Shown here piece after piece: positions 1-64,000 of a DNA stretch of 64,000 nt (positions within the stretch are counted from its first letter, which is position 1; every line of letters starts with the position of its first letter). A program made the translations under genes and the position numbers. The stretch lies in contig NZ_CP036455.1 of assembly GCF_004323735.1 (NCBI RefSeq), positions 925,101-989,100 of the forward strand, read 5' to 3'. This stretch comes from Streptomonospora litoralis (GTDB taxonomy: Bacteria > Actinomycetota > Actinomycetes > Streptosporangiales > Streptosporangiaceae). Below the pieces are notes generated by a model, which had not been told where the DNA came from, searched no databases, and saw only the letters and a program-made list of their open reading frames with translations.

Positions 1-592
1 CGACCGCGTCGATCTGTTCGGCAGCAGCGGTGGAGCGGTCAACTCGCTGGTATTGGTGTCCCGACACCCCCAGCGGGTGCGAACCTTGGTGGCCCACGAG
101 CCGCCGACAGCCGAGGTCCTGCCGGACCGCGAGCAGGTGGAGGCCGTGAGCCGGGACATCCACGACACGTACCAGAGCCGGGGCATGGGGCCCGCGATGG
201 CGAAATTCATCAAGCTCACCCAGCAGACGGGCCCCCTACCCGACAGCTACCTCGACGAGCCCGCTCCGGACCCTGCGGCGTACGGGCTGCCCACCGAGGA
301 CGACGGCTCGCGCGACGATCCCCTGCTGGGGCAGAACATGCGGACCTGCTCCGCCTACCGGCTCGACTTCGGCGCCCTGGCTGCCGCCCCCGGCCGGGTC
401 GTCATCGCGGCGGGCGAGGAATCCGCCGACGAGATGACCGGGCGAGCTGCGGCCGGGGTCGCCAAGCGGCTGGGAACCGAGCTGGTCGTCTTCCCCAGTC
501 ACCACGGCGGCTACCTGGGCGGGGAGTTCGGCATGGAGGGGAAGCCGGAGGCGTTCGCTGCGGCGCTGCGGAAGGTGCTGTCGGAGAGTTGA
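1..592 (+). CDS. alpha/beta hydrolase, C-terminal part (5' end outside window)
   Basis: The reading frame is already open at base 2 and runs to TGA at 590-592, so the start lies upstream of the window. The first visible residues contain FGSSGG, a GxSxG-like nucleophile elbow with the catalytic Ser. Near the C-terminus, PSHHGGYLGG supplies a plausible catalytic His, and VVIAAGEES is the usual strand before the acidic residue. This is the alpha/beta-hydrolase fold. The substrate cannot be told from the sequence. It converges on the decayed decarboxylase gene that ends 88 bases downstream on the other strand. Confidence 0.8.
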   Translation, partial: DRVDLFGSSGGAVNSLVLVSRHPQRVRTLVAHEPPTAEVLPDREQVEAVSRDIHDTYQSRGMGPAMAKFIKLTQQTGPLPDSYLDEPAPDPAAYGLPTEDDGSRDDPLLGQNMRTCSAYRLDFGALAAAPGRVVIAAGEESADEMTGRAAAGVAKRLGTELVVFPSHHGGYLGGEFGMEGKPEAFAAALRKVLSES

Positions 593-680
593 TGCGCGGT
601 CGCCCGGTCGGCCTCGGTGCGCGGGTGCGTGGCCGCGGTCGTTGCCACGCACCCGCGCAGGAACCGGCCGGGGAGACGCC

Positions 681-1406
681 TCAGCCCTCGACGCAGCGGG
701 TCGGCAGCGCCGTCGGGGACATGCCGGACTCGGCGGGAAACGCGAGCACGTCGTCCACACGCAGGTGGTCCACGACGGCGTCGTGGACCAGGATCCGCTG
801 GTCCGAGCCCTCGCGGCAGGCCACCGTCACCAGTTCCGCGGCGAGCTCCGGCCGCGGCCACGGCAGGGACCACGTCCGATCGGTCGAAGCCACGGCGAAG
901 GCGGCCGGCGATCCCGCGTTGCGCCCCAGCGCCTCCCCGCCGTCCACCACGGCGAACGCCCGGCCGTACGCGGCGGTCCGGCTCCGCCGGGCCGCCGACG
1001 GTCGGGGCCGCGACGCTGAAGCCGCGCAGCCGGAGCCGCGAGGCGGAGGCGAGGATGTCGGCGCACTCCACCGGAGCGGCCGCGTCCATGCCGGAGGTCG
1101 GCGGATCTCGTCGCCGCTCTTGCCCGGGCCGCACAGCGAGATACGCGTGCCGGGACACGCGCGCCGTACGGTGCGCAGGTCTTCGCTGCGGTGCACGTCG
1201 AACCCCGAGGTGTGTCCGGCGAGGACCGTCAGGAGTTCGGAACGGGGAGCGCGTACCGGAATCCGCAGGTCGGTCCCAGGAGGGAGCGACGCGCGGAGCC
1301 GGTGGGCCTGGTCCGCGATGCAGGGGAGGTCGTAGACACGGAGGGGGAACAGCCCGGAACCGGTTCGGTGGACGAACTCGTGGACGCGCTTCGGCAATTC
1401 GATCAT
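681..1406 (-). pseudogene. decayed group IV PLP-dependent decarboxylase (ornithine/diaminopimelate decarboxylase-like)
   Basis: A good ribosome site (AGGAGT, six bases before ATG at 1406) starts a 241-codon frame. Residues 1-100 resemble the N-terminal barrel of fold-type III decarboxylases (YDLPCIADQAHRLRASLPPG, then GFDVHRSEDL). The position where the PLP-binding Lys is expected reads RIPVRAP, without Lys. Residues 150-235 resemble the C-terminal beta domain (FAVVDGG, LPWPRPE, DDVLAFPAESG). Between them, homology-like text (VECADILA, RLRLRGFSVAA) sits in another minus-strand frame, which implies two compensating frameshifts. The usual family length is about 400 residues, so much of the barrel is also missing. 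I read this as a dead gene; original substrate unknown. Confidence 0.6.
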
Positions 1407-2170
1407 GGGGGACTCCTAGCGCCGTTCGCTGGAGCCTTACTACCCACCGGGGAGCGGCGGTGTGTACGCCGTTCCCGGACTCGGGGCGCAGCCGGTACCG
1501 GCTGCGGACCCCGGGGGACGGACGTCCATGCAGGTGAACGCGGACACGGCCGTTGCGCGGTGGCCGGTTGTGGCAAGGCGACAACCGGGCACGGGTGATC
1601 GCGACGGTTCCCGCCGCGGTCGCGACCAGAGCCGTGGGCGGGCGTGGCAGCGGCCCGATGCGCTTGGCGGCAAGCCGGCGCACGCGCTTCGCCGGTCCGT
1701 GCCCCGTTGCCGCGGCCTCCGGGTGCGGCTCCGCGGGCACTGGACCCGGTCGGTGGTCAAGGCGGCCCGGGTCCGCTGGGCGGCCTTGTCGCTTGCCGGG
1801 CGGCGGGCTGCTTGAACGACGGAAGCGGCGGCAACGGCGGCGGGGGTGGAGCCCGTGCCATCGGTCCGGGTGGCTCACCGGTTGCGCGCCCGACGGCGCG
1901 CCGGGCATGGTCCGGGGGCTTTCGGCGCCGACGTGGCCCTGGAGACCTCTCGGCAGGTGATCCGGAGTCCGTTTATCCGCTATGCCGGTTTCCGGGGGAA
2001 CCTCCGCGGCGAAAATCCCACGGATCGGCCCGAGCCCTGGGATTATCGCCGCGAAGACCCGGGGGTCGGCCTCAACCGGTGCCAGGGCCGCGCAGCGCAG
2101 CGCGGGCGCCGCCGCAGGCGACAGCGAGCCGGGTGGATCGGCGCGCGGAACTCGGTGACTCGACGTAGTA
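1407..2170. other. intergenic stretch, no convincing gene; trace of the repeat family
   Basis: About 760 bases lie between the decarboxylase remnant and the acyltransferase stop. Open frames exist on both strands but are arginine/proline-rich GC artefacts without domain-like text. Bases about 1770-1845 resemble the arm unit of the large repeat family (GCTGGGCGGCCTTGTC, then TTGCCGGGCGGCGGG), so a worn fragment of that element may sit here. No terminal repeat, palindrome or core was recognised. Confidence 0.4.
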
Positions 2171-3556
2171 CTACTGGAGCAGGGTCGACGCTGCCGCGAC
2201 GAAGCCGACCGCTGCCAGGGCGACCGCGGCGCGTACGGCCGAACGGCGCAGGGCACCGCGCGACCACGGGTCCTCGAAGCGGCGGGCCGCAGCGGTGATA
2301 GCTGCCAGTACCGCGGCGATCGGCAGCAGCCATGCCAGGCGGGCCGCCGCCCAGGCGGGGTGGTCGGGCGCGTCGGTAAGACCGGGGATCGTGCCGAGCT
2401 GCGCGCCGGCGGCGGCCACCAGCACCAGGGCGGTCAGGTGCCAGCAGAACACCGTCAGCGCGCACAGGTTCAGGCCCGCGACCGCGGCCCACGGCGCCGG
2501 GCGGCTCAGCAGCCGCTCCAGCGGTGCGCGCAGCAGCACCGCGGCACCGATCTGGGCCGCGGCCAGCGCGGGGATCAGCAGCGACGGCGGCGCGGCGTTG
2601 GACCGCTCGGCGCCGGGCACCCCGACCGCGCTCACCGGGTAGCCGAAGTGCACGAGCGCGAGCAGCCCCGCCGCCCCGCCGAGCAGCAGCGCAAGCCCCG
2701 TGGAGGGCGAGAGGCGCCCGCTGTTCCAGCTCACGCCGAGCTGGTGCGCGAACAGCCACGCGGTGAGGACGTTGGCGTAGGCGAGTTGTTCCGCGAACAC
2801 CGGATCCCGATCCCACGGCCCGTACCGCGTCAGATCGACCGCCGCGACCGCCGCCGCCGGCAGCAGCGCCGCCGCGGCACCCCAGCGCCGGTCGGCGGCC
2901 TCCGCCAGCGGAGTCAGTGCCGTCACCGCCGCGTAGACGACGATGAACCACAGCGGTTGCAGGGTCAGCAGAGCACCCGTGCGCAGCGTCTCCGCCGGGA
3001 TGCCGAGGAGCGCGCCGAGGACGAGCGCCGCGCCCCACACCGCCGCCACCAGCAGCACCGGCCGTGCGAGCCGCGCCAGCCGGACGCGCAGCCAGTGCCC
3101 GTAGCGCTCGCCGCGCTCGCGTGAGCGCCTGCGGCCGCGCGCCGCGACGCAGCCCCCGACGAAGAAGAACAGCGCGAGCGTGTTCAGCAGCCAGCTCGCC
3201 GCGGCGAGGTCGGGCATCGACTGGAGCGGACTGGCGGTGCGCAGGCCGCCGTCCTCGCCTCGCACCAGCCCGGTAACCAGCCAGTGGCCCAGCACGACAC
3301 CGCAGACGGCCACGGCGCGTATCCCGTCGACGGCCCGTTCGCGTGAGGCCGGAGTCGCCCGGTCGATCCGCGCGGCCGCTGAGCGGACGGCCGCGCCCGG
3401 AGCGCGCGGCCGGGCACGCGCAGGCCGACGACCTTCCGGCGGCCCGGAGACGGCGGGGCGGTGAGTCTGATTCCGGTCGGCTGCCGACTCGGCGTCGGCT
3501 CCGCCGCCTGCGGGCGTTCCCGACGGCGATGCGCCGGTGTCCGCGGCGTCCGTCAC
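2171..3556 (-). CDS. acyltransferase family 3 membrane protein
   Basis: GTG start at 3556 overlaps the stop of the upstream hydrolase (GTGA), giving 461 residues. A disordered, Ala/Arg/Pro-rich N-terminus of about 95 residues precedes RERAVDGIRAVAVCGVVLGHW, the first helix of acyltransferase-3 (OafA/YrhL-like) proteins with its conserved His. NTLALFFFVGGCVAA and around nine further hydrophobic segments follow. Such enzymes move acyl groups onto cell-surface or secondary-metabolite acceptors. Coupling to a secreted lipoprotein hydrolase suggests envelope modification, but the acceptor is unknown. An upstream in-frame extension into the hydrolase gene has no coding character and was ignored. 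Confidence 0.8.
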   Translation of the reverse strand: MTDAADTGASPSGTPAGGGADAESAADRNQTHRPAVSGPPEGRRPARARPRAPGAAVRSAAARIDRATPASRERAVDGIRAVAVCGVVLGHWLVTGLVRGEDGGLRTASPLQSMPDLAAASWLLNTLALFFFVGGCVAARGRRRSRERGERYGHWLRVRLARLARPVLLVAAVWGAALVLGALLGIPAETLRTGALLTLQPLWFIVVYAAVTALTPLAEAADRRWGAAAALLPAAAVAAVDLTRYGPWDRDPVFAEQLAYANVLTAWLFAHQLGVSWNSGRLSPSTGLALLLGGAAGLLALVHFGYPVSAVGVPGAERSNAAPPSLLIPALAAAQIGAAVLLRAPLERLLSRPAPWAAVAGLNLCALTVFCWHLTALVLVAAAGAQLGTIPGLTDAPDHPAWAAARLAWLLPIAAVLAAITAAARRFEDPWSRGALRRSAVRAAVALAAVGFVAAASTLLQ

Positions 3557-4407
3557 GGCCGGTCCCCGGCGACTGCGTCGCCTTCGCCGAGCGAGATGGA
3601 GGCTGTGCCCGCCAGGGCGGCGCTGCCCGGGTGGTAGTAACGGGTGTGCCCGCTGATGTCGCCGGCGGCGAAGCGGGTCGCGCCGAAGTCGGGGTTCATC
3701 GGGTCGCCGCCCAACCCGAGCGGTCCGATGCGGAGGCTGGGCACCCACGCGATCCAGTCGCCGGGCGCCCGGGTCGTCCAGACCCGCGCGCGGATCGCGT
3801 CGGCATCGGCGACGCCCATCCCGGGGCTGGCCAGCGCGACGACGTCCCCGGCCACGCCCGGCCGCGTCGCCGCAAGCCCGCACACGGCCGTTCCATAGCT
3901 GTGGCAGGCCAGGGTCACGTGGGCGTCGGCGGGCAGCACATCCCGGGTGAAGCGGACCAGCGCGTCCGCGCCCTGCTCGGCCGCGCCGAGGTGGGCCAGC
4001 TCGGGGCCGTACCCCTGCGGTGGGAGGTAGCCCAGCCACACGACGACGGCGGTCTTCCGGCCGGGCGCGCGTTCGCGCATCTCCGCGTGCAGGGCGCGGC
4101 CGTTGGCCAGCGGTACCGCGCCGGGATGGGCGCCGCTCGCGCGAAAGTTCGCGCGTGTCTGGCCCGACCCGGGGACGACCACGGCCACGTGCTCCGCGTT
4201 GTCGAGGCCGCCCAGGACCTCCACCACGCGTCCGCTGCCGGCGGGGTCGTCGGCCAGCAGGCGGTGCCCGTCCACCGTCGTCTCGGCGTAGTTCAGCGGC
4301 GGCACGGGTGCCGCGGTCTCCGCCGCCGTATAGGGGCGCCCGCCGCATCCCAGGCCGACAGCGGCCAGCAGCGCGCCGAGGAGCAGAACCGGTAACCGTC
4401 GCGTCAT
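3553..4407 (-). CDS. secreted alpha/beta hydrolase lipoprotein (DUF1023-like)
   Basis: The 284-residue product starts with MTRR and a hydrophobic segment ending in a lipobox-like LGC (Cys about 21), so it is probably a membrane-anchored lipoprotein. VAVVVPGSGQT, VVVWLGY and then HVTLACHSYGTAV give a hydrolase fold with the nucleophile Ser in CHSYG. DISGHTRYYHPGS near the C-terminus carries a plausible catalytic His. This pattern fits the DUF1023 alpha/beta-hydrolase group of actinomycetes. It is the first gene of a two-gene unit with the overlapping acyltransferase. Substrate unknown. Confidence 0.8.
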   Translation of the reverse strand: MTRRLPVLLLGALLAAVGLGCGGRPYTAAETAAPVPPLNYAETTVDGHRLLADDPAGSGRVVEVLGGLDNAEHVAVVVPGSGQTRANFRASGAHPGAVPLANGRALHAEMRERAPGRKTAVVVWLGYLPPQGYGPELAHLGAAEQGADALVRFTRDVLPADAHVTLACHSYGTAVCGLAATRPGVAGDVVALASPGMGVADADAIRARVWTTRAPGDWIAWVPSLRIGPLGLGGDPMNPDFGATRFAAGDISGHTRYYHPGSAALAGTASISLGEGDAVAGDRP

Positions 4408-4542
4408 GGGTCATGACGCTAGGGAGCGGGCTGCCGGATCCGCGTCGCCGCCGAGAGCGAATCCGCGCCTACCCCTTGCGGGCTATGCGCATTCGACGGT
4501 GCGACTGTGCTCGGGGCTGCGGTACGCGGCCCCGCCGCTAAC

Positions 4543-5812
4543 TAAGCCGTGTTTAAGAACGCCGGCCTGCTGTGCGGCCTTGTTGGTCTGCCGGGCGGCG
4601 GGTGGCCTGCGGGGAAAGGCGGCGGCGAGGTCGGCGGTGGGCTGGGCTCCGCGGTTGTCGGGTCGGGTGCCTGACGGTGGCGGCGGTTGGCGGGGGCGGC
4701 GACGACGCCGGCCGGGCCTGGGGTGGTCGGCGTCGGTCACCTGCCTCGGCTGCGGGTGGGCGAGCCCCGGGGGCGCCGCCCGGTCGTCGGGCGGGCCTGA
4801 TGCGAGGCTCTCGGCGGCGGTCATGCGGCCGGGTCGGGGGCACGAGTCGCACGTATGTGCGGCGGCATCCGCCTCGGCGTCGCTCCGAGGCGCCACCCTC
4901 GCACTGTCATTCCGCGATACGAAACAACGCGGGGTGTTTTGTCCACTAATGCCCGAGTTCCCGGTGGGCCCGCGCCCGTGCTGCGGCGGCGAGGGCGCAC
5001 GAGGCGCACCGAATGGCGCGAAAACAGTCCCGGGGGTCAACTTTTCGTGCGTCTCGTGGCCGCTGCGTCCGCCGAGGTCGCCCGCAAATCGGTCATAGGA
5101 CCCCAAAAGTCCACCCCATCGGGCGGTGGAGTCCCCGGCGGCCGCGCCCGGGCACCACGAGCGACGTGTCGTCGCCCCCCGACCTCCGATCCGGCGCGCC
5201 ACCGGGCCGTTCTTCGGGCAGGACCGCGCCACACCGCGCGGCCTCCGGCCTGCGCGGGCCCGGCCGTAACACGGCGGCGGCGCTTCCCAGTCCCCGCGCC
5301 CGCTATGTCCGAGGTGCCGGAGTCGACCGCGGCGATCGTGGCGAAAATCCCAATGAAGGCCGCTGGATTTCGTCATACGGGCACGACCGTCCCGCCGCCC
5401 TGCCGCCATCACGGACACACGGTCCCCTTCCCGGAACCCGGCACCCGCACCGCCCCTCGCCGGGCGGGCCACTACCGGCCACCGGTACCGACACCTGCGA
5501 ACTCGGCCCCACCGCTGCCGTCGCCGCCCTCGTCGCGCGGACCACCGGCGAGCACCCGAAGCGATGGGCACGGGCCCAGCCCCCGCCGTCCTCGGCGCTG
5601 CTTTTCCGCAAGATCGCCCGTCATCCGGCAGACCAACAAGGCCGCCCAGCGGAGCCGACCCGCCACCGTCCTCGGTGCCCGCTGCTCCCCGTCAATCAGC
5701 CCGCCGCTCGGCAGGGGCAAGGCCAAGGGCAAGTCGGCATAGCGGCCCCGAGCTCCACGGCCCGCCCGCCCATGGGAGCCGGATCGATCCAGCACTCCTT
5801 CGACAGGGCTTA
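4543..5812. repeat. large non-coding repeat element, copy 2 (terminal repeats at both ends, core present)
   Basis: The left end reads TAAGCCGTGTTTAAGAACG and the right end, read inward on the other strand, TAAGCCCTGTCGAAGGAGTG, so the ends form an imperfect terminal inverted repeat with TA at each border. An arm unit (GCGGCCTTGTTGGTCTGCCGG, one base over several copies variable) lies at about 4575-4600 forward and about 5625-5655 reversed. Bases about 4795-5225 are the shared core, also seen near 35535-35965, 46845-47140 and 62335-62750. No credible gene is inside. The right-hand TAA is also the stop codon of the neighbouring response regulator. The 135 bases between 4408 and 4542 hold nothing recognised. 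Confidence 0.75.
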
Positions 5813-6466
5813 AACGAGCCCGTTCTCGTAGGCGAAGACGACCGCCTGCGTGCGGTCGCGCAGCGAGAGCTTGGTGAGGATGCGGCCGACGTGGGTCTTC
5901 ACGGTCTGTTCGGCGAGGAACAGCTCTTCGGCGATCTCCCCGTTGGACAGGCCGCGTGCCACCTGGCGCAGCACGTCGGCCTCGCGCGGGGTCAGCTCCC
6001 CGACGGCCTCGGGGCGGGCGTGGATCTTCTCCCGGCGGCGCGCCGCGATGTCGGCGATCAGCCTCCGGGTGATCGAAGGTGCGAGCAGCGCCTCGCCCTC
6101 GGCGACGACGCGCACGGCGGAGCGCAGGTCGTCCACGGTGGCGTCCTTGAGCAGGAATCCGCTGGCTCCCGCGCCCAGGGCCTCGTAGACGTACTCGTCG
6201 AGGTCGAAGGTTGTGAGCATGAGCACCCGGGGGCCGTGTTCGCCGGTCTCGCCGACGATCTCGCGGGTGGCGGCGAGGCCGCTCATCGTGGGCATGCGCA
6301 CGTCCATGACCACCACGTCGGGGTGGTGCTCGCGCGTCAGCGCCACAGCCTCGCCGCCGTCGGCGGCCTGGGCCACGACCGAAATGTCCTCGGCGGCGTC
6401 CAGCAGAGTGGCGATGCCGTCGCGGACCATGTCCTGGTCGTCGGCGACGATGACGGTGATGGGCAC
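5810..6466 (-). CDS. NarL/LuxR-family response regulator
   Basis: 218 residues. The receiver domain occupies residues 1-120, with the acidic pair in VIVADDQD, the phospho-acceptor Asp about 54 in VVMDVRMP, and LLKDA near the conserved Lys. The LuxR-type helix-turn-helix covers about 152-210 (LTPREADVLRQVARG, GEIAEELF, TVKTHVGRI). It lies 10 bases downstream of the sensor kinase gene and is surely its partner. The stop codon TAA is made from the first three bases of the adjacent repeat element's terminal repeat, so insertion may have set the present C-terminus, though the ending is normal for the family. Confidence 0.93.
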   Translation of the reverse strand: MPITVIVADDQDMVRDGIATLLDAAEDISVVAQAADGGEAVALTREHHPDVVVMDVRMPTMSGLAATREIVGETGEHGPRVLMLTTFDLDEYVYEALGAGASGFLLKDATVDDLRSAVRVVAEGEALLAPSITRRLIADIAARRREKIHARPEAVGELTPREADVLRQVARGLSNGEIAEELFLAEQTVKTHVGRILTKLSLRDRTQAVVFAYENGLV

Positions 6467-6476
6467 GGCGGACAGC

Positions 6477-9047
6477 CTAGCCTGGTTCGGCGCCGTCGTC
6501 GGCGGGCCCGTGCGCGCCGCTAGCTACGGGAAGCTCGGCGACGACGTCGAACCCGCCGTCCCCGGTGGGCGCGGCCCGCAGGCTGCCGCCGAGCATGGCG
6601 GTGCGTTCGCGCATGCCCACCAGGCCGTGGCCGCCGGAGTCGAGCGCCGCGGGATGGGGGCTTCCTCGCTCGCCGCCGCCCTGTTCGTGGCCTTCGCCGA
6701 CCGGTGGGCCGTTGACCACCCGAACGGTGAGCGTCGCCGCGGTGCGGGACACGGTGACGGCGACCGGCGCTCCGGGGGCGTGGCGCCCCGCGTTGCTCAG
6801 CGACTCCTGCACGATCCGGTAGGCCGAGACGTCCGCTGCGCCGGGCAGGCCGCGGGCCGCCGCGCGCGCCGCCTCCGGGCCGCCCTCCAGCGTGACGTCG
6901 ATGGACGCGCGGCGCGCGCTCTCCACGAGGTCGGGCAGCATCGCCAGCCCCGGTTGGGGAGCGTCCTCGGGGACCTCGTCCTCCTCGCGCAGCAGCCCGA
7001 CGACGCGGCGCATCTCGGCGAGCGCGTCGCGGGCCGCGTCGCGGACGGTGGTGAACGTGGCCGCGGGACCGGCGTCCAGACCGGGGAACTTGTACGGTGC
7101 CGCGTCGGCCTGGATGGCGATCATGGACATGTGGTGGGAGACCACGTCGTGCAGTTCACGGGCGATGCGGGAGCGCTCCTCCAGCACCGCCTGCCGGGCG
7201 CGGCCGCGGCGGCGCAGCGCGCTCTCCCGGGCCAGCCGCCGCTGCGCGGCGCGGCGGCCGCGGACGTTGTAGCCGAACAGCAGCACGGCGCCGGCGACGA
7301 CCGCGATCCAGAAGGTCTGGCCCGGGTGCGTCCTGACGAGGGGGTAGGCGGCGAAGATATCGGCGACGACGGTGACCAGCCCGACCCCGACGGTGGTCCG
7401 CCCCGGGTAGTTGACGGCTACCGTGTAGAGCACGATCGGCAGGATGAGCAGGGCTGCCGCGGGCCACGGCCACAGCAGGTACGTCGGCAGGTACGGCGAG
7501 GCCGTGTTGACGGTGAAGAGTCCGACGAACAGGCCGGCCGCCATGATCCGCCAGGTCAGCAGGGGAGCCAGCGGCAGCAGGGCGAACGGCAGGCCGATCA
7601 CCGCGCCCAGTAGGACCGCCAGCGTCGGGTCCACCTGGTGCATCTGGACGAGCTGCGCGGCGACGAGCGCGGCGAGGCCCGTGCTGATACCGAGCAGCAG
7701 GAACCAGGCCGTCACCTCTCGGGGCTGCACCGGCGGGACGGGGCGGTCGGCCATCCCGGAGCCGGTCGGCTCCGCCTGGCCGGTCTCGGCCCGCTCGTCG
7801 GGCAGCAGCAGCCACAGCAGCAGGTAGGCGGCGACGCCGAGGGGGAACGAGACGATCGGGAAGAGGATACGCAGCGTGATGGTCATCAGCTCGGAGCCCC
7901 GCCCCAGCCCTGCGCACACGCCCCCGATGATCCGGCCGTGCAGAGGGCGGATCGGACCGTGGAACAGCCGCAGCGGGCCCTGGGGGCGGCCGCCCGGAGT
8001 GCGCCACAGCGCATCCAGAACGGCGCGGACCACGGTCCTCGGGCCGGGGACGCGGTTCCCGTTGTGGTCGGCGGCGGAGTCCTCGGCGCCGAGGCCGCGC
8101 GGATCGCCGCGGCCGTCCGTTTCGCCGGTCAGGGCAGGAGTTTCGGCGCCGGCAGCGGCGTCGGCCGAGATCCGCGCGACGGGGGCGCGCGGGGCGCCGA
8201 CGCTTCGGGGGCGCGCGGCGGGCGGCTCGGGGCGCAGGCGTCCGGTGTCGGCGCGCCGCATGCGCACGTTGTCGCCGAGGAGCAACGCCGCGGCCGCCGC
8301 GGTCGTGCACCACAGGCCCGCCGCCGCGTCGACCGGAGCGATCGCGGTGATCGCGACCACCGCCACCGCGGTGCACACGCCCACGGCGGCGACGGTGGAC
8401 CCGTCGTGCTGGGTGCCCACGAGGAACAGCACGAGCAGGTAGGCCAGGGCGGCGGCCGTCGGGAACGGCAGACCGGGCGCATCCCCGATCGCGAGCAACA
8501 GCCCGACCACCGCCAGCGTCGCGGCCATCAGCCGCCAGGTCAGCAGCACCGAGACCCGTAGCGCCAGCAGCGGCGCGCCGAGGGCGAGACCGAACAGGGA
8601 CGCGTAGAACGATCCGGCGGTGGAGGGGAGTTGGGCGGCGCAGGCCGCGCCCGTGCCGAGCGCGGCCGCGGCGACGGCGAGGATCCCGTCGGTGCGCTCC
8701 CGCCCCTCGGCCGAGGGGCGTTCGGCCAGCCGCAGCAGCCACAGCAGCGGGTAGATCAGCAGCGGCACGACGAAGACCGCGAACCGCCGCCGCACCCAGG
8801 CAGCGGGGAGCCCGTTCCGGGCCGCGATCGCCGCGCAGACACCGCCGAGCAGAGGTGGGGCGGTGTCCTCGCGCTCAGGTTCCGCGGCGGGCAGCCACCG
8901 CCGTACGTCCCGCGGCCGCCGAAGCAGCGCGTCGGCCGCAGCGGCTACCAGTACATCGGTACCGCGCCGACGCGCCGTCCGCGAATCGCGCCCCTCTGCC
9001 GTCCGCCCGGGGCCCGTGCCCCCCGCGGCCTCGTCCTCGTCGGCCAT
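6477..9047 (-). CDS. sensor histidine kinase with duplicated PspC-membrane module
   Basis: 856 residues. A PspC-like segment at about 60-110 (LLGGVCAAIAARNGLP) is followed by several membrane helices. A second PspC-like segment at about 355-415 (IIGGVCAGLGRGSE, AYLLLWLLLPDE) is followed by a second helix set. HisKA_3 dimerisation then gives RSRIARELHDVVSHHM with the phospho-His at about 630, and an HATPase domain ends the protein (AYRIVQESLSNAGRHA, GLVGMRERTAMLGG). The two membrane modules share LLTWR-MAA and GxNVR-R blocks, so the sensor half looks internally duplicated. PspC domains are linked to envelope stress. The response regulator follows 10 bases downstream. Confidence 0.9.
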   Translation of the reverse strand: MADEDEAAGGTGPGRTAEGRDSRTARRRGTDVLVAAAADALLRRPRDVRRWLPAAEPEREDTAPPLLGGVCAAIAARNGLPAAWVRRRFAVFVVPLLIYPLLWLLRLAERPSAEGRERTDGILAVAAAALGTGAACAAQLPSTAGSFYASLFGLALGAPLLALRVSVLLTWRLMAATLAVVGLLLAIGDAPGLPFPTAAALAYLLVLFLVGTQHDGSTVAAVGVCTAVAVVAITAIAPVDAAAGLWCTTAAAAALLLGDNVRMRRADTGRLRPEPPAARPRSVGAPRAPVARISADAAAGAETPALTGETDGRGDPRGLGAEDSAADHNGNRVPGPRTVVRAVLDALWRTPGGRPQGPLRLFHGPIRPLHGRIIGGVCAGLGRGSELMTITLRILFPIVSFPLGVAAYLLLWLLLPDERAETGQAEPTGSGMADRPVPPVQPREVTAWFLLLGISTGLAALVAAQLVQMHQVDPTLAVLLGAVIGLPFALLPLAPLLTWRIMAAGLFVGLFTVNTASPYLPTYLLWPWPAAALLILPIVLYTVAVNYPGRTTVGVGLVTVVADIFAAYPLVRTHPGQTFWIAVVAGAVLLFGYNVRGRRAAQRRLARESALRRRGRARQAVLEERSRIARELHDVVSHHMSMIAIQADAAPYKFPGLDAGPAATFTTVRDAARDALAEMRRVVGLLREEDEVPEDAPQPGLAMLPDLVESARRASIDVTLEGGPEAARAAARGLPGAADVSAYRIVQESLSNAGRHAPGAPVAVTVSRTAATLTVRVVNGPPVGEGHEQGGGERGSPHPAALDSGGHGLVGMRERTAMLGGSLRAAPTGDGGFDVVAELPVASGAHGPADDGAEPG

Positions 9048-9554
9048 TTCCGCTCACCGTCGGGCGTCCCGCCGCATCCACCCCCGCCGGGCCGCAGGGA
9101 CGCCGAGACAGCAGCCCGGTACCCGGCTCACTCTAGGCCGCGGTACCGCGACAGGCATCCCGCGCAGGTATCACCCCGGCGTAGCTCGCAGGGATCCCCG
9201 GTGGGCGGCGCAGGTGCGCCGACCCACGTGCGGGACGGGTCCCTACGCGGTTCCGGCACCTGCTTGCGCACCGGGATCGCCGCGGCCCTTTCGAGCACCG
9301 GCGACCCGTGGACCGGCACGAAGGGGCGCGACGGCTTCGATCCCGCCGGCGGAGGCTCGCCGGGGCACACGCTTCGCGGGCCGTTCCCGAGCCCCGATCC
9401 CCTCCCAAAGGGCGGCCGCCCCGTGCCCTGTCCGGCGCCGGCCGCACCCCTGCGCGCGGGGAGATACGCGTAATCGCGTGCAGGACAGGACTTAGGCTCG
9501 GTGGCAGCGGTCATCCGCCGCGGAGTCGGTCGGCTGGGAAGGAAGCGGTCGGGT
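9048..9554. other. intergenic region between kinase and peptidase; nothing recognised
   Basis: About 500 bases upstream of two divergent genes. It should hold both promoters, but I could not pick convincing hexamers. Open frames on both strands are compositional artefacts. An in-frame GTG at 9501 would lengthen the peptidase by 18 residues without a ribosome site. Confidence 0.5.
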
Positions 9555-10940
9555 ATGGACGTGCGCGGTTACGTCGAAGGGCATCGGGGCGACTTCGTCG
9601 CCGCGCTCAAGGAGTGGGTGGCAATCCCCTCGGTGTCGGCCGATCCCGAACACCACGGCGACGTGCGGCGCTCGGCGGAGTGGCTGCGCGACCACCTCGC
9701 CGCCACCGGGTTCCCGACGGTGGAGGTCTGGGAGACCGACGGCCTGCCCGCCGTCTTCGCCGAATGGCCGGCCGAGGACCCCGACGCGCCCGTCGTGCTC
9801 GTCTACGGCCACCACGACGTCCAGCCCGCCCGCGTCGCGGACGGGTGGGACACCGAGCCTTTCGCGCCCGAGGAGCGCGGTGACCGGCTGGTCGGGCGAG
9901 GGACCTCCGACGACAAGGGCCAGGTGCTCTTCCACGCCCTGGCGGTGCGGGCCGGGCTCGCGGCCTCCGGTCGGAGCGCGCCCCCGGTGACGCTGCGGAT
10001 GCTGATCGAGGGCGAGGAGGAGTCGGGCTCCCCGCACTTCCCCGCGCTGCTCGAACGCCACCGTGACCGCCTGGCCTGCGACGTCGTGGTGATCTCCGAC
10101 ACGACCATGTGGGCCGCCGACACGCCGTCCATGTGCGTCGGGATGCGCGGACTCACCGACTGCGAGATCACCGTCACCGGCCCCGAGACCGACGTGCACA
10201 GCGGCTCCTTCGGCGGTGCGATCCCCAATCCCGCCCGCGCCGTGGCCGACCTGCTCGCCGGCCTGCACGACGACGCCGGCCGCGTCGCTGTTCCCGGGTT
10301 CTACGACGACGTCGCCGAGATCAGCGAAGAGGAGCGGGCCCTCATCGCCAAACTGCCCTTCGACGAGGCCGAGTGGCTGCGCACGGCCGGAAGCCCGGCC
10401 GCCTCCGGCGAAGCCGGCTACAGCACGCTGGAACGCGTCTGGGTGCGGCCGACCGCCGAGATCAACGGGATGTGGAGCGGGCACACCGGCGCGGGCGCGA
10501 AGACGATCGTGCCGCGCTCGGCCCACGCGAAGGTCAGCTTCCGGCTGGTGCCCGGCCAGGAGCCCGCCCGCATCCAGGAGTGCGTGCGCGCGTTCGTGGC
10601 CGACCGCGTCCCCGCCGGCCTGCACGCCGATGTCGTCTTCGGCGGTCCGGGCGTCCGGGCCTGCGCCTCCGACATCGGCTCCGAAGCGGTCCGGTCGGCG
10701 CGCTCGGCGATGGAGCGGGCGTTCGGTACCGAGGTCCTGTTCACCCGCGAGGGCGGCAGCGGCCCCGAGGCCGACATCGCCGACATCCTGGGCGCGCCGC
10801 TGGTCTTCGTCGCCGTCGGGCTGGACGAGGACCGCATCCACGCGCCGAACGAGAAGGTCGAGATCCCGCTGCTGCTCAAGGGCGCCGAGAGCGCCGCCTA
10901 CCTGTGGGAGCGGCTGGGCCGGGCGCCGCGGACCGGGTGA
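9555..10940 (+). CDS. M20-family dipeptidase/metallopeptidase
   Basis: 461 residues from ATG 9555, chosen because GGAAGGAAG lies about ten bases before it and the family starts with this kind of text. Metal and catalytic motifs are in order: VYGHHDVQPA (His ligand and catalytic Asp), GRGTSDDKGQ (bridging Asp), IEGEEESGSP (catalytic Glu and ligand), VVISDTTMW, and a C-terminal HAPNEK with the last His ligand. The insert with DVHSGSFGG is the dimerisation lid typical of CNDP-like dipeptidases. Cytoplasmic hydrolysis of small peptides is the expected role. The nudC gene follows after 91 bases. Confidence 0.92.
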   Translation: MDVRGYVEGHRGDFVAALKEWVAIPSVSADPEHHGDVRRSAEWLRDHLAATGFPTVEVWETDGLPAVFAEWPAEDPDAPVVLVYGHHDVQPARVADGWDTEPFAPEERGDRLVGRGTSDDKGQVLFHALAVRAGLAASGRSAPPVTLRMLIEGEEESGSPHFPALLERHRDRLACDVVVISDTTMWAADTPSMCVGMRGLTDCEITVTGPETDVHSGSFGGAIPNPARAVADLLAGLHDDAGRVAVPGFYDDVAEISEEERALIAKLPFDEAEWLRTAGSPAASGEAGYSTLERVWVRPTAEINGMWSGHTGAGAKTIVPRSAHAKVSFRLVPGQEPARIQECVRAFVADRVPAGLHADVVFGGPGVRACASDIGSEAVRSARSAMERAFGTEVLFTREGGSGPEADIADILGAPLVFVAVGLDEDRIHAPNEKVEIPLLLKGAESAAYLWERLGRAPRTG

Positions 10941-11031
10941 GCGCGGACCGCGCAGCGCCGGCGGAAGCGCCGGACGCGGCGCTGGAAGGGGGCCCCTGCG
11001 TCCCGCCACCCGCCTACGATGAGAAGAGCCG

Positions 11032-11994
11032 ATGCTTGACGAGACACCCGCGCTTTCCCGCGGGACCATCGACCCCGCCGGCCACCGGCGCGGCGACGAC
11101 GCATGGCTGGAGAAGGCGTGGGCCGACCCCGAGGCCCGCGTCCTGGTGCTCGAATCCGGCGACCCCGCCTCCGAAGGCAGGTACGCCTTGCTGGCCCGCC
11201 GGTCGCGCACCCTGGTCGCCGCCGACGCAGGCGAGCCGCGACTGGTCTTCGCCTCTCCCGCCCAGGCCCCCGAGGGTGAGCGGTTCCTGCTCGGGGTCGA
11301 CGACGACGGCCGCGCGTACTTCGCCGTACTCGCCCCGGGCGAAGGCGGGTTCCCCGACATCCGCGGCACCGAACCGGCCTCGCTGCGCGACATGGGCGCC
11401 GTGCTGGGCGACCGCGACTCGGGCCTGTTCACCCGCGCCGTCGCGCTGGCCCACTGGAACGCCACCCACCGCTTCTGCCCCGCCTGCGGCGCGTCCGCCC
11501 GCTCCGCGGGCGCCGGCCATCTGCGGGTGTGCACTCGCGAGGGCACGGAGCAGTACCCGCGCACCGACCCCGCGGTGATCATGCTGGTGCACCGCGAGTC
11601 CGCGGGGGCCGAGGAGTGCCTGCTCGCCCACAACCCGCGCTGGCCCGACAACCGCTACTCGGTGCTCGCCGGTTTCGTGGAGCCGGGGGAGTCCCTGGAG
11701 CAGGCGGTGGCGCGCGAGGTCGCCGAGGAGGTGGGGGTCTCCATCGCCGATCCCGTGTACCAGGCGTCCCAGCCGTGGCCGTTCCCGCGCAGCCTGATGC
11801 TCGGCTACACGGCCCGCGCCACCGGAAGCACCCGGCGCACCGACGACGAGGAGATATCCGACTTCCGCTGGTTCACCCGGCCCGCACTGCGGGAGGCCGT
11901 CGAATCCCGAGAGGTGCTCCTGCCGGGGACGGTCTCCATCGCCCGCAAGCTCATCGAGCACTGGTACGGCGACCGGCTGCCCGGGGAGTGGTAG
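11032..11994 (+). CDS. nudC: NAD(+) diphosphatase / NADH pyrophosphatase (NudC type)
   Basis: 320 residues. A zinc-ribbon start (FCPACGASA) lies before the Nudix domain. The Nudix box reads GFVEPGESLEQAVAREVAEE with the GX5EX7REUXEEXGU pattern completed by VG. SQPWPFPRSLM is the QPWPFPxS signature that separates NADH pyrophosphatases from other Nudix enzymes. The family cleaves NADH/NAD to NMN(H) and AMP and also removes NAD caps from RNA. A TACGAT hexamer at about 11016 lies close to the ATG, so transcription may start very near the start codon. Confidence 0.93.
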   Translation: MLDETPALSRGTIDPAGHRRGDDAWLEKAWADPEARVLVLESGDPASEGRYALLARRSRTLVAADAGEPRLVFASPAQAPEGERFLLGVDDDGRAYFAVLAPGEGGFPDIRGTEPASLRDMGAVLGDRDSGLFTRAVALAHWNATHRFCPACGASARSAGAGHLRVCTREGTEQYPRTDPAVIMLVHRESAGAEECLLAHNPRWPDNRYSVLAGFVEPGESLEQAVAREVAEEVGVSIADPVYQASQPWPFPRSLMLGYTARATGSTRRTDDEEISDFRWFTRPALREAVESREVLLPGTVSIARKLIEHWYGDRLPGEW

Positions 11995-12033
11995 GCCGCC
12001 GGGCCCCGTCACCCCGGCCGCCCGAGCGGGCGG

Positions 12034-12519
12034 TCATCGCCCGTGCCGGGGGCCGGATTCGGCCGCGGCGCCCTCGGCGGCGAGTTCGCCCGGCAGGGCG
12101 GTCAGCGGGTTGGTGGAGCTGGCCACCACTTCCCGGGCCATGTCGGCGACCTTGCGGCCGCGGGAGCGCGACGCCGAGCGCAGCAGTTCGAAAGCCTCGC
12201 GCGGGGTCAGCCGGTGGCGCTCGGCCAGCACGCCGATCGCCTGTTCGGTCACCACGCGGGTGTGCAGCGCGTGTTCGAGCTGGGCCACCGTCACCCGCAG
12301 CCGGGCCTCCTCGCCGTCCGCATCGGAGGCCCGCGGAGGAGCGGCGGGCGATGCGTTCCGGCGCTCCTCGGCGGCCAGCAGGTCGGCGAGGACGATGGCG
12401 TTGAGCAGGTCGGGCAGCTCCTCGCCGTCGTGTACGCGCCATCCCGTGGGCGTCCGCCGGATCACGGCCGCCGGAGCCTGCTCCGCCTCGGCCGTATCGG
12501 CAGTGCTGTTCGACGTCAC
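12034..12519 (-). CDS. ANTAR-domain RNA-binding regulator
   Basis: About 161 residues from GTG 12519, with GGGGAA just upstream; a TTG at 12531 is possible. The first 90 residues are low-complexity with a short RTPTGWRVHDGEELPDLLNAIVLAD block. Residues about 90-145 form an ANTAR domain (coiled lead-in, then VVTEQAIGVLAERHRLTPRE, AFELLRSASR, ADMAREVV). ANTAR proteins bind paired hairpins in leader RNAs and act as antiterminators. No receiver or GAF domain is present, so any control is by expression or a partner. It stands alone and converges on nudC. Confidence 0.8.
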   Translation of the reverse strand: MTSNSTADTAEAEQAPAAVIRRTPTGWRVHDGEELPDLLNAIVLADLLAAEERRNASPAAPPRASDADGEEARLRVTVAQLEHALHTRVVTEQAIGVLAERHRLTPREAFELLRSASRSRGRKVADMAREVVASSTNPLTALPGELAAEGAAAESGPRHGR

Positions 12520-12597
12520 GTCTTTCCCCAATTCCTCACTCCCCGTGAAATGCGCCGGCCGCCGTCCGTTGCGGGCGGCGGCCCTGGTGCCGCGCGA

Positions 12598-12861
12598 TCA
12601 CGGCATCGACGCCGCGAGCTTCTCCTTGACCTGTGCCGGCGACGGGTTGGTCAGCGCCGAACCGTCGGCGAAGACCAGCGTCGGAACGGTCTGGTTGCCG
12701 CCGTTCACGCTCATCACATACTCGGCGGCCTCGGGGCGCTGTTCGATGTCCACCTCTTCGACCCCGATGCCCTCGCGCGCCAGCTGGCTCTTCAACCGCT
12801 TGCAGAAGCCGCACCAGGGGGTGGTGTACATCGTGATCGGACCGCTGTCCTGGGTGGTCAT
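12598..12861 (-). CDS. mycoredoxin (glutaredoxin-like, mycothiol-dependent)
   Basis: 87 residues with a strong ribosome site AAGGAGG before ATG 12861. ITMYTTPWCGFC carries the redox pair Cys17/Cys20, and TVPTLVFADG is the cis-Pro substrate groove of glutaredoxins. The CxxC is the dithiol class. Length and WCGFCKRLK text match actinobacterial mycoredoxin-1, which reduces mycothiolated proteins. The window also encodes SigR/RsrA, the thiol-stress system of this lineage, although no SigR-type promoter was found in front of this gene. Confidence 0.88.
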   Translation of the reverse strand: MTTQDSGPITMYTTPWCGFCKRLKSQLAREGIGVEEVDIEQRPEAAEYVMSVNGGNQTVPTLVFADGSALTNPSPAQVKEKLAASMP

Positions 12862-13259
12862 CGCTCTGCCTCCTTAGATCTGCGGAGCGGGAACCGTATC
12901 GCGGGACCCGCCGTAAGCAACGTGGAACACCGTTCGTTTCCAACGTCGCACGGCGCTCGGACCTTCCCCGGCGCTTCTTCCGGACAGCTGGTGTGACGTG
13001 CCGCGCCGCACCGCGGTTCCGCGGGAGGTCCGGGGGCCGGTTCCGGCCATCGAAGCGGCGCGGCGCCCGTCCACAGGCGGCGCGATCCGCTTCCGCCGGG
13101 CACACGCGGCGGCCGAGACTTGAGAGACTGAGCGGATGGATGTGGTCGTCTGCTAGAGGCGGGCCGCACGTGGCCACTGAGACCGAAGCGGCCGCCACCG
13201 ACGAACCCACGCCCGCCCCGGCGCCTCCCGACGGGGCGGAGCGGATTGGAGGCGCAAGC

Positions 13260-15365
13260 ATGGACCCGGACCGCGTGCTGGAGGGCCTGGACCCCGAGCA
13301 GCTCGAAGCGGCGCGCGCCCTGCGCGGACCCGTCTGCATCCTGGCGGGCGCCGGGACGGGCAAGACCCGCGCCATCACGCACCGCATCGCGCACGCGGTC
13401 GCCGGCGGCATCGCCACCGAGCAGCAGATCCTGGCCGTTACCTTCACCACCCGCGCCGCCGGAGAGATGCGCGGCCGGCTGCGCTCGCTGGGCGCCCCCC
13501 GGGTGCAGGCCCGGACCTTCCACTCCGCGGCCGTGCGCCAACTGTCCTACTTCTGGCCGCAGGCGATCGGCGGCCCGATGCCCTCGCTCATCGAGAGCAA
13601 GATCCAGGAGGTCGCGCGCGCCGCGAACTCCTGCGGCCTGCAGCTGGACCGCACCGGCCTGCGGGACCTCGCCGGGGAGATCGAGTGGTCCAAGGCCACC
13701 CAGGTGCGCCCCGCCGACTACGAGAAATCCATCGCCAAAGCCGGCCGGGCCGCGCCCATGCCCGTCCACGACGTCGCCCGGGTCTACGAGGCCTACGAGG
13801 AGCAGTGCCGCGACCGCAACCTGCTCGACTTCGAGTCGATGCTGGAGCTCACCGCGGCGATGATCGCCGAGCATCCGCAGATCGCCGACCGCATCCGCGA
13901 CCAGTACCGCTACTTCGTCGTCGACGAGTTCCAAGACGTCAACCCGCTGCAGAAACTGCTGCTGGACGCCTGGCTGGGCGATCGCGACGACGTGTGCGTG
14001 GTGGGCGACCCCAACCAGACCATCTACTCCTTCGCCGGAGCCACCCCCGGCTACCTCACCGGGTTCTCCGCCGCCTACCCGCACGCCACGGTCGTGCGCC
14101 TGGTCCGCGACTACCGCTCCAGCCCGCAGGTGGTGCGGGTGGCCAACGGCGCCCTCAAGCACGCTCGCGGCCCGGCCGCCGAACACCGCCTGGAGCTGGT
14201 GGCCCAGCGCCCCGACGGCCCCGACCCCATCTACACCGAGTACGACGACGAGCCCGCGGAGGCCACGTCGGTGGCCCGCAAGATCGGTGCGCTGATCGAC
14301 GCCGGTACGCCCGCCCGCGAGATCGCGGTGCTGTTCCGCACCAACGCCCAGTCGGCCGCCTACGAGCAGGCGCTTTCCGACGCCGGTGCGGCCTATACCG
14401 TGCGCGGCGCCACCCGCTTCTTCGAGCGCCCCGAGATCAAGCAGGCTGTGCACACGCTGCGCGGCGCCCGCCAGGGCGCCGGTTCGGACCCGCTCGTGCA
14501 GACCGTCCGCGACATCCTCGCGCCTCTCGGCCTGACCCCCGAGCCTCCCGAGGGCCGCCAGGCGCGCGAGCGCTGGGAGTCGCTGGCGGCGCTGGCCCAG
14601 CTCGCCGAGGACATCGCCGCCGCTCGTCCCGGCGCGACCATGGACCATTTCACCGACGAGCTCGACGCCCGGGTCGCCACCGAGCACGCCCCCGAGTACG
14701 AGGGCGTCACCCTGGCCTCGCTGCACTCCGCCAAGGGGCTGGAGTGGGACGCGGTGTTCCTCGTGGGACTGACCGAGGGCCTGCTGCCCATCGTCTTCGC
14801 CGAGTCCGCCGACCAGGTCGAGGAGGAGCGTCGGCTGTTCTACGTGGGGGTCACCCGCGCCCGTGCGCACCTGTCGCTGTCGTGGGCGCTGGCCCGCTCG
14901 CCCGGCGGTCGCAAGAGCCGCAAGCCCTCCCGCTTCCTCGACGGCCTGCGCCCGGCATCGCCGTCGCTGGCCGGCCGCGACAACCGCAGGCAGGCCCGGC
15001 TGGTGCAGTGCCGGATCTGCGGGAACACACTCACCGAGGCCGCCGAGCGAAAGCTCGCCCGGTGCCTGGACTGCCCGGCCGACTACGACGAGGCGCTGCT
15101 GGAACGGCTGAAAGCGTGGCGGCGCGACCTGGCAGACGAGCAGAAGGTCCCGGCCTATGTGATCTTCACCGACGCCACACTGCAGGCCATCGCCGAGTAC
15201 GTGCCCGCCGACAAGGGGCGGCTCTCCCGCATATCCGGCGTGGGAGCCGTGAAACTGGAGCGCTACGGTGAGGCGGTGCTGGCCCTGTGCGCAGGCGAGG
15301 AGCCCGCCGCCGACCATCGAGGAGGAGAGCCCCATGGGGGACGGACAGAGCCGCAGACCGACTGA
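13260..15365 (+). CDS. uvrD2: UvrD/Rep-family superfamily I DNA helicase (UvrD2 type)
   Basis: 701 residues from ATG 13260, placed by GGAGG at 13248-13252; a longer frame upstream lacks a ribosome site. Walker A is ILAGAGTGKTRA (about residues 28-39). Motif II is VVDEFQDVN, motif III GDPNQTIYSFAGA, motif IV VARDYR-like LVRDYRSSPQVV, and motif V/VI LHSAKGLEWD with YVGVTRAR. The C-terminus has paired cysteines (CRICG, CLDCP) and an HRDC domain (PAYVIFTDATLQAIAEYVP). This architecture is the mycobacterial UvrD2 type, a 3'-5' helicase in DNA repair and replication. The 3' end overlaps the thioesterase gene by 32 bases. Confidence 0.9.
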   Translation: MDPDRVLEGLDPEQLEAARALRGPVCILAGAGTGKTRAITHRIAHAVAGGIATEQQILAVTFTTRAAGEMRGRLRSLGAPRVQARTFHSAAVRQLSYFWPQAIGGPMPSLIESKIQEVARAANSCGLQLDRTGLRDLAGEIEWSKATQVRPADYEKSIAKAGRAAPMPVHDVARVYEAYEEQCRDRNLLDFESMLELTAAMIAEHPQIADRIRDQYRYFVVDEFQDVNPLQKLLLDAWLGDRDDVCVVGDPNQTIYSFAGATPGYLTGFSAAYPHATVVRLVRDYRSSPQVVRVANGALKHARGPAAEHRLELVAQRPDGPDPIYTEYDDEPAEATSVARKIGALIDAGTPAREIAVLFRTNAQSAAYEQALSDAGAAYTVRGATRFFERPEIKQAVHTLRGARQGAGSDPLVQTVRDILAPLGLTPEPPEGRQARERWESLAALAQLAEDIAAARPGATMDHFTDELDARVATEHAPEYEGVTLASLHSAKGLEWDAVFLVGLTEGLLPIVFAESADQVEEERRLFYVGVTRARAHLSLSWALARSPGGRKSRKPSRFLDGLRPASPSLAGRDNRRQARLVQCRICGNTLTEAAERKLARCLDCPADYDEALLERLKAWRRDLADEQKVPAYVIFTDATLQAIAEYVPADKGRLSRISGVGAVKLERYGEAVLALCAGEEPAADHRGGEPHGGRTEPQTD

Positions 15366-16257
15366 CACCGCTGAGCCGCCGGCCCAGCCGGGCCAGACTC
15401 TCGCCGGGCTGCTGGACATCCTCGACCTGGAGCGCATCGAGGACAACATCTTCCGGGGCCGCAGTCCCGACGGCGGGCCGCAGCGGGTCTTCGGCGGGCA
15501 GGTCGCCGGCCAGGCGCTGGTCGCCGCGGGGCGCACGGTGCCCGAAGAGCGCCACGTGCATTCTCTGCACGCCTACTTCATCCGCCCCGGCGACCCTTCG
15601 GTGCCGATCGTCTACGACGTCGACCGCGTCCGCGACGGCCGCTCGTTCACCACCCGCCGCGTCACCGCGATCCAGCACGGAAAGGCGATCTTCACGCTCT
15701 CGGCGTCCTTCCACAAGGAGGAGCCCGGACTGGAGCACCGGGTCGACATGCCCGATGCCCCGGCACCCGAGGAGCTGCCGACCATGCGCGAGCGGCTCTA
15801 CACCGCGTTCGGCCGGGTGCCCCGCTTCGCCAGCTGGCACCCCATCGAGCTCCGCCCCGCCGGCCCGCTGTCGTTCGAGGTCGAGCGCGATCCGAGCCTC
15901 AGCACCACCGACAACCTGGTGTGGCTGCGGATGGACGGCAAGCTGCCCGCAGACCCCATGCTGCACGTCTGCCTGATGACCTACGCCTCGGACATGACGC
16001 TGCTCGACACCGTGCTGCTGCGGCACGGCCGCTCCTTCGCCGGTATCTCCATGGCCAGCCTCGACCACGCCATGTGGTTCCACCGCCCGTTCCGGGTCGA
16101 CGACTGGCTGCTCTACGCCCAGGAGACCCCCGCGGCGGGCGGTGCGCGGGGTCTGGCGCGCGGACTGGTCTTCACCCGCGACGGCGAACTCGTGTGCTCG
16201 GTGGTCCAGGAGGGGCTCCTGCGCGTGGTCGACCCGGACACCGGCCAGGGGTCCTGA
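15334..16257 (+). CDS. tesB: acyl-CoA thioesterase II (TesB type)
   Basis: 307 residues from ATG 15334, preceded by GGAGGAGAG and overlapping the end of uvrD2 in another frame. Double hot-dog fold text is clear: IFRGRSPDGGPQRVFGGQVA with the first half-motif GGQVAGQAL, HSLHAYFIRPGD, DRVRDGRSF-TRRVTAIQ, then the second half with YASDMTLLDT and SLDHAMWFHRPF. DHAMWFHR contains the conserved Asp/His region of TesB. It releases free fatty acid from acyl-CoA in the cytoplasm. Translational coupling to uvrD2 is likely from the overlap, not from shared function. Confidence 0.92.
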   Translation: MGDGQSRRPTDTAEPPAQPGQTLAGLLDILDLERIEDNIFRGRSPDGGPQRVFGGQVAGQALVAAGRTVPEERHVHSLHAYFIRPGDPSVPIVYDVDRVRDGRSFTTRRVTAIQHGKAIFTLSASFHKEEPGLEHRVDMPDAPAPEELPTMRERLYTAFGRVPRFASWHPIELRPAGPLSFEVERDPSLSTTDNLVWLRMDGKLPADPMLHVCLMTYASDMTLLDTVLLRHGRSFAGISMASLDHAMWFHRPFRVDDWLLYAQETPAAGGARGLARGLVFTRDGELVCSVVQEGLLRVVDPDTGQGS

Positions 16258-16401
16258 ACCGCCGCCCGCGGCCCCGCCCGTGCCCGCGCAGGCCGGGCGG
16301 CACCGCCGCGCGCCCGCCCCCGCCGGGCCGGCGGGCAACGCCCGGTCCGCGCCGGGTGTTCCGTGCCACCGCTGGCCGGGTCCGGCCGAAACCCCTGGTC
16401 G

Positions 16402-16439
16402 AAAATAGGTTGCCGGTCTTCTTCCGGCCCCCCTAGTGT
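16402..16439 (+). promoter_or_regulatory. WhiB7-type promoter of the whiB7 leader
   Basis: AAAATA at 16402-16407 lies three bases upstream of a -35-like TTGCCG (16410-16415), and TAGTGT (16434-16439) follows after 18 bases. WhiB7-dependent promoters are known for an AT-rich block just upstream of the -35 hexamer, which WhiB7's AT-hook contacts. The block is striking because the surrounding DNA is almost pure G/C. This suggests autoregulation, with transcription starting near 16446, some 557 bases before the whiB7 start codon. Confidence 0.65.
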
Positions 16440-16513
16440 TGACTTCGTCAGCGCCCGCGCAGGCTGCGGACGAGAGTTCGTCGGCCCGACCGTGAAGGAG
16501 GTGTCCCAATCCG

Positions 16514-16798
16514 ATGATCACGATCTTCCAGCTCGGTTCCCTCGCCGTGTCCGGCGGGTCCGTCGCCATGTCCTGGGGCACGCTCCGCGGCTGCGCCACG
16601 CGCGCTGAGTTCCGGGAGGCCGGCGTCTTGGGCGATCTGTGCACCGCAGCCCAGACGCGTCCCGGGACGGGCCGAGAGCGCTATCACGCCCGGCTCGCCC
16701 GCATGGCGAATGTCAGCCGACTGGAATCCAAGCCCGCAGCAGGAACCCAGCGCCTCATGGGCGTAGTGGGGGAGTGTCCACGGGGCATACCGGCCTAG
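16514..16798 (+). CDS. upstream ORF in the whiB7 leader (possible regulatory leader protein)
   Basis: 94 codons with AAGGAGGTG ten bases before the ATG. The first half shows the strong third-position G/C bias of real genes here; the bias fades towards the end. I recognise no domain. Its TAG stop (16796-16798) lies in the loop of a hairpin just ahead of a factor-independent terminator. In mycobacteria and Streptomyces, whiB7/wblC is controlled by ribosome-dependent attenuation through a leader ORF, and this gene sits exactly where that ORF belongs. It is longer than usual leaders, so a later in-frame ATG (16703) is an alternative start. A freestanding small protein cannot be excluded. Confidence 0.5.
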   Translation: MITIFQLGSLAVSGGSVAMSWGTLRGCATRAEFREAGVLGDLCTAAQTRPGTGRERYHARLARMANVSRLESKPAAGTQRLMGVVGECPRGIPA

Positions 16799-16825
16799 CA
16801 CGACGGCCGGGTGTCTTCCCCGTGG
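16778..16825 (+). promoter_or_regulatory. candidate anti-terminator hairpin in whiB7 leader
   Basis: CCACGGGG (16778-16785) pairs perfectly with CCCCGTGG (16818-16825), and inside it CCGGCC (16790-16795) pairs with GGCCGG (16805-16810). The upstream ORF stop TAG lies at the edge of the loop. The 3' arm shares bases 16824-16825 with the terminator stem that follows, so the two folds compete at that boundary. A ribosome held in or at the end of the ORF could shift the balance. Confidence 0.5.
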
Positions 16826-16858
16826 CCGCGGACCCCACATCGGGGCCGCGGCCTTTTT
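16824..16858 (+). terminator. factor-independent terminator/attenuator before whiB7
   Basis: GGCCGCGG-A-CCCC pairs with GGGG-CCGCGGCC around an ACATC-like loop, with one bulged A, and is followed directly by TTTTT. This is a textbook strong terminator, located about 145 bases before the whiB7 start and 26 bases after the upstream ORF stop. Without read-through, whiB7 would not be transcribed from the promoter at 16402-16439. Confidence 0.8.
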
Positions 16859-17002
16859 GATCTTCAGCGGAGAGTGGCTCCTCCCGGCAGGTTCGGAGTC
16901 TCTTCGCCGATCGCATCGCAGGTCTTGGCCCCACCGCCGGACGAACGTCCGGCCGATGTAGTCGCCAACCGCGTTCGACACCAATGATCAGGGAGGACAC
17001 CG

Positions 17003-17281
17003 ATGCTTGCGTCGGTCCTGGAGACGTCGAGTTTCGGCGAGATCGAGATCCCGTGCCGGCAGGACCCCGACCTCTTCTTCGCCGAGGCTCCGGCGGACGT
17101 CGAGGCGGCCAAGGCCATCTGCGAGGACTGCCCGGTCCGCGAGCAGTGCCTGGCCGACGCTCTTGAGCGCCGGGAGCCGTGGGGCGTCTGGGGCGGTCAG
17201 CTGCTTGTCGCGGGCAAGGTCGTGCCGCGCAAGCGCCCCCGTGGCCGGCCGCGGAAGAACGCCGAGCCCGTGGCGGCCTGA
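17003..17281 (+). CDS. whiB7: WhiB7/WblC-type redox-responsive transcription factor
   Basis: 92 residues with GGGAGG ahead of ATG 17003. Cysteines 18, 40, 43 and 49 are the [4Fe-4S] ligands (IPCRQDPDLFF, ICEDCPVREQC). EPWGVWGGQL is the G[V/I]WGG turn that contacts the sigma factor. The C-terminal RGRPRK is an AT-hook, which among WhiB proteins marks the WhiB7 class. WhiB7 activates intrinsic antibiotic-resistance genes in response to translation stress, working with the primary sigma factor. The long attenuated leader and AT-rich promoter upstream agree with this identity. Confidence 0.93.
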   Translation: MLASVLETSSFGEIEIPCRQDPDLFFAEAPADVEAAKAICEDCPVREQCLADALERREPWGVWGGQLLVAGKVVPRKRPRGRPRKNAEPVAA

Positions 17282-17359
17282 GCGGCCGCCACGGCCCGCG
17301 CCCGCCCGAACCCGCCCAACTGCCGAGAATCCGCACAAGCTCCGGAAGGACACACCGCC

Positions 17360-17518
17360 ATGCTGCTCTACGAACTGGTCAACCTGCAGCGCGACGTCGA
17401 CGAACGGCGCGAGCGGCAGCGCCGCCGGCTGTCGGCCCGCCGGCTCCGCGCGGAGCTGCGCGAGCGCCGCCGCGCGGAACGCCTGCTTATGGAATTGCCG
17501 TGGTCACGCCTATGTTGA
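17360..17518 (+). CDS. small Arg/Leu-rich protein downstream of whiB7 (52 aa)
   Basis: A 52-codon gene: ATG at 17360 with GGAAGGA nine bases upstream, stop TGA at 17516-17518. It begins MLLYELVNLQRDVDERRER and continues as an uninterrupted, highly basic amphipathic helix (many RRL/ERRRAE repeats) ending in PWSRLC. It lies 78 bases after whiB7 and is followed by a GC hairpin, so the two may share a transcript. No family recognised. Codon use is normal for the genome, which supports it being real. Confidence 0.5.
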   Translation: MLLYELVNLQRDVDERRERQRRRLSARRLRAELRERRRAERLLMELPWSRLC

Positions 17519-17530
17519 GGTGAGGCCGCC

Positions 17531-17560
17531 GGGGCCGGTCCGCTCTCGGGGGCCGGCCCC
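17531..17560 (+). terminator. GC hairpin after the whiB7 unit
   Basis: GGGGCCGG (17531-17538) pairs with CCGGCCCC (17553-17560) with a 14-base loop. There is no T-run, so it is a probable rather than certain transcript end for whiB7 and the small downstream gene. Confidence 0.45.
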
Positions 17561-17715
17561 GTGTCGTTCGCGGTGGCCGGATCCGGCCATCCTGATCCAC
17601 TCATAAGGGCCGCTGGTCACCGCGGATTGCGCTATCTTCCGCGGTTGCCCGTGCCCGCCCGGAACGGGCGAACGGGACGTCGGGGGCAAAAAGTGCCAAC
17701 ACGGCTCTGTGGCGT

Positions 17716-18321
17716 GTGTCGCCTCTGAGCTACCGTGAAATCGTGCCTCAGAACACGAAGGTCGAGGTACGCCGAAGTTCCCGCCGTCGGCGCACGGTGT
17801 CCGCCTACCGCGACGGGGACAAGACGGTGGTCCTCGTCCCCGCCACGTTCTCCCGCGCCGAAGAGAAGCGCTGGGTCGACCGCATGCTGGAGCGCCTTGA
17901 GGCACGCGAAGAGCGCCGCCGCCCCGACGACGATTCGCTGCACGCCCGCGCGCTCGACCTCGCCGACCGCTACCTGGAGGGCCTCGCCCGCCCGGACAGC
18001 GTGCGGTGGGTCGACAACCAGCAGACCCGCTGGGGCTCGTGCACCCCGGAGAACGGCTCCATCCGGCTCTCGCGGCGCCTTTCGGGCATGCCCTCCTGGG
18101 TCGTCGACTACGTGCTGCTGCACGAGCTCGTGCACCTGATCATCCCGCACCACGGCCAGGAGTTCTGGGACCTGGTGCACCGCTACCCCAAGGCCGAACG
18201 GGCCCGCGGCTACCTTGAGGGCGTCAGCGCGGCCCCGCGCCTGGAAGCCGGCCACGGCGGCGAGACCGACGGAGCCGAGGACGAGAACGACGTCGAGGAG
18301 GACCTCGACGGAACCGCCTGA
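17716..18321 (+). CDS. YgjP-like M48-family metallopeptidase (DUF45)
   Basis: 201 residues from GTG 17716; GTG 17743 (PQNTKVEVRRS) is an equally good start and neither has a clear ribosome site. VEVRRSSRRRRTVSAYRDGD is the conserved N-terminal beta section, and WVDNQQTRWGSCTPENGSIRLS precedes the zinc motif LLHELVHLIIPHHGQEFW (HExxH with a third His). RARGYLEG ends the domain. A C-terminal tail of about 30 residues is strongly acidic. The family is a putative SprT/M48-like zinc peptidase with no settled substrate. It converges on the Nudix gene. Confidence 0.85.
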   Translation: MSPLSYREIVPQNTKVEVRRSSRRRRTVSAYRDGDKTVVLVPATFSRAEEKRWVDRMLERLEAREERRRPDDDSLHARALDLADRYLEGLARPDSVRWVDNQQTRWGSCTPENGSIRLSRRLSGMPSWVVDYVLLHELVHLIIPHHGQEFWDLVHRYPKAERARGYLEGVSAAPRLEAGHGGETDGAEDENDVEEDLDGTA

Positions 18322-18366
18322 CCGCTCCCCGGTCGAGCTTGCCCGGGTCGAGCTGTTCCCTCCCGA

Positions 18367-18930
18367 TCAGCGCATACCGAGCCGGGCCGCGTCGGAAGCG
18401 GCGCGCACCAGCAGACGGCAGGCGTCGTCGGTGGGCTCGGGGATGTCCTCGACTGGGAACCAGCCCAGATCCGCCGACTCGGCCGCGTCCCGCGACAGAG
18501 GGGCGTCGGCGCCCGCGGCGACCACGGCGTACTGCACGTCGAGATGCCAGGTGCCGCCGCCGCAGCCCACCCGGTGCCGGTCCAGCCGCAGCGGGCCGGG
18601 CAGCAGCCGCAGGCCGGACATCCCCGACTCTTCGACGGCCTCGCGCAGCGCCGCGGTGCTCAGGCTGGTGTCGCCCTCCTCGCAGTGGCCGCCGGTCTGC
18701 AGCCACTTGCCGATCTTGGCGTGCAGGGTCAGCACCGCGCTGGTGCCGTCCGGGTCGACGATGGCGGCGCTGGCGGTCAAGTGCCCCGGCAGGCAGTCGC
18801 GCGACACGGCGTCGGCGTGGCGGTCCAGGTGCTCCAGGTAGGCGCGGCGCAGCTCATCCTGTGCGGCGTCGGGCGCCGTCCAGGTCTCCAGCTCCGAGCG
18901 GGCGCGGGCGTGCAGTTCGGCCAGGCTCAC
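18367..18930 (-). CDS. Nudix hydrolase
   Basis: 187 residues from GTG 18930, which overlaps the stop of the upstream metalloprotease gene (GTGA). The Nudix box runs TGGHCEEGDTSLSTAALREA followed by VEESG, matching GX5EX7REUXEEXGU. The N-terminal 55 residues form a helical leader, and HLTASAAIVD starts the fold. Substrate cannot be assigned. Tight overlap places it in one operon with the zinc-dependent metalloprotease, an arrangement I infer to be conserved in relatives. Confidence 0.85.
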   Translation of the reverse strand: MSLAELHARARSELETWTAPDAAQDELRRAYLEHLDRHADAVSRDCLPGHLTASAAIVDPDGTSAVLTLHAKIGKWLQTGGHCEEGDTSLSTAALREAVEESGMSGLRLLPGPLRLDRHRVGCGGGTWHLDVQYAVVAAGADAPLSRDAAESADLGWFPVEDIPEPTDDACRLLVRAASDAARLGMR

Positions 18931-20399
18931 GCGGAGCCCTCGTCCGTCCCGCCGCCGTCGGGGCCTTCCTTGCGACCGTCCTGCTCCCCGGTGCCCTCGC
19001 TTGCGGCCTCGTCGGCGGAGTCGCCGGCCGCACCCTCGGCAGGGCCGGTGAACTGGGTGATGTCGATCTCGTCGGCCGCGGACTCGCCGCGGCCGTGCAC
19101 GAACGCGTCGGGGTCGTCGAGGTCGTCGCCGGAGGGCATCAGGTCGGGGTGCTCCCACACCGCGTCGCGCCCTTCGACGCCGCGCGCCTCCTCCAGCGCC
19201 GTCCACAGCGCCGCGGCTTCGCGCAGCCGGCGTGGGCGCAGCTCCAGACCCACCAGGGTGGCGAAGGTGTGCTCGGCGGGTCCGCCCGTGGCCCGGCGGC
19301 GCCGGGTAGCCTCGGCCAGCGCGGCCGACTGGGGCAGCCGCTCGGCGACCGCGGCGTCCACGACGACCGACAGCCAGCCCTCGACCAGCGCCAGCGTGGT
19401 CTCCAGCCGCGCCAGCGACGCCTTCTGCTGCGGCGTGTCCTGCGGCTGGAACAGCCCCTCGCCCTCGCTGCCGGCGAGGGCCTCCTGCAGCGCCTCGGGG
19501 TTGGCGATGTCGATCTGACCGAGTTTCTCCTCCAGGCCGCTCATGTCGAAGGACATGCCCCGGGCGTAATCCTCGACCAGGCTGAAGACGTGTGACCGCA
19601 GCCAGGGGACGTGCCCGAACAGCCGGTGCAGCGCGACCTCGCGCGCCGCCAGGTAGAGCCGGATCTCGTCCTCGGGGATGCCCAGTCCCTCACCGAAGGC
19701 CGCCACGCCGTCGGGCAGCAGCGCCGCGGTGCCCTCGCCGGCCAGCGGAAGCCCGACGTCGGTGGAGCCCACGACCTCACCGGCCAGTTCGCCGATGGCC
19801 TGGCCGGCCTGCTGGCCCACGAGCATGCCGCCCATCTGGCGCACCATGCCCATCAGCGGCCCGGCCATCGACTGCATCTCCTCGGGGAGGTTCTGGCCCA
19901 TGGACTCGACCAGCCGCCGGGTCAGCGGCTCGCACAGCTTCGACCAGGTCGGCATGGTCTTCTCGATCCACTCCGACCGGCTCCAGGCCTGCATGGTGTG
20001 CACACCGGAGGGCAGCGAGGTGGCCTCGTTGGTCCACAGGTCCGCCAGCCGCAGCGCCTCCTGCACCTTGGCATAGTCGTGCGCACCGACACTGGAGTCG
20101 CCCTTTTGCGACACCGCGTGGCGGGCGATGTTCTTGGCCATGTCCCAGTTCACCGAACCGGCTTGGGCCTGCTGCTCGCCGGGCGCGGACTGCGACGCCA
20201 TCATGTCGGCGAACTGGCGCAGCATCTGCGCCATCTGCTGGGGATCGCCGAAGGGGAAGCCGCCGGGCATGGCCGGGTCGCCACCGCCTGGGCCGCCGCT
20301 TCCGCCGCTTCCGGCGCCCGAACCGGAGTCGCCCGAGCGGCGCCCGGACTCGTCGTCGGGGTCGTTCGGCATGCTGAAACCAAAAGGTAGGTCGCTCAC
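18927..20399 (-). CDS. zinc-dependent metalloprotease-like protein (DUF2342 / F420-associated family)
   Basis: 490 residues. After a Gly/Pro/Asp-rich head, residues about 60-390 match the DUF2342 family: SVNWDMAKNIARH, LADLWTNEATSLP, AWSRSEWIEKTMPTW, GQAIGELAGEVVGSTDVGLPL, and REVALHRLFGHVPWLRSHV. The last is the metal-binding-like helix with two His residues. The C-terminal 90 residues are acidic and disordered. The family is annotated as a putative zinc peptidase or coenzyme-F420-associated protein, but its activity is unproven. The divergent SDR gene starts only 62 bases away, so the two share a promoter region. Confidence 0.82.
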   Translation of the reverse strand: MSDLPFGFSMPNDPDDESGRRSGDSGSGAGSGGSGGPGGGDPAMPGGFPFGDPQQMAQMLRQFADMMASQSAPGEQQAQAGSVNWDMAKNIARHAVSQKGDSSVGAHDYAKVQEALRLADLWTNEATSLPSGVHTMQAWSRSEWIEKTMPTWSKLCEPLTRRLVESMGQNLPEEMQSMAGPLMGMVRQMGGMLVGQQAGQAIGELAGEVVGSTDVGLPLAGEGTAALLPDGVAAFGEGLGIPEDEIRLYLAAREVALHRLFGHVPWLRSHVFSLVEDYARGMSFDMSGLEEKLGQIDIANPEALQEALAGSEGEGLFQPQDTPQQKASLARLETTLALVEGWLSVVVDAAVAERLPQSAALAEATRRRRATGGPAEHTFATLVGLELRPRRLREAAALWTALEEARGVEGRDAVWEHPDLMPSGDDLDDPDAFVHGRGESAADEIDITQFTGPAEGAAGDSADEAASEGTGEQDGRKEGPDGGGTDEGSA

Positions 20400-20461
20400 G
20401 ATTAGACCTCAGGCAGGATTAGGTTTGTCTCCACTGTCACGTTAGCTGGGAGCCGCCCGGA

Positions 20462-21598
20462 GTGAATACCGAAACCAGCCAGGTTCGCCCACAGCACACC
20501 ACCCGCCCCGGTGCGCCGGTGGTCGCGGTAACCGGTGCCGCCAAGGGGCTCGGCCGTCTCCTGGTGGAACGCCTGGTCACGGCCGCGGGTTCCGGCGCGG
20601 TCGCAGAAATCGTCGCGATCGGCGACCACGACGACGCGTCGGCGGGCATCCCGCTGGGCACCACTTGGCACACCGCCGACGTCCGCAGCCCCTCGCTGGC
20701 GGGTTGCCTGGCCGGTGTGGACGTGCTCGTGCACACCGCCGACGACCGCACCCTGGAGACCCCGGCCAAACAGCGGCGCGCCGACAACCTGCGCGCCGCC
20801 CAGACGGTGCTGACGGCGGCCGCCGCCCAGCGCGTCCCGCGGGTCGTCCTGCTGACCAGCACCATGGTGCACGGCGCCGACCCCGACAATCCGGTGCCGA
20901 TGCCCGAAGACTCCGAGGTGGGCACCGAGACCGGTGCCGGCCTGGTCGGCGACTGGGTGGAGATCGAGGACCTGGCCTGCCGCGCCCGGCGCGCCCACCC
21001 CGGCCTCTCGGTGACGGTGGTGCGGCCGGCTCCGCTGGTGGGTCCCGGGCTCGACACCGCGCTCACCCGACACTTCGCGGCACCGCGGCTGCTGACCGTG
21101 CGCGGCCGCGAGCAGAGCTGGCAGTTCTGCCACGTCGACGACCTCGCCGACGCTTTGGAGCACGTCGCCGTTCGGGGCATCGAGGGCAAGGGCGGAGCGC
21201 TCGCCGTGGGCTGCGAGGGGGCGCTGCCGCAGAGCGAGGCCGAGGAGATCGCCGGCCTGCGCCGCTTCGACCTGCCCGCCAACCTGGTCTTCGGCGCCAC
21301 CCAGCGGCTGCACAGCGCGGGCGTCACCCCCGCTTCGGCGGGCGAGGTGAAGTTCCTGGTCTACCCGTGCGTGGTGGACTGCGCGACGCTGCGCGAAAGC
21401 GGATGGCGGCCGGCCTACGACAACGCCGAGGCGCTGCGGGCGCTGCTTGACGCGCGCAGCGGCAAGTCCTCCCTGGTGGGCCGCAACGTCGGCGCCAAAG
21501 AGGTCACCGTCACCGCGGCCAGCGCAGCCGGTGCCGCGGCGGCCGCCATCGGCACCGCTGCGGCGCTTCGCCACCTGCGCAAGCGCCGCGGCCGCTGA
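20462..21598 (+). CDS. NAD-dependent epimerase/dehydratase-family (SDR) protein
   Basis: 378 residues from GTG 20462. VVAVTGAAKGLGRLLVERL is the Rossmann GxxGxxG-type nucleotide site (about residues 20-38). HTADDRT, VVLLTSTMVHGAD and VRPAPLVGPG follow the extended SDR pattern, but the YxxxK catalytic motif is not evident, so it may bind rather than oxidise a nucleotide-sugar-like ligand. The C-terminus ends with an Ala-rich hydrophobic helix (AASAAGAAAAAIGTAAAL) and basic tail, possibly a membrane anchor. Divergent from the DUF2342 gene. Confidence 0.8.
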   Translation: MNTETSQVRPQHTTRPGAPVVAVTGAAKGLGRLLVERLVTAAGSGAVAEIVAIGDHDDASAGIPLGTTWHTADVRSPSLAGCLAGVDVLVHTADDRTLETPAKQRRADNLRAAQTVLTAAAAQRVPRVVLLTSTMVHGADPDNPVPMPEDSEVGTETGAGLVGDWVEIEDLACRARRAHPGLSVTVVRPAPLVGPGLDTALTRHFAAPRLLTVRGREQSWQFCHVDDLADALEHVAVRGIEGKGGALAVGCEGALPQSEAEEIAGLRRFDLPANLVFGATQRLHSAGVTPASAGEVKFLVYPCVVDCATLRESGWRPAYDNAEALRALLDARSGKSSLVGRNVGAKEVTVTAASAAGAAAAAIGTAAALRHLRKRRGR

Positions 21599-21754
21599 GC
21601 CGGGCCCTCGGCCCCGCGCCGAGCCGGGTGCGCACGGCCCGATCGGGCGGCGCTGCGGCCGCCCGACCTCCGCGACGCCCGCTGTCCGCCGGGGACGCGG
21701 ACACCGGACACCGGGCGGCGGCCGCGCGGGAGCGCCTGTTGATACCGTCGTCAC

Positions 21755-22192
21755 GTGGACGCCATCAGCCTGGTAGGACTGCGCGAAACCCCGATCTCGG
21801 TCGACGAGGTCCTCGCCGCCGTGGGCGACCCCCGCGCCGGGGGCACGGCCTTCTTCGTCGGAACCGTCCGCGGCACCGACCACGGCCGCGCCGTCGAGCG
21901 TCTGGCCTACTCGGCCCATCCGCGCGCCGAATCCGACATGCGCCGCGTCATGGAGAAGGTCGCCGCCGACACCTCCGGTGACGGCCGCCCGGTCTGGCGG
22001 GTGGCCGCCCTGCACCGCGTCGGGCAACTGGAGATCGGCGACACCGCGGTGGTCGTGGCCGCTGCCGCTGGGCACCGCGACGAAGCCTTCGACGCCTGCC
22101 GGCGGCTGATCGACGACATCAAGGCCGAGGTGCCCATCTGGAAGCACCAGGAGTTCTCCGACGGCCGCGCCGAGTGGGTCGGGGCGGAGTAA
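21755..22192 (+). CDS. moaE: molybdopterin synthase catalytic subunit MoaE
   Basis: 145 residues from GTG 21755. GTAFFVGTVRGTDHGRAVERL, YSAHPRAESDMRRV, ALHRVGQLEIGDTAVVVAAA and the C-terminal DDIKAEVPIWKHQEF with the catalytic Lys pair are all MoaE signatures. Together with MoaD it inserts dithiolene sulfur into precursor Z during molybdenum-cofactor synthesis. No other moa gene is in the window. A GATACC hexamer about ten bases before the start would fit a leaderless transcript. Confidence 0.95.
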   Translation: MDAISLVGLRETPISVDEVLAAVGDPRAGGTAFFVGTVRGTDHGRAVERLAYSAHPRAESDMRRVMEKVAADTSGDGRPVWRVAALHRVGQLEIGDTAVVVAAAAGHRDEAFDACRRLIDDIKAEVPIWKHQEFSDGRAEWVGAE

Positions 22193-22274
22193 CCGGCCCC
22201 CAACGCAGGCGCGGGCGCGCCGCCGCGGCGGGGGCCGACCGGTGCCCTCTACCGTGCGGTTTAGGCTGTACAGC

Positions 22275-23330
22275 ATGTTCCGTCGTGCAATGACCCTGAT
22301 CGTCGCGGTGGTCCTGCTGGTAGGTCTGGGAGCGGGCGCGGTCTATCTGCCGGTGCCCTACCTCGTAGCCTCGCCCGGCATCGCGCTGAACACCCTCGGC
22401 ACCGCCGAGGGCGAGCAGATCATCCAGGTCGAGGGGACCGAGAGCTACGAGCACGACGGCGAGCTCTCCATGGTGACCGTGCAGTACTCCGGCGGACCCG
22501 ACGTGCGCATGGACCTGTTCACCGTGCTGGGTGCGTGGCTCTCGCCCAGCCAGGCGGTGCTGCCCCAGGAGGCGCTGTTCCCGCCGGACCGCAGCGTCGA
22601 GGAGATCACCGAGGCCCAGACGCTGGAGATGAACAGTTCGCAGCGCAGGGCCACCGCCGCGGCGCTGAGCCAGCTGGGCGTCGACTACGAGACCCGTGCC
22701 TACGTCGCCGACGTCGTGCAAGGTCGGCCGGCAGAGGGCGAGCTGCGCAAGGGCGACGTGATCACCCGCGTCGACGGCGAACCCGTGGCCGACAAGGAGG
22801 AGGCCGTCGAGCTGGTCGGCGACCGCGAACCGGGCGAGCCCGTGCAGCTGACGCTCCGGCGCGACGGCGAGACGGTCCAAGCCGAGGTGGGAACCGAGGA
22901 GAACGACGAGGGCGATCCGATCATCGGCGTCCTCATCGCCGACCGGATGGACTTCCCCTTCGAAGTCGACATCAGCGTCGGCGAGATCGGCGGCCCCAGC
23001 GCCGGGATGATGTTCGCCCTGGGCGTCATGGACCGGCTCACCCCCGAGAGCCTCACCGGCGGCAGCGACATCGCGGGCACCGGCACCATCACCCCCGAGG
23101 GCGAAGTCGGCGGCGTAAGCGGCGTCGAGCAGAAGATGGTCAGCGCCCAGCGCCAGGGCGCGGAGTACTTCTTCGTCCCCGCCGACAGCTGCGCCCAGAC
23201 CTTCGACTCCGCGGCCACCGGCGAGATCGAGGTCGTCAAGGTGGGGACGCTGGACGAGGCCGTCGAGGCCCTGGAGGCCATCCGCACCGGCAACGGCACC
23301 GGCGACCTGCCCCGCTGCCAGCCCGGCTGA
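22275..23330 (+). CDS. YlbL-type membrane-anchored PDZ/Lon-like serine protease
   Basis: 351 residues from ATG 22275. One N-terminal membrane helix (TLIVAVVLLVGLGAGAVYL) is followed by a beta-rich region, then a PDZ domain (about 140-225: YVADVVQGRPAEGELRKGDV, ITRVDGEPV). The C-terminal Lon-like proteolytic domain has the Ser in GGPSAGMMFALGVMD and the Lys in SGVEQKMVSA. The catalytic Ser-Lys dyad is intact. Homologues are extracytoplasmic proteases. A TAGGCT hexamer ends seven bases before the ATG, suggesting a leaderless mRNA. Confidence 0.92.
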   Translation: MFRRAMTLIVAVVLLVGLGAGAVYLPVPYLVASPGIALNTLGTAEGEQIIQVEGTESYEHDGELSMVTVQYSGGPDVRMDLFTVLGAWLSPSQAVLPQEALFPPDRSVEEITEAQTLEMNSSQRRATAAALSQLGVDYETRAYVADVVQGRPAEGELRKGDVITRVDGEPVADKEEAVELVGDREPGEPVQLTLRRDGETVQAEVGTEENDEGDPIIGVLIADRMDFPFEVDISVGEIGGPSAGMMFALGVMDRLTPESLTGGSDIAGTGTITPEGEVGGVSGVEQKMVSAQRQGAEYFFVPADSCAQTFDSAATGEIEVVKVGTLDEAVEALEAIRTGNGTGDLPRCQPG

Positions 23331-23406
23331 GCCGCTTCGACCGCTTGGGACCCGGCCGCCTCCGCGGCGGGCGCGGCGTCGGCCGCAGGCGCCGCCGAGG
23401 GGCGGA

Positions 23407-23937
23407 TCACTCCTCCTGCTCGTCCTCCAGGGTGAGCTCCAGCGCCGAGGTCAGCCCCGGAACCAGGTCTTGGCCGCTGAGCACCTCGTCCTCGGAGTCG
23501 TGGCTGCGCATCCGCAGCGCGGAGTGCCGGCTGCCGTCGCGCAGCACACCCGCCACCATCCGCACCTCCTCGCGGCCGTCCTGCTGCTGGGCCCACTCGC
23601 CGGCGTCCTCACCCTGCGGCGGCTCCAGCGTGACGTCGGAGCCTTTCAGCACCAGCCGCTCCATCACCAGCGCGCAGCCGGTGACCGCCTCGGGCCAGGC
23701 GATGCGGCCCAGCGCCTCCTCCAGCGCAACGCCCTCGGGCAGCGGATCCTGCTCGACGGGCGTGAGATCGTCGGCGGCCACACCGCCGGTGAGCCCGAGC
23801 ATCTCGGCCAGCGCGGGCTCGCGCTCCATCAGGTCGGTGGTGGGTACCAGCGCGTAGATGCGCACCGGCTGGTCCCAGCCCTGGCCGGCGGCATGGCGCT
23901 CAAGCTCCAGGACGGCTTCGCGAATGTTGAAAGACAC
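23407..23937 (-). CDS. PPA1309-family conserved hypothetical protein
   Basis: About 176 residues from GTG 23937. An upstream ATG at 24006 would add 23 unrelated-looking residues, so I prefer the later start. Text such as VLELERHAAGQGWDQPVRIYALVPTTDLMEREP, EALGRIAWPEAVTGCALVMERL and VVAGVLRDGSRHSALRMRSH matches an actinobacterial family of unknown function. It converges on the YlbL-like protease gene and is divergent from the UPF0182 gene; these three are commonly neighbours in actinomycetes. The product is soluble and acidic at its C-terminus. Confidence 0.8.
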   Translation of the reverse strand: MSFNIREAVLELERHAAGQGWDQPVRIYALVPTTDLMEREPALAEMLGLTGGVAADDLTPVEQDPLPEGVALEEALGRIAWPEAVTGCALVMERLVLKGSDVTLEPPQGEDAGEWAQQQDGREEVRMVAGVLRDGSRHSALRMRSHDSEDEVLSGQDLVPGLTSALELTLEDEQEE

Positions 23938-24159
23938 CCCTCCATGGTGGCGGACCGCGGGCACCGGAAGGGCATCTTCCAGGGAGTAAAGTCGGACCAC
24001 GCACATGTCCCGATGCAGCTTCGATTCCGGGTCGATGTCATGTTGTCATCACCTGGCGAGGGGTTTCGGGAACCCGCAGCGCGCCCAATAAGTTGCGGAT
24101 ACCAAGGGACCCCGTGTCCTGGACCGACCGACCGCAGTGCTATCTAACGAGGGGGAGGC

Positions 24160-27100
24160 GTGAGCTTCCGATCGCCCGGCGCACCGTCCGCGCGCATGCC
24201 CCGTCGATCCCGGCTGCTCGCGCCTGTCGCGGTGGCCGTGGTCGTCGTGATTACGGCACTGGTGACGGCCGCGAACTACTGGACCGACTACCTGTGGTTC
24301 GACTCCGTCGGGTATACGTCCGTCTTCTTCACCGAGTTGCGCACCCGTGCGCTGATGTTCGTGGCGGGCGGCCTGGTGATGGCCGCGGTCGTCGGTTCCA
24401 GCATGTACTTCGCCTACCGGAGCCGGCCGCTGGCGCCGCCGATGAGCCCGGAGCAGCAGGGGCTGGCCCGCTACCGCATGTCGATCGACCCGCGCCGGAA
24501 ACTCTTCTTCTGGGTCATCGTCGCCGGCCTGGGCCTGCTCACCGGAGCCTCGGCCGCGGGTGAATGGGGCACCTACCTCCAGTTCGCCAACGGCGCGTCG
24601 TTCGGCGTGAACGACCCGCAGTTCGGCCGGGACATATCCTTCTACACCTTCACCTACCCGTTCCTGCGGGTGGTGCTGGGCTACCTCTTCGCGGCCGTAG
24701 TACTGGCCTTCATCGCCGCCGTGGTCGTGCACTACCTCTACGGCGGCGTCCGCCTGCAGAGCCAGGGGCAGCGCGCCACCCCGGCCGCGCGGGTGCACCT
24801 GTCGGTGCTGCTGGGCGTCTTCGTGCTGCTGCGGGCCGCCGCCTACTGGCTCGACCAGTACGGGCTGGTGTTCTCGAACCGGGGGTACTCCTTCGGCGCC
24901 TCCTACACCGACGTCAACGCGGTGCTGTACGCGGTGATCATCCTGTCGGTGATCTCGGTGGTCTGTGCGCTGCTGTTCTTCGCCAACATCTACGTGCGCA
25001 ACGTGATGATGCCGGTGGCCAGCCTCGGCCTGCTGGTGCTCTCGGCCATCCTGATCGGCGGCGTCTACCCGGCGATCGTGCAGCAGTTCCAGGTCAGCCC
25101 CAACGAGCAGCGGCTGGAGCGGCCCTTCATCCAGCGCACCATCGACTCCACCCGGGCGGCCTACGGCATCGACGACACCGAGGTGACGAACTACGACGCG
25201 CAGACGGAGCTGACGCCCGACCAGCTCGCCGAGGAGGCCGCGACCATCCCCAGCGTCCGCCTGGTCGACCCCTCGGTGGTCTCCGAGACGTTCCAGCAGA
25301 TGCAGCAGGTGCGCGGCTTCTACGAGTTCCCCGAGGTCCTCAGCGTCGACCGCTACCAGAACGGCGAAGGCGAGACGGTCGACACCATCATCGCCGCCCG
25401 GGAGTTGTCGGGGCCGCCCGAGGACCAGGACAACTGGCTGACCCGGCATCTCGTCTACACGCACGGCTTCGGGATCGTGGCCGCCGCCGGCAACCAGGTC
25501 GACGACCAGGGGCGGCCGGTCTTCACCGAGTACAACATCCCGCCCGAGGGCGAGTTGTCCGAGGTCGCGGGCGACTACCAGCCGCGGATCTACTTCGGCC
25601 GAGAGGGTGCGGAGTACGTCATCGTCAACGCGGAACCGGAGTACGACTACCCGCTGGGCGGCGGCGGCACCGAGAACGTGACCACCAGCGAGGACGCGGG
25701 TGATCCGGTGGGCAGCCCCTCGCCCTCGCCGGACAACGCCAACGCGCCGGCACAGGCGAGTGGCGGCCAGGATCAGGGCGGCGAGGGCGCCGACCAGGGT
25801 CAGGGCGGCCAGGGCCAGGGCGGCCAGGGCGGCCAGGGCGGCGGTTCCGAGGCCAACAGCGGCCAGCGCACCAACCGCTACGGGGGTGACGGCGGCGTCG
25901 AGCTGAGCAACTTCCTGGAGCGCATCCTCTACGCGCTGCGCTACTCCGAGCCCGACATCCTGCTGAACAGCGCCATCGACTCGGAGTCGCGCATCATCTA
26001 CGAGCGCGACCCCGCCGAGCGCGTCGAGCGGGTGGCGCCGTTCCTGACCGCCGACGGCAAGCCCTACCCGGCGATCGTCGACGGCCGCGTCCAGTGGATC
26101 GTGGACGCTTACACGACGAGCAACATGTACCCCTACTCGGAGCGGATCGACCTCTCCGACGCGACCGAGGACACGTTCACCCAGTCCACCGACACCGTCA
26201 ACGCGCTGCCGGACAACCAGGTGAACTACATCCGCAACTCGGTCAAGGCCACGGTCGACGCCTACGACGGCACGGTGACCCTCTACGGCTGGAACGAGCA
26301 GGACCCGGTGCTCAAGACCTGGTCGCGGGCCTTCCCCGAGGTGATCACCAAGAAGAGCGAGATCGGCGACGAGCTGATGTCGCACCTTCGCTACCCCGAC
26401 GACCTGGTGAAGGTCCAGCGCGAGATGCTGCGGCGTTACCACATCACCGACGCCGACGCCTTCTACGGCGGGCAGGACTTCTGGAACGTGCCCTCCGACC
26501 CGACCTCCGACGGCGACAGCCCCGAGCCGCCCTACCGGCAGACCATCCGCTACCCCGGTGAGGACGACGCCGACTTCTCCGTGACGTCGACGTTCGTGCC
26601 GCGGGGCCGCGAGAACCTGGCCGGATTCCTGGCGGTCAACAGCGACGCCACCGAGGAGGAGTACGGCGAACTCCGGATCCTGCAGTTGCCGCAGGACACC
26701 GTGGTGATGGGCCCGGGGCAGGTGCAAGCAGCGTTCTCCGCCAACGACGCGATCCGCGACGAACTGCTGCCGCTGCAGCAGAGCCAGCAGTCGCAGATCA
26801 TCAACGGCAACCTGCTCACTCTGCCGTTCGCCGACGGGCTGCTCTACGTCGAACCGCTCTACGTGCAGGCCGCGGGCGGAACCTCGTACCCGCTGCTGCA
26901 GAAGGTGATGGTCGGCTTCGGCGAGCAGGTCGCGATCGGCAACAACCTGCAGCAGGCGCTGAACAACCTCTTCGGCGAAGGCGGCCAGCCCCTGGACGAG
27001 GGCGGTGGCGCTGCCGAAGGGGGCGGTCAGGACGCCGGCGGCCAGGGCGGCGGTCAAGGCGGCGGCGGTGAGCTCGCCGCGGCGCTGGAGGACGCTGCCC

Positions 27101-27285
27101 AGGCCTACGAGGACGGCCAGCAGGCCCTGCAGGACGGCGACTTCAGCGCCTACGAGGAGGCCAACCAGCGGCTGGAGGAGGCCCTGCAGCGCGCCGAGGA
27201 GGCATCCGGCGAAGGCGGCGGGTCCGGCGGCGACGGCGGCTCGGGCGAGGGCTCCGGCGGGGACTCGGGCGGCGGCTCGAACTGA
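24160..27285 (+). CDS. UPF0182-family large membrane protein
   Basis: 1041 residues from GTG 24160 with a GGGGGAGG ribosome site. Seven membrane helices fill residues about 20-310 (ending SAILIGGVYPAIVQQFQVSPNEQ). A large extracytoplasmic domain with conserved EVTNYDAQTELTP, GRQ-like ISFGREG and TTSNMYPYSERIDL follows. A Gly/Gln-rich spacer (GGQGQGGQGGQGG type) at about 530-570 interrupts this domain. The C-terminus (about 945-1041) has a second Gly-rich tract, a charged helix (YEDGQQALQDGDFSAYEEAN) and a Gly/Ser tail. Function in the family is unknown. Length is normal for the group. Confidence 0.93.
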   Translation: MSFRSPGAPSARMPRRSRLLAPVAVAVVVVITALVTAANYWTDYLWFDSVGYTSVFFTELRTRALMFVAGGLVMAAVVGSSMYFAYRSRPLAPPMSPEQQGLARYRMSIDPRRKLFFWVIVAGLGLLTGASAAGEWGTYLQFANGASFGVNDPQFGRDISFYTFTYPFLRVVLGYLFAAVVLAFIAAVVVHYLYGGVRLQSQGQRATPAARVHLSVLLGVFVLLRAAAYWLDQYGLVFSNRGYSFGASYTDVNAVLYAVIILSVISVVCALLFFANIYVRNVMMPVASLGLLVLSAILIGGVYPAIVQQFQVSPNEQRLERPFIQRTIDSTRAAYGIDDTEVTNYDAQTELTPDQLAEEAATIPSVRLVDPSVVSETFQQMQQVRGFYEFPEVLSVDRYQNGEGETVDTIIAARELSGPPEDQDNWLTRHLVYTHGFGIVAAAGNQVDDQGRPVFTEYNIPPEGELSEVAGDYQPRIYFGREGAEYVIVNAEPEYDYPLGGGGTENVTTSEDAGDPVGSPSPSPDNANAPAQASGGQDQGGEGADQGQGGQGQGGQGGQGGGSEANSGQRTNRYGGDGGVELSNFLERILYALRYSEPDILLNSAIDSESRIIYERDPAERVERVAPFLTADGKPYPAIVDGRVQWIVDAYTTSNMYPYSERIDLSDATEDTFTQSTDTVNALPDNQVNYIRNSVKATVDAYDGTVTLYGWNEQDPVLKTWSRAFPEVITKKSEIGDELMSHLRYPDDLVKVQREMLRRYHITDADAFYGGQDFWNVPSDPTSDGDSPEPPYRQTIRYPGEDDADFSVTSTFVPRGRENLAGFLAVNSDATEEEYGELRILQLPQDTVVMGPGQVQAAFSANDAIRDELLPLQQSQQSQIINGNLLTLPFADGLLYVEPLYVQAAGGTSYPLLQKVMVGFGEQVAIGNNLQQALNNLFGEGGQPLDEGGGAAEGGGQDAGGQGGGQGGGGELAAALEDAAQAYEDGQQALQDGDFSAYEEANQRLEEALQRAEEASGEGGGSGGDGGSGEGSGGDSGGGSN

Positions 27286-27291
27286 TCCGCC

Positions 27292-27331
27292 CGGCGGCCG
27301 TGGACGCAGGCGCCTGCCTCCACGGCCGCCG
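27292..27331 (+). terminator. GC hairpin after the UPF0182 gene
   Basis: CGGCGGCCGTGG (27292-27303) pairs perfectly with CCACGGCCGCCG (27320-27331). No T-run follows. Its position seven bases after the stop codon suggests a transcript end. Confidence 0.55.
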
Positions 27332-27343
27332 CCGTTCGCCGAT

Positions 27344-27372
27344 TTGGTGTGAGCGCCGGGGAACGGTAGTCT
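27344..27372 (+). promoter_or_regulatory. promoter of initiator tRNA copy 1
   Basis: TTGGTG (27344-27349) and TAGTCT (27367-27372) are separated by 17 bases and lie 13 bases ahead of the tRNA. The identical pair recurs with the same spacing in front of the second tRNA copy, which supports the call. Confidence 0.7.
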
Positions 27373-27385
27373 GAAGACACACCGA

Positions 27386-27459
27386 CGCGGGGTGGAGCAG
27401 TTCGGTAGCTCGCTGGGCTCATAACCCAGAGGTCGCAGGTTCAAATCCTGTCCCCGCTA
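27386..27459 (+). tRNA. initiator tRNA-Met (CAT), copy 1
   Basis: A 74-base cloverleaf starting CGCGGGGTGG and ending CCCCGCTA. The anticodon loop CTCATAA reads AUG. Three consecutive G:C pairs (GGG/CCC) flank the anticodon loop and base 1 (C) cannot pair with base 72 (T); both are hallmarks of initiator tRNA. CCA is not encoded. The T-loop is GGTTCAAATCC. Promoter and terminator are present, so it is a complete single-gene unit. The second copy at 28463 is identical. Confidence 0.95.
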
Positions 27460-27464
27460 CGAGC

Positions 27465-27500
27465 AAAGGCCCGGTCCCGGTTTTCCGGGGCCGGGCCTTT
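27465..27500 (+). terminator. terminator of tRNA copy 1
   Basis: AAAGGCCCGG and CCGGGCCTTT form the outer stem, with an inner CCGG/CCGG pair and a TTTT loop. A short T-run is part of the stem end. It is repeated with small changes after copy 2. Confidence 0.8.
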
Positions 27501-27808
27501 CTGCGCTAAGCCCTGTTTAAGAAGTGCTGGATCGGCCCGGCTCCCATGGGCGGCCGGGCCGTGCCACTCGGGTTCGCTGTGCGGTCTTGCTGGTCTGCCA
27601 GGGTGCGGGTGGTCTTGCCGGGAAAGCGGCGGCGAGGACGGCGGTGGGCTAGGCCTGCGGTCGACGGGTCGGGGACTCGCCGGTGGCGGCGGCCGGCGGA
27701 GGGCGGCGTTCGGCTGCCGCGGGCCGCTCGGCGCATCTATTGCGAGGTTTTCACCGGATTCCGGCCGTTGGCTGGTCGAAACCCTGCAATAGGTGGCACC
27801 GGTCCCAT

Positions 27809-27864
27809 CGAGTCTGTCTGTGGGGCTGGATTCGGCGCCGAATCCAGCCCCACAGACAGACTCG
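27809..27864. repeat. perfect 56-bp palindrome (copy A)
   Basis: Two 28-base arms, no spacer, centred on GGCGCC: CGAGTCTGTCTGTGGGG then CTGGATTCGGC, mirrored exactly. A second copy at 35317-35372 differs at two positions in each arm, both compensated. It is followed closely by GCGCGGCTTG in both copies. Confidence 0.9.
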
Positions 27865-27883
27865 GCGCGGCTTGTTCCGATAC

Positions 27884-27934
27884 CGTGAACTTATGGCCGC
27901 GGAATGCGCATTCCCGTGGGCATGAATTCACGAT
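27884..27934. repeat. hairpin of the 53-nt family, diverged copy
   Basis: CGTGAACTTATGGCCGC on the left and a partly matching CATGAATTCACG on the right, with an inner GGAATG/CATTCC pairing. It occupies the same place, just after the 56-bp palindrome, as the cleaner copy at 35391-35443. Confidence 0.6.
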
Positions 27935-28420
27935 AGACGCCGGATGAACCGGCATATCAGACATACCGGCGCCCGGTCGCCGTCGCACGCGCCACCGCCC
28001 GCGAACAGGGCCGCCCGCCGCCCCGTCGGCTGCGCCACCGGCGGGCACCCGGCTCGATGACCGCGGGCTGGGCCATCCGCCGCCGTCGCCGCCGCTGTTC
28101 CCCGTCAGACCGCCTGCCACCCGGCAGACCGACAAGGCCTCGACAAGGCCGCACAGCCAACCCGAGCCGCCCCGCCGAGCCCCCAACCGGCGAGCACCCG
28201 ACCCGGCAACCGCAGGCGCAGCCCATCGCCGGCGTCGCACTGCTTTCCGGTGAAGACCGCCCGACACCCGGCAGGCCAGCAAGGCCGTACAGCAGACCGG
28301 CGTTCTTAAACAGGGCTTAGTTAGGGGCGACGCCCCTGCCAGCGCGGTAGCTGCCCGTCGGCATGGCCCGTCGGCTTTCTGCGTGTGGGTGCCGTCACAG
28401 CGGCGGAGCAGAGTATCGAT

Positions 28421-28449
28421 TTGGTGTGAGCGCCGAGGAACGGTAGTCT
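28421..28449 (+). promoter_or_regulatory. promoter of initiator tRNA copy 2
   Basis: TTGGTG (28421-28426), 17 bases, TAGTCT (28444-28449): the same elements and spacing as copy 1. Only two of roughly 45 upstream bases differ. Confidence 0.7.
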
Positions 28450-28462
28450 GAAGACACACCAA

Positions 28463-28536
28463 CGCGGGGTGGAGCAGTTCGGTAGCTCGCTGGGCTCATA
28501 ACCCAGAGGTCGCAGGTTCAAATCCTGTCCCCGCTA
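28463..28536 (+). tRNA. initiator tRNA-Met (CAT), copy 2
   Basis: Identical in all 74 bases to the copy at 27386-27459, including the C1/T72 mismatch and the GGG/CCC anticodon stem of initiator tRNA. Flanking promoter and terminator are also duplicated, so a unit of about 170 bp was copied as a whole. The repeat element lies between the two units. Confidence 0.95.
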
Positions 28537-28542
28537 CGAGCG

Positions 28543-28577
28543 AAGGCCCGGTCCCGGATTTCCGGGGCCGGGCCTTT
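28543..28577 (+). terminator. terminator of tRNA copy 2
   Basis: AAGGCCCGG pairs with CCGGGCCTT around CCGGATTTCCGG, ending in TTT. It differs from the copy 1 terminator by isolated substitutions only. Confidence 0.8.
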
Positions 28578-28720
28578 CTGTGTGTTCGGCGCGTGGGAGT
28601 GGATACCGCTGTGCGGACACCTCTCGCACATAATCCGGACTGCGCGGGCACACTCGCCACGGGCGACGCCACGCCTTGCCGAGTCGCCGCCCGTTGCGAC
28701 TGCGTTCGTGGACTACGGGC

Positions 28721-29248
28721 TTAGGCGCCCCTGAAGCCGTCGCAGGCGATGAAGGCGCCCTCCCCGGTGGTCCACACGACGGTGAACGCGCCCGCGGCGA
28801 GAGAGGCTCCGGAGAAGTCCGCGGGGTAGCTCAGTTCGATCCACTCGCCGCCCGACAGCGTCGCCTCGGCCTGGTGCGTCTTTCCGCCGGGGGTGGTGAC
28901 CGTGATGTCCACGGGCACATCGGTGCCTTCGGAGCCCTCGGTGTTGCGCAGCTTCAGGGGGGCGCCCTGGGAGACCTCCGTGCGCGGGGCCGAGGTCTCC
29001 CACGCGCCCTGGGCGTCGGCGTGGATCCGCGGGTCGCAGGCCAGCGACTCGGTGTCGAAGCGGAGCTCGGCCAGCGCGGAGGGGTCGGCTGCCGGCGCGG
29101 AGGCGTCGGCGGTGGGGGCGATCCGCGCCTCCAGCTCCTCCATCGACGGGCCGGAGCCCTGGGCCCCGCAGCCCGTCAGGGCGAGCGAGGCCGCCAGCGC
29201 GGCGGGGAGCAGGAGGCGGGGGAGGGGGTGCGTGAGCTGTTGCGACAC
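28721..29248 (-). CDS. putative secreted lipoprotein, function unknown
   Basis: 175 residues from GTG 29248 (VSQQLTHPLPRLLLPAALA). The signal peptide ends in LALTGC, a lipobox with Cys about 28. A helical linker rich in Ala/Asp/Pro follows, then a small beta-rich domain (LKLRNTEGSEG, DVPVDITVTTPGG, WIELSYPADFSGASLAAGAF, VVWTTGEGAFIACDGF), reminiscent of immunoglobulin-like fold proteins. Two Cys residues (in LACDP and IACDG) may pair. No family recognised. It lies downstream of hisN on the same strand, 68 bases away. Confidence 0.7.
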   Translation of the reverse strand: MSQQLTHPLPRLLLPAALAASLALTGCGAQGSGPSMEELEARIAPTADASAPAADPSALAELRFDTESLACDPRIHADAQGAWETSAPRTEVSQGAPLKLRNTEGSEGTDVPVDITVTTPGGKTHQAEATLSGGEWIELSYPADFSGASLAAGAFTVVWTTGEGAFIACDGFRGA

Positions 29249-29316
29249 GAGCCGCAGACTACTATGCCCCGACACTGGCACTGCGCGTGTCTCGTGCGGA
29301 GCGGGTGCGTACGCGC

Positions 29317-30141
29317 TCAGGTCAGCCGCAGCGGCGCCGGGCCGCCGCCCGGGGTGGGGCCGCCGTTCAGCCAGGTGAGGACGTCGTCGTGCAGGACGTC
29401 GTTGGTGCACACCAGGGCGCCGCCGTCGGTGAAGTCCTGGCCGCGCAGGTCCGTGGCCCGGCCCCCCGCCTCCTCCAGGATCACCGGCAGCGGGGCGGCG
29501 TCCCACAGCGACAGTTCGGGTTCGGCGGAGATGTCCACCGACCCCTCGGCGACCATCACGTGCGACCAGAAGTCGCCGTAGGCACGGGTGCGCCACACGG
29601 AGCGGGTCAGGCCCAGGAAACTGTCCAGGCGCTGCTGCTCCTCCCACTCCGACAGTTCGGAGAAGGACAGCGACGCGTCCTCCAGCGCGGACACCCCCGA
29701 AACGGTGCACCGCGTCGCCTTCGTCAGGCTCCGCCCGGTCCACGTGCCGCCGCCGCGCGAAGCCCACCAGCGCCGGGTCAGCGCAGGCGCGGAGACCACG
29801 CCGACCACCGGGCGGTCGCCTTCGAGCAGGGCGATCAGCGTAGCCCACACGGGTACGCCGCGCACATAGTTCTTGGTGCCGTCGATGGGGTCGAGGACCC
29901 ACACGCGATGACTGACACCGGTCCGGCCGTACTCCTCACCCACCACGGCGTCGCGCGGCCGGGCACGCGAGAGCACCCCGCGCAGGGTCTCCTCGACGGA
30001 GCGGTCGGCCTCGGTGACGGGAGTCAGGTCCGGTTTGGTGTCGACCTTCAGGTCGAGCGCACGGAAGTGCTTGAGGGAGATGTCGTCGGCCGCGTCCGCG
30101 AGGACGTGGGCGAGACGCAGATCATCGTCAAAGGACGCCAT
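29317..30141 (-). CDS. hisN: histidinol-phosphatase, inositol monophosphatase family (HisN)
   Basis: 274 residues. Metal motifs are in order: TPVTEADRSVEE (about 41-52), VVGEEYG (Glu ligand), WVLDPIDGTKNYVRG (the WxxDPIDGTxxF signature) and LSLWDAAPLPVILEEAGGRATD. The TKNY variant and GVPVWAT text fit actinobacterial HisN, which dephosphorylates histidinol phosphate in histidine synthesis; inositol or nucleotide phosphatase activity is possible. In many actinomycetes it directly follows aroA and rsgA. Here about 1.9 kb with a TetR gene, a small membrane gene and a TnpB remnant separate them. Confidence 0.88.
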   Translation of the reverse strand: MASFDDDLRLAHVLADAADDISLKHFRALDLKVDTKPDLTPVTEADRSVEETLRGVLSRARPRDAVVGEEYGRTGVSHRVWVLDPIDGTKNYVRGVPVWATLIALLEGDRPVVGVVSAPALTRRWWASRGGGTWTGRSLTKATRCTVSGVSALEDASLSFSELSEWEEQQRLDSFLGLTRSVWRTRAYGDFWSHVMVAEGSVDISAEPELSLWDAAPLPVILEEAGGRATDLRGQDFTDGGALVCTNDVLHDDVLTWLNGGPTPGGGPAPLRLT

Positions 30142-30235
30142 GGCGGCTTACGCTACCCTCCCGGGGCCCGGTGCGAGCGAGCGGCGCCCCTGCGGGGTCG
30201 GAGATACGGCGGGCTCTGCGTGACAGTATGGCCGC

Positions 30236-30841
30236 ATGTCCGACGCGAACGAGCAGCAGGTCCCCCGCGGACCGGCTGCGGGCACCCGGGGGCGGCTGCT
30301 CGACGCCGCCTACGTCGAGGTCGTGGGCGGCCGGTGGGGGCGCATGCGCATGGCCGACATCGCGGCGACCGCCGGGGTCTCGCGCCAGACCCTCTACAAC
30401 GAGTTCGGCAGCAAAGAGGGCCTGCTCCAGGCGGTCGTGGTCCGCGAGGGCGGCCGGTTCCTCGACGGGGTGATGGACATCCTCACCGACACCGCCGGCG
30501 AGCCGGCCCACGCGGTGGCGGAGGCGGCGCGGTGGACCCTGGCGGCATCGGCCGACGATCCGCTGCTCAGCGCGATCATCACCGGCGACACCGAACTGCT
30601 TCCGGTGCTGACCACGCGGGCCGAGCCGCTGTACGTCGAGTTGGGGGCGCGGATGACCGGCTACCTGCGTGGGAGCCTGCCCGACATCGGCGCGGACCGG
30701 GCAGCAGCCGTGGCCGAGGTGGCGCTGCGGCTGACCCTGTCGTATGTGCTGCTGCCGACCGACCCGCACCAGGCGGCCGAGCGCGTGGAACTGGCGGTGC
30801 ACAGCATGATCGGCGCGGTGCGGGGGCCTGCGCGCCGGTGA
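30236..30841 (+). CDS. TetR-family transcriptional regulator
   Basis: 201 residues. Helix-turn-helix at about 18-65: RGRLLDAAYVEV, then MRMADIAATAGVSRQTLYNE, FGSKEGLLQAVVV. The C-terminal ligand/dimer domain is not diagnostic. It is divergent from hisN with a 94-base gap, so it may act on its own or the hisN promoter. CAGTAT ends about six bases before the ATG, compatible with a near-leaderless transcript. Ligand unknown. Confidence 0.88.
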   Translation: MSDANEQQVPRGPAAGTRGRLLDAAYVEVVGGRWGRMRMADIAATAGVSRQTLYNEFGSKEGLLQAVVVREGGRFLDGVMDILTDTAGEPAHAVAEAARWTLAASADDPLLSAIITGDTELLPVLTTRAEPLYVELGARMTGYLRGSLPDIGADRAAAVAEVALRLTLSYVLLPTDPHQAAERVELAVHSMIGAVRGPARR

Positions 30842-30863
30842 CCCCCGCAGCCGCCCGCGTGGC

Positions 30864-31190
30864 TCAGAGGATCGTCACGACGCCCGCCACCAGCAGCAGG
30901 ACGCTGGCGCCCAGCAGCACGAAGCCGACGTACTGCATCGGGACGAAGAACAGCGTGTGCTGGTTGCGGTAGAGCACCGGCTGGCCCGTCTGCGGGTGGT
31001 ATCCGGGGCGCGGGGCGTTCAGCCGCTGCCCGAGCAGGAAGACGGACACTCCGGCGAGTACGAGCGCTGCGGCGATACCGAAGGGGACGAACTCGCTCCC
31101 GAGCAGCGCCTCGATGCCGAGGCCGGCGGGCAGGCAGAACAGGACGGTTATCAGCAGGGCGAGAATGCCCCAACCGCGCCAGATGATCAT
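30864..31190 (-). CDS. small three-helix membrane protein
   Basis: 108 residues. Hydrophobic helices at about 7-27 (GILALLITVLFCLPAGLGI), 36-55 and 82-107 (VGFVLLGASVLLLVAGVVTIL), with a soluble loop RLNAPRPGYHPQTGQPVLYRNQHTLFFVP split over several turns. The last motif (NQHTLFFVPMQY) looks like a conserved signature of a small actinobacterial membrane family, but I cannot name a function. It converges on the TetR gene. Confidence 0.7.
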   Translation of the reverse strand: MIIWRGWGILALLITVLFCLPAGLGIEALLGSEFVPFGIAAALVLAGVSVFLLGQRLNAPRPGYHPQTGQPVLYRNQHTLFFVPMQYVGFVLLGASVLLLVAGVVTIL

Positions 31191-31324
31191 GATCGGTTTC
31201 CAATTGGTCGTTTTCCGAGAACGGGCGGCTCATGAATATACAGGCGGTTTCGGTCTGGTCGAGCCACTGAGCGTGGCTTGTCCGGAACCGGCCGCGCCGC
31301 GGCCGTTCAGCCGATTCTAGCGAG

Positions 31325-31931
31325 GAGCCGCCTGAGGGGTTCATCGGTGTGGATCTGGGCATCGCCAACATCGCCACCACTTCCGCCGGTTACCGGGCGG
31401 CCGGGCGGGGCCTGAACCGCCACCGCAAGCGCCAGGCCGCCCTGCGGGCCAAACTCCAGGCCAAGAAGACCGAATCAGCAAAGCGCCGGTTGAAGAAGCG
31501 CAACCGGCGCGAGCGGCGCGACGTTGCGAACACCAACCACGTCATCGCCAAGCAGATCGTGACCGAGGCTGAACGCGCCTCGGCCGGTATCGCCCTGGAA
31601 GACCTGACGGGGATCCGGCAGAGGGTACGGCTTTGCCGGCCCCAACGGGTCGCGCTGCATTCCTGGGCCTTCGCCCGGCTCGCCGCCTTCATCGCCTACA
31701 AGGCCAAGCGGGCCGGGGTGCCGCTGGTCTCGGTGGATCCGGCCTACACCAGCCGGGAATGCGCCGAATGCCATCACATCGATACGAGGAACCGCCTGGA
31801 TCGGGCCCGGTTCGTGTGCCGGTCGTGGGGTCGTTGCCCACGCCGACCGCAATGCTTCCCGCACCATCGCCCGCCGGGGCGAGGCTGCGTGGAATGCGGG
31901 GCGTGCGTCACGCGTCCCTGCCGCCCCGTAG
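31325..31931 (+). pseudogene. TnpB (IS200/IS605-type) remnant, truncated and frameshifted
   Basis: The readable part starts with EGFIGVDLGIANIATTS, the first RuvC motif (catalytic Asp), so the N-terminal half of about 190 residues is gone. A basic helix and IALEDLTGIR (catalytic Glu) follow, then the zinc finger CAECHHID...FVCRSWG, in which the last Cys codon is lost. At about 31829 the homologous text jumps frame: VVAHADRNASRTIARRGEAA, with the last RuvC Asp, continues in the +1-shifted frame to TAG 31929-31931. Two missing bases would explain it. No TnpA or element ends were found. Dead relative of Cas12-like nucleases. Confidence 0.85.
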
Positions 31932-32019
31932 CGGGGGTGTCTGGTCGGAGGAGCCCACCCGCCGGCCAGGCGGGCCGCTACCTCCAAGCCCGGCCTTCAG
32001 GGCTCCTTCAGGGCCCGGG

Positions 32020-33012
32020 TCAAGTTGACTGCCGCTCGTCTTCGCGGCTGCCCAGCAGCCTGCGCAGCGACGCCACCCGCTCGGCGTCCAAGCGGCCTTC
32101 CGCCCTCCCGGCGTCCAGGGCGCAGCCCGGTGCGTCCTCGGTGTGCGTGCAGCCGGGCGGGCAGTCGGCCACGGCCTCGTCCAGATCGGGAAATCCCGCC
32201 ACCACGTCGTCGGCGCTGACGTGGGCCAGTCCGAAACTGCGTAGTCCCGGTGTGTCGATGATCCAGCCGTCCTCGAACGGCAGCGCCACCGCCGAGGTCG
32301 AAGTGTGCCGACCGCGCCCGGTGACCGGGTTGACGTCGCCGACCGAACGATCGGCGTCGGGAACGAGCAGGTTCACCAGGGTCGATTTGCCCACGCCGGA
32401 GTAGCCCACGAGGACGCTGCAACGCTCCGCCAGCCGCTCGCGCAGCCCGCCGAGGTCTCCGGTGCGGCTGGTGACGACGTACGGCAGGTCCAGCCCCGCG
32501 TAGGTGCGCAGCAATTCGCCCGGGTCGGCGAGATCGGCCTTGGTCAGACACAGCAGCGGGTCCAGCCCGGCGTCGAAGGCGGCGACCAGGCACCGGTCGA
32601 TGAAGCGGGGCCGGGGTTCGGGATCGGCCAGGGAGCAGACGATGGCGAGCTGGTCGGCGTTGGCGACGATGACCCGCTCCACCGGGTCGGTGTCGTCGGC
32701 TGTGCGGCGCAGCACCGAGTCGCGCTCCTCGACGCGCACCACGCGCGCCAGGGTGTCGGGGCGGCCGGAGAGGTCGCCCACGAGCGCGACGCGGTCGCCG
32801 ACGACGATGCTGCCGCGTCCCAGTTCGCGGGCTTTCATGGCTACGACCGCGCGGCCCTCGACCAGGCAGCGGTAGCGCCCGCGGTCCACGGCGGTGACGA
32901 AGCCCTCGCGGGCGTCCTCGTGCTTGGGGCGGATGCGGGTGCGCGGGCGCGAACCGCCGCGCGCGCGGACGCGGACGTCGTCCTCGTCCAGGTGGCGCCG
33001 CCCGCCCTTCAT
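32020..33012 (-). CDS. rsgA: ribosome small-subunit-dependent GTPase A
   Basis: 330 residues. An N-terminal OB fold (about 40-115) follows a basic head that starts with [20 protein letters not shown]. The circularly permuted GTPase domain has LCLTKADL (G4), VTSRTG (G5-like), [15 protein letters not shown] (G1/P-loop), and [10 protein letters not shown] (G3). The C-terminal zinc site is [14 protein letters not shown]. Its ATG overlaps the aroA stop (ATGA). It checks late 30S assembly. The gene ends close to the TnpB remnant. Confidence 0.95.
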
Positions 33013-34283
33013 CGCGTCACCTCGGCCCACAGGTCGCGGAATCCGGGCAGCGTCTTGGCCGTCGTGGCGATGTTCTCCACCTCCACTCCGTCGACCGCGA
33101 GGCCGATCACCGCGCCCGAGGTGGCCATGCGGTGGTCGTCGTAGCTGTGGAACACACCCCCGTGCAGCGGCCGCGGCCGGATCACCAGGCCGTCGGGCAG
33201 CTCCTCGGCGTCGCCGCCGAGCGCGTTGATCTCCCGGACCAGCGCCGCGATCCGGTCGGTCTCGTGGCGCCGCAGGTGGGCGATGCCGGTCAGCCGCGAC
33301 GGGGTCTCGGCGAGCGCGGCGACGGCGGCGACGGTCGGGGTCAGCTCGCCGACCTCGCGCAGGTCGGCGGTGATGCCGCGCACCTCGCCGGTGCCGTGCA
33401 GCGTCAAGCCGTCGTCTCCGGCGGTGAACTCGCCGCCCATGTCGGCGAACAGCCGGCGCAGCGCGCCGCCCGGCTGGGCGGTGTGCTCCGGCCATCCCAC
33501 GACGGTCACCCGTCCGCCGGTGACCAGAGCGGCGGCCAAGAAGGGCGCGGCGTTGGAGAGGTCGGGTTCCACCACGACCTCCCCGGCCTTGACGGGACTC
33601 GGCGCGACGCGCCAGGTGTCAGGGGTCGAGGCGTCGACCGAGACGCCGGCCGCCCGCAGCATCTCGACGGTCATGTCCAGATGCGGCTGGGACGGCACCG
33701 GAGGGCCTTCGTGGCGGATCTCGACGCCGGCATCGAACCGGGCGCCGCTGAGCAGCAGTGCGGAGACGAACTGGGAAGAGCCCGAGGCGTCCAGCCGGAC
33801 CGCGCCGCCGGCCAGGGCCCCGCTCCCGCGGATGGTCAGCGGCAGCGCGCCGCGACCGCCGTCGTCGATGTCGGCGCCGAGCGTTCGCAGTGCCTCCAGC
33901 AGCGGACCGACGGGGCGCTCGCGCGCCCGCGGATCGCCGTCGAAGGCGACGTCGCCGTCGGCGAGCGCCGCCAGCGGCGGCAGGAATCGCATCACCGTTC
34001 CGGCGTTGCCGACGTCCACCCGCGCGGGCCCCCGCGGGTGAGCGGGCGCGACCTTCCAGTCGGCGCCGGACTCGGCCACGCCGATGCCCAGCGAGCGCAG
34101 CGCGGCGGCCATGAGGTCGGTGTCGCGACTGCGCAGCGGACGGCGCACCGCACTGGGCGTTTCCGAAAGGGCCGCCAGCATAAGCGCGCGATTGGTCATG
34201 GATTTCGAACCCGGCAGCGTGACCGTGGCGTCCACGGGAGTGCGGGCGGTGGGTGCGGGCCAATGCGGCGCGGATTCGGGCAT
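33009..34283 (-). CDS. aroA: 3-phosphoshikimate 1-carboxyvinyltransferase (EPSP synthase)
   Basis: 424 residues with GGAGAC before ATG 34283. [17 protein letters not shown] holds the substrate Lys/Ser site, [18 protein letters not shown] is the LxxGNAGTxxR signature, [13 protein letters not shown] and [15 protein letters not shown] follow, and [15 protein letters not shown] with [12 protein letters not shown] close the active site. It joins PEP to shikimate-3-phosphate in chorismate synthesis. The NAGT-R-P segment reads [11 protein letters not shown], the ordinary class. First gene of an overlapping aroA-rsgA unit. Confidence 0.96.
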
Positions 34284-34405
34284 GTCTCCAAGGCTAACCG
34301 GCGCGGAGGGAACCCGCCGCTGCGCGCGGCCGCCTCCTCGGGCAGGCTGGACACGGGTAGCGGGGTCGGCGCCCCGCGGAATCTCGCCGATCGGAGGAGG
34401 GGCAC

Positions 34406-34888
34406 ATGGCCGACAAGCACCACCACTACGAGGTCAGGGTCACCTGGACCGGCAACACCGGATCCGGTACCGCCGGCTACCGCGCGTTCGAGCGTGCGCA
34501 CGACGTCGAGGCCGCGGGCCGACCGGTGCTCAAGGGATCGGCCGACGCCGCGTTCCGCGGCGACCCCGCCCGCTGGAATCCCGAGGACCAGCTGGTGAGC
34601 GCGCTGAGCGAGTGCCACATGCTGTCGTATCTGTCGCTTGCGCCCTCGGCCGGGGTGAACGTCGTCGCCTACACCGACACCGCCACCGGCACCATGACCA
34701 CGCACCGCGACGCCTCCGGCGAGTTCGACGAGGTCGTGCTGCACCCGGTGGTGACCGTCGCAGAGCAGGGCATGGCCGAGACCGCCCGGCGGCTGCACGA
34801 GAAGGCGCACGAGGTGTGCTTCATCGCCCGCTCGGTGAACTTCCCGGTACGCAACGAGCCGGAGATCCGCGTCGCCGAGAGCGAGTGA
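34406..34888 (+). CDS. OsmC-family peroxiredoxin-like protein
   Basis: 160 residues with GGAGGAGG before the [23 protein letters not shown] carries the first catalytic Cys of the OsmC/Ohr fold, and [22 protein letters not shown] carries the second, so both redox cysteines are present. The text after the second Cys ([10 protein letters not shown]) fits the OsmC-like rather than Ohr branch. Role: thiol-dependent reduction of hydroperoxides. Divergent from aroA. A repeat element starts just after its stop codon. Confidence 0.9.
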
Positions 34889-35316
34889 ATAGGTGGAATG
34901 GGGCGTCTGGGGCGGGGCCGGTCCGTTGGGCGATCTTGCTGGTCTGCCGGGTGTCGGGTGGTCTTCATGGGGGAGCGGCGGCGGGGGCGGCGGCGGGGGC
35001 GGCGGTGGGTTGCGCCTGCGGTTGTCGGGTCGGGCGCTCGCCGGTGGCGGCGGTTGGCGGCCGGCGGGGCGGCGGGTCGGGTCTGCTGTGCGGCCTTGTT
35101 GGTCTGCCGGGTGTCGGGCCGCCTGCACGGAAAAGCGGCGGCGAGGGCGGCGGAGGGCCGGGCCCGCGGTCGCCGGGTCGGGTGCTGGCCGGTGGCGCGC
35201 CCGGCGGCGGGCGGCGTTGGGCCGCCGCGGGCCGGTCGGCGCATCCAACGCGCGGTTTTCACCGGATTCCGGCCGCTGTCTGGTTACAACCCTGCGTTGG
35301 GCGGCACCGGTGCCAT

Positions 35317-35372
35317 CGAGTCTGTCTGCAGGGCTGGATTCGGCGCCGAATCCAGCCCTGCAGACAGACTCG
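35317..35372. repeat. perfect 56-bp palindrome (copy B)
   Basis: Same 28-base arms as 27809-27864 except that TGTGGGG is TGCAGGG in the left arm and CCCCACA is CCCTGCA in the right arm. Both substitutions are matched on the opposite arm, so the palindrome stays perfect. Confidence 0.9.
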
Positions 35373-35390
35373 GCGCGGCTTGGCCCGTCT

Positions 35391-35443
35391 ATCGTGAACT
35401 TATGGTCGCAGGAAGGCGTATTCTGCGGCCATAAGTTCGCGAT
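35391..35443. repeat. 53-nt hairpin (copy in element 4)
   Basis: ATCGTGAACTTATGGTCGCAG pairs (21 bases, counting two G-T wobbles) with CTGCGGCCATAAGTTCGCGAT across an 11-base loop. Its reverse complement is identical in all 53 bases to the copy at 47195-47247. Confidence 0.85.
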
Positions 35444-36480
35444 CATCGCCGGATGGACCGGCATAGGGGACCTACCGGCGCCGGTGCGCCGGCTGGGTAC
35501 CGCCGTGTTCCGACCAGGCCCGCACCGGCCGGGGGATCGCGCGGTGCGGCGCGGTCGCGGGCGCCCGTACGCCCGGGGGTGCACCGGATCGGGGGCCCGG
35601 GGGCGACGACACGTCGCTCGTGGCGCCCGGGCGCGGTCGCCGGGAGTCCCATCCCCCGATGGGGTGGGCTTTTGAGGGTCTATGACCGTTTTGCGGGCGG
35701 CGTCGGCGGGCGCCGTGGTCACGAGGTGCACGAAAAGTCGACGCCGGGGCTGTTTTCGCGCCATTCGGTGCGCCTCGTGCTCCGTCGCCGCCGCAGCGCG
35801 GGCGTGGGCCCACCGAGGAATCGGGCATTGGTGGACAAAATGCCCAGTTTTGTTTCGTATCGCGGAATCGTGGTGCGCGGGTGGCGCCTCGGGGCGGCGC
35901 CGAGGCGGGTGCCGCCGCACGTACGTGCAACTCGTGGCCCCATCGGGTCATGACCGCCGCCGACTGCCTCGCGTCGGACGTCGCCGACAACCCGAACCGC
36001 GGCTCCCGGGGTTCACCCACCCGCGGCCAGGGGCGGTGATTGCCGCCGACCACCGCGGGCCCGGCCCCGCCGGCGTTGTCGCCGCATCGTCGGGTGGGTC
36101 ACCGGCGGGCACCGGGTGCGTCGATCGCGGGCTTAGCCCACTGCCGTCCTCGGTGCCCGTCGTTCTCCGTCAGGTTGCCCGTTTCCCGGCAGACCATCAA
36201 GGCCGCCCAGCGGACCGGGGCCGCTTTCGTCGGCCGCCGCCAGCGGCGAGCACCCGACCCGGTAGCGCGGCCCCAGCCCCGCTGCCACCGTCGCCGCCGC
36301 TGTTTTTCCAGGTCACCCGTTTCTCGGCAGACCGGCAAGGCCGCCCAGCGGACCGGGGCCGCTTTCGTCGGCCGCCGCCAGCGGCGAGCACCCGACCCGG
36401 TGAGCGCGGCCCTCACCCCTCTCACCCCCCGCGGCGGTACTCCCCTCCTTCTGTCACCCCCCGCGGCTAGGCTTTGGCAC

Positions 36481-37377
36481 ATGTGCGGCCGATACGCCCA
36501 AGCGCGCAACCAGCACGAGCTGCAGCTCGCCTTCGACTTTCCGGAGACCGACGACACCGCGGCGCCGGCCGGCGGTGGCGGGACCGGCGGCTCTCGCTCG
36601 CACCCTCCGCTGGAGGAGCTGGCGCCCGACTACAACGTCGCACCGGGCAAGACCGTCTACGCTCTGCTTGGCACGCCCCCCGGCGAGGCCGGTGCCGACG
36701 ACAGCGGGCACCGCGGGCCGCGTTCGCTCGGCACGATGCGCTGGGGGCTGGTGCCTTCGTGGGCCAAGGACCCCACTGTCGGCTACAAGATGATCAACGC
36801 GCGCAGTGAGACCGTCGCCGACAAGCCCGCCTACCGCAGCGCGTTCGCCCGGCGGCGCTGCCTGATCCCCGCCGACGCCTACTACGAGTGGCAGCTGCTG
36901 CCCGAGGACCGGCCCGGCGACGCCGAGGCCGGCACGTCCCCCGTCACCGACGCCGGACACCAGCGGCGCAAGGCGAAGTCGCGCAAGCGGCCCTACGCCA
37001 TCGGCTACGCCGACGGCTCCCCGCTGGCACTGGCCGGGCTGTTCGAGCGCTGGCGCGACCCCACGCGCTCCGACGACGATCCCGCTGCCTGGCTGTGGAG
37101 CTGCACCGTTGTCACCACCGCGGCCGCGCCCGAACTGAGCGCCATCCACGAGCGCATGCCCGTGGCGGTCCCGCGAGAGCTGTGGGCCACCTGGCTCGAC
37201 CCCGCCTCCGGGCCGGACGACCTGCAGCGTGCCATGGCGGCCACGCCGGTCTCGGAGTTCGCCGTCACCCCGGTGAGCACCGCTGTCAACAGCGTGCGCA
37301 ACAACGGCCCCGAACTGCTCGAACCCGTCGCGGAGCCGCCCGAGTCCGCCGGTGCCCCGGGCGCCACGCTGTTCTGA
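36481..37377 (+). CDS. SRAP-domain protein (YedK/HMCES type)
   Basis: 298 residues beginning MCGRYAQARN, where Cys2 after Met removal is the residue that crosslinks abasic DNA. Other conserved sites are PDYNVAPG, RWGLVPSWAKD, MINARSETVADKPAYRSAF, RCLIPADAYYEW (catalytic Glu) and LSAIHERMPVAV (catalytic His). The family forms a thiazolidine DNA-protein crosslink that shields abasic sites in single-stranded DNA. An insert of about 35 residues at 145-180 is Lys/Arg-rich. TAGGCT lies seven bases before the ATG, so the mRNA is probably leaderless. Confidence 0.93.
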   Translation: MCGRYAQARNQHELQLAFDFPETDDTAAPAGGGGTGGSRSHPPLEELAPDYNVAPGKTVYALLGTPPGEAGADDSGHRGPRSLGTMRWGLVPSWAKDPTVGYKMINARSETVADKPAYRSAFARRRCLIPADAYYEWQLLPEDRPGDAEAGTSPVTDAGHQRRKAKSRKRPYAIGYADGSPLALAGLFERWRDPTRSDDDPAAWLWSCTVVTTAAAPELSAIHERMPVAVPRELWATWLDPASGPDDLQRAMAATPVSEFAVTPVSTAVNSVRNNGPELLEPVAEPPESAGAPGATLF

Positions 37378-37599
37378 GCCACCGGCCGCACCCGCGCCGC
37401 ACAGTCGTCGCCCGATTCGGCCGCGGGTCTGGCTGCCGCCCGCAGGCCGTGGGTAAGGTGTCCCCGATCACTCGATCGCCGCCGACCGGACGCGGTCGGC
37501 GGAGCACCGTGACGACGGTGCACGACCGTTACGACCGCACGAAACCGATGCGAGCCGCCCGGGCCCAAGCCCCGGCGGCGAACCGACACCATCACCATC

Positions 37600-39378
<1,779 letters not shown>

Positions 39379-39382
39379 TCGG

Positions 39383-39418
39383 CCCGCGGGGCGGCCGGGA
39401 CCGCCTCCGCCCCGCGGG
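39383..39418 (+). terminator. GC hairpin after thiC
   Basis: CCCGCGGGGCGG (39383-39394) pairs perfectly with CCGCCCCGCGGG (39407-39418). It starts five bases after the thiC stop. No T-run. Confidence 0.55.
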
Positions 39419-39547
39419 GTCGCCGTCGATCGGGGCCGGGCACCGCCGTGGCGCGGTTCCCGGCCCCGCGCGTGCGTAGGGCAGGACAGCCGGTCGCCGC
39501 GGGTCCGCGGACGGCGGCGGGCGGGGCGGCGGGAAGCGCCGGTCGCC

Positions 39548-40423
39548 TCAGCGCGGGCTCGCCGGCCCGCCGGGTTTGCGGGCGCTGGCCAGCAGGTGCA
39601 CACCGACGTAGTCGTCGGACTCGGCCGCGTGCAGTTCCATCTCGACCAGCCGCCCCAGCGCGTGCTGGTCGCGGGCCAGCATCATCTCCACGGTCGAGGC
39701 CGACAGCACGGTGCGCGGCCGTACCCAGTCGAGCTCCAGTCCGACGTCGGTGACGACCTCGCCGATCTGCTCGGCGGTGAAGCACCGGGTGATCGAGCCG
39801 TCGGGCCAGGGGACCAGCAGCACGTCGGCGCGCGGGGCGAAACTCAGCTCCGGCCAACAGTCCTGTTCGGCCAGCAGCGCCATGCCGAGGACGACCGAGT
39901 CGACGCACATCAGCACCCGTCCGCCAGGCCGCAGCACCCGGGCGATCTCGTTCAGCGAGTCCTCGGTGGCCAGGTGGCGGGAGAGCACGCGGTTGTCGGC
40001 GAGGACGCCGTCGAAGGCGTTCGAGGTGAAACCGGAGAGGAAAGTGGTATCGCCGACGACGGGCTGCAGGCTGCCGGGCGAACGCCGGCGCGGGGCGGGC
40101 GCGTGCCCGTTGACCAGGGTCAGCTGGCGCCGCGGGCGAAGCTCGGCCGAGGGAAGCAGGGTGACGACGTCGTGCCCGTCGGCGACCGCCCTCGGCGCAC
40201 CGCGGAAGTCGGGTCCCGAGAGGTCGAGGACGCGCCCGCGCTCGGTCGGCAGCCACCGGGCGAGCTGTGCGTCGGCCACCGCCCAGTAGAACCGCCAGTA
40301 GGCGGACAGGGAGTCGCTGGTGGCGAACTGCGCCGCCGCGGAACGGGATCGGCGTGCCTCAGGCGCGGTGTCGGCGGTCTCGGATGCCGGCGGTCGGGAC
40401 GCGGAGCTGGAGGACGGTCGCAC
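39548..40423 (-). CDS. class I SAM-dependent methyltransferase
   Basis: 291 residues from GTG 40423, picked because GGAGAGGAG lies five bases upstream; a longer frame has no ribosome site. GRVLDLSGPDFRGAPRAVAD resembles motif I, though the usual GxGxG is degenerate. SFTSNAFDGVLADNRVLSRH and IARVLRPGGRVLMCVDSVV match methyltransferase motifs post-I to III. The weakened glycine motif leaves some doubt about activity. Divergent from sigR. Substrate unknown. Confidence 0.75.
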   Translation of the reverse strand: MRPSSSSASRPPASETADTAPEARRSRSAAAQFATSDSLSAYWRFYWAVADAQLARWLPTERGRVLDLSGPDFRGAPRAVADGHDVVTLLPSAELRPRRQLTLVNGHAPAPRRRSPGSLQPVVGDTTFLSGFTSNAFDGVLADNRVLSRHLATEDSLNEIARVLRPGGRVLMCVDSVVLGMALLAEQDCWPELSFAPRADVLLVPWPDGSITRCFTAEQIGEVVTDVGLELDWVRPRTVLSASTVEMMLARDQHALGRLVEMELHAAESDDYVGVHLLASARKPGGPASPR

Positions 40424-40536
40424 GCATACTCCTCTCCCACGTCTTTGTTGAGGGGTTTTACCCTCACTCGCGCAGGGGTCACCTCTGCGGCCGCACGGAA
40501 AAGGAAAGTTCCGCGGCGCGCAACCTCTCGGCACGC

Positions 40537-40562
40537 GGAATCAGTCCGGGGCGGCCGTTGTT
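40537..40562 (+). promoter_or_regulatory. SigR-type promoter upstream of sigR
   Basis: GGAAT (40537-40541) and GTT (40560-40562) are separated by 18 bases, matching the known SigR consensus GGAAT-N18/19-GTT. It would start transcripts near 40568 that include the upstream start codon at 40668, as in the autoregulated p2 promoter of Streptomyces sigR. Confidence 0.7.
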
Positions 40563-40805
40563 GGCATGCACATCACTACCCGCAGGTCGTCGGGGCACGC
40601 GCGGTCCGACCGGAGTCCCGGCGAACGCGCAGCAGGACGACCGGACGAGGAGAGTAAAGGCAGGGCGATGCCTACAGCTACTGCTGACTTCGTGGAGTCG
40701 CGGGCGGGCGGGGGCCCGCTCGGCGATGTGCCCTCCCCCGGTGCGGCGTCGTATCGTGAGGCTACGGTTGCCCCACGGGAGGCCAGCACAAGGAGGCAGG
40801 CGGGC

Positions 40806-41450
40806 TTGAATCAAGGCCAGGAGACACTCGACGAGCAGGGAGCTCGGTTCGAACGGGACGTGCTCCCGTACTTGGACCAGCTCTATTCGGCGGCGTTGCG
40901 GATGACCCGCAACCCCTCCGACGCCGAGGATCTCGTCCAGGAGACGTTCGCGAAGGCGTTCGGTTCGTTCCACCAGTTCAAGGCGGGGACGAACCTGAAG
41001 GCCTGGTTGTACCGGATCCTCACGAACACGTTCATCAACTCCTACCGCAAGAAGCAGCGGGAGCCCAAGCAGGCCGGCACGGAGGATGTCGAGGACTGGC
41101 AGCTCGCTCAGTCGGCTTCGCACTCCTCCTCGGGGCTGAAGTCCGCCGAGGCCGAGGCGCTTGAGCACCTCCCCGACACCGACGTCAAGCGCGCCCTGCA
41201 GGATCTTCCGGAGGACTTCCGCATCGCCGTGTACCTCGCCGACGTCGAGGGATTCGCCTACAAGGAGGTCGCCGAGATCATGGAGACCCCGATCGGCACG
41301 GTGATGTCGCGGCTGCACCGCGGCAGGCGGCAGCTGCGCTCGATGCTGGAGGAGTACGCGCTGGACCGCGGCATCCTGGATTCCGCGGACGGCGAAGGCA
41401 TGGCGGTTGAGACGCCGAACGGCGGGTCGAGTCGGAGGGACCAGCGATGA
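40806..41450 (+). CDS. sigR: ECF sigma factor SigR (thiol-oxidative stress)
   Basis: 214 residues from TTG 40806 with AAGGAGG nine bases upstream. Region 2: [54 protein letters not shown]. Region 4: [48 protein letters not shown]. An in-frame ATG at 40668 behind AAAGG would add 46 residues and correspond to the unstable long isoform described in Streptomyces. The ATG of rsrA overlaps the stop (ATGA), so sigma and anti-sigma are made together. Induced through the promoter at 40537-40562. Confidence 0.94.
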
Positions 41451-41728
41451 GCTGCGGCGGAGAGCACGCTACCCCCTGTAGCGAGGTGCTGGCGAAGGTC
41501 TACTCCTACATCGACGGGGAGCTCGACGAGAGCAACTGCGCCGACATTCGCGAGCACCTGGACGAGTGCGGCCCCTGCCTGGCCGAGTACGGCCTGGAGG
41601 AGGTCGTCAAGAAGCTGGTGGCCAAGCACTGCGGCGCCGACCCGGTCCCCGGCGACCTGCGCGCCAAGGTTCTGCACCGGCTGGAGGCGGCGCGGGCCGA
41701 CCTGGAGGTCCGCGAGAGCGCGGAGTAG
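41447..41728 (+). CDS. rsrA: RsrA-type zinc anti-sigma factor
   Basis: 93 residues. Cys11, His37, Cys41 and Cys44 form the zinc site (HLDECGPC is the HxxxCxxC core of ZAS proteins), at the same numbering as Streptomyces RsrA. Cys3 and Cys31 are additional thiols. Disulfide formation releases zinc and SigR. Overlaps sigR by four bases; a factor-independent terminator lies about 130 bases downstream. Confidence 0.95.
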
Positions 41729-41860
41729 ACCCCCTGTAGCGCTGCTCCGGTCCAGGCAGCCGACGGGGTCGCGGTCCGCCGATTCCGGCAACCGGGACCG
41801 AAATTCGCGGAATGCGCGATGCGGCCGATGAATGCCGCAAAACCGACTGAAGAGATGATT

Positions 41861-41892
41861 CCGGCGGTCGTGTGCACGGCCGCCGGTTTTTT
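41861..41892 (+). terminator. factor-independent terminator of sigR-rsrA
   Basis: CCGGCGG (41861-41867) pairs with CCGCCGG (41880-41886), with CGTG/CACG inside, followed by six T residues (41887-41892). Confidence 0.85.
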
Positions 41893-42397
41893 GTGTGTCG
41901 CGAGCGCGGTGCGAAGTTACTGCGAGCCGGGGTTTAGGACGGTCCCGGTTAGTCGATCGCGGTCACGCGTCGGACGACACGCCCGGTCGGTCCGGCGCCG
42001 GGTCAAAAAATGGTGGCGTTCTGCTGTAGACGATATACGGCATGCTGTGCTCATTCGATTACTCAAAGTGATTGCCCGCGATGGTGCGCGTGCAGAACGA
42101 AAGGGGGGTATCCCGGGAATGCGGAGCCGGGCGAGGCGCGGCGGCGGGTGGCGAATCGAATGCGGAGAGTGATCGGTATAACTACGATGGTGCTTCGGAA
42201 TTCCGTAATTCGAAAAATGGTCGCTCGCAGATGTCCGGATCTGGGGGCTGAGTCGGCTCGGGGAAATCGGGTCGGCTGTGCGGCCCGTTAAACTGGCTGC
42301 CATATCCACCGTGATGGGGTAATTCGCGCGCCGCGCCGGGGGTCGGCCTGGGCCGGGCGGGCGGGGCGCGCGCGGACCGAAAAACAGGGGGGCAGCC
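41893..42397. other. intergenic region of lower GC; no gene recognised
   Basis: About 500 bases with clearly more A/T than the rest of the window (CAAAAAATGG, GATATACGG, GGAATTCCGTAATTCG). Open frames across it lack the third-position G/C bias of real genes. It probably holds the promoter for the Trp-rich peptide and the HD genes. The composition may mark transferred DNA or an unusually long regulatory leader. Confidence 0.45.
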
Positions 42398-42484
42398 ATG
42401 GCTTGGCTCATTTCCGAAACGGTGCACCGGGGAATCATGGCGGCCTGGTTGCTGGCCTGCGTCAACGGGTGGTGCTGGTGGTAG
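42398..42484 (+). CDS. 28-residue Trp-rich peptide upstream of HD-type genes
   Basis: ATG 42398 with AGGGGGG six bases upstream, stop TAG 42482-42484. The peptide starts MAWLISETVHRGIMAAWLL and ends ACVNGWCWW, so it has a short hydrophobic helix and a Trp-Cys-Trp-Trp tail. The HD-GYP gene starts 10 bases after its stop, close enough for translational coupling. It could be a regulatory leader peptide sensing Trp or ribosome pausing, a tiny membrane peptide, or a modified-peptide precursor; no maturation genes are nearby. Not recognised from any family. Confidence 0.5.
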   Translation: MAWLISETVHRGIMAAWLLACVNGWCWW

Positions 42485-42494
42485 AACGGAATCG

Positions 42495-43895
42495 ATGAAA
42501 CCATGGCGGTTCGGTCGGCTTTGGGGTGGGAGGTACCACAAATTGCGTGCCCTTCCGATAGCGGCACGGGTCTACATCGGGCTCGTGGTCCTCAGCGCCG
42601 TGGCCGTGATCGTGATCGGCCCGCACGCCGGCATCGATCCGGCCACCCTGGCGCTGGTCGTGGTCCTCTATGTGGTCACCGAGTCGATCAGCACCACCAT
42701 GCACAACAGCAAAGCGGGGATCTCGCCGAGCGCAGCCGCGTCGCTGGCCGCCGTCGTCCTGGTCGGACCGATCGGCGCGGCCGCGGGCGCGCTGTGCTCG
42801 GCGCCCTTCGTGCTGCGACGGCAGAACATCGTCAAGCGCCTGTTCAACGGCGGCCAGCTTGCCCTGGTCGGCTACGCCGCCGGGCACGCCTTTCTGGCCC
42901 TGGGCGGCGGCATCGGGGCGCCCGACCGCACCGACTTCCCCTGGATCCTCGTACCGTTCTGCGCGGCGCTGGTCGTCTACGGGGTCGCCAACGCCCTGCT
43001 GATGGGCTGCCTGATGTGGTGCCTGGGCGTGGTGCACCTGCAGCCGCCGCGCCGGGTCCGCTGGCGGACGCTCGCCACCCTGGAGGGGGCGTCGCTGGGC
43101 TACGGCATGCTCGGGCTGTTCATCGCCGCCGTCTGGGGTGTCATCGGGGCCCCGGCGATACTGCTGGTGCTACTGCCGCTGTTCATCGCCCGATGGGCCT
43201 TCGACCAGTGCATCGCCGAGCAGCGCGCACACGAAGCCACGCTGGCCACGCTCTGCCAGGCCGTCGAGACCAAGGACTACTACACCCGAGGGCACTGCAT
43301 GCGCGTCTCCAGGGGCGCGGGCATGATCGCCCAGCAGCTGGGCATGCACGCCGAGCGCGTGCAGACCATCCGCTACGCCGGAATGCTGCACGACGTCGGC
43401 AAGCTGGGCGTGCCGACCAAGGTGCTGCAGAAACCGGACAAGCTCACCGAAGAGGAGTTCGCCGCCATTCAGCTGCATCCGATGCGCGGCTATGAGATCG
43501 TCCGCGAGATCGGGTTCCTGGACGAGGCACTGGCCGGCATCATGCACCACCACGAGCGCATGGACGGCCGCGGCTATCCCATGGGGCTGGCCGGCACCGA
43601 CATCCCCGAGTTCGCCCGCATCATCTCCGTCGCCGACGCTTTCGACTGCATGACCTCCACCCGCTCCTACCGGAAGGCGCGCAGCATCGAGGAGGCCTTC
43701 GCCGAACTGCGGCGCGGTTCCGGAACCCAGTTCGACCCGACGATGGTGGCGGCGCTTATCACGGCCGTCGACCGGGACGGCTGGGAGTTGCCCGACGCCG
43801 TCGAGCCGCCCGGCGACGATTCCGCTGTGGTGGCCCAGCAGGACCACGACGACCCCAGCGTGCCGCTGCGGGTGGCCGGGGAGGCAGAACGGTGA
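42495..43895 (+). CDS. membrane HD-GYP-type phosphohydrolase
   Basis: 466 residues. Residues about 22-235 carry some six to seven membrane helices. The C-terminal domain (about 250-430) has YYTRGHCMRVS, MLHDVGKLGVP (HD pair), IQLHPMRGYEIV, MHHHERMDGRGYP (the HHExxxGxGYP signature) and ISVADAFDCMTS. All metal and GYP residues are present, so cyclic-di-GMP phosphodiesterase activity is possible. The membrane part resembles MASE-like sensors. The stop overlaps the next gene (GTGA). Confidence 0.88.
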   Translation: MKPWRFGRLWGGRYHKLRALPIAARVYIGLVVLSAVAVIVIGPHAGIDPATLALVVVLYVVTESISTTMHNSKAGISPSAAASLAAVVLVGPIGAAAGALCSAPFVLRRQNIVKRLFNGGQLALVGYAAGHAFLALGGGIGAPDRTDFPWILVPFCAALVVYGVANALLMGCLMWCLGVVHLQPPRRVRWRTLATLEGASLGYGMLGLFIAAVWGVIGAPAILLVLLPLFIARWAFDQCIAEQRAHEATLATLCQAVETKDYYTRGHCMRVSRGAGMIAQQLGMHAERVQTIRYAGMLHDVGKLGVPTKVLQKPDKLTEEEFAAIQLHPMRGYEIVREIGFLDEALAGIMHHHERMDGRGYPMGLAGTDIPEFARIISVADAFDCMTSTRSYRKARSIEEAFAELRRGSGTQFDPTMVAALITAVDRDGWELPDAVEPPGDDSAVVAQQDHDDPSVPLRVAGEAER

Positions 43896-45199
43896 TCACC
43901 GAGGACTTCTACCGGATGCGCGCGCCGCGCGGCGCCGCGCGGCGCGGCTACGCCGGTCCGGCGCGCGCGCTGGTCGTGCTCGTGGCCGCGGGCTTCGCCG
44001 GCGGCTCGCTGCTGTGGACCCTGGTCACCGGCTTCGTCGAACCGGAGGCCGCGCTGGCCTTCGGCGTGCTCATCGCGCTGGGCGAGCTCGCCCGCATCAC
44101 CCTGCCGGGCAACCGGGAGGTCGCGCCCATCGCCTCGGCGGGGGCCATCGGCTACACGTTCCTGCTCACCGTCGGCGGCGACGACGTGCACCACTCCGGC
44201 TGGCAGGTGCTGGCGGTGGTGACCGTGGGCTTCGCCCTGGGCGAGCTCCCGCACATCGCCGCGGGCCGCACACCCGAGTGGAGCGACCTCGCGCGGCGGA
44301 TGATGATAATCGTGGTGATCACGCTGGGGTTCCGGCCTTTCGCCGAGGATCTGTCGCCCGGCTCCGACCAAGCCGCATGGTGGCCCGCGCTGGGCCTGAT
44401 GGTGGCGGTCGTGCTCGCCGGCTGGCTGACCGACGGTGTCATCGCGGCCGCCATCCGCGCCGAGCGGCTGCGCACCCGGTTCACCGTCGCCCTGCGCGAC
44501 GAGCTGCGCGCCCATGCCGGGCTGGGCATGGCCATCGGCTCCTCGGGCATCCTCATCGCGCTGGCCAGCACCATCACCGGCCTGGCGGGACTGCTCGTGT
44601 TCACGGCGCCGCTGCTCGTCACCCAGGTGGCCTTCCGCCGGTTCGCCGAGGTACGGCTGACCTACCTGCAGACCGTGCGCGCCCTCTCACGCGTCACCGA
44701 GGTCGGCGGATACGTCGCCACCGGCCACTCGCGGCGCGTCAGCCGCCTGGCCAAGTCCGTCGGCTGCGAACTGGGCATGCGCGAGTCGGATCTGCTGGAG
44801 CTGGAGTACGCGGCGCTCATGCACGACATCGGCCAGCTCTCCTTGCGCGATCCCATCGCCAGCGGGGCGACCGTGTTCGCCCTGCCGCGCGAGCAGCGCC
44901 GCATCGCCGAACTCGGCTCGGCGGTCATCCGCGAGACCGGCGTGCTGGACTCGGTGGCCGAGCTGGTCCGCCGCCAGTGCGAGCCCTATGCGGGCGACGG
45001 AGAGGACGGCCCGCCACCGCTGGGCAGCCGGATCATCAAGGTCGCCAACGCCGTGGACGACCTCGTCGGCGAATCCGCCGACCCCGAGCGCGAACAGGCG
45101 GTGCTGGAGCGGCTGCGCATGGACGGAGCCGGCGAGTACGATCCCGAGGTGGTCGAGGCCGCCGCCCGCGCCCTCGAACGCGCCTCAGCCCACTGGTGA
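43892..45199 (+). CDS. membrane HD-domain protein with degenerate GYP motif
   Basis: 435 residues from GTG 43892. Six or so membrane helices (about 22-250) are followed by an HD domain: VATGHSRRVSRLAK, ALMHDIGQLSLRDP. The later HD-GYP landmarks are gone: the HPxxG helix reads RIAELGSAVI, and the HHExxDGxGYP position reads VRRQCEPYAGDGEDG. It may be a pseudo-enzyme partner or use another nucleotide. It is translationally coupled to the intact HD-GYP gene and has the same layout, so the pair probably arose by duplication. Confidence 0.82.
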   Translation: MITEDFYRMRAPRGAARRGYAGPARALVVLVAAGFAGGSLLWTLVTGFVEPEAALAFGVLIALGELARITLPGNREVAPIASAGAIGYTFLLTVGGDDVHHSGWQVLAVVTVGFALGELPHIAAGRTPEWSDLARRMMIIVVITLGFRPFAEDLSPGSDQAAWWPALGLMVAVVLAGWLTDGVIAAAIRAERLRTRFTVALRDELRAHAGLGMAIGSSGILIALASTITGLAGLLVFTAPLLVTQVAFRRFAEVRLTYLQTVRALSRVTEVGGYVATGHSRRVSRLAKSVGCELGMRESDLLELEYAALMHDIGQLSLRDPIASGATVFALPREQRRIAELGSAVIRETGVLDSVAELVRRQCEPYAGDGEDGPPPLGSRIIKVANAVDDLVGESADPEREQAVLERLRMDGAGEYDPEVVEAAARALERASAHW

Positions 45200-45351
45200 G
45201 GCGCTCGGACCGCCCCACCCCTGGCTAGGCTGGGCGCGCGGGGCGGCGCGGCCTCCGGAGCGAGCAGGCCGCGGTTCGCCGCAGACGGCACGAGCCGGTT
45301 CGTGTGCTCCGCTTCCGGGTAGGCGCCCACCGGTAAAACGAAGGGGGCACC

Positions 45352-45564
45352 ATGGCCGAGATACGCGCGGAGACGGCCGCCAACGTCTTCCAGGTGACGA
45401 CCCATGAGGGCGACCGGGTGGACGAGGGCGACACCCTGCTCATCCTGGAAGCGATGAAGATGGAGGTCCCGGTGCTCACCGAGGATCCGGGCCGGGTGAT
45501 CAGCGTCGACGTCGACGAGGGCGACGTCGTGCAGGAGGGCGACCTACTGGCCGTCGTCGAGTAG
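45352..45564 (+). CDS. biotin/lipoyl attachment protein (carboxylase carrier-like)
   Basis: 70 residues, only a single biotinyl domain. LILEAMKMEVPVL contains the biotinylation site Lys36 in the AMKM tetrad, and the fold repeats around VDEGD / VQEGDLLAVVE. Stand-alone 70-residue carriers serve acyl-CoA carboxylases or act as decarboxylase partners; no carboxylase is nearby. GAAGGGGG is the ribosome site. Confidence 0.92.
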   Translation: MAEIRAETAANVFQVTTHEGDRVDEGDTLLILEAMKMEVPVLTEDPGRVISVDVDEGDVVQEGDLLAVVE

Positions 45565-45637
45565 CGCGCGCCGTGGCGCCGCGCCAGGTGGACAGCGGTG
45601 CCGGGCCGGGCGGTGCACCAGGGTAGGTTCGGTTGCC

Positions 45638-46021
45638 ATGGCGATCATGCGAGGACTACGGGGCACCGCCGACCTGCGGGTCGGCGAGGAGGACACCGCC
45701 CTGGCCCTGGGCAGCGGCGATGTGCCGGTGCTGGCCACGCCGCGCGTGCTGGCGCTCGCCGAGGCGGCGACGGTCGCCGCGACGGCCGGGCAGCTGGACG
45801 AGGGCAGCACCACGGTGGGCACCGAGGTCGCGCTCTCGCACCTGGCTGCCTCGGCCGTGGGCGCCGGGGTGCGGGCCGAGGCCGGGCTGCGGCTGGTCGA
45901 CGGCAAGCGGCTGGTCTTCGACGTCACCGTGGCCCAGACCGGCGGCGGAGAGTTGGCGCGCGGCACCGTAGAGCGCGTGGTGGTCGACCGCGCGCGCTTC
46001 ACGGCCGCCGCGCGGTCCTAA
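45638..46021 (+). CDS. FlK-like hot-dog thioesterase
   Basis: 127 residues. Hot-dog fold text ATPRVLALAEAATVAAT, LDEGSTTVGTEVALSHLAAS, RLVDGKRLVFDVTVAQ and GTVERVVVDRARF matches the fluoroacetyl-CoA-thioesterase-like group, including the Thr/Glu/His positions (STTVGTEV...SHLAA). Role: hydrolysis of a short acyl-CoA, true substrate unknown. The TAA stop at 46019-46021 is the first three bases of the adjacent repeat element's terminal repeat, so the element abuts the gene exactly. Confidence 0.85.
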   Translation: MAIMRGLRGTADLRVGEEDTALALGSGDVPVLATPRVLALAEAATVAATAGQLDEGSTTVGTEVALSHLAASAVGAGVRAEAGLRLVDGKRLVFDVTVAQTGGGELARGTVERVVVDRARFTAAARS

Positions 46022-47611
46022 GCCGTGTTCGAGAAGTGCTGGATCGGTCCGACTCCGATGGGCGGGCGGGCCGTTGGGCTCGAATCCGCTACGCGGACTT
46101 GCCTTGGCCTTGCCCCTGCCGAGCGGCGGGCTGGTTGACGGAGAGCAGCGGGCACCGAGGACAGCGGTGGGTCGGGCCGCCGGTCGAGGGGTCGGGGGCT
46201 CGCCGGTTGAGCGCCCGACGAGGGCTGCTCGGGTCGGTTGGGCGGCCTTGTCGGTCTGCCGGGTACGGGCGGTCGTACGGAAAAGCGGCGACGGCGGCGG
46301 TGGGCCGGGCTCCGCGGTCACCGGGTCGGGTGCCCGCCGGTGGCGCGCGCGACGGGGGCTGCTCGGGTCGGTTGGGCGGCCTTGTTGGTCTGCCGGATGA
46401 CGGGCGATCTTGCGGAAAAGCAGCGCTGAGGACGGCGGGGGCTGGGCCCGTGCCCAACGGGCCGGGTGCCCGCCGGTCGGGCGTGCGGCGGGGCGGGTCG
46501 GCTCCGCTGGGCGGCCTTGTTGGTCTGCCGGAAGGCGGGGTGGTCTTCACTGGAAAGCGGCGGCGACGGTGGCGGATGGCCGGGCCTGTGGTTGCCGGGT
46601 CGGGTGCTCGCCGGTGGCGCACCCGACGCGGACCCGGCCCGCTGGGCGGCCTTGTCGGTCTGCCGGATGACGGGTGGACGTGGCTGAAAAGCCGCGGCGA
46701 GGACGGCGGATGGCCGGGCCTGCGCACGTCGGTTCCGGTACTCGCCGGTGACGGCGGCCGACGAGGGCGGCGACGACGCTGGCGGGCCGTGCCCGTGGTA
46801 GTCGGGGCAGCGGTCACCGGCCCCGGCCGCGGAGGGTCGAGCCACAACACGGGTGTTTTGTCAGTCAATACCCGATTCCTCGGTGGACCCGCAGTCGCGC
46901 CGCGGCGGCGATGGCCCACGAAGCGCGCTGAATGGCGCGAAAACGCCTCCGAGGTCAACTTTTCGTGCGTCTCGCGGCCGTTGCGTCCGCCGAGGCCGCC
47001 CGCAAAACGGTCATATGCTCTCAAAAGTCGGCTCCATCGGGGGGCGGGGGGGGGCAGCCGGCGGCCGCGTCCGGGCGCCACGCGCGACGTGTCGTCGCCC
47101 CCGGGCCCCCGATCCGGCGCACCCCGGGGGCGTGCGAGCGCCGGTGCGGGCCCGGCCGGAACACGGCGACACCCAGCCGGACATACCGGCGATGATCGCG
47201 AACTTATGGCCGCAGAATACGCCTTCCTGCGACCATAAGTTCACGATAGACGGGCCAAGCCGCGCCGCAGGCGCCCCGCCGCTCGGCAGACCAGCAAGGC
47301 CGCCCAGCGGAGCCGACCCGTTCGCGTCGGCCACGGTCACCGGCGGGCACCGGGTGCGTCGACCGCGGGCCCGGCCCTCCGCCGCCCTCGCCGCCCGTCG
47401 TTCCCCGTCAGGCGCCCCGCCGCTCGGCAGACCAACAAGGCCGCCCAGCGGAGCCGACCCGTTCGCGTCGGCCACGGTCACCGGCGGGCACCCGACCCGA
47501 CGACCGCGGGCCCGGCCCTCCGCGGCCGTCGCCGCTGCATCTCCGAGACCGCCCGTCATTCGGCAGTCCAACAAGGCCGCACAGCAGATCGGCGTCCTTA
47601 ATCACGGCCTA
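46019..47611. repeat. large non-coding repeat element, copy 5 (1593 bp, longest arrays)
   Basis: Left end TAAGCCGTGTTCGAGAAGTG, right end read inward TAGGCCGTGATTAAGGACGC. Forward arm units recur at about 46240, 46375, 46509 and 46643, a period of about 135 bp. Reversed units lie at about 47285, 47426 and 47561. Between them are a core portion (about 46845-47140) and the 53-nt hairpin (47195-47247). The 56-bp palindrome is absent. No gene is inside. The 199 bases from 47612 to 47810 hold nothing recognised. Confidence 0.8.
47195..47247. repeat. 53-nt hairpin (copy in element 5)
   Basis: ATCGCGAACTTATGGCCGCAG and CTGCGACCATAAGTTCACGAT flank an 11-base loop. It is the exact reverse complement of the copy at 35391-35443. 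Confidence 0.85.
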
Positions 47612-47810
47612 CTAACCGCGGCTCTCCCGCGGGGCTGCGGAAACCCACCGGGAGGCGCCGGGGCCGGGACCGCCCGGGGGCCGCGGCTATGGGCGCCGAT
47701 GCGCGAAGCGCCGTGCGCCGGCTTGCTGCCGAGCGCATGCCGCGGCTTCCCGCAGACCTCAGCCGTCCGCCCGGCCGCGCCTGTCGTGCCGCCCGTTGCC
47801 GCTTCTTCGC

Positions 47811-49490
47811 TCACACGCCCATCGTCTTGCGCGGGTAGAGGTCGCCCGGGTCGGTGGCCACGTTGACCATGTAGGGCACCCCGGAGTCGAAGGCGCGGCG
47901 CAGGGCCGGGCCGATCTCCGCGGGGTCGGTCACCAGCTCTCCGCCGCCGCCCAAGGCGCGCACGACCTCGTCGTAGCGGGTCTGCGGCCTCAGCTCGGCG
48001 GCGACGTCGTAGCCGTAGAGCATCTGCATGGGCGCTTTCTCCAGCCCCCAGATGCCGTTGTTGCCGCAGACCATCACCACGGGCAGCCTGTGCCGCACCA
48101 GGGTGTCGACGTCCATGAGCGAGAACCCGGCCGCACCGTCGCCCAGCAGCGTCACGACCTGCGAGGAGGGGCGGGCCAGCCGGGCGGCGATGGAGTAGCC
48201 CATGCCGGTGCCCAGGCAGCCGAAGGGGCCCGGGTCGAGCCACTGGCCGGGGTGCCGGGGCTCGACGTACTTGCCGGCGTAGGAGACGAAGTCGCCGCCG
48301 TCGCCGATGACGACGGCGTCGTCGTCGAGCAGTCGGTTGAGTTCGCCGTAGATGCGCGCGGGGTGGATCGGGTCGCTCTCGCTGGCGAGCGCGTCGGAGT
48401 CGGATGCGGTCGCCGCGGCCGCGGCCTCGGCGATCTCGGTGCGCCAGCTGTCGGCGGCGGCGGTCGGCTTGGCGGCGCCGGCGATGCCGCGCAGTGCCGC
48501 GGCCAGGTCCCCCCACACCGCGGCGGCGGGTGTCATGTGCTCGGTGACCTGCTCGGCGGAGTCGGCCACGTGCACGACCCGGGCCAGCGGGTATCCGTCC
48601 TTTCCGCCGAAGAGGCCGTGCCCCAGCCGGAAGTCCAGCGGCGTACCCACCACGACGACGAGGTCGGCGCGGCCCAGGGCGGCTCCCCGCGCCCGGTTGG
48701 CCAGCAGGGGGTGGCCGCCGGGCAGCACCCCGCGGCCCTGGCCGTTGGTGATGACGGGGATGCGCAGCTCCTCGGCGGCCTCCAGCGCCTCCTGTGCGGC
48801 GCCGTCGAGCCAGACGTCGGAGCCGTAGACGAGTACCGGCCGCTCCGCTTCGCCGATGAGGCGGGCCGCCTCGCTGACGCGGCCCGGGTCGGGCGCGCGG
48901 TCGGCGGCCCCGCCGGAGGGCGCCAGTTCGACCTCGGCCTGGTCGTAGAGGCGGTCCATGGGGATATCGAGGAACACCGGACCGCGGTGGGCCCCGTTGG
49001 CCAGCAGGGCGGCCTCGTCCAGCGCCGCGCCGATGCCGTCGGTGGCGTGCACGGTCCAGGCGCGCTTGGTGACCGAGTCCAGCAGCGGCGGCTGGTCGAG
49101 CTCCTGCAGCAGCCCCTGGCCCCACCGGGAGTCGGGGGCGCGCCCGCCCACCAGGATCAGCGGAGAGCCGCTGAAGCGGGCGCCGGCGACTCCGCTGACC
49201 GCGTTGGTGACGCCCGGCCCGGCGGTCACCACGGCCAGTCCCGCGCGCCGCGTCAGCTTGCCGATGCCCTCGGCGGCGAAGACGGCGGTCTGCTCGTGGC
49301 GGACGTCGAGCAGCCGCATCGTGGTCTCGGGCTTGACCGCGCCGTCGTAGAGAGGGAAGACGTGTCCGCCGCTGAGAGTGAACATGGTGTCGATGCCGTG
49401 GTGGCGGGCGACCTCGACGGCGTGCGCACCGCCGTGCCCGCTCAGGCGTCCGGTGAAGGGCGGCGGTACGGGGACCGGCGGTGTGGACAT
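47811..49490 (-). CDS. thiamine-pyrophosphate enzyme, acetolactate synthase-like
   Basis: 559 residues with AAGGAG before ATG 49490. The PYR domain (about 15-185) has LDVRHEQTAVFAAEG with the catalytic Glu, and VVTAGPGVTNAVSG. The central domain (about 210-350) includes GRADLVVVVGTPLDFRLGHG. The PP domain (about 390-559) has the TPP motif LLGDGAAGFSLMDVDT ... VMVCGNNGIW (GDG-x(24-27)-NN pattern). LFGGKDGYPL and GQWLDPG text resembles the acetolactate-synthase/oxalyl-CoA-decarboxylase-like group rather than IlvB. No small regulatory subunit is adjacent. Substrate uncertain. It lies downstream of dasR on the same strand. Confidence 0.88.
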   Translation of the reverse strand: MSTPPVPVPPPFTGRLSGHGGAHAVEVARHHGIDTMFTLSGGHVFPLYDGAVKPETTMRLLDVRHEQTAVFAAEGIGKLTRRAGLAVVTAGPGVTNAVSGVAGARFSGSPLILVGGRAPDSRWGQGLLQELDQPPLLDSVTKRAWTVHATDGIGAALDEAALLANGAHRGPVFLDIPMDRLYDQAEVELAPSGGAADRAPDPGRVSEAARLIGEAERPVLVYGSDVWLDGAAQEALEAAEELRIPVITNGQGRGVLPGGHPLLANRARGAALGRADLVVVVGTPLDFRLGHGLFGGKDGYPLARVVHVADSAEQVTEHMTPAAAVWGDLAAALRGIAGAAKPTAAADSWRTEIAEAAAAATASDSDALASESDPIHPARIYGELNRLLDDDAVVIGDGGDFVSYAGKYVEPRHPGQWLDPGPFGCLGTGMGYSIAARLARPSSQVVTLLGDGAAGFSLMDVDTLVRHRLPVVMVCGNNGIWGLEKAPMQMLYGYDVAAELRPQTRYDEVVRALGGGGELVTDPAEIGPALRRAFDSGVPYMVNVATDPGDLYPRKTMGV

Positions 49491-49652
49491 GGCGGCACAC
49501 TCCTTCGTGGCGGAGGCGGGCTGTCGGGTCGGGAAGCGGCGTCGGCGCCGTCGCGCGATCTACTCGCCGGTAAGTTATCAAAAATGGAGTGATTCCACCC
49601 ACACCGTGTGCGGTAGTCCACTCGAAGGGCCCGCCCCTTCGTCCGGCACCGG

Positions 49653-50396
49653 TCACTCCACCTCGGGCGGGCGCAGCCGGGTGACGAACTTGTAGCGGTC
49701 GCCGCGGTAGAGCGAGCGCACCCATTCCACGGGGTGGCCCTCGCCGTCGAAGCTGTGCTGGCAGTGCAGCACCAGCGGCAGCCCCACGTCCACGCCCAGC
49801 AGCCGCGCCTCGTTGGGCGTGGCCAGCACGGTTTCGATGGTGGCCTCGGCCTCGACCAGGCGTACCTCGTAGGCGCTTGCCAGCGCCTCGTAAAGCGACG
49901 CGTAGCGGTCGAGCTGGCGGCGCAGGCCGGGGAAGCGGCGCGCCGCCAGGTGCGCCGTCTCGACGGCCATCGGCTCGCCGTTGGCCAGCCGCAGCCGCTC
50001 GATGCGCAGTACCCGTCCCCCTGAGCGGATCGCCAGCAGTTCGGCCAGCTGGTCGTCGGCGTTGATGTAGCTGACGTCGAGGATGCGCGTGGCCGGGTGC
50101 AGGCCGTGCGAGCGCATCTCCTGTGTGTAGCTGGTCAGCTGGAGCACCTGGGCCACCTTCGGCTTGGCGACGAAGGTGCCCTTGCCCTGGATGCGCAGCA
50201 GCCGGCCCTCGACCACCATCTCGGTCAGCGCTTGGCGGACCGTGGTACGCGAGGTCGCGAACTGGGCCGCGAGGGCGCGTTCGGGCGGTACCGGGTTACC
50301 GGCGGGCATGGCCTCGATGAGTTCCAGGAGCAGCTTCTTGACCTGGTAATACTTCGGAACTCGGTGACCGTCTTCGAGCGTTCGCTGACCCGTCAC
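49653..50396 (-). CDS. dasR: GntR/HutC-family regulator DasR
   Basis: 247 residues from GTG 50396, placed by GGAGGAG six bases upstream. The winged helix is [66 protein letters not shown]. The UTRA effector domain (about 85-240) ends [20 protein letters not shown]. Similarity to Streptomyces DasR runs the whole length. DasR represses chitin/GlcNAc uptake and links GlcNAc-6-phosphate to antibiotics and development. A dre-like palindrome lies 32 bases upstream of the start, so it may control itself. Confidence 0.9.
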
Positions 50397-50427
50397 GTCG
50401 GACTCCTCCACCGCTTCCCCGGTCGTT

Positions 50428-50443
50428 ATTGGTGTGGACCACT
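50428..50443. promoter_or_regulatory. dre-like operator between dasR and pdtaS
   Basis: ATTGGTGTGGACCACT contains the TGGT-N4-ACCA palindrome and matches the DasR consensus ACTGGTCTAGACCAGT at 12 of 16 positions. It lies between the divergent dasR and histidine-kinase genes, so it could affect both. Confidence 0.65.
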
Positions 50444-50493
50444 GGTCGAGTGCGTTCCTATGAGTATGCCTGCAACCGTGGGATGATTTGTGA

Positions 50494-52038
50494 GTGCCTC
50501 ACCTCAGTGATCTCATCCGACGCTATACGGCGCTCAAGACGGCCGATCTGGAGTGGTTCCACTCGCTGGTATCGGACTGGCAGCTGCTGGCCGACCTCTC
50601 CTTCGCCGACCTGGTGCTGTGGGTGCGCCTGCGTGACGACACCGGCTGGGTGGCGGTCTCCCAGATGCGGCCCACCACGGGTCCCACCGCTTTCCAGGAC
50701 GACCTGGTCGAGGCCACGCTGCGCGACGATGTGAGCGGGATCGCCGCGGAACCGGGGCGGCTGTCGGGCCGGCGCCTGCTCATCGACCGCGCCTGGCACG
50801 AGGGGCGCATCTGCCGCGAGGGCGACCCCGACTGGTCCGGCGGCGTGCCCGTGCGCGAGGAGACCATTCCGGTGCGGCGCGCGGGCAAGCTGATCGGGGT
50901 GATCCAGCGCAGCACCAATCTCAGTTCGGCGCGCACGCCGAGCCGGCTGGAACTGACCTACCTGCAGAGCGCCAGCGATCTCGCGCAGATGATCGCCGAG
51001 GGCGAGTTCCCGTTCAGCGACCAGGGGCCGCTGATGGTGCGCTCACCGCGGGTGGGCGACGGGCTGCTGCGACTGGACCAGGACGGCGAGGTGGTCTACG
51101 CGAGCCCCAACGCGCTGTCCGCCTACCGGCGTCTTGGGCTGACCGCCGACCTGGTGGGTGCGCGCCTGGCCCACACCACGCTGGAGCTGGCCGCGGCCGC
51201 CGACGCCCGCGACGAGTCGCTGACCTGGACCGCCGGGGGCCGGGTGCCTCAGGAGGCCGAGGTCGAGGGCCGCGGCTCCACCATCCAGCTGCGTTCCATC
51301 CCGCTGGTTGTTGGCGGGGTGCGCATCGGTGCGCTGGTCATGGTGCGCGACGTCACCGAGCTGCGCCGCCGTGAGCGCGAGCTGATGACCAAGGACGCCA
51401 CCATCCGGGAGATCCATCACCGGGTGAAGAACAATCTGCAGACGGTCGCCGCGCTGCTGCGCCTGCAGTCGAGGCGGCTGGAGGTCCCCGAGGGGCGCGC
51501 AGCACTGGACGAGGCGGTGCGCAGGGTCGGCTCGATCGCCATCGTGCACGAGATGCTCTCGCACACCCCCGACGAGGTGGTCGACTTCGACGACATCGCC
51601 GACCGCGTCATCGAGATGGCCGCCGAGGTCTCCTCCACCGAGGCGGAGGTGCATCCCCGCCGCGAGGGGCAGTTCGGGCTGCTGTCGGCGCTGGTGGCCA
51701 CCCCGTTGTCGATGGTGCTCGCCGAACTGGTGCAGAACGCGGTCGAGCACGGGCTGCGCTACGGGCCCGGCCGCATAGAGGTGCGGGCCCGGCGCGACGA
51801 CGCACCGCTGAACGAGGAGGACGGCGGCGGCCGGCTACTCATCGAGGTGACCGACGACGGCGGCGGGCTCCCCGACGACTTCGACGTCGAGGGCACCGCG
51901 AGCCTGGGTCTGCAGATCGTGCGCACGCTCATCGTCGGCGAGCTCGGCGGGTCGCTGGAGATCAAGCCCCAGGAGAACGGCGGCACCAAGGTCGCGATCG
52001 AACTGCCGGTCGAGCGCCACTTCGAGCCCTACAACTGA
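50494..52038 (+). CDS. pdtaS: PdtaS-type cytosolic sensor histidine kinase
   Basis: 514 residues from GTG 50494. A GAF-like domain (about 20-150), a PAS-like domain (about 185-295: [20 protein letters not shown]), then HisKA_2 with [19 protein letters not shown] (phospho-His in the HRVKNNL signature) and an HATPase domain ([33 protein letters not shown]). No membrane helices. The family phosphorylates PdtaR, an ANTAR antiterminator. The ANTAR protein at 12034 lacks a receiver, so the cognate regulator is elsewhere. Confidence 0.92.
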
Positions 52039-52275
52039 GGGGACCGGCGGTCCGGCGGGCTGCGGGCGGTGTGCCGCGGTAGGGCGGGCGCGGCGCACGG
52101 CGCCGGCCGACCCCCGCCGCCCGCCCCGCGTCGGCGGGCGGGCAGGCGTTAGCGGGGTTGGGCAGTGGGGATGTGCAGGTGGGGCCGGGAAGGCCCGGCA
52201 GGGCACGGTACCGGTCTACAGGCCGGGGGCGCGGTCGCCCGGCCGAGCGGGGCGTGCGATCCTGAAGCGGTGGGC

Positions 52276-52533
52276 TCAGAGCGAGGAACGCGCCATGGCG
52301 GTGGGGGTGCGGCGGCGCTTCAGCGCGCGGCGCTCGTCCTCGCTCATCCCGCCCCACACACCGCCGTCCTGGCCGGACTCCAGGGCCCAGCGAAGGCACG
52401 CGCTGCTCACCGGGCAGGCCCGGCACACCTCTTTGGCCTCCTCGATCTGGATCAGGGCCGGGCCGGAGTTCCCGATCGGGAAGAACAGCTCGGGGTCCTC
52501 GTCTTGGCAGGCGGCGTGGTGACGCCAGTCCAT
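52276..52533 (-). CDS. whiB1: WhiB1/WblE-type iron-sulfur regulator
   Basis: 85 residues from ATG 52533; an in-frame GTG nine bases earlier touches the ribosome site AGGAGT, so the ATG is preferred. Ligand cysteines 9, 37, 40 and 46 (HAACQDEDPELFFP, VCRACPVSSAC), GVWGGMSEDERRALKRRR turn and basic tail fit WhiB1, an NO-sensitive [4Fe-4S] protein that binds the primary sigma factor and is essential in mycobacteria. The gene converges on pdtaS. Confidence 0.93.
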   Translation of the reverse strand: MDWRHHAACQDEDPELFFPIGNSGPALIQIEEAKEVCRACPVSSACLRWALESGQDGGVWGGMSEDERRALKRRRTPTAMARSSL

Positions 52534-52569
52534 GCGGATCACTCCTCACGGTGAGGGATGCGTGCGCTT

Positions 52570-52585
52570 TGTGAACGAATTCACT
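52570..52585. promoter_or_regulatory. CRP-like palindrome upstream of whiB1
   Basis: TGTGAACGAATTCACT fits TGTGA-N6-TCACA at all but the last base, 37 bases ahead of the whiB1 start. Mycobacterial whiB1 is known to be controlled by CRP. The 316-base gap from 52534 to 52849 is otherwise A/T-richer than average and holds no gene. Confidence 0.5.
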
Positions 52586-52849
52586 AAGTCGGCGAAGACC
52601 AGGCGCGTGTCATCGTTGACTCCCGGTCCGACGTGCGCCCGGCTCGCGGGCGCCCAGGGGTCCGCTGGTCGCATGGAGCCGCGCCGCGCTCCCTGACCTC
52701 GGAATCTCCCTTTTACTCGCCCGTAACGTGCGGCGACACTTTTGAGCGTGACAGCATTGATCGACGCATGCAAGGGTGAGCGTCAACCAACCTGGACAAC
52801 AGCGTGTCGTGTGCGTCACAGGGGTTATCAGCCGTTTATTCGGTGGCTC

Positions 52850-53785
52850 TTAACCGACGATTCGTAATGCCTTCGGTACGGATTCGAGATTGACCCGTTT
52901 TCGGTGTCCGAGGTATTCGCCGTCGATCTGGAATGCCCGCGGAGTGCGCGATGTGATCTGTACCGCGCTCTTGTCGTGCCACGACACGTAGCCCGGACCG
53001 TAGGGCGGCACGCCCCGGTGCGAGAGCATCTGGCGCAGCAGTTGGGCGGTGCGGACGGTGCGCACCTGCGTCAGCGCGAACACGTCCAGGCCCAGGCCGA
53101 ACCGGGAGCGCGGCGTGGGCTGTACCGGGACGGCCCCCGCGTAGGTCCACGGCGTGGTGTTGGTGGCCAGTGCGAAGTACAGGTCGTGCACCGGTTCGTG
53201 GCCCGGAGCCTCGATGCGCAGCGAGGGCACGCTGACGTCGCCGCGCAGGAACAGCTTCAGCGCCGTCGAGATGTAGAGCCCCGGTGAGGCGCGCCGCCCG
53301 CTGCGCCGCATCCGGTCGACCTCGTGCACCACGTCGGCGTCCCAGCCGAACCCGGCGCAGAAGGTGAAGTACCGGTCGTCGGTGTCGCTGCGCAGGCGCC
53401 CCAGCCCCACCGAGCGGCGCTCGCCGGCCCGTGCCGCCTCCAGTACGGCGCCGGTGGCCTCGATGGGGTCGGCGGGCAGGCCAAGCGCCCGGACGAAGAC
53501 GTTGGCGCTGCCGCCGGGCAGAGCCGCGAAACTGGGCCTCTGCAGCCCTTCCGGGGTGGCCAGCAGGCCGTTGACGATCTCGTTCACCGTGCCGTCGCCG
53601 CCGAGGCTGATGACGAGCTCGTAGCCCTCGGCCGCCGCCTGCTGAGCCAGCTCGCGGGCGTGGTCGCGGTACTCCGTCTGGGCGACGTCCAGCTCCATCT
53701 CGCGGGCGATGGCACCGACCAGGACATCGCGGGAGCGGGGCGTGGTCGTAGTGGCCTGCGGATTGACGATGAACAGGGCGCGCAC
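52850..53785 (-). CDS. diacylglycerol-kinase-family lipid kinase
   Basis: 311 residues from GTG 53785. MRALFIVNPQATTTT, VISLGGDGTVNEIVNGLL (GGDGTxNE nucleotide site), FAALPGGSANVFVRALGLP and the C-terminal AFQIDGEYLG are the DAGK catalytic fold. It probably phosphorylates diacylglycerol or a related lipid at the membrane face. It is divergent from the small membrane protein gene with a 116-base gap. Confidence 0.92.
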   Translation of the reverse strand: MRALFIVNPQATTTTPRSRDVLVGAIAREMELDVAQTEYRDHARELAQQAAAEGYELVISLGGDGTVNEIVNGLLATPEGLQRPSFAALPGGSANVFVRALGLPADPIEATGAVLEAARAGERRSVGLGRLRSDTDDRYFTFCAGFGWDADVVHEVDRMRRSGRRASPGLYISTALKLFLRGDVSVPSLRIEAPGHEPVHDLYFALATNTTPWTYAGAVPVQPTPRSRFGLGLDVFALTQVRTVRTAQLLRQMLSHRGVPPYGPGYVSWHDKSAVQITSRTPRAFQIDGEYLGHRKRVNLESVPKALRIVG

Positions 53786-53901
53786 GCGGACCAGTGTAGG
53801 GGTGCCCCGGCCCTTCCGGCGCCCCGGAGCGCGGACTCGGGCGGCGAGGCGGGATGCGGCGGCGGTGAAGGACCCCTGAGCGGGGCGGATAGGCTTTGCA
53901 C

Positions 53902-54309
53902 GTGTCTTCGCGCCCCGTAACCGTCACGCTCGCCGCCGCCGTCCAGGCCCTGGTCACCGCCGCGCTCGCCGTCGGGGGCGGCTACGTCCTGGTCGAGACC
54001 CTGCTCGGCCGCGCCGCCGACGCCGGTGCCGCGCTCCCGCTGACCGTGCTCGCGCTGCTGGCCGCCGGGGCCGCCGGCTACTGCGCGTGGGGGCTCCTGC
54101 GGCTGCACGAGTGGGCGCGCACGCCGGTGCTGCTCACACAGATCTTCGTGCTGGTGGTCGCCTATTACATGGCCACCAGCGGCCAGTACGCCGCCGCGGC
54201 TGCCATGGCCGCCGTCGCGGCAGTCGGCCTGGTGCTCGTGCTGGCCCCCACCACCACCGCCGCCCTTTTCCCCGACGGCGGGCGCCGCGGCGGCCGTTCC
54301 GAGGGGTAG
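53902..54309 (+). CDS. four-helix integral membrane protein
   Basis: 135 residues from GTG 53902. Hydrophobic helices at about 5-30, 43-62, 74-93 (TPVLLTQIFVLVVAYYMA) and 97-118, then a basic tail. GYCAWGLLRLHEWARTPVLL looks like a conserved signature in a small actinobacterial membrane family. Function unknown. TAGGCT ends six bases before the GTG, suggesting leaderless transcription. A TTG six bases earlier is an unlikely start. It converges on the sigF gene. Confidence 0.75.
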   Translation: MSSRPVTVTLAAAVQALVTAALAVGGGYVLVETLLGRAADAGAALPLTVLALLAAGAAGYCAWGLLRLHEWARTPVLLTQIFVLVVAYYMATSGQYAAAAAMAAVAAVGLVLVLAPTTTAALFPDGGRRGGRSEG

Positions 54310-54334
54310 CCGCGCGCTCGGCGCGCGGCTACCC

Positions 54335-55138
54335 CTACTCGTCTGAGGTGAGCGCGTAGCGCAGCTGGGCCAGCGTGCGCGCCAGCAGCCGCGAGACGTG
54401 CATCTGGGAGATGCCCAGCTCCTGGGCGATCTGCGACTGGGTCATATTGCCGAAGAAGCGCAGCAGCAGGATGCGCTTCTCGCGCGGGGGCAGCTGCTCC
54501 AGCAGCGGCTTGAGCGACTCCCGGTACTCCACGCCCTCCAGCGAGTCGTCGACGATGCCGAGCGAGTCGGCGACCGCCGGGGCGTCCTCGTCCCCGCTGT
54601 CGGGCGCGTCCAGCGAAACCGTCGAGTAGGCGTTGGCCGACTCCAGCCCCTCCAGCACCTCCTCCTCGGTCATCCCGAGGTGCTCGGCCAGTTCGTGGAC
54701 GGTGGGCGCCCGGCCCTCGCGCTGGGAGAGGTCGCTGACCGCCTTGGTCAGCGACAGCTTCAACTCCTGGAGCCGCCGCGGCACCCGCACGGCCCAGCCC
54801 TTGTCGCGGAAGTGCCGCTTGATCTCGCCGACGATGGTGGGCGTGGCGTAGGTGGAGAACTCCACGCCGCGGTCCAGGTCGAACCGGTCGATGGACTTGA
54901 TCAGCCCGATGGTGGCGACCTGCGTGAGGTCGTCCAGCCACTCGCCGCGGTTGCGGAAGCGGCGCGCCAGGTACTCCACCAGCGGGAGGTGCAGCTCGAC
55001 CAGCTCGTCGCGGATACGTTGCCGTTCGGGAGCGTCCTCGGGAAGCTCGCTCAGGCGCTCGAACAACTCTCGTGCACGGGCGCGGTCCGGCACCGCGTGC
55101 TCCGTCTTCGCGGTCAGAGCGGGCCCCCTCTCGCTCAC
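54335..55138 (-). CDS. sigF: SigB/SigF-family stress or sporulation sigma factor
   Basis: 267 residues from GTG 55138, overlapping the stop of the anti-sigma gene (GTGA). Regions are clear: LVELHLPLVEYLARRFRNRG (2.1), DDLTQVATIGLIKSIDRFD (2.2), GVEFSTYATPTIVGEIKRHF (2.3-2.4), RVPRRLQELKLSLTKA (3.0), and LPPREKRILLLRFFGNMTQ, IAQELGISQMHVSRLLARTL (4). This is the group 3 SigB/SigF/SigH class of Gram-positive bacteria. The exact paralogue name is a guess. Controlled by the adjacent RsbW-like protein. Confidence 0.92.
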   Translation of the reverse strand: MSERGPALTAKTEHAVPDRARARELFERLSELPEDAPERQRIRDELVELHLPLVEYLARRFRNRGEWLDDLTQVATIGLIKSIDRFDLDRGVEFSTYATPTIVGEIKRHFRDKGWAVRVPRRLQELKLSLTKAVSDLSQREGRAPTVHELAEHLGMTEEEVLEGLESANAYSTVSLDAPDSGDEDAPAVADSLGIVDDSLEGVEYRESLKPLLEQLPPREKRILLLRFFGNMTQSQIAQELGISQMHVSRLLARTLAQLRYALTSDE

Positions 55139-55560
55139 GCCGTCTCCGCCACGCCGCGCCGTTTGTGCAGCACGATGGAGACGCGGTCGTCAGGGCCGGC
55201 GTCGGCGTCGACCTCTCCGGCCAGGGCCGAGAGGACGGTCCAGGCGAACGTGTCGCGCGCGGGGAGCCGGCCGTCGGCTGTCAGCACCGAGACGGAGATG
55301 CGCATGCCGTCCCCGGTGAGTTCGAAGTCGGTGGTCAGGTCGGTCCCCGGCAATGCCTGCGTGAGCAGCATCGCGCACGCCTCGTCGACCCCGATGCGCA
55401 GGTCCTCGATCTCGTCGAGGGTGAAGTCGAGTCGTGCCGCCAAGCCCGCCGTGGCGGTGCGCAGGACGGACAGATAGGCACTGTCGGCCGGCATCCGGAC
55501 CGTCACAGCGTCACGCACATCCGTTGCACCGGGCGACGGTGCGGCGGTTTCTTCGGTCAC
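55135..55560 (-). CDS. rsbW: RsbW-like anti-sigma factor (GHKL ATPase/kinase)
   Basis: 141 residues from GTG 55560, preceded by AAGGAGG four bases upstream; an upstream extension has no ribosome site. VTVRMPADSAYLSVLRTATAGL, FTLDEIEDLRIGVDEACAML (N box with the Mg-binding region) and a shortened G region are the HATPase_c_2 fold of SpoIIAB/RsbW. It would hold SigF inactive and phosphorylate an anti-anti-sigma factor that is not in this window. Coupled to sigF by a four-base overlap. Confidence 0.88.
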   Translation of the reverse strand: MTEETAAPSPGATDVRDAVTVRMPADSAYLSVLRTATAGLAARLDFTLDEIEDLRIGVDEACAMLLTQALPGTDLTTDFELTGDGMRISVSVLTADGRLPARDTFAWTVLSALAGEVDADAGPDDRVSIVLHKRRGVAETA

Positions 55561-55721
55561 GTCCCTCCTTGCGGGAAGCGAGATTGCCGCTTGAGTGCAA
55601 TCTATCGTGTTTCGGTCCGCGCCCGGTGCACACACCTGCGCCCGTGTCCCGTCCGCGGCTTACGACCTCTAGTCTCGGACACCGCCCGGCCGCAGCCGGA
55701 AGAGCCGCGCGCTCCGGCGGG

Positions 55722-56216
55722 TCAGCCCGCCCGCTCGCCGAGAGCCTGCAGCGCGGCGCCGTCGAGCCGGAAGACGGTCCAGGCGTCCATGGCCTGGGCG
55801 CCGAGGGACTTGTAGAAGTCGATGGACGGCGTGTTCCAGTCCAGCACCCACCACTGCAATCGGTCGTAGCCGCGTTCGACGCACAACGCCGCGAGTTCGG
55901 TGAGCAGCGCCTTGCCGTAGCCGCGGCCGCGCAGTTCCGGGCGGACGAAGAGGTCCTCCAGGTAGATGCCGGGATTGCCGGTCCACGTGGAGTAGTTGCG
56001 GAACCACAGCGCGAACCCGGCCACCACGGCGGGAGAGCCGTCGTCGGGCACGTGTTCGGCGATGTGCGCCGCGGCCGTGGGGTCCTCGCCGAACAGCGCC
56101 GCGTGGAGCTGGGCCCGGGTGGCCACGGCCGCCTCCGGCTCCTTCTCGTAGTCGGCGAGCTCACCGACCAGCCGGTGGATGACGGGGACGTCCTCGGGAC
56201 GGGCGGGGCGGATCAC
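55722..56216 (-). CDS. GNAT N-acetyltransferase (diamine acetyltransferase-like)
   Basis: 164 residues from GTG 56216 with GAGGAG upstream. VIRPARPEDVPVIHRLVGEL, YEKEPEAAVAT, GIYLEDLFVRPELRGRGYGK (acetyl-CoA loop RGRGYGKAL) and WWVLDWNTPSIDFYKSLGA match the SSAT-like GNAT group that acetylates polyamines or related amines. It lies downstream of the ABC transporter genes on the same strand, 147 bases away. Confidence 0.9.
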   Translation of the reverse strand: MIRPARPEDVPVIHRLVGELADYEKEPEAAVATRAQLHAALFGEDPTAAAHIAEHVPDDGSPAVVAGFALWFRNYSTWTGNPGIYLEDLFVRPELRGRGYGKALLTELAALCVERGYDRLQWWVLDWNTPSIDFYKSLGAQAMDAWTVFRLDGAALQALGERAG

Positions 56217-56362
56217 GGCTCTCCTCGAAAGCGGCGGATGGTCGGAGGGGCACGTGGCGTGCCCGCGGCAAGGCGAAGGCGGCGGCCGCCGGTCGCCTCC
56301 TACGCTACCCAGCGCCGATGCGCGCCGGGCCGCCGCGGACGCCGGCGCGCGCCGCCGGCGCC

Positions 56363-57115
56363 TCACAGCACCTTGGACAGGAACGAGCGGGTGCGCTCGT
56401 GCTGGGGGTCGGCGAGCACCTCGCGCGGTGCGCCGGACTCCACGACGACGCCTTCGTCCATGAAGACCAGGCTGTCGCCGACCTCGCGGGCGAATCCCAT
56501 CTCGTGGGTCACCACGACCATGGTCATCCCGTCCTCGGCCAGCCCCTTCATCACGTCCAGCACCTCGCCCACCAGTTCCGGGTCGAGCGCGCTGGTCGGC
56601 TCGTCGAAGAGCATCAGCTCCGGGCGCATCGCCAGCGCGCGGGCGATGGCCACGCGCTGCTGCTGTCCGCCGGAAAGCCGGCGCGGGTACTCCCCGGCTT
56701 TGCCGGCCAGCCCCACGCGGCCCAGCAGCTCCAGCGCCCGGTCCCGGACGGCCGAGCGCGGCTCGCGATTGACGCGCACCGGAGCCTCCATGACGTTGCC
56801 GAGGACCGTCATGTGCGGGAAGAGGTTGAAGTTCTGGAAGACCATGCCGATGCCGCGGCGCTGCCGGGCGACCTGGGCGTCGTGCAGCTCGTAGAGCTTG
56901 CCGGCCCGCTGCCGGTAGCCCATCAGCTGCCCGTCGACCCACAGCCGCCCCGCGTTGATCTTCTCCAGGTGGTTGATGCAGCGCAGGAATGTGGACTTGC
57001 CCGATCCGGAGGGCCCCACCACGCAGGTGACTTCCCCGCGGCGCACCTGCAGGTCGATGCCGCGCAGCACCTCCAGGCGGCCGAAGTACTTGTGCACGTT
57101 CTCGGCCACGACCAT
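56363..57115 (-). CDS. polar amino-acid ABC transporter ATP-binding protein
   Basis: 250 residues from ATG 57115, preceded by GGAG eight bases upstream; GTG 57139 or TTG 57169 in frame could add 8-18 residues. Walker [18 protein letters not shown]-loop [13 protein letters not shown], signature [16 protein letters not shown], Walker [15 protein letters not shown] and H-loop [10 protein letters not shown] are intact. It belongs to the GlnQ/HisP family and completes the set with the permease and binding protein upstream. Confidence 0.94.
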
Positions 57116-57207
57116 CCGGTCGTCTCCGTGGCCGGTCACCGCACCGGCTTCCGCGGTGTTCTGGGTCAACTCGCCGTCCTGCTCACTACTCGCCGTGAAT
57201 CCGTCCG

Positions 57208-58164
57208 CTACGCCGCACCGCGGACACCGACGGTCCGCGTGCCGCGGTCGGCGCGGTTGAACGTCTGCTCCAGGTAGTACTGGATCACCATCATCACGCT
57301 GGTGATCGCCAGGTACCACAGGCAGGCGGCCACCAGCATCGGGAAGAGGTTGAAGGTGCGGGCGCCGATCTGCTGGAGCTGGAAGAACAGCTCGGTGGTC
57401 AGCGGGATCGCCGACACCAGCGAGGTGTCCTTCATGATCGCCGTGGCCTCGTTGCCGGTCGGCGGGATGATCACCCGCAGCGCCTGGGGCAGGGTGATGC
57501 GCCGGAGCACCAGCCCGTGGCTCATGCCCAGCGCCTGGGCCGCCTCGGTCTGGCCTTTCTCGACCGACAGCAGTCCGGCGCGCACGATCTCGCCCATGTA
57601 GGCGCCCTGCGACAGCGACAGCGCGATGACCGCCGCGACGAACGGGCTGAGCAGCGTCTCCATCGGCACCGAGTAGAACCGGGCGCCGTCCTCGAAGCCG
57701 AGCAGCGGCAGCCAGTAGTTGTCGAAGGGGACGCCGAACTCGATCGTCTGGTACAGGATCGCGATGTTGCCGAACAGCACGCACAGCACGATGCGCGGCA
57801 CCGCGCGGAAGAACCAGGTGTACACCCACGCCACGGCAACCAGCACCGGGTTGTCCGACAGGCGCATGATGGCCACGACGATGCCGATCGCGATGCCGAT
57901 CGCCAGCGACACCGCCGCCAGGATGATCGTCGTGCGCACACCGATGAGCACCGGCGCGGAGAACATCTGCTCGAACAGGAACGGCCAGTCGAAGGCGTCG
58001 TTCGTGATGAGCATGTGCACGAACATCGCGGCGAGCAGCAGCAGGACACCCGCCGCGACCCAGCGGCCGGGATGGCGGACGGGTACGGCCTTGACGGGTT
58101 CGGGCGGGGATTGCCCGGCCGGCGCGCCGTACGCCGGCCGGGGGGAGTCGGGAGTGGTGCTCAC
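57208..58164 (-). CDS. amino-acid ABC transporter permease
   Basis: 318 residues from GTG 58164 (GGAAGGC just upstream). After a Pro-rich cytoplasmic head of about 35 residues come membrane helices from about 38. The HisM/GlnP-type block is [18 protein letters not shown] with the EAA loop, followed by [30 protein letters not shown] single permease implies a homodimer. It lies between binding protein (17 bases) and ATPase (92 bases). Confidence 0.94.
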
Positions 58165-58181
58165 GTGCCTTCCGGTGCCTT

Positions 58182-59135
58182 CTAGCCCTCGACGGACGGG
58201 TTGACCTCGGCCTGGTCCAGGGTGCCCTGGCCGTCGAGCTCCCACTCGGCGAGGATCTCGGTGTAGGTGCCGTCGTCCATGATGCTCTGGTAGCCGGCGC
58301 GGATCGCCTCGGCGAGCTCGGTGGCGTCCTTGGCGGTGATGGCGCCGTAGGGGGCGGCCTCGTACTGCTCGCCGATCGTCTGCAGTTGGCCCTCGGTCTG
58401 CTCGACCGCGTAGACGGCGACCGGCATGTCGGCGAGACCGGCGTCGTTGCGCCCGGAGATGATCGACTCGGTGGCCTGGTTCTGGCCCTTGTACTTGCTG
58501 ACGTTGATCTGCTGCTCGCCGTTGTCGACGCACTCCTGGCTGCGCGCCTCGATGTCGGGCACCTGGATGGTGTTGGCCTGCACCGCGACGTTCTTGCCGC
58601 AGGCGTCGTCCGGGGCGACGTTCTCCGGGTTGCCCTCGGCGGTGAACCACTGGGTGCCCACGGTGTAGTAGCTCACCATGTTGACCTGCTGCATGCGCTC
58701 CTCGTTGATGGTGAACGAGGAGACGCCGACGTCGTATTTGCCGGTGTCGACGCCCTCGACGATGGTGCCGAACGCGGAGCTCTGCCACCGCGTCTGGAGG
58801 TCGAGCTTGGCGGCGACCGCGTTGAACAGCTGCACGTCGAAGCCGACGACGGTCTCGCCGTCGGGAGAGAGGTACTCGGCCGGGGGATAGGTGGAGTCGG
58901 TCCCGATCTTGACGAAGCCCTGGTCGCGGATCTCCTGGGGGACCATGTCGGCGAGTTCGGGATCGGCCTGGACCGACGGCGTGGACGCGGGGGAGGCGGC
59001 CCCGCCCCCGGTGCCGCCTTCGCCGCCACCGCCGCCGCAGGCCGACAGCGCCAGCAGGGCGGCCAGGGCGCCCGCGTAGTAGGGCGCGCGTCCGAAGCGG
59101 GCAGCCGGCGCGGTCAGGTGCTTGAGCACGGCCAC
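58182..59135 (-). CDS. amino-acid ABC transporter substrate-binding lipoprotein
   Basis: 317 residues from GTG 59135, chosen because AAGGAGA lies six bases upstream; a longer frame lacks this. The signal peptide ends LLALSACGG, a lipobox, followed by a Gly/Ser/Ala linker. [60 protein letters not shown] and [20 protein letters not shown] are the SBP_bac_3 fold for polar amino acids. First gene of the transporter operon. Substrate not determined. Confidence 0.93.
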
Positions 59136-59520
59136 GTTTGTCTCCTTCTTCCGAGCGAACGGCGTCGGGTGGTCGGCGTTCGCATCCTCACGCTCGTGGC
59201 GAGTAGTCGAATGCGCAGCATAAAGGTTCTTGCGGACGTAACTGTCCATGGTCACCGGCCCGGCATGTTCATGGGGTCACCGTTGTGAGAGAATTGGGTA
59301 ACGGGTCAACCCCGTCACACACTGCGGCGCCGGGCTCGCACCGAGCCGCGGAGACCGACTCCCCCGATCGCAACGGCATCGTCCCCGGCGCGGGGAGTCC
59401 AGCGCACTCAGCATCCCTGCCCCCTCCGCGCGCCGCCTCTGCAGACTGCAGCGACAACGAAGCCGCGCCCTCACCTGCCCACGCGGGCGCATTCGCATCC
59501 TTGAGGGGTTTTGCACAGAT
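59136..59520. other. intergenic region between transporter operon and malic enzyme
   Basis: 385 bases with promoters for two divergent units. GGGGTCACC-GTTGTGAGAG near 59274-59290 and GGGTAACGGGTCAACCCCGTCAC near 59297-59320 (broken here by shared TCA steps) look operator-like but match no motif I can name. No gene recognised. Confidence 0.4.
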
Positions 59521-60699
59521 ATGGCGACCACTGATTCCCATCGATTCGACGACGATCCGGCGTTCGCGCTGCACCGCGGCGGCAAGCTGCGCGTGGAGGG
59601 CTCCGTCGACGTGAGCGACCACGAAGGGCTCGCCCTGGCGTACACGCCCGGTGTGGCACGCGTGTGCTCCGCGATCGCCGACTCCCCGGAGCTCGTCGAC
59701 ACCTACACCTGGAAGAGCTCGGTCGTGGCCGTGGTCACCGACGGTTCGGCCGTGCTGGGGCTCGGCGACATCGGCCCGCAGGCGTCGCTCCCGGTCATGG
59801 AGGGCAAGGCGCTGCTGTTCCGCAAGTTCGCCGGCGTCGACGCCGTGCCGGTGGCGCTCGACTGCAGCGGCGTGGACGACATCGTCGAGACCGTCGAGCG
59901 CATGGCCCCCTCGTTCGGCGGCGTCAACCTGGAGGACATCTCGGCACCGCGCTGCTTCGAGATCGAGCGCCGACTGCGGGACAGCCTGGACATCCCGGTC
60001 TTCCACGACGACCAGCACGGCACCGCCATCGTCACGGTCGCGGCGCTGCGCAACGCGGCGCGGCTGAGCGGGCGCACGCTGGGCGACCTGCGGGTGGTGG
60101 TCTCCGGCGCCGGGGCGGCCGGAGTGGCGGTGACCAAGATGCTGGTCGAGGGCGGTATCGGCGACATCGCCGTCGCCGACAGCAAGGGCGTGATCTACGC
60201 CGGGCGCGACGGGCTGACCCCGATCAAGGCCGAGATCGCCGAGATCAGCAATCGCTCGGGGCTGCGCGGCTCGGTCGAGGCCGCGCTGGAGGGTGCCGAC
60301 GTCTTCATCGGGCTTTCCGCCGGGGAGATCCCCGAGTCCGTGGTGGCCGGCATGGCCCCCGACGCCATCGTCTTCGCCATGGCCAATCCGACCCCCGAGA
60401 TCCACCCGGACGTCGCCCGCGCCCACGCCGGCGTCGTCGCGACGGGCCGCAGCGACTTCCCCAACCAGATCAACAACGTGCTGGCGTTCCCCGGTGTGTT
60501 CCGCGGAGCGCTGGACGCCCGCGCGAGCGACATCACCGAGGCGATGAAACTCGCCGCCGCCGACGCCATCGCCGACCTCGTGCGCGAGGACCTCACCGCC
60601 GACTACATCATCCCGAGCACGTTCGACTCGCGGGTGGTCCCGGCGGTCGCCGAGGCGGTGGCCGACCAGGCCCGCCGCGACGGCATCGCCAGAGCGTAG
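59521..60699 (+). CDS. NAD-dependent malic enzyme
   Basis: 392 residues. [20 protein letters not shown] is the conserved N-terminal signature (Tyr of the catalytic pair), [20 protein letters not shown] carries the catalytic Lys, and [17 protein letters not shown] is the metal site. [20 protein letters not shown] is the dinucleotide fold and [28 protein letters not shown] complete the domain. It is the short bacterial form without the phosphotransacetylase tail. It decarboxylates malate to pyruvate. Confidence 0.95.
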
Positions 60700-60721
60700 T
60701 CGTACGATTATCGCGTGTAGT

Positions 60722-60756
60722 CGATCCGGGGCGCAGGTCACCCTCGCCCCGGATCG
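60722..60756 (+). terminator. GC hairpin after the malic enzyme gene
   Basis: CGATCCGGGGCG (60722-60733) pairs perfectly with CGCCCCGGATCG (60745-60756). No T-run. It sits between convergent genes and could end both transcripts. Confidence 0.6.
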
Positions 60757-60772
60757 CAGACACCCCCCTGTG

Positions 60773-60973
60773 TCAGAGGCAGCGTCCCACGGCGGCGACG
60801 ACGAACGCCGCCCACGCCCCCGCGGGGAACCGCAGGGCCGCGCCGTCAGGCGCCGTGGAGTCGCGGACCCGTACGCCCCTGGCCCACCGCATCACCTGGA
60901 CGCACTGGCCTCCCCCTGTTCCGCTGTAGGTGCTCGTGCGCCATCGCACGCCCAGCGGATCCTTCGCGGCCAT
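60773..60973 (-). CDS. DUF397 domain protein
   Basis: 66 residues. VRWRTSTYSGTGGGQCVQVM, VRVRDSTAPDGAALRFPAGAW, AAFV is the complete DUF397 fold. These small proteins are almost always encoded next to an XRE/DUF5753 regulator in actinomycetes and are thought to work with it in development or antibiotic control. AAGGGAG precedes the ATG, 12 bases after the regulator's stop codon. Confidence 0.92.
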   Translation of the reverse strand: MAAKDPLGVRWRTSTYSGTGGGQCVQVMRWARGVRVRDSTAPDGAALRFPAGAWAAFVVAAVGRCL

Positions 60974-60985
60974 GCCGCGCTCCCT

Positions 60986-61882
60986 TCATGTCTCATCCGT
61001 TTCCCCCTCCTCCTGGCTCCGCAGGCGCTGCTCCGCCTCGCCGATGACCTCGCGGGTCCGGTCGGGGTGCAGTGCCGCGGTGCGCAGGTGTTCGAAAGCG
61101 ACCGTGTAGAAGGCGACTTCTTTGGCTTTTTCGATGTAGAGGCTGCTGGTCAGATTCTCCACGTGCACCAGCCGCGGCGCGTGGATGTCGGATTCGGGGA
61201 ACTCCAGGATGTCGAAGGAGCCGTTGAGGCCCGAATGGGCGCCGGCCTCGAACGGCAGGATCTGCAATGTCACATGGGGTTTCTCATGTATGTCGAGCAA
61301 ATGCCGCATTTGGGCCGACATGACCGTCGGCCCGCCTACCGGGCGGTACAGGATTGATTCGTCCAGCAGTGCCCAGATATGCGGTGGGGAGTCGTTGAAG
61401 ATGACCTCTTGGCGGCGTATGCGCAGTTCGGTGCGGCGGTCGATCTCTTCCTGGGAGACCGGCGAGGGGTGCGCCCGCATCAGCGCCCGCGCATAGTCCG
61501 CGGTCTGGAAGAGGCCGGGGACGATCTCGGCTTGGAAGAAGCGCAGTGTGCCGGCTTCGGGCTCCAAGCCGAGGTACACCTCGAAGCGCTCCGGCATCAC
61601 GTCGCCGTAGACGTGCCACCAGCCGCGGCGCCGCGACTCGCGGGCGAGCATGATCAGCGACTGGCGCAATCCGGGGTCGCCGACCTCGTAGAGTTCCAGC
61701 AGGTCCCGCACGTCGTCGGAATTGGTCGCCACCTGACCGCGCTCGATGCGGGAGAGTTTGCTGCCCGACCACGACATACGCTCGGCGGCCTCTTCCCCGG
61801 TCATTTGCGCGTTCTCCCGCAATCGGCGCAATTCGACGCCGAGGCGGCGCCGGCGGGCCGTCGGGTTGTTGGCAGCGGCCAC
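60986..61882 (-). CDS. XRE-family regulator with DUF5753 (Scr1-like)
   Basis: 298 residues from GTG 61882 with AGGAGG seven bases before. Helix-turn-helix at about 12-70 (LGVELRRLRENAQMTGEEAA, ERMSWSGSKLSRIERG). The DUF5753 effector part follows from about 100 (EAGTLRFFQAEIVPGLFQT, YARALM, LRIRRQEVIFN, HVTLQILPFEAGAHSGLNGS). The pair with DUF397 is typical of filamentous actinomycetes, which often carry tens of such pairs. DNA target unknown. Confidence 0.92.
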   Translation of the reverse strand: MAAANNPTARRRRLGVELRRLRENAQMTGEEAAERMSWSGSKLSRIERGQVATNSDDVRDLLELYEVGDPGLRQSLIMLARESRRRGWWHVYGDVMPERFEVYLGLEPEAGTLRFFQAEIVPGLFQTADYARALMRAHPSPVSQEEIDRRTELRIRRQEVIFNDSPPHIWALLDESILYRPVGGPTVMSAQMRHLLDIHEKPHVTLQILPFEAGAHSGLNGSFDILEFPESDIHAPRLVHVENLTSSLYIEKAKEVAFYTVAFEHLRTAALHPDRTREVIGEAEQRLRSQEEGETDET

Positions 61883-62111
61883 GGCTGTGCCTCCTGTTCG
61901 GGGGGAGAGGCCGGAGTGCCTCTGGGGGCCGTCGATCGGGGCGGGCGGCAGGGGTGATTCCGCCAGGGGATAGGAAGAAGGCTACTCGACATGGGATAGC
62001 GCGGAATCCGCCGAGTACGCGAGCCTTGCGCCGTGCTTTATACCCGCCCCTCGACCATTTCCCCGGTGATGTCCGCCGACGGTTTGGGGCGGGTATCGGT
62101 ACCGGTCCGAC

Positions 62112-62961
62112 TAAGCCGTGTCTAAGAGGTACTGGATCGGTCCGGCCGCATGGGCGGCGCAGGGCTGGGCCCGCGGTCGACGCACCCGGTGCTCGCCGGT
62201 GGCGCGCCGGGCGGGGGCGGCGTTGGGCCGCCGCGGGCCGGTCGGCGCCGCTTGGCCCGTCTATCGCGAACTTATGGTCGCAGGTAAGCGTATTCCGCGG
62301 CCATAAGTTCACGATCATCGCCGGTATGTCCGGCCGGGCCCGCACCGGCGCTCGCACGCCCCCGGGGTGCGCCGGATCGGAGGTCGGGGGGCGACGACAC
62401 GTCGCGCGTGGCGCCCGGGCGCGGCCTCCGGGAGTCCCACGGCCCGATGGGGTGGGCTTTTGGGGGCTTGTGCCCGTTTTGCGGGCGGCCTCGGCGGGCG
62501 CAACGGCCACGAGACGCACGAAAAGTCGACGTCGGGGGGCGTTTTCGCGCCATCCGGCGCACCTCGTGCGCCATCGCTGCCGCAGCGCGGCTGCGGGCCC
62601 ACCGGCAACTCAGGCATTAGTTGACAAAACACCCCGTGTTGTTTCGTATCGCGGAATGACGGTGCGAGGACGGCGCCTCGGGGCGGCGCCGAGGCGGGTG
62701 CCGCCGCACCTACGTGCATCTCGTGGCCCCGACCCGGCCGCATGACCGCCGCCGACCGCCCCGTATCAGGCCCGCGCCGACAACCGAGCGGCGCCCCCGA
62801 GCTCGACCACCCGCGGCTGGGGCCGGCAGCACCCGGGGCTCGACCACCGCAGGCCCGGCCCCGCCGCCGTCGCCGCCGCTTTCCGGTCAAGACCGCCCGT
62901 TGCCCGGCAGACCATCAAGGCCGCCCAGAGGACCCGAGCCGCCCCAGCGCTCAAGCGGGGC
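62112..62961. repeat. large non-coding repeat element, copy 6 (right end worn)
   Basis: The left end TAAGCCGTGTCTAAGAGGTA matches the family. On the right only a worn trace (GCCCCGCTTGAGCGCTGG read inward, ending at 62961) remains. It holds the 53-nt hairpin (62263-62315), the core inverted relative to copy 2 (about 62335-62750), and one reversed arm unit near 62905-62935. No palindrome of the 56-bp type. No gene is inside. The following 77 bases to the SdpI-like start hold nothing recognised. Confidence 0.7.
62263..62315. repeat. 53-nt hairpin (copy in element 6)
   Basis: ATCGCGAACTTATGGTCGCAG and CCGCGGCCATAAGTTCACGAT flank an 11-base loop; one pair at the loop side is lost relative to the 35391 copy. 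Confidence 0.8.
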
Positions 62962-63038
62962 GTCGCTGCTGGTTCCATGGGTGCTACGGCGAGTACGTCG
63001 CTGCCGCGACCGCAACCGAGGGAGCCGCGCACACGCTT

Positions 63039-63425
63039 ATGGACGCAGCAGCAGTGCTCGTATCGGCCGCGGTCGGTGTCGTCCTCGTGGCCGGAGCCGC
63101 CCACTGGATCAAGTACGCAACCGCGAACGGGCGGCTGAACAGGAACCTCTGGATCGGCATCCGGACGGGTGCCACCCTCTCGTCGGATGCCGCCTGGGAA
63201 TCAGGCCACAGCGCCGCGGCTCCATGGCTGACGGCGTGTTCGTATACCGGGTACGCCGCGAGCGCAGGGGCGATAGCGCTCGCCGTCTACGCAGGCACCC
63301 GGGGCATTTCCACGGTGGCGGCGTCGCTGGTTGCGCTGTGCGCTTTCGTGGGCGTCGTCGTGCTGGTCGTCATCGCAGCGGTCGTCGCACATAGGCGAGC
63401 GAGCAGCGTCCAGGGAAACCGTTGA
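63039..63425 (+). CDS. SdpI/YhfL-family small membrane protein
   Basis: 128 residues from ATG 63039. An N-terminal helix (VLVSAAVGVVLVAGAAHWI) leads to NRNLWIGIRTGATLSSDAAW and ESGHSAAAPWLTAC, the conserved NxxxGIRTxxTxxSxxxW segment of SdpI-like proteins. Two further helices follow (SAGAIALAVYAG; VALCAFVGVVVLVVIAAVV). Bacillus SdpI gives immunity to a killing peptide; most actinobacterial homologues are uncharacterised. An in-frame extension upstream runs into the repeat element and is not coding-like. Confidence 0.8.
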   Translation: MDAAAVLVSAAVGVVLVAGAAHWIKYATANGRLNRNLWIGIRTGATLSSDAAWESGHSAAAPWLTACSYTGYAASAGAIALAVYAGTRGISTVAASLVALCAFVGVVVLVVIAAVVAHRRASSVQGNR

Positions 63426-63567
63426 GGGGTCGGCGACGCCGCGCCGTGACCTGTCGCCGCAGTCGCGTCCCGGTGGGGCCACCGGTCCGGATCGCCGGGA
63501 CCACAGCGGTCTGCAGTTCGGCGGTGGCGAAACAGCGCACCACGGCGTCGGTAGTTAGTGTCAGGGC

Positions 63568-64000
63568 ATGTTCGCTATCACCGCAGCGCGTATCGACGAG
63601 ACGAACCCCCTGTCCGGGCTGGAGGCGGGCGAGCGGCCCGAACCCGCCCCGCCCGAGGGATGGGCCACCGTGCAGGTCAAGGCCGCGGCGCTGAACCACC
63701 ACGACCTGTGGAGCCTGCGCGGTGTCGGCCTTCCCGAGGAGCGGCTGCCGATGATCCTGGGCTGCGACGCCGCCGGCCTGGACGAGGAGGGCAACGAGGT
63801 CGTCGTACACGGCGTCATCGGCGACCCGGACGCCGGGGGCGGCGACGAGACCCGCGACCCGCGGCGCTCCCTGTTGTCCGAGGTGTACCCGGGGACCCTG
63901 GCCGAGAAGGTCGCGGTGCCGCGACGCAACCTCGTCGCCAAACCGGCGGAGCTCTCGTTCGAGGAAGCCGCCTGCCTGCCGACGGCCTGGCTGACCGCCT
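63568..64000 (+). CDS. zinc-type alcohol dehydrogenase/quinone oxidoreductase-like protein, N-terminal part
   Basis: 144 residues are visible before the window ends, with no stop. The MDR N-terminal GroES-like domain is clear: LSGLEAGERPEPAPPEGWAT, VQVKAAALNHHDLWSLRG, LPMILGCDAAGLDEEG (G-D-A-G), VYPGTLAEKVAVP and LSFEEAACLPTAWLTA. The catalytic-zinc Cys is replaced by Asn/His (LNHHD), typical of quinone-oxidoreductase-like members. Substrate unknown. Confidence 0.88.
   Translation, partial: MFAITAARIDETNPLSGLEAGERPEPAPPEGWATVQVKAAALNHHDLWSLRGVGLPEERLPMILGCDAAGLDEEGNEVVVHGVIGDPDAGGGDETRDPRRSLLSEVYPGTLAEKVAVPRRNLVAKPAELSFEEAACLPTAWLTA

Follow-up and report, generated by a model that had tools for sequence, protein, structure and literature searches.

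Bacterial MITEs are usually small, and for old MITEs an autonomous partner in the same genome is not strictly required. Long inverted arms with tandem units are found in animal foldback elements (Drosophila FB/Galileo and nematode Tm1), and REPIN/BIME repeats are built of units of 20-40 bp and involve Y1 transposases (RAYT). In the BrickBuilt report, the size of MITEs is given as 50-1000 bp (PMC4596501). BrickBuilt itself, a MITE of Porphyromonas gingivalis, is described there as present in 19 copies, which are 84-991 nt long and contain direct repeats of 23 nt; both TIRs are present in 4 of the 19 copies only, and another MITE lies inside one copy (PMC4596501). It is the closest published relative that we found of the family reported here. 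Among literature titles and abstract openings, we found no description of this family and, for bacteria, no foldback anatomy of its type.

In this study, we describe an element family from the genome (G000) of a salt-loving actinobacterium, with a chromosome of 5,724,192 bp (72% G+C) and a second replicon of 89,998 bp, which was compared with five congeners (G001-G005) and with a member of another genus in the same family (G023). The family is best read as large, non-autonomous, foldback-shaped and IS5-type, orphaned and mostly decayed. The window, that is, the whole stretch of 64,000 nucleotides analysed, holds five large copies and a 148-bp fragment at 1759-1906. Self-BLAST of the window linked the five regions by arms, core and hairpins, in agreement with the original prediction, and linked the fragment to them too. 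The features are as follows.

1759..1906, + strand: solitary U unit, 148-bp fragment of the family
4543..5812, - strand: element 1; A end left, core reversed, B end right; TIRs 4543-4559 and 5796-5812
27507..28319, + strand: element 2; B end left, A end right; TIRs 27507-27523 and 28303-28319
27809..27864, no strand: K1 palindrome of element 2; perfect, 56 bp
34893..36420, + strand: element 3; full core, two U units left, about three right, no recognisable TIR
35317..35372, no strand: K1 palindrome of element 3; perfect, 56 bp, with compensatory differences from the K1 of element 2
35560..36020, + strand: K3 core block of element 3; further predicted hairpins
46019..47611, - strand: element 4; B end left, A end right; TIRs 46019-46035 and 47595-47611
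46222..46640, + strand: about three tandem U units, left arm of element 4
47679..47743, no strand: short remnant resembling the G005 MITE, beside element 4
62112..62961, + strand: element 5; B end left, right end not recognisable

The left start of element 3 lies nearer 34893 than the 34920 given earlier, and the earlier copy numbering fits if its copy 1 was the fragment at 1759-1906. Element 2 sits between two tRNA-Met(CAT) genes, and the core of element 4 is inverted relative to the commoner layout. An Rfam gathering scan of the window returned two tRNAs and nothing else.

Further copies were sought in five contiguous chromosome segments totalling 1.564 Mb (27% of the chromosome). These contained 69 matches, equal to 44/Mb and 3.2% of the DNA (42/Mb outside the window), and the expectation of very many copies per genome was borne out: extrapolation from this 27% gives about 250 copies for the chromosome, or about 190 if only matches of at least 200 bp are taken. 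The 90-kb second replicon had no match to the family. Match sizes ranged from 58 to 1843 bp with a median of 480; 31 of the 69 were at least 800 bp, and the family as a whole does not keep to the small size given for MITEs, although small members were present too, 17 being shorter than 200 bp. In the genus search, congeners G001-G004 gave one to six weak matches each. A phage or plasmid origin was rejected, as element 3 had no blastn match in the phage or plasmid collection. One K1 pattern had no match in GTDB r220 contigs or IMG/VR, from which the genome itself may be absent.

Module mapping revealed a common layout, in which an A end is followed by inward U units, a core of several hairpins (K0-K1-K2-K3), inverted U units and a B end. 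The core lies in either direction or is partial, many small matches consist of one U or a piece of core, and small forms (U-hairpin-U and U-hairpin) are present. U is a unit of about 137 bp, of which 190 were collected, with one to about five per arm; long inverted arms built of such tandem units give the family its foldback form. Mean U similarity was 0.809 within the same arm, 0.755 between opposite arms and 0.746 between different elements. Because units of the same arm are the most alike, arms seem to lengthen through duplication of neighbouring units, with no homogenisation across the element; homogenisation of arms by conversion was rejected, since opposite arms barely exceed different elements. 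Between elements, U units are about 25% divergent, which leaves no sign of a recent burst. The predicted fold of element 2 is a single rod running from end to end, at -546 kcal/mol and with z = -16.9 relative to 20 shuffles.

The ends of the elements were then compared. The sequence TAAGCC[G/C]TGTTTAAGAA occurs inverted at both ends of elements 1, 2 and 4, with 0 + 4, 1 + 1 and 2 + 3 mismatches to its G form respectively, and at the left end of element 5 with 2 mismatches; element 3 has none. This agrees with the outer sequence originally noted at both ends of three copies and at the left of one more, and the TA claimed for the border is present at every window end that carries the motif. Throughout the genome, 27+28 occurrences were found at up to 2 mismatches, and none with a reversed-pattern control. 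At up to 3 mismatches in 1.65 Mb, all 24 end motifs stood at outer element borders, facing inward (reversed control 0), as expected if the shared ends are element boundaries; 15 led into the A sequence (CGCCGGTCTGCTG), 8 into the B sequence (GTGCTGGATCGG) and 1 into neither. A G+C content of 72% generally favours spurious similarity, and repeats of mixed origin might on that ground resemble one family; this possibility is negligible, being already refuted by core matches between copies, which are several hundred bases long and about 80-90% identical, and the empty reversed control also speaks against it.

When the set was enlarged (not at random), TA was found to begin 43 ends, and C precedes it in 35 of the 43, against 33% in the sampled genome. 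The G003 site opposite element 4 reads CCTAGA, and element 4 itself stands after CC-TA; other empty-site junctions in congeners are too diverged for a TA duplication to be read at base level. Elements 1 and 4 start or finish on a called stop codon.

Among 99 elements, a set enriched for TIR- and core-bearing loci, 60 had no recognisable TIR and 14 had two recognised ends, one A and one B in 13 of these; end and core orientation agreed in 22 of 27 cases and disagreed in 5 (an A/A case omitted). Outer ends could be anchored on U at 74 out of 196 borders examined, with the TIR accepted at up to 5 mismatches: 31 carried the TIR, 12 started at CGGCTCG, which constitutes a second recurrent boundary, and 31 showed neither. 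Longer flanks were common to some TIR-less copies. The second boundary, the small forms and the closer likeness of tandem units within an arm all favour a different account, which on the sequence evidence we hold to be rather unlikely: arms and core would be an independent repeat, REPIN/BIME-like, moved by a different enzyme or expanded on the spot through tandem duplication, whose IS5-type ends were captured secondarily by one subfamily. Against this, the junction between TIR and element is nearly constant in TIR-bearing copies (23 of 24 lead into A or B), and the element layout is directional.

The same account draws on the sister species G005. There, 37 end motifs were found, with five end pairs spanning 285-393 bp; at the twelve loci read, the motifs belong to short MITEs whose interiors differ. 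This short MITE gave seven short matches in 1.76 Mb of G000. G005 also carries separate large blocks of 1.5-2.5 kb, in whose arms about 70 bp match U with 66-84% identity, while their core shows no match to the G000 core. In a scan of 18 of these blocks at up to 3 mismatches, 11 had end-like motifs in their interior and none had one at its outer border, so arms and core can be amplified without outer IS5-type ends; three of the blocks were also read along their whole length. Since a sister species amplifies related arms in this manner, a second route of spreading is possible, and the G005 blocks are the strongest result against a simple IS5-ended model. Only 1 of 18 G005 elements could be placed on the sampled G000 segments.

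The IS5-type assignment gained from a search for a full-length transposon with the same ends, which was found outside the host genome, in G004 and G023. Six ISs of 1037-1038 bp with TAGGCCCTGTTTAAGAA ends occur in G004; five of them are nearly identical, and the sixth is 85% similar to these. G023 carries five, each 1037 bp long, one of which ends in TAGGTCCTGTTTAAGAAG and TAGGCCGTGTTTAAGAAG. The TIRs of both sets are near-identical to the element ends. The protein of the one G004 copy scanned contains DUF4096 (PF13340) and DDE_Tnp_1 (PF01609); of the two families originally offered, IS630 and IS5, the matching ISs are of IS5 type. Fragments of the IS are present in G001. A longer end pattern (up to 1 mismatch) occurred in 6 of 120 genomes of the family, with 17+17 in G000, 7+4 in G005, 3+3 in G004, 2+3 in G023 and one each in G068 and G069. 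An autonomous IS5-type copy in G000 was also looked for and none was found, searches with PF13340 and one G004 IS DNA sequence giving 0 matches each.

Whether the window sites are empty in relatives was judged by the size of the gap between flanks. Where elements 1-4 stand, the flanks in G002-G005 are 1-216 bp apart, and a G001 stretch, which spans element 2 alone, fits absence. Opposite element 5, G005 has 322 bp and G003 has 257 bp; G002 has 1309 bp there, of unexplained nature. The window sites are therefore without the element in congeners where covered. Four sites outside the window were examined by joining their flanks. The element at 2,234,032 is missing from 5/5 congeners and that at 4,504,134 from G004 and G001, the other three congeners matching its left flank alone; junctions at these two empty sites are too diverged for base-exact reading. 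At 3,073,121 kilobases separate the two flanks in congeners, and at 4,393,020 the left flank alone was matched. High copy number is accordingly accompanied by insertion differences between genomes, at the between-species level.

Gene calls were made with a purpose-written gene caller. As predicted, no gene was called within the five window copies and overlaps were only of stop-codon size; the ten ORFs overlapping these copies had no Pfam family match. Among 68 sampled elements with both neighbours called, one overlapped coding sequence by 484 bp and the rest by at most 3 bp. Convergent gene pairs were enriched at these elements (22 convergent, 36 tandem and 10 divergent) in comparison with all 1371 gene pairs, second replicon included (234, 907 and 230). 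Core orientation counts are 19+/23- for the first chromosome half and 17+/10- for the second, with no clear strand rule.

The 56-bp K1 palindrome was analysed in 21 distinct copies, obtained from 32 rows after 7 fragments and 4 identical-letter repeats were dropped. Standard pairs occupy 92.5% of cells, and sliding the partner abolishes pairing. Cells changed on both sides numbered 45 against 17.3 in shuffles, and the covariation score was 0.226 against 0.114, neither being reached in 500 shuffles, although these counts are inflated by related copies and the rows were gathered using the palindrome itself. Both-side changes occurred in 8 of 26 pairs (reached by 16/500 shuffles), and further pair types showed no excess (16 against 18.3 in shuffles). 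On this alignment, K1 pairing is preserved through compensatory changes. Template-switch correction of palindromes is a mechanism able to keep pairing without selection, and both it and selection for the hairpin fit the data.

The preserved pairing, the near-absence of coding overlap and the enrichment of convergent pairs are points in favour of functional chromosomal sites (structural, terminator-like or RNA-producing) held by selection at fixed places. We judge this improbable, given that window sites lack the element in congeners, that no clear orientation rule was seen, that G001-G004 yield only the few weak matches noted above and that the pairing may stem from template-switch correction rather than selection. 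The chromosomal structural element raised in the original prediction was rejected on the first two of these grounds.

We consider it probable that the family consists of large non-autonomous IS5-type DNA transposons with foldback anatomy, moved in trans, whose mover has been lost. Copies would have been mobilised by an IS5-type DDE transposase recognising TA(A/G)GCC(G/C)TGTTTAAGAA, and inserted at C-TA-G-like sites, stop codons sometimes included. The autonomous IS would afterwards have been lost from G000, leaving about 250 decaying copies, which would lose ends and gain or lose U units, and the core may sometimes flip via recombination between the inverted arms. The giant MITE or fold-back element first suggested is upheld in its inverted arms, gene-free interior, element-less sites and IS5-type TIRs shared with relatives; the many TIR-less copies, the CGGCTCG boundary and the lack of PF13340 matches in G000 sit less well with it.

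Both the size of these gene-free foldback elements, up to 1.84 kb, and their load, about 3% of a 5.7-Mb chromosome, are unusual; their likely mover is absent, and their core palindrome is kept by paired changes. The family makes it possible to test how large non-coding mobile DNA propagates and survives in a bacterium, and whether selection or mutation maintains its long hairpins. More speculatively, and in our view unlikely, the family could be a bacterial counterpart of eukaryotic foldback elements with the hairpin core as its working part, pairing being selected as ssDNA or RNA; the core might then aid strand transfer or act as a structured transcript, in a gene-free element that attains such a load and whose arms are shared, and cores exchanged, between sister species.

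Among known systems, animal foldback elements share the inverted tandem-unit arms and differ in being eukaryotic, with other transposase superfamilies. REPIN/BIME repeats likewise form inverted unit pairs around a spacer in many intergenic copies, but their units are of 20-40 bp and linked to Y1 (RAYT) enzymes, as against units of about 137 bp and IS5-type ends here. The ISs of G004 and G023 have comparable TIRs, TAGG(C/T)C(C/G)TGTTTAAGAAG, with a TA border, and by eye the B end resembles the left end of the G004 IS just inside the TIR; they differ in their length of 1037-1038 bp, in having a transposase frame and in lacking U units and hairpin core. The short G005 MITE has nearly the same TIRs, two distinct ends and nested hairpins, around a different interior. 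BrickBuilt is also non-coding, intergenic and variable in length, with internal tandem repeats, IS5-family TIRs, mostly incomplete ends and an inserted MITE (PMC4596501); because these TIRs, repeats, ends and insertion are shared, the kind of element is already known. The present family differs from it by its roughly 250 copies (extrapolated), lengths up to 1.84 kb, units of about 137 bp, inverted arms and multi-hairpin core. Its ends relate it to IS5-type MITEs, and it works in their manner; in size and shape it is a variant of them.

Element 2 of the gene-free foldback family is flanked on both sides by a 164-bp repeat, detected by self-BLAST of the window:

window 27340-27503, first copy of the 164-bp repeat
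window 28417-28580, second copy of the 164-bp repeat

The two copies share 97.6% identity and each contains a tRNA-Met(CAT) gene. Comparison with the congeners G002-G005 revealed that these repeats are successive in all four genomes, with element 2 absent between them.

Loci L207-L226 of congener G005 form a sister family with blocks of 1.5-2.5 kb, whose arm units are related to those of the elements but whose cores differ. Motifs resembling the IS5-type ends were internal to 11 of the 18 sister blocks scanned. Short matches to the MITE of G005 were identified at seven places in the 1.76 Mb of the S. litoralis genome (G000) examined, and such similarities lie in the window at:

window 1659-1720, short similarity to the G005 MITE
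window 47679-47743, short similarity to the G005 MITE

Small forms, each consisting of one U unit and one hairpin resembling the core palindrome K1, were located on the chromosome (C1):

G000:C1:262320-262600, small form
G000:C1:2484540-2484860, small form
G000:C1:2540810-2541110, small form

Flanking sequence is common to two of these three, which possibly constitute a separate subfamily.

No elements were found on the second contig, C2, where approximately four would be expected at chromosomal density. At 89,998 bp, C2 is the same size as the phiM2 prophage/episome of S. litoralis, as given in PMC8448680.
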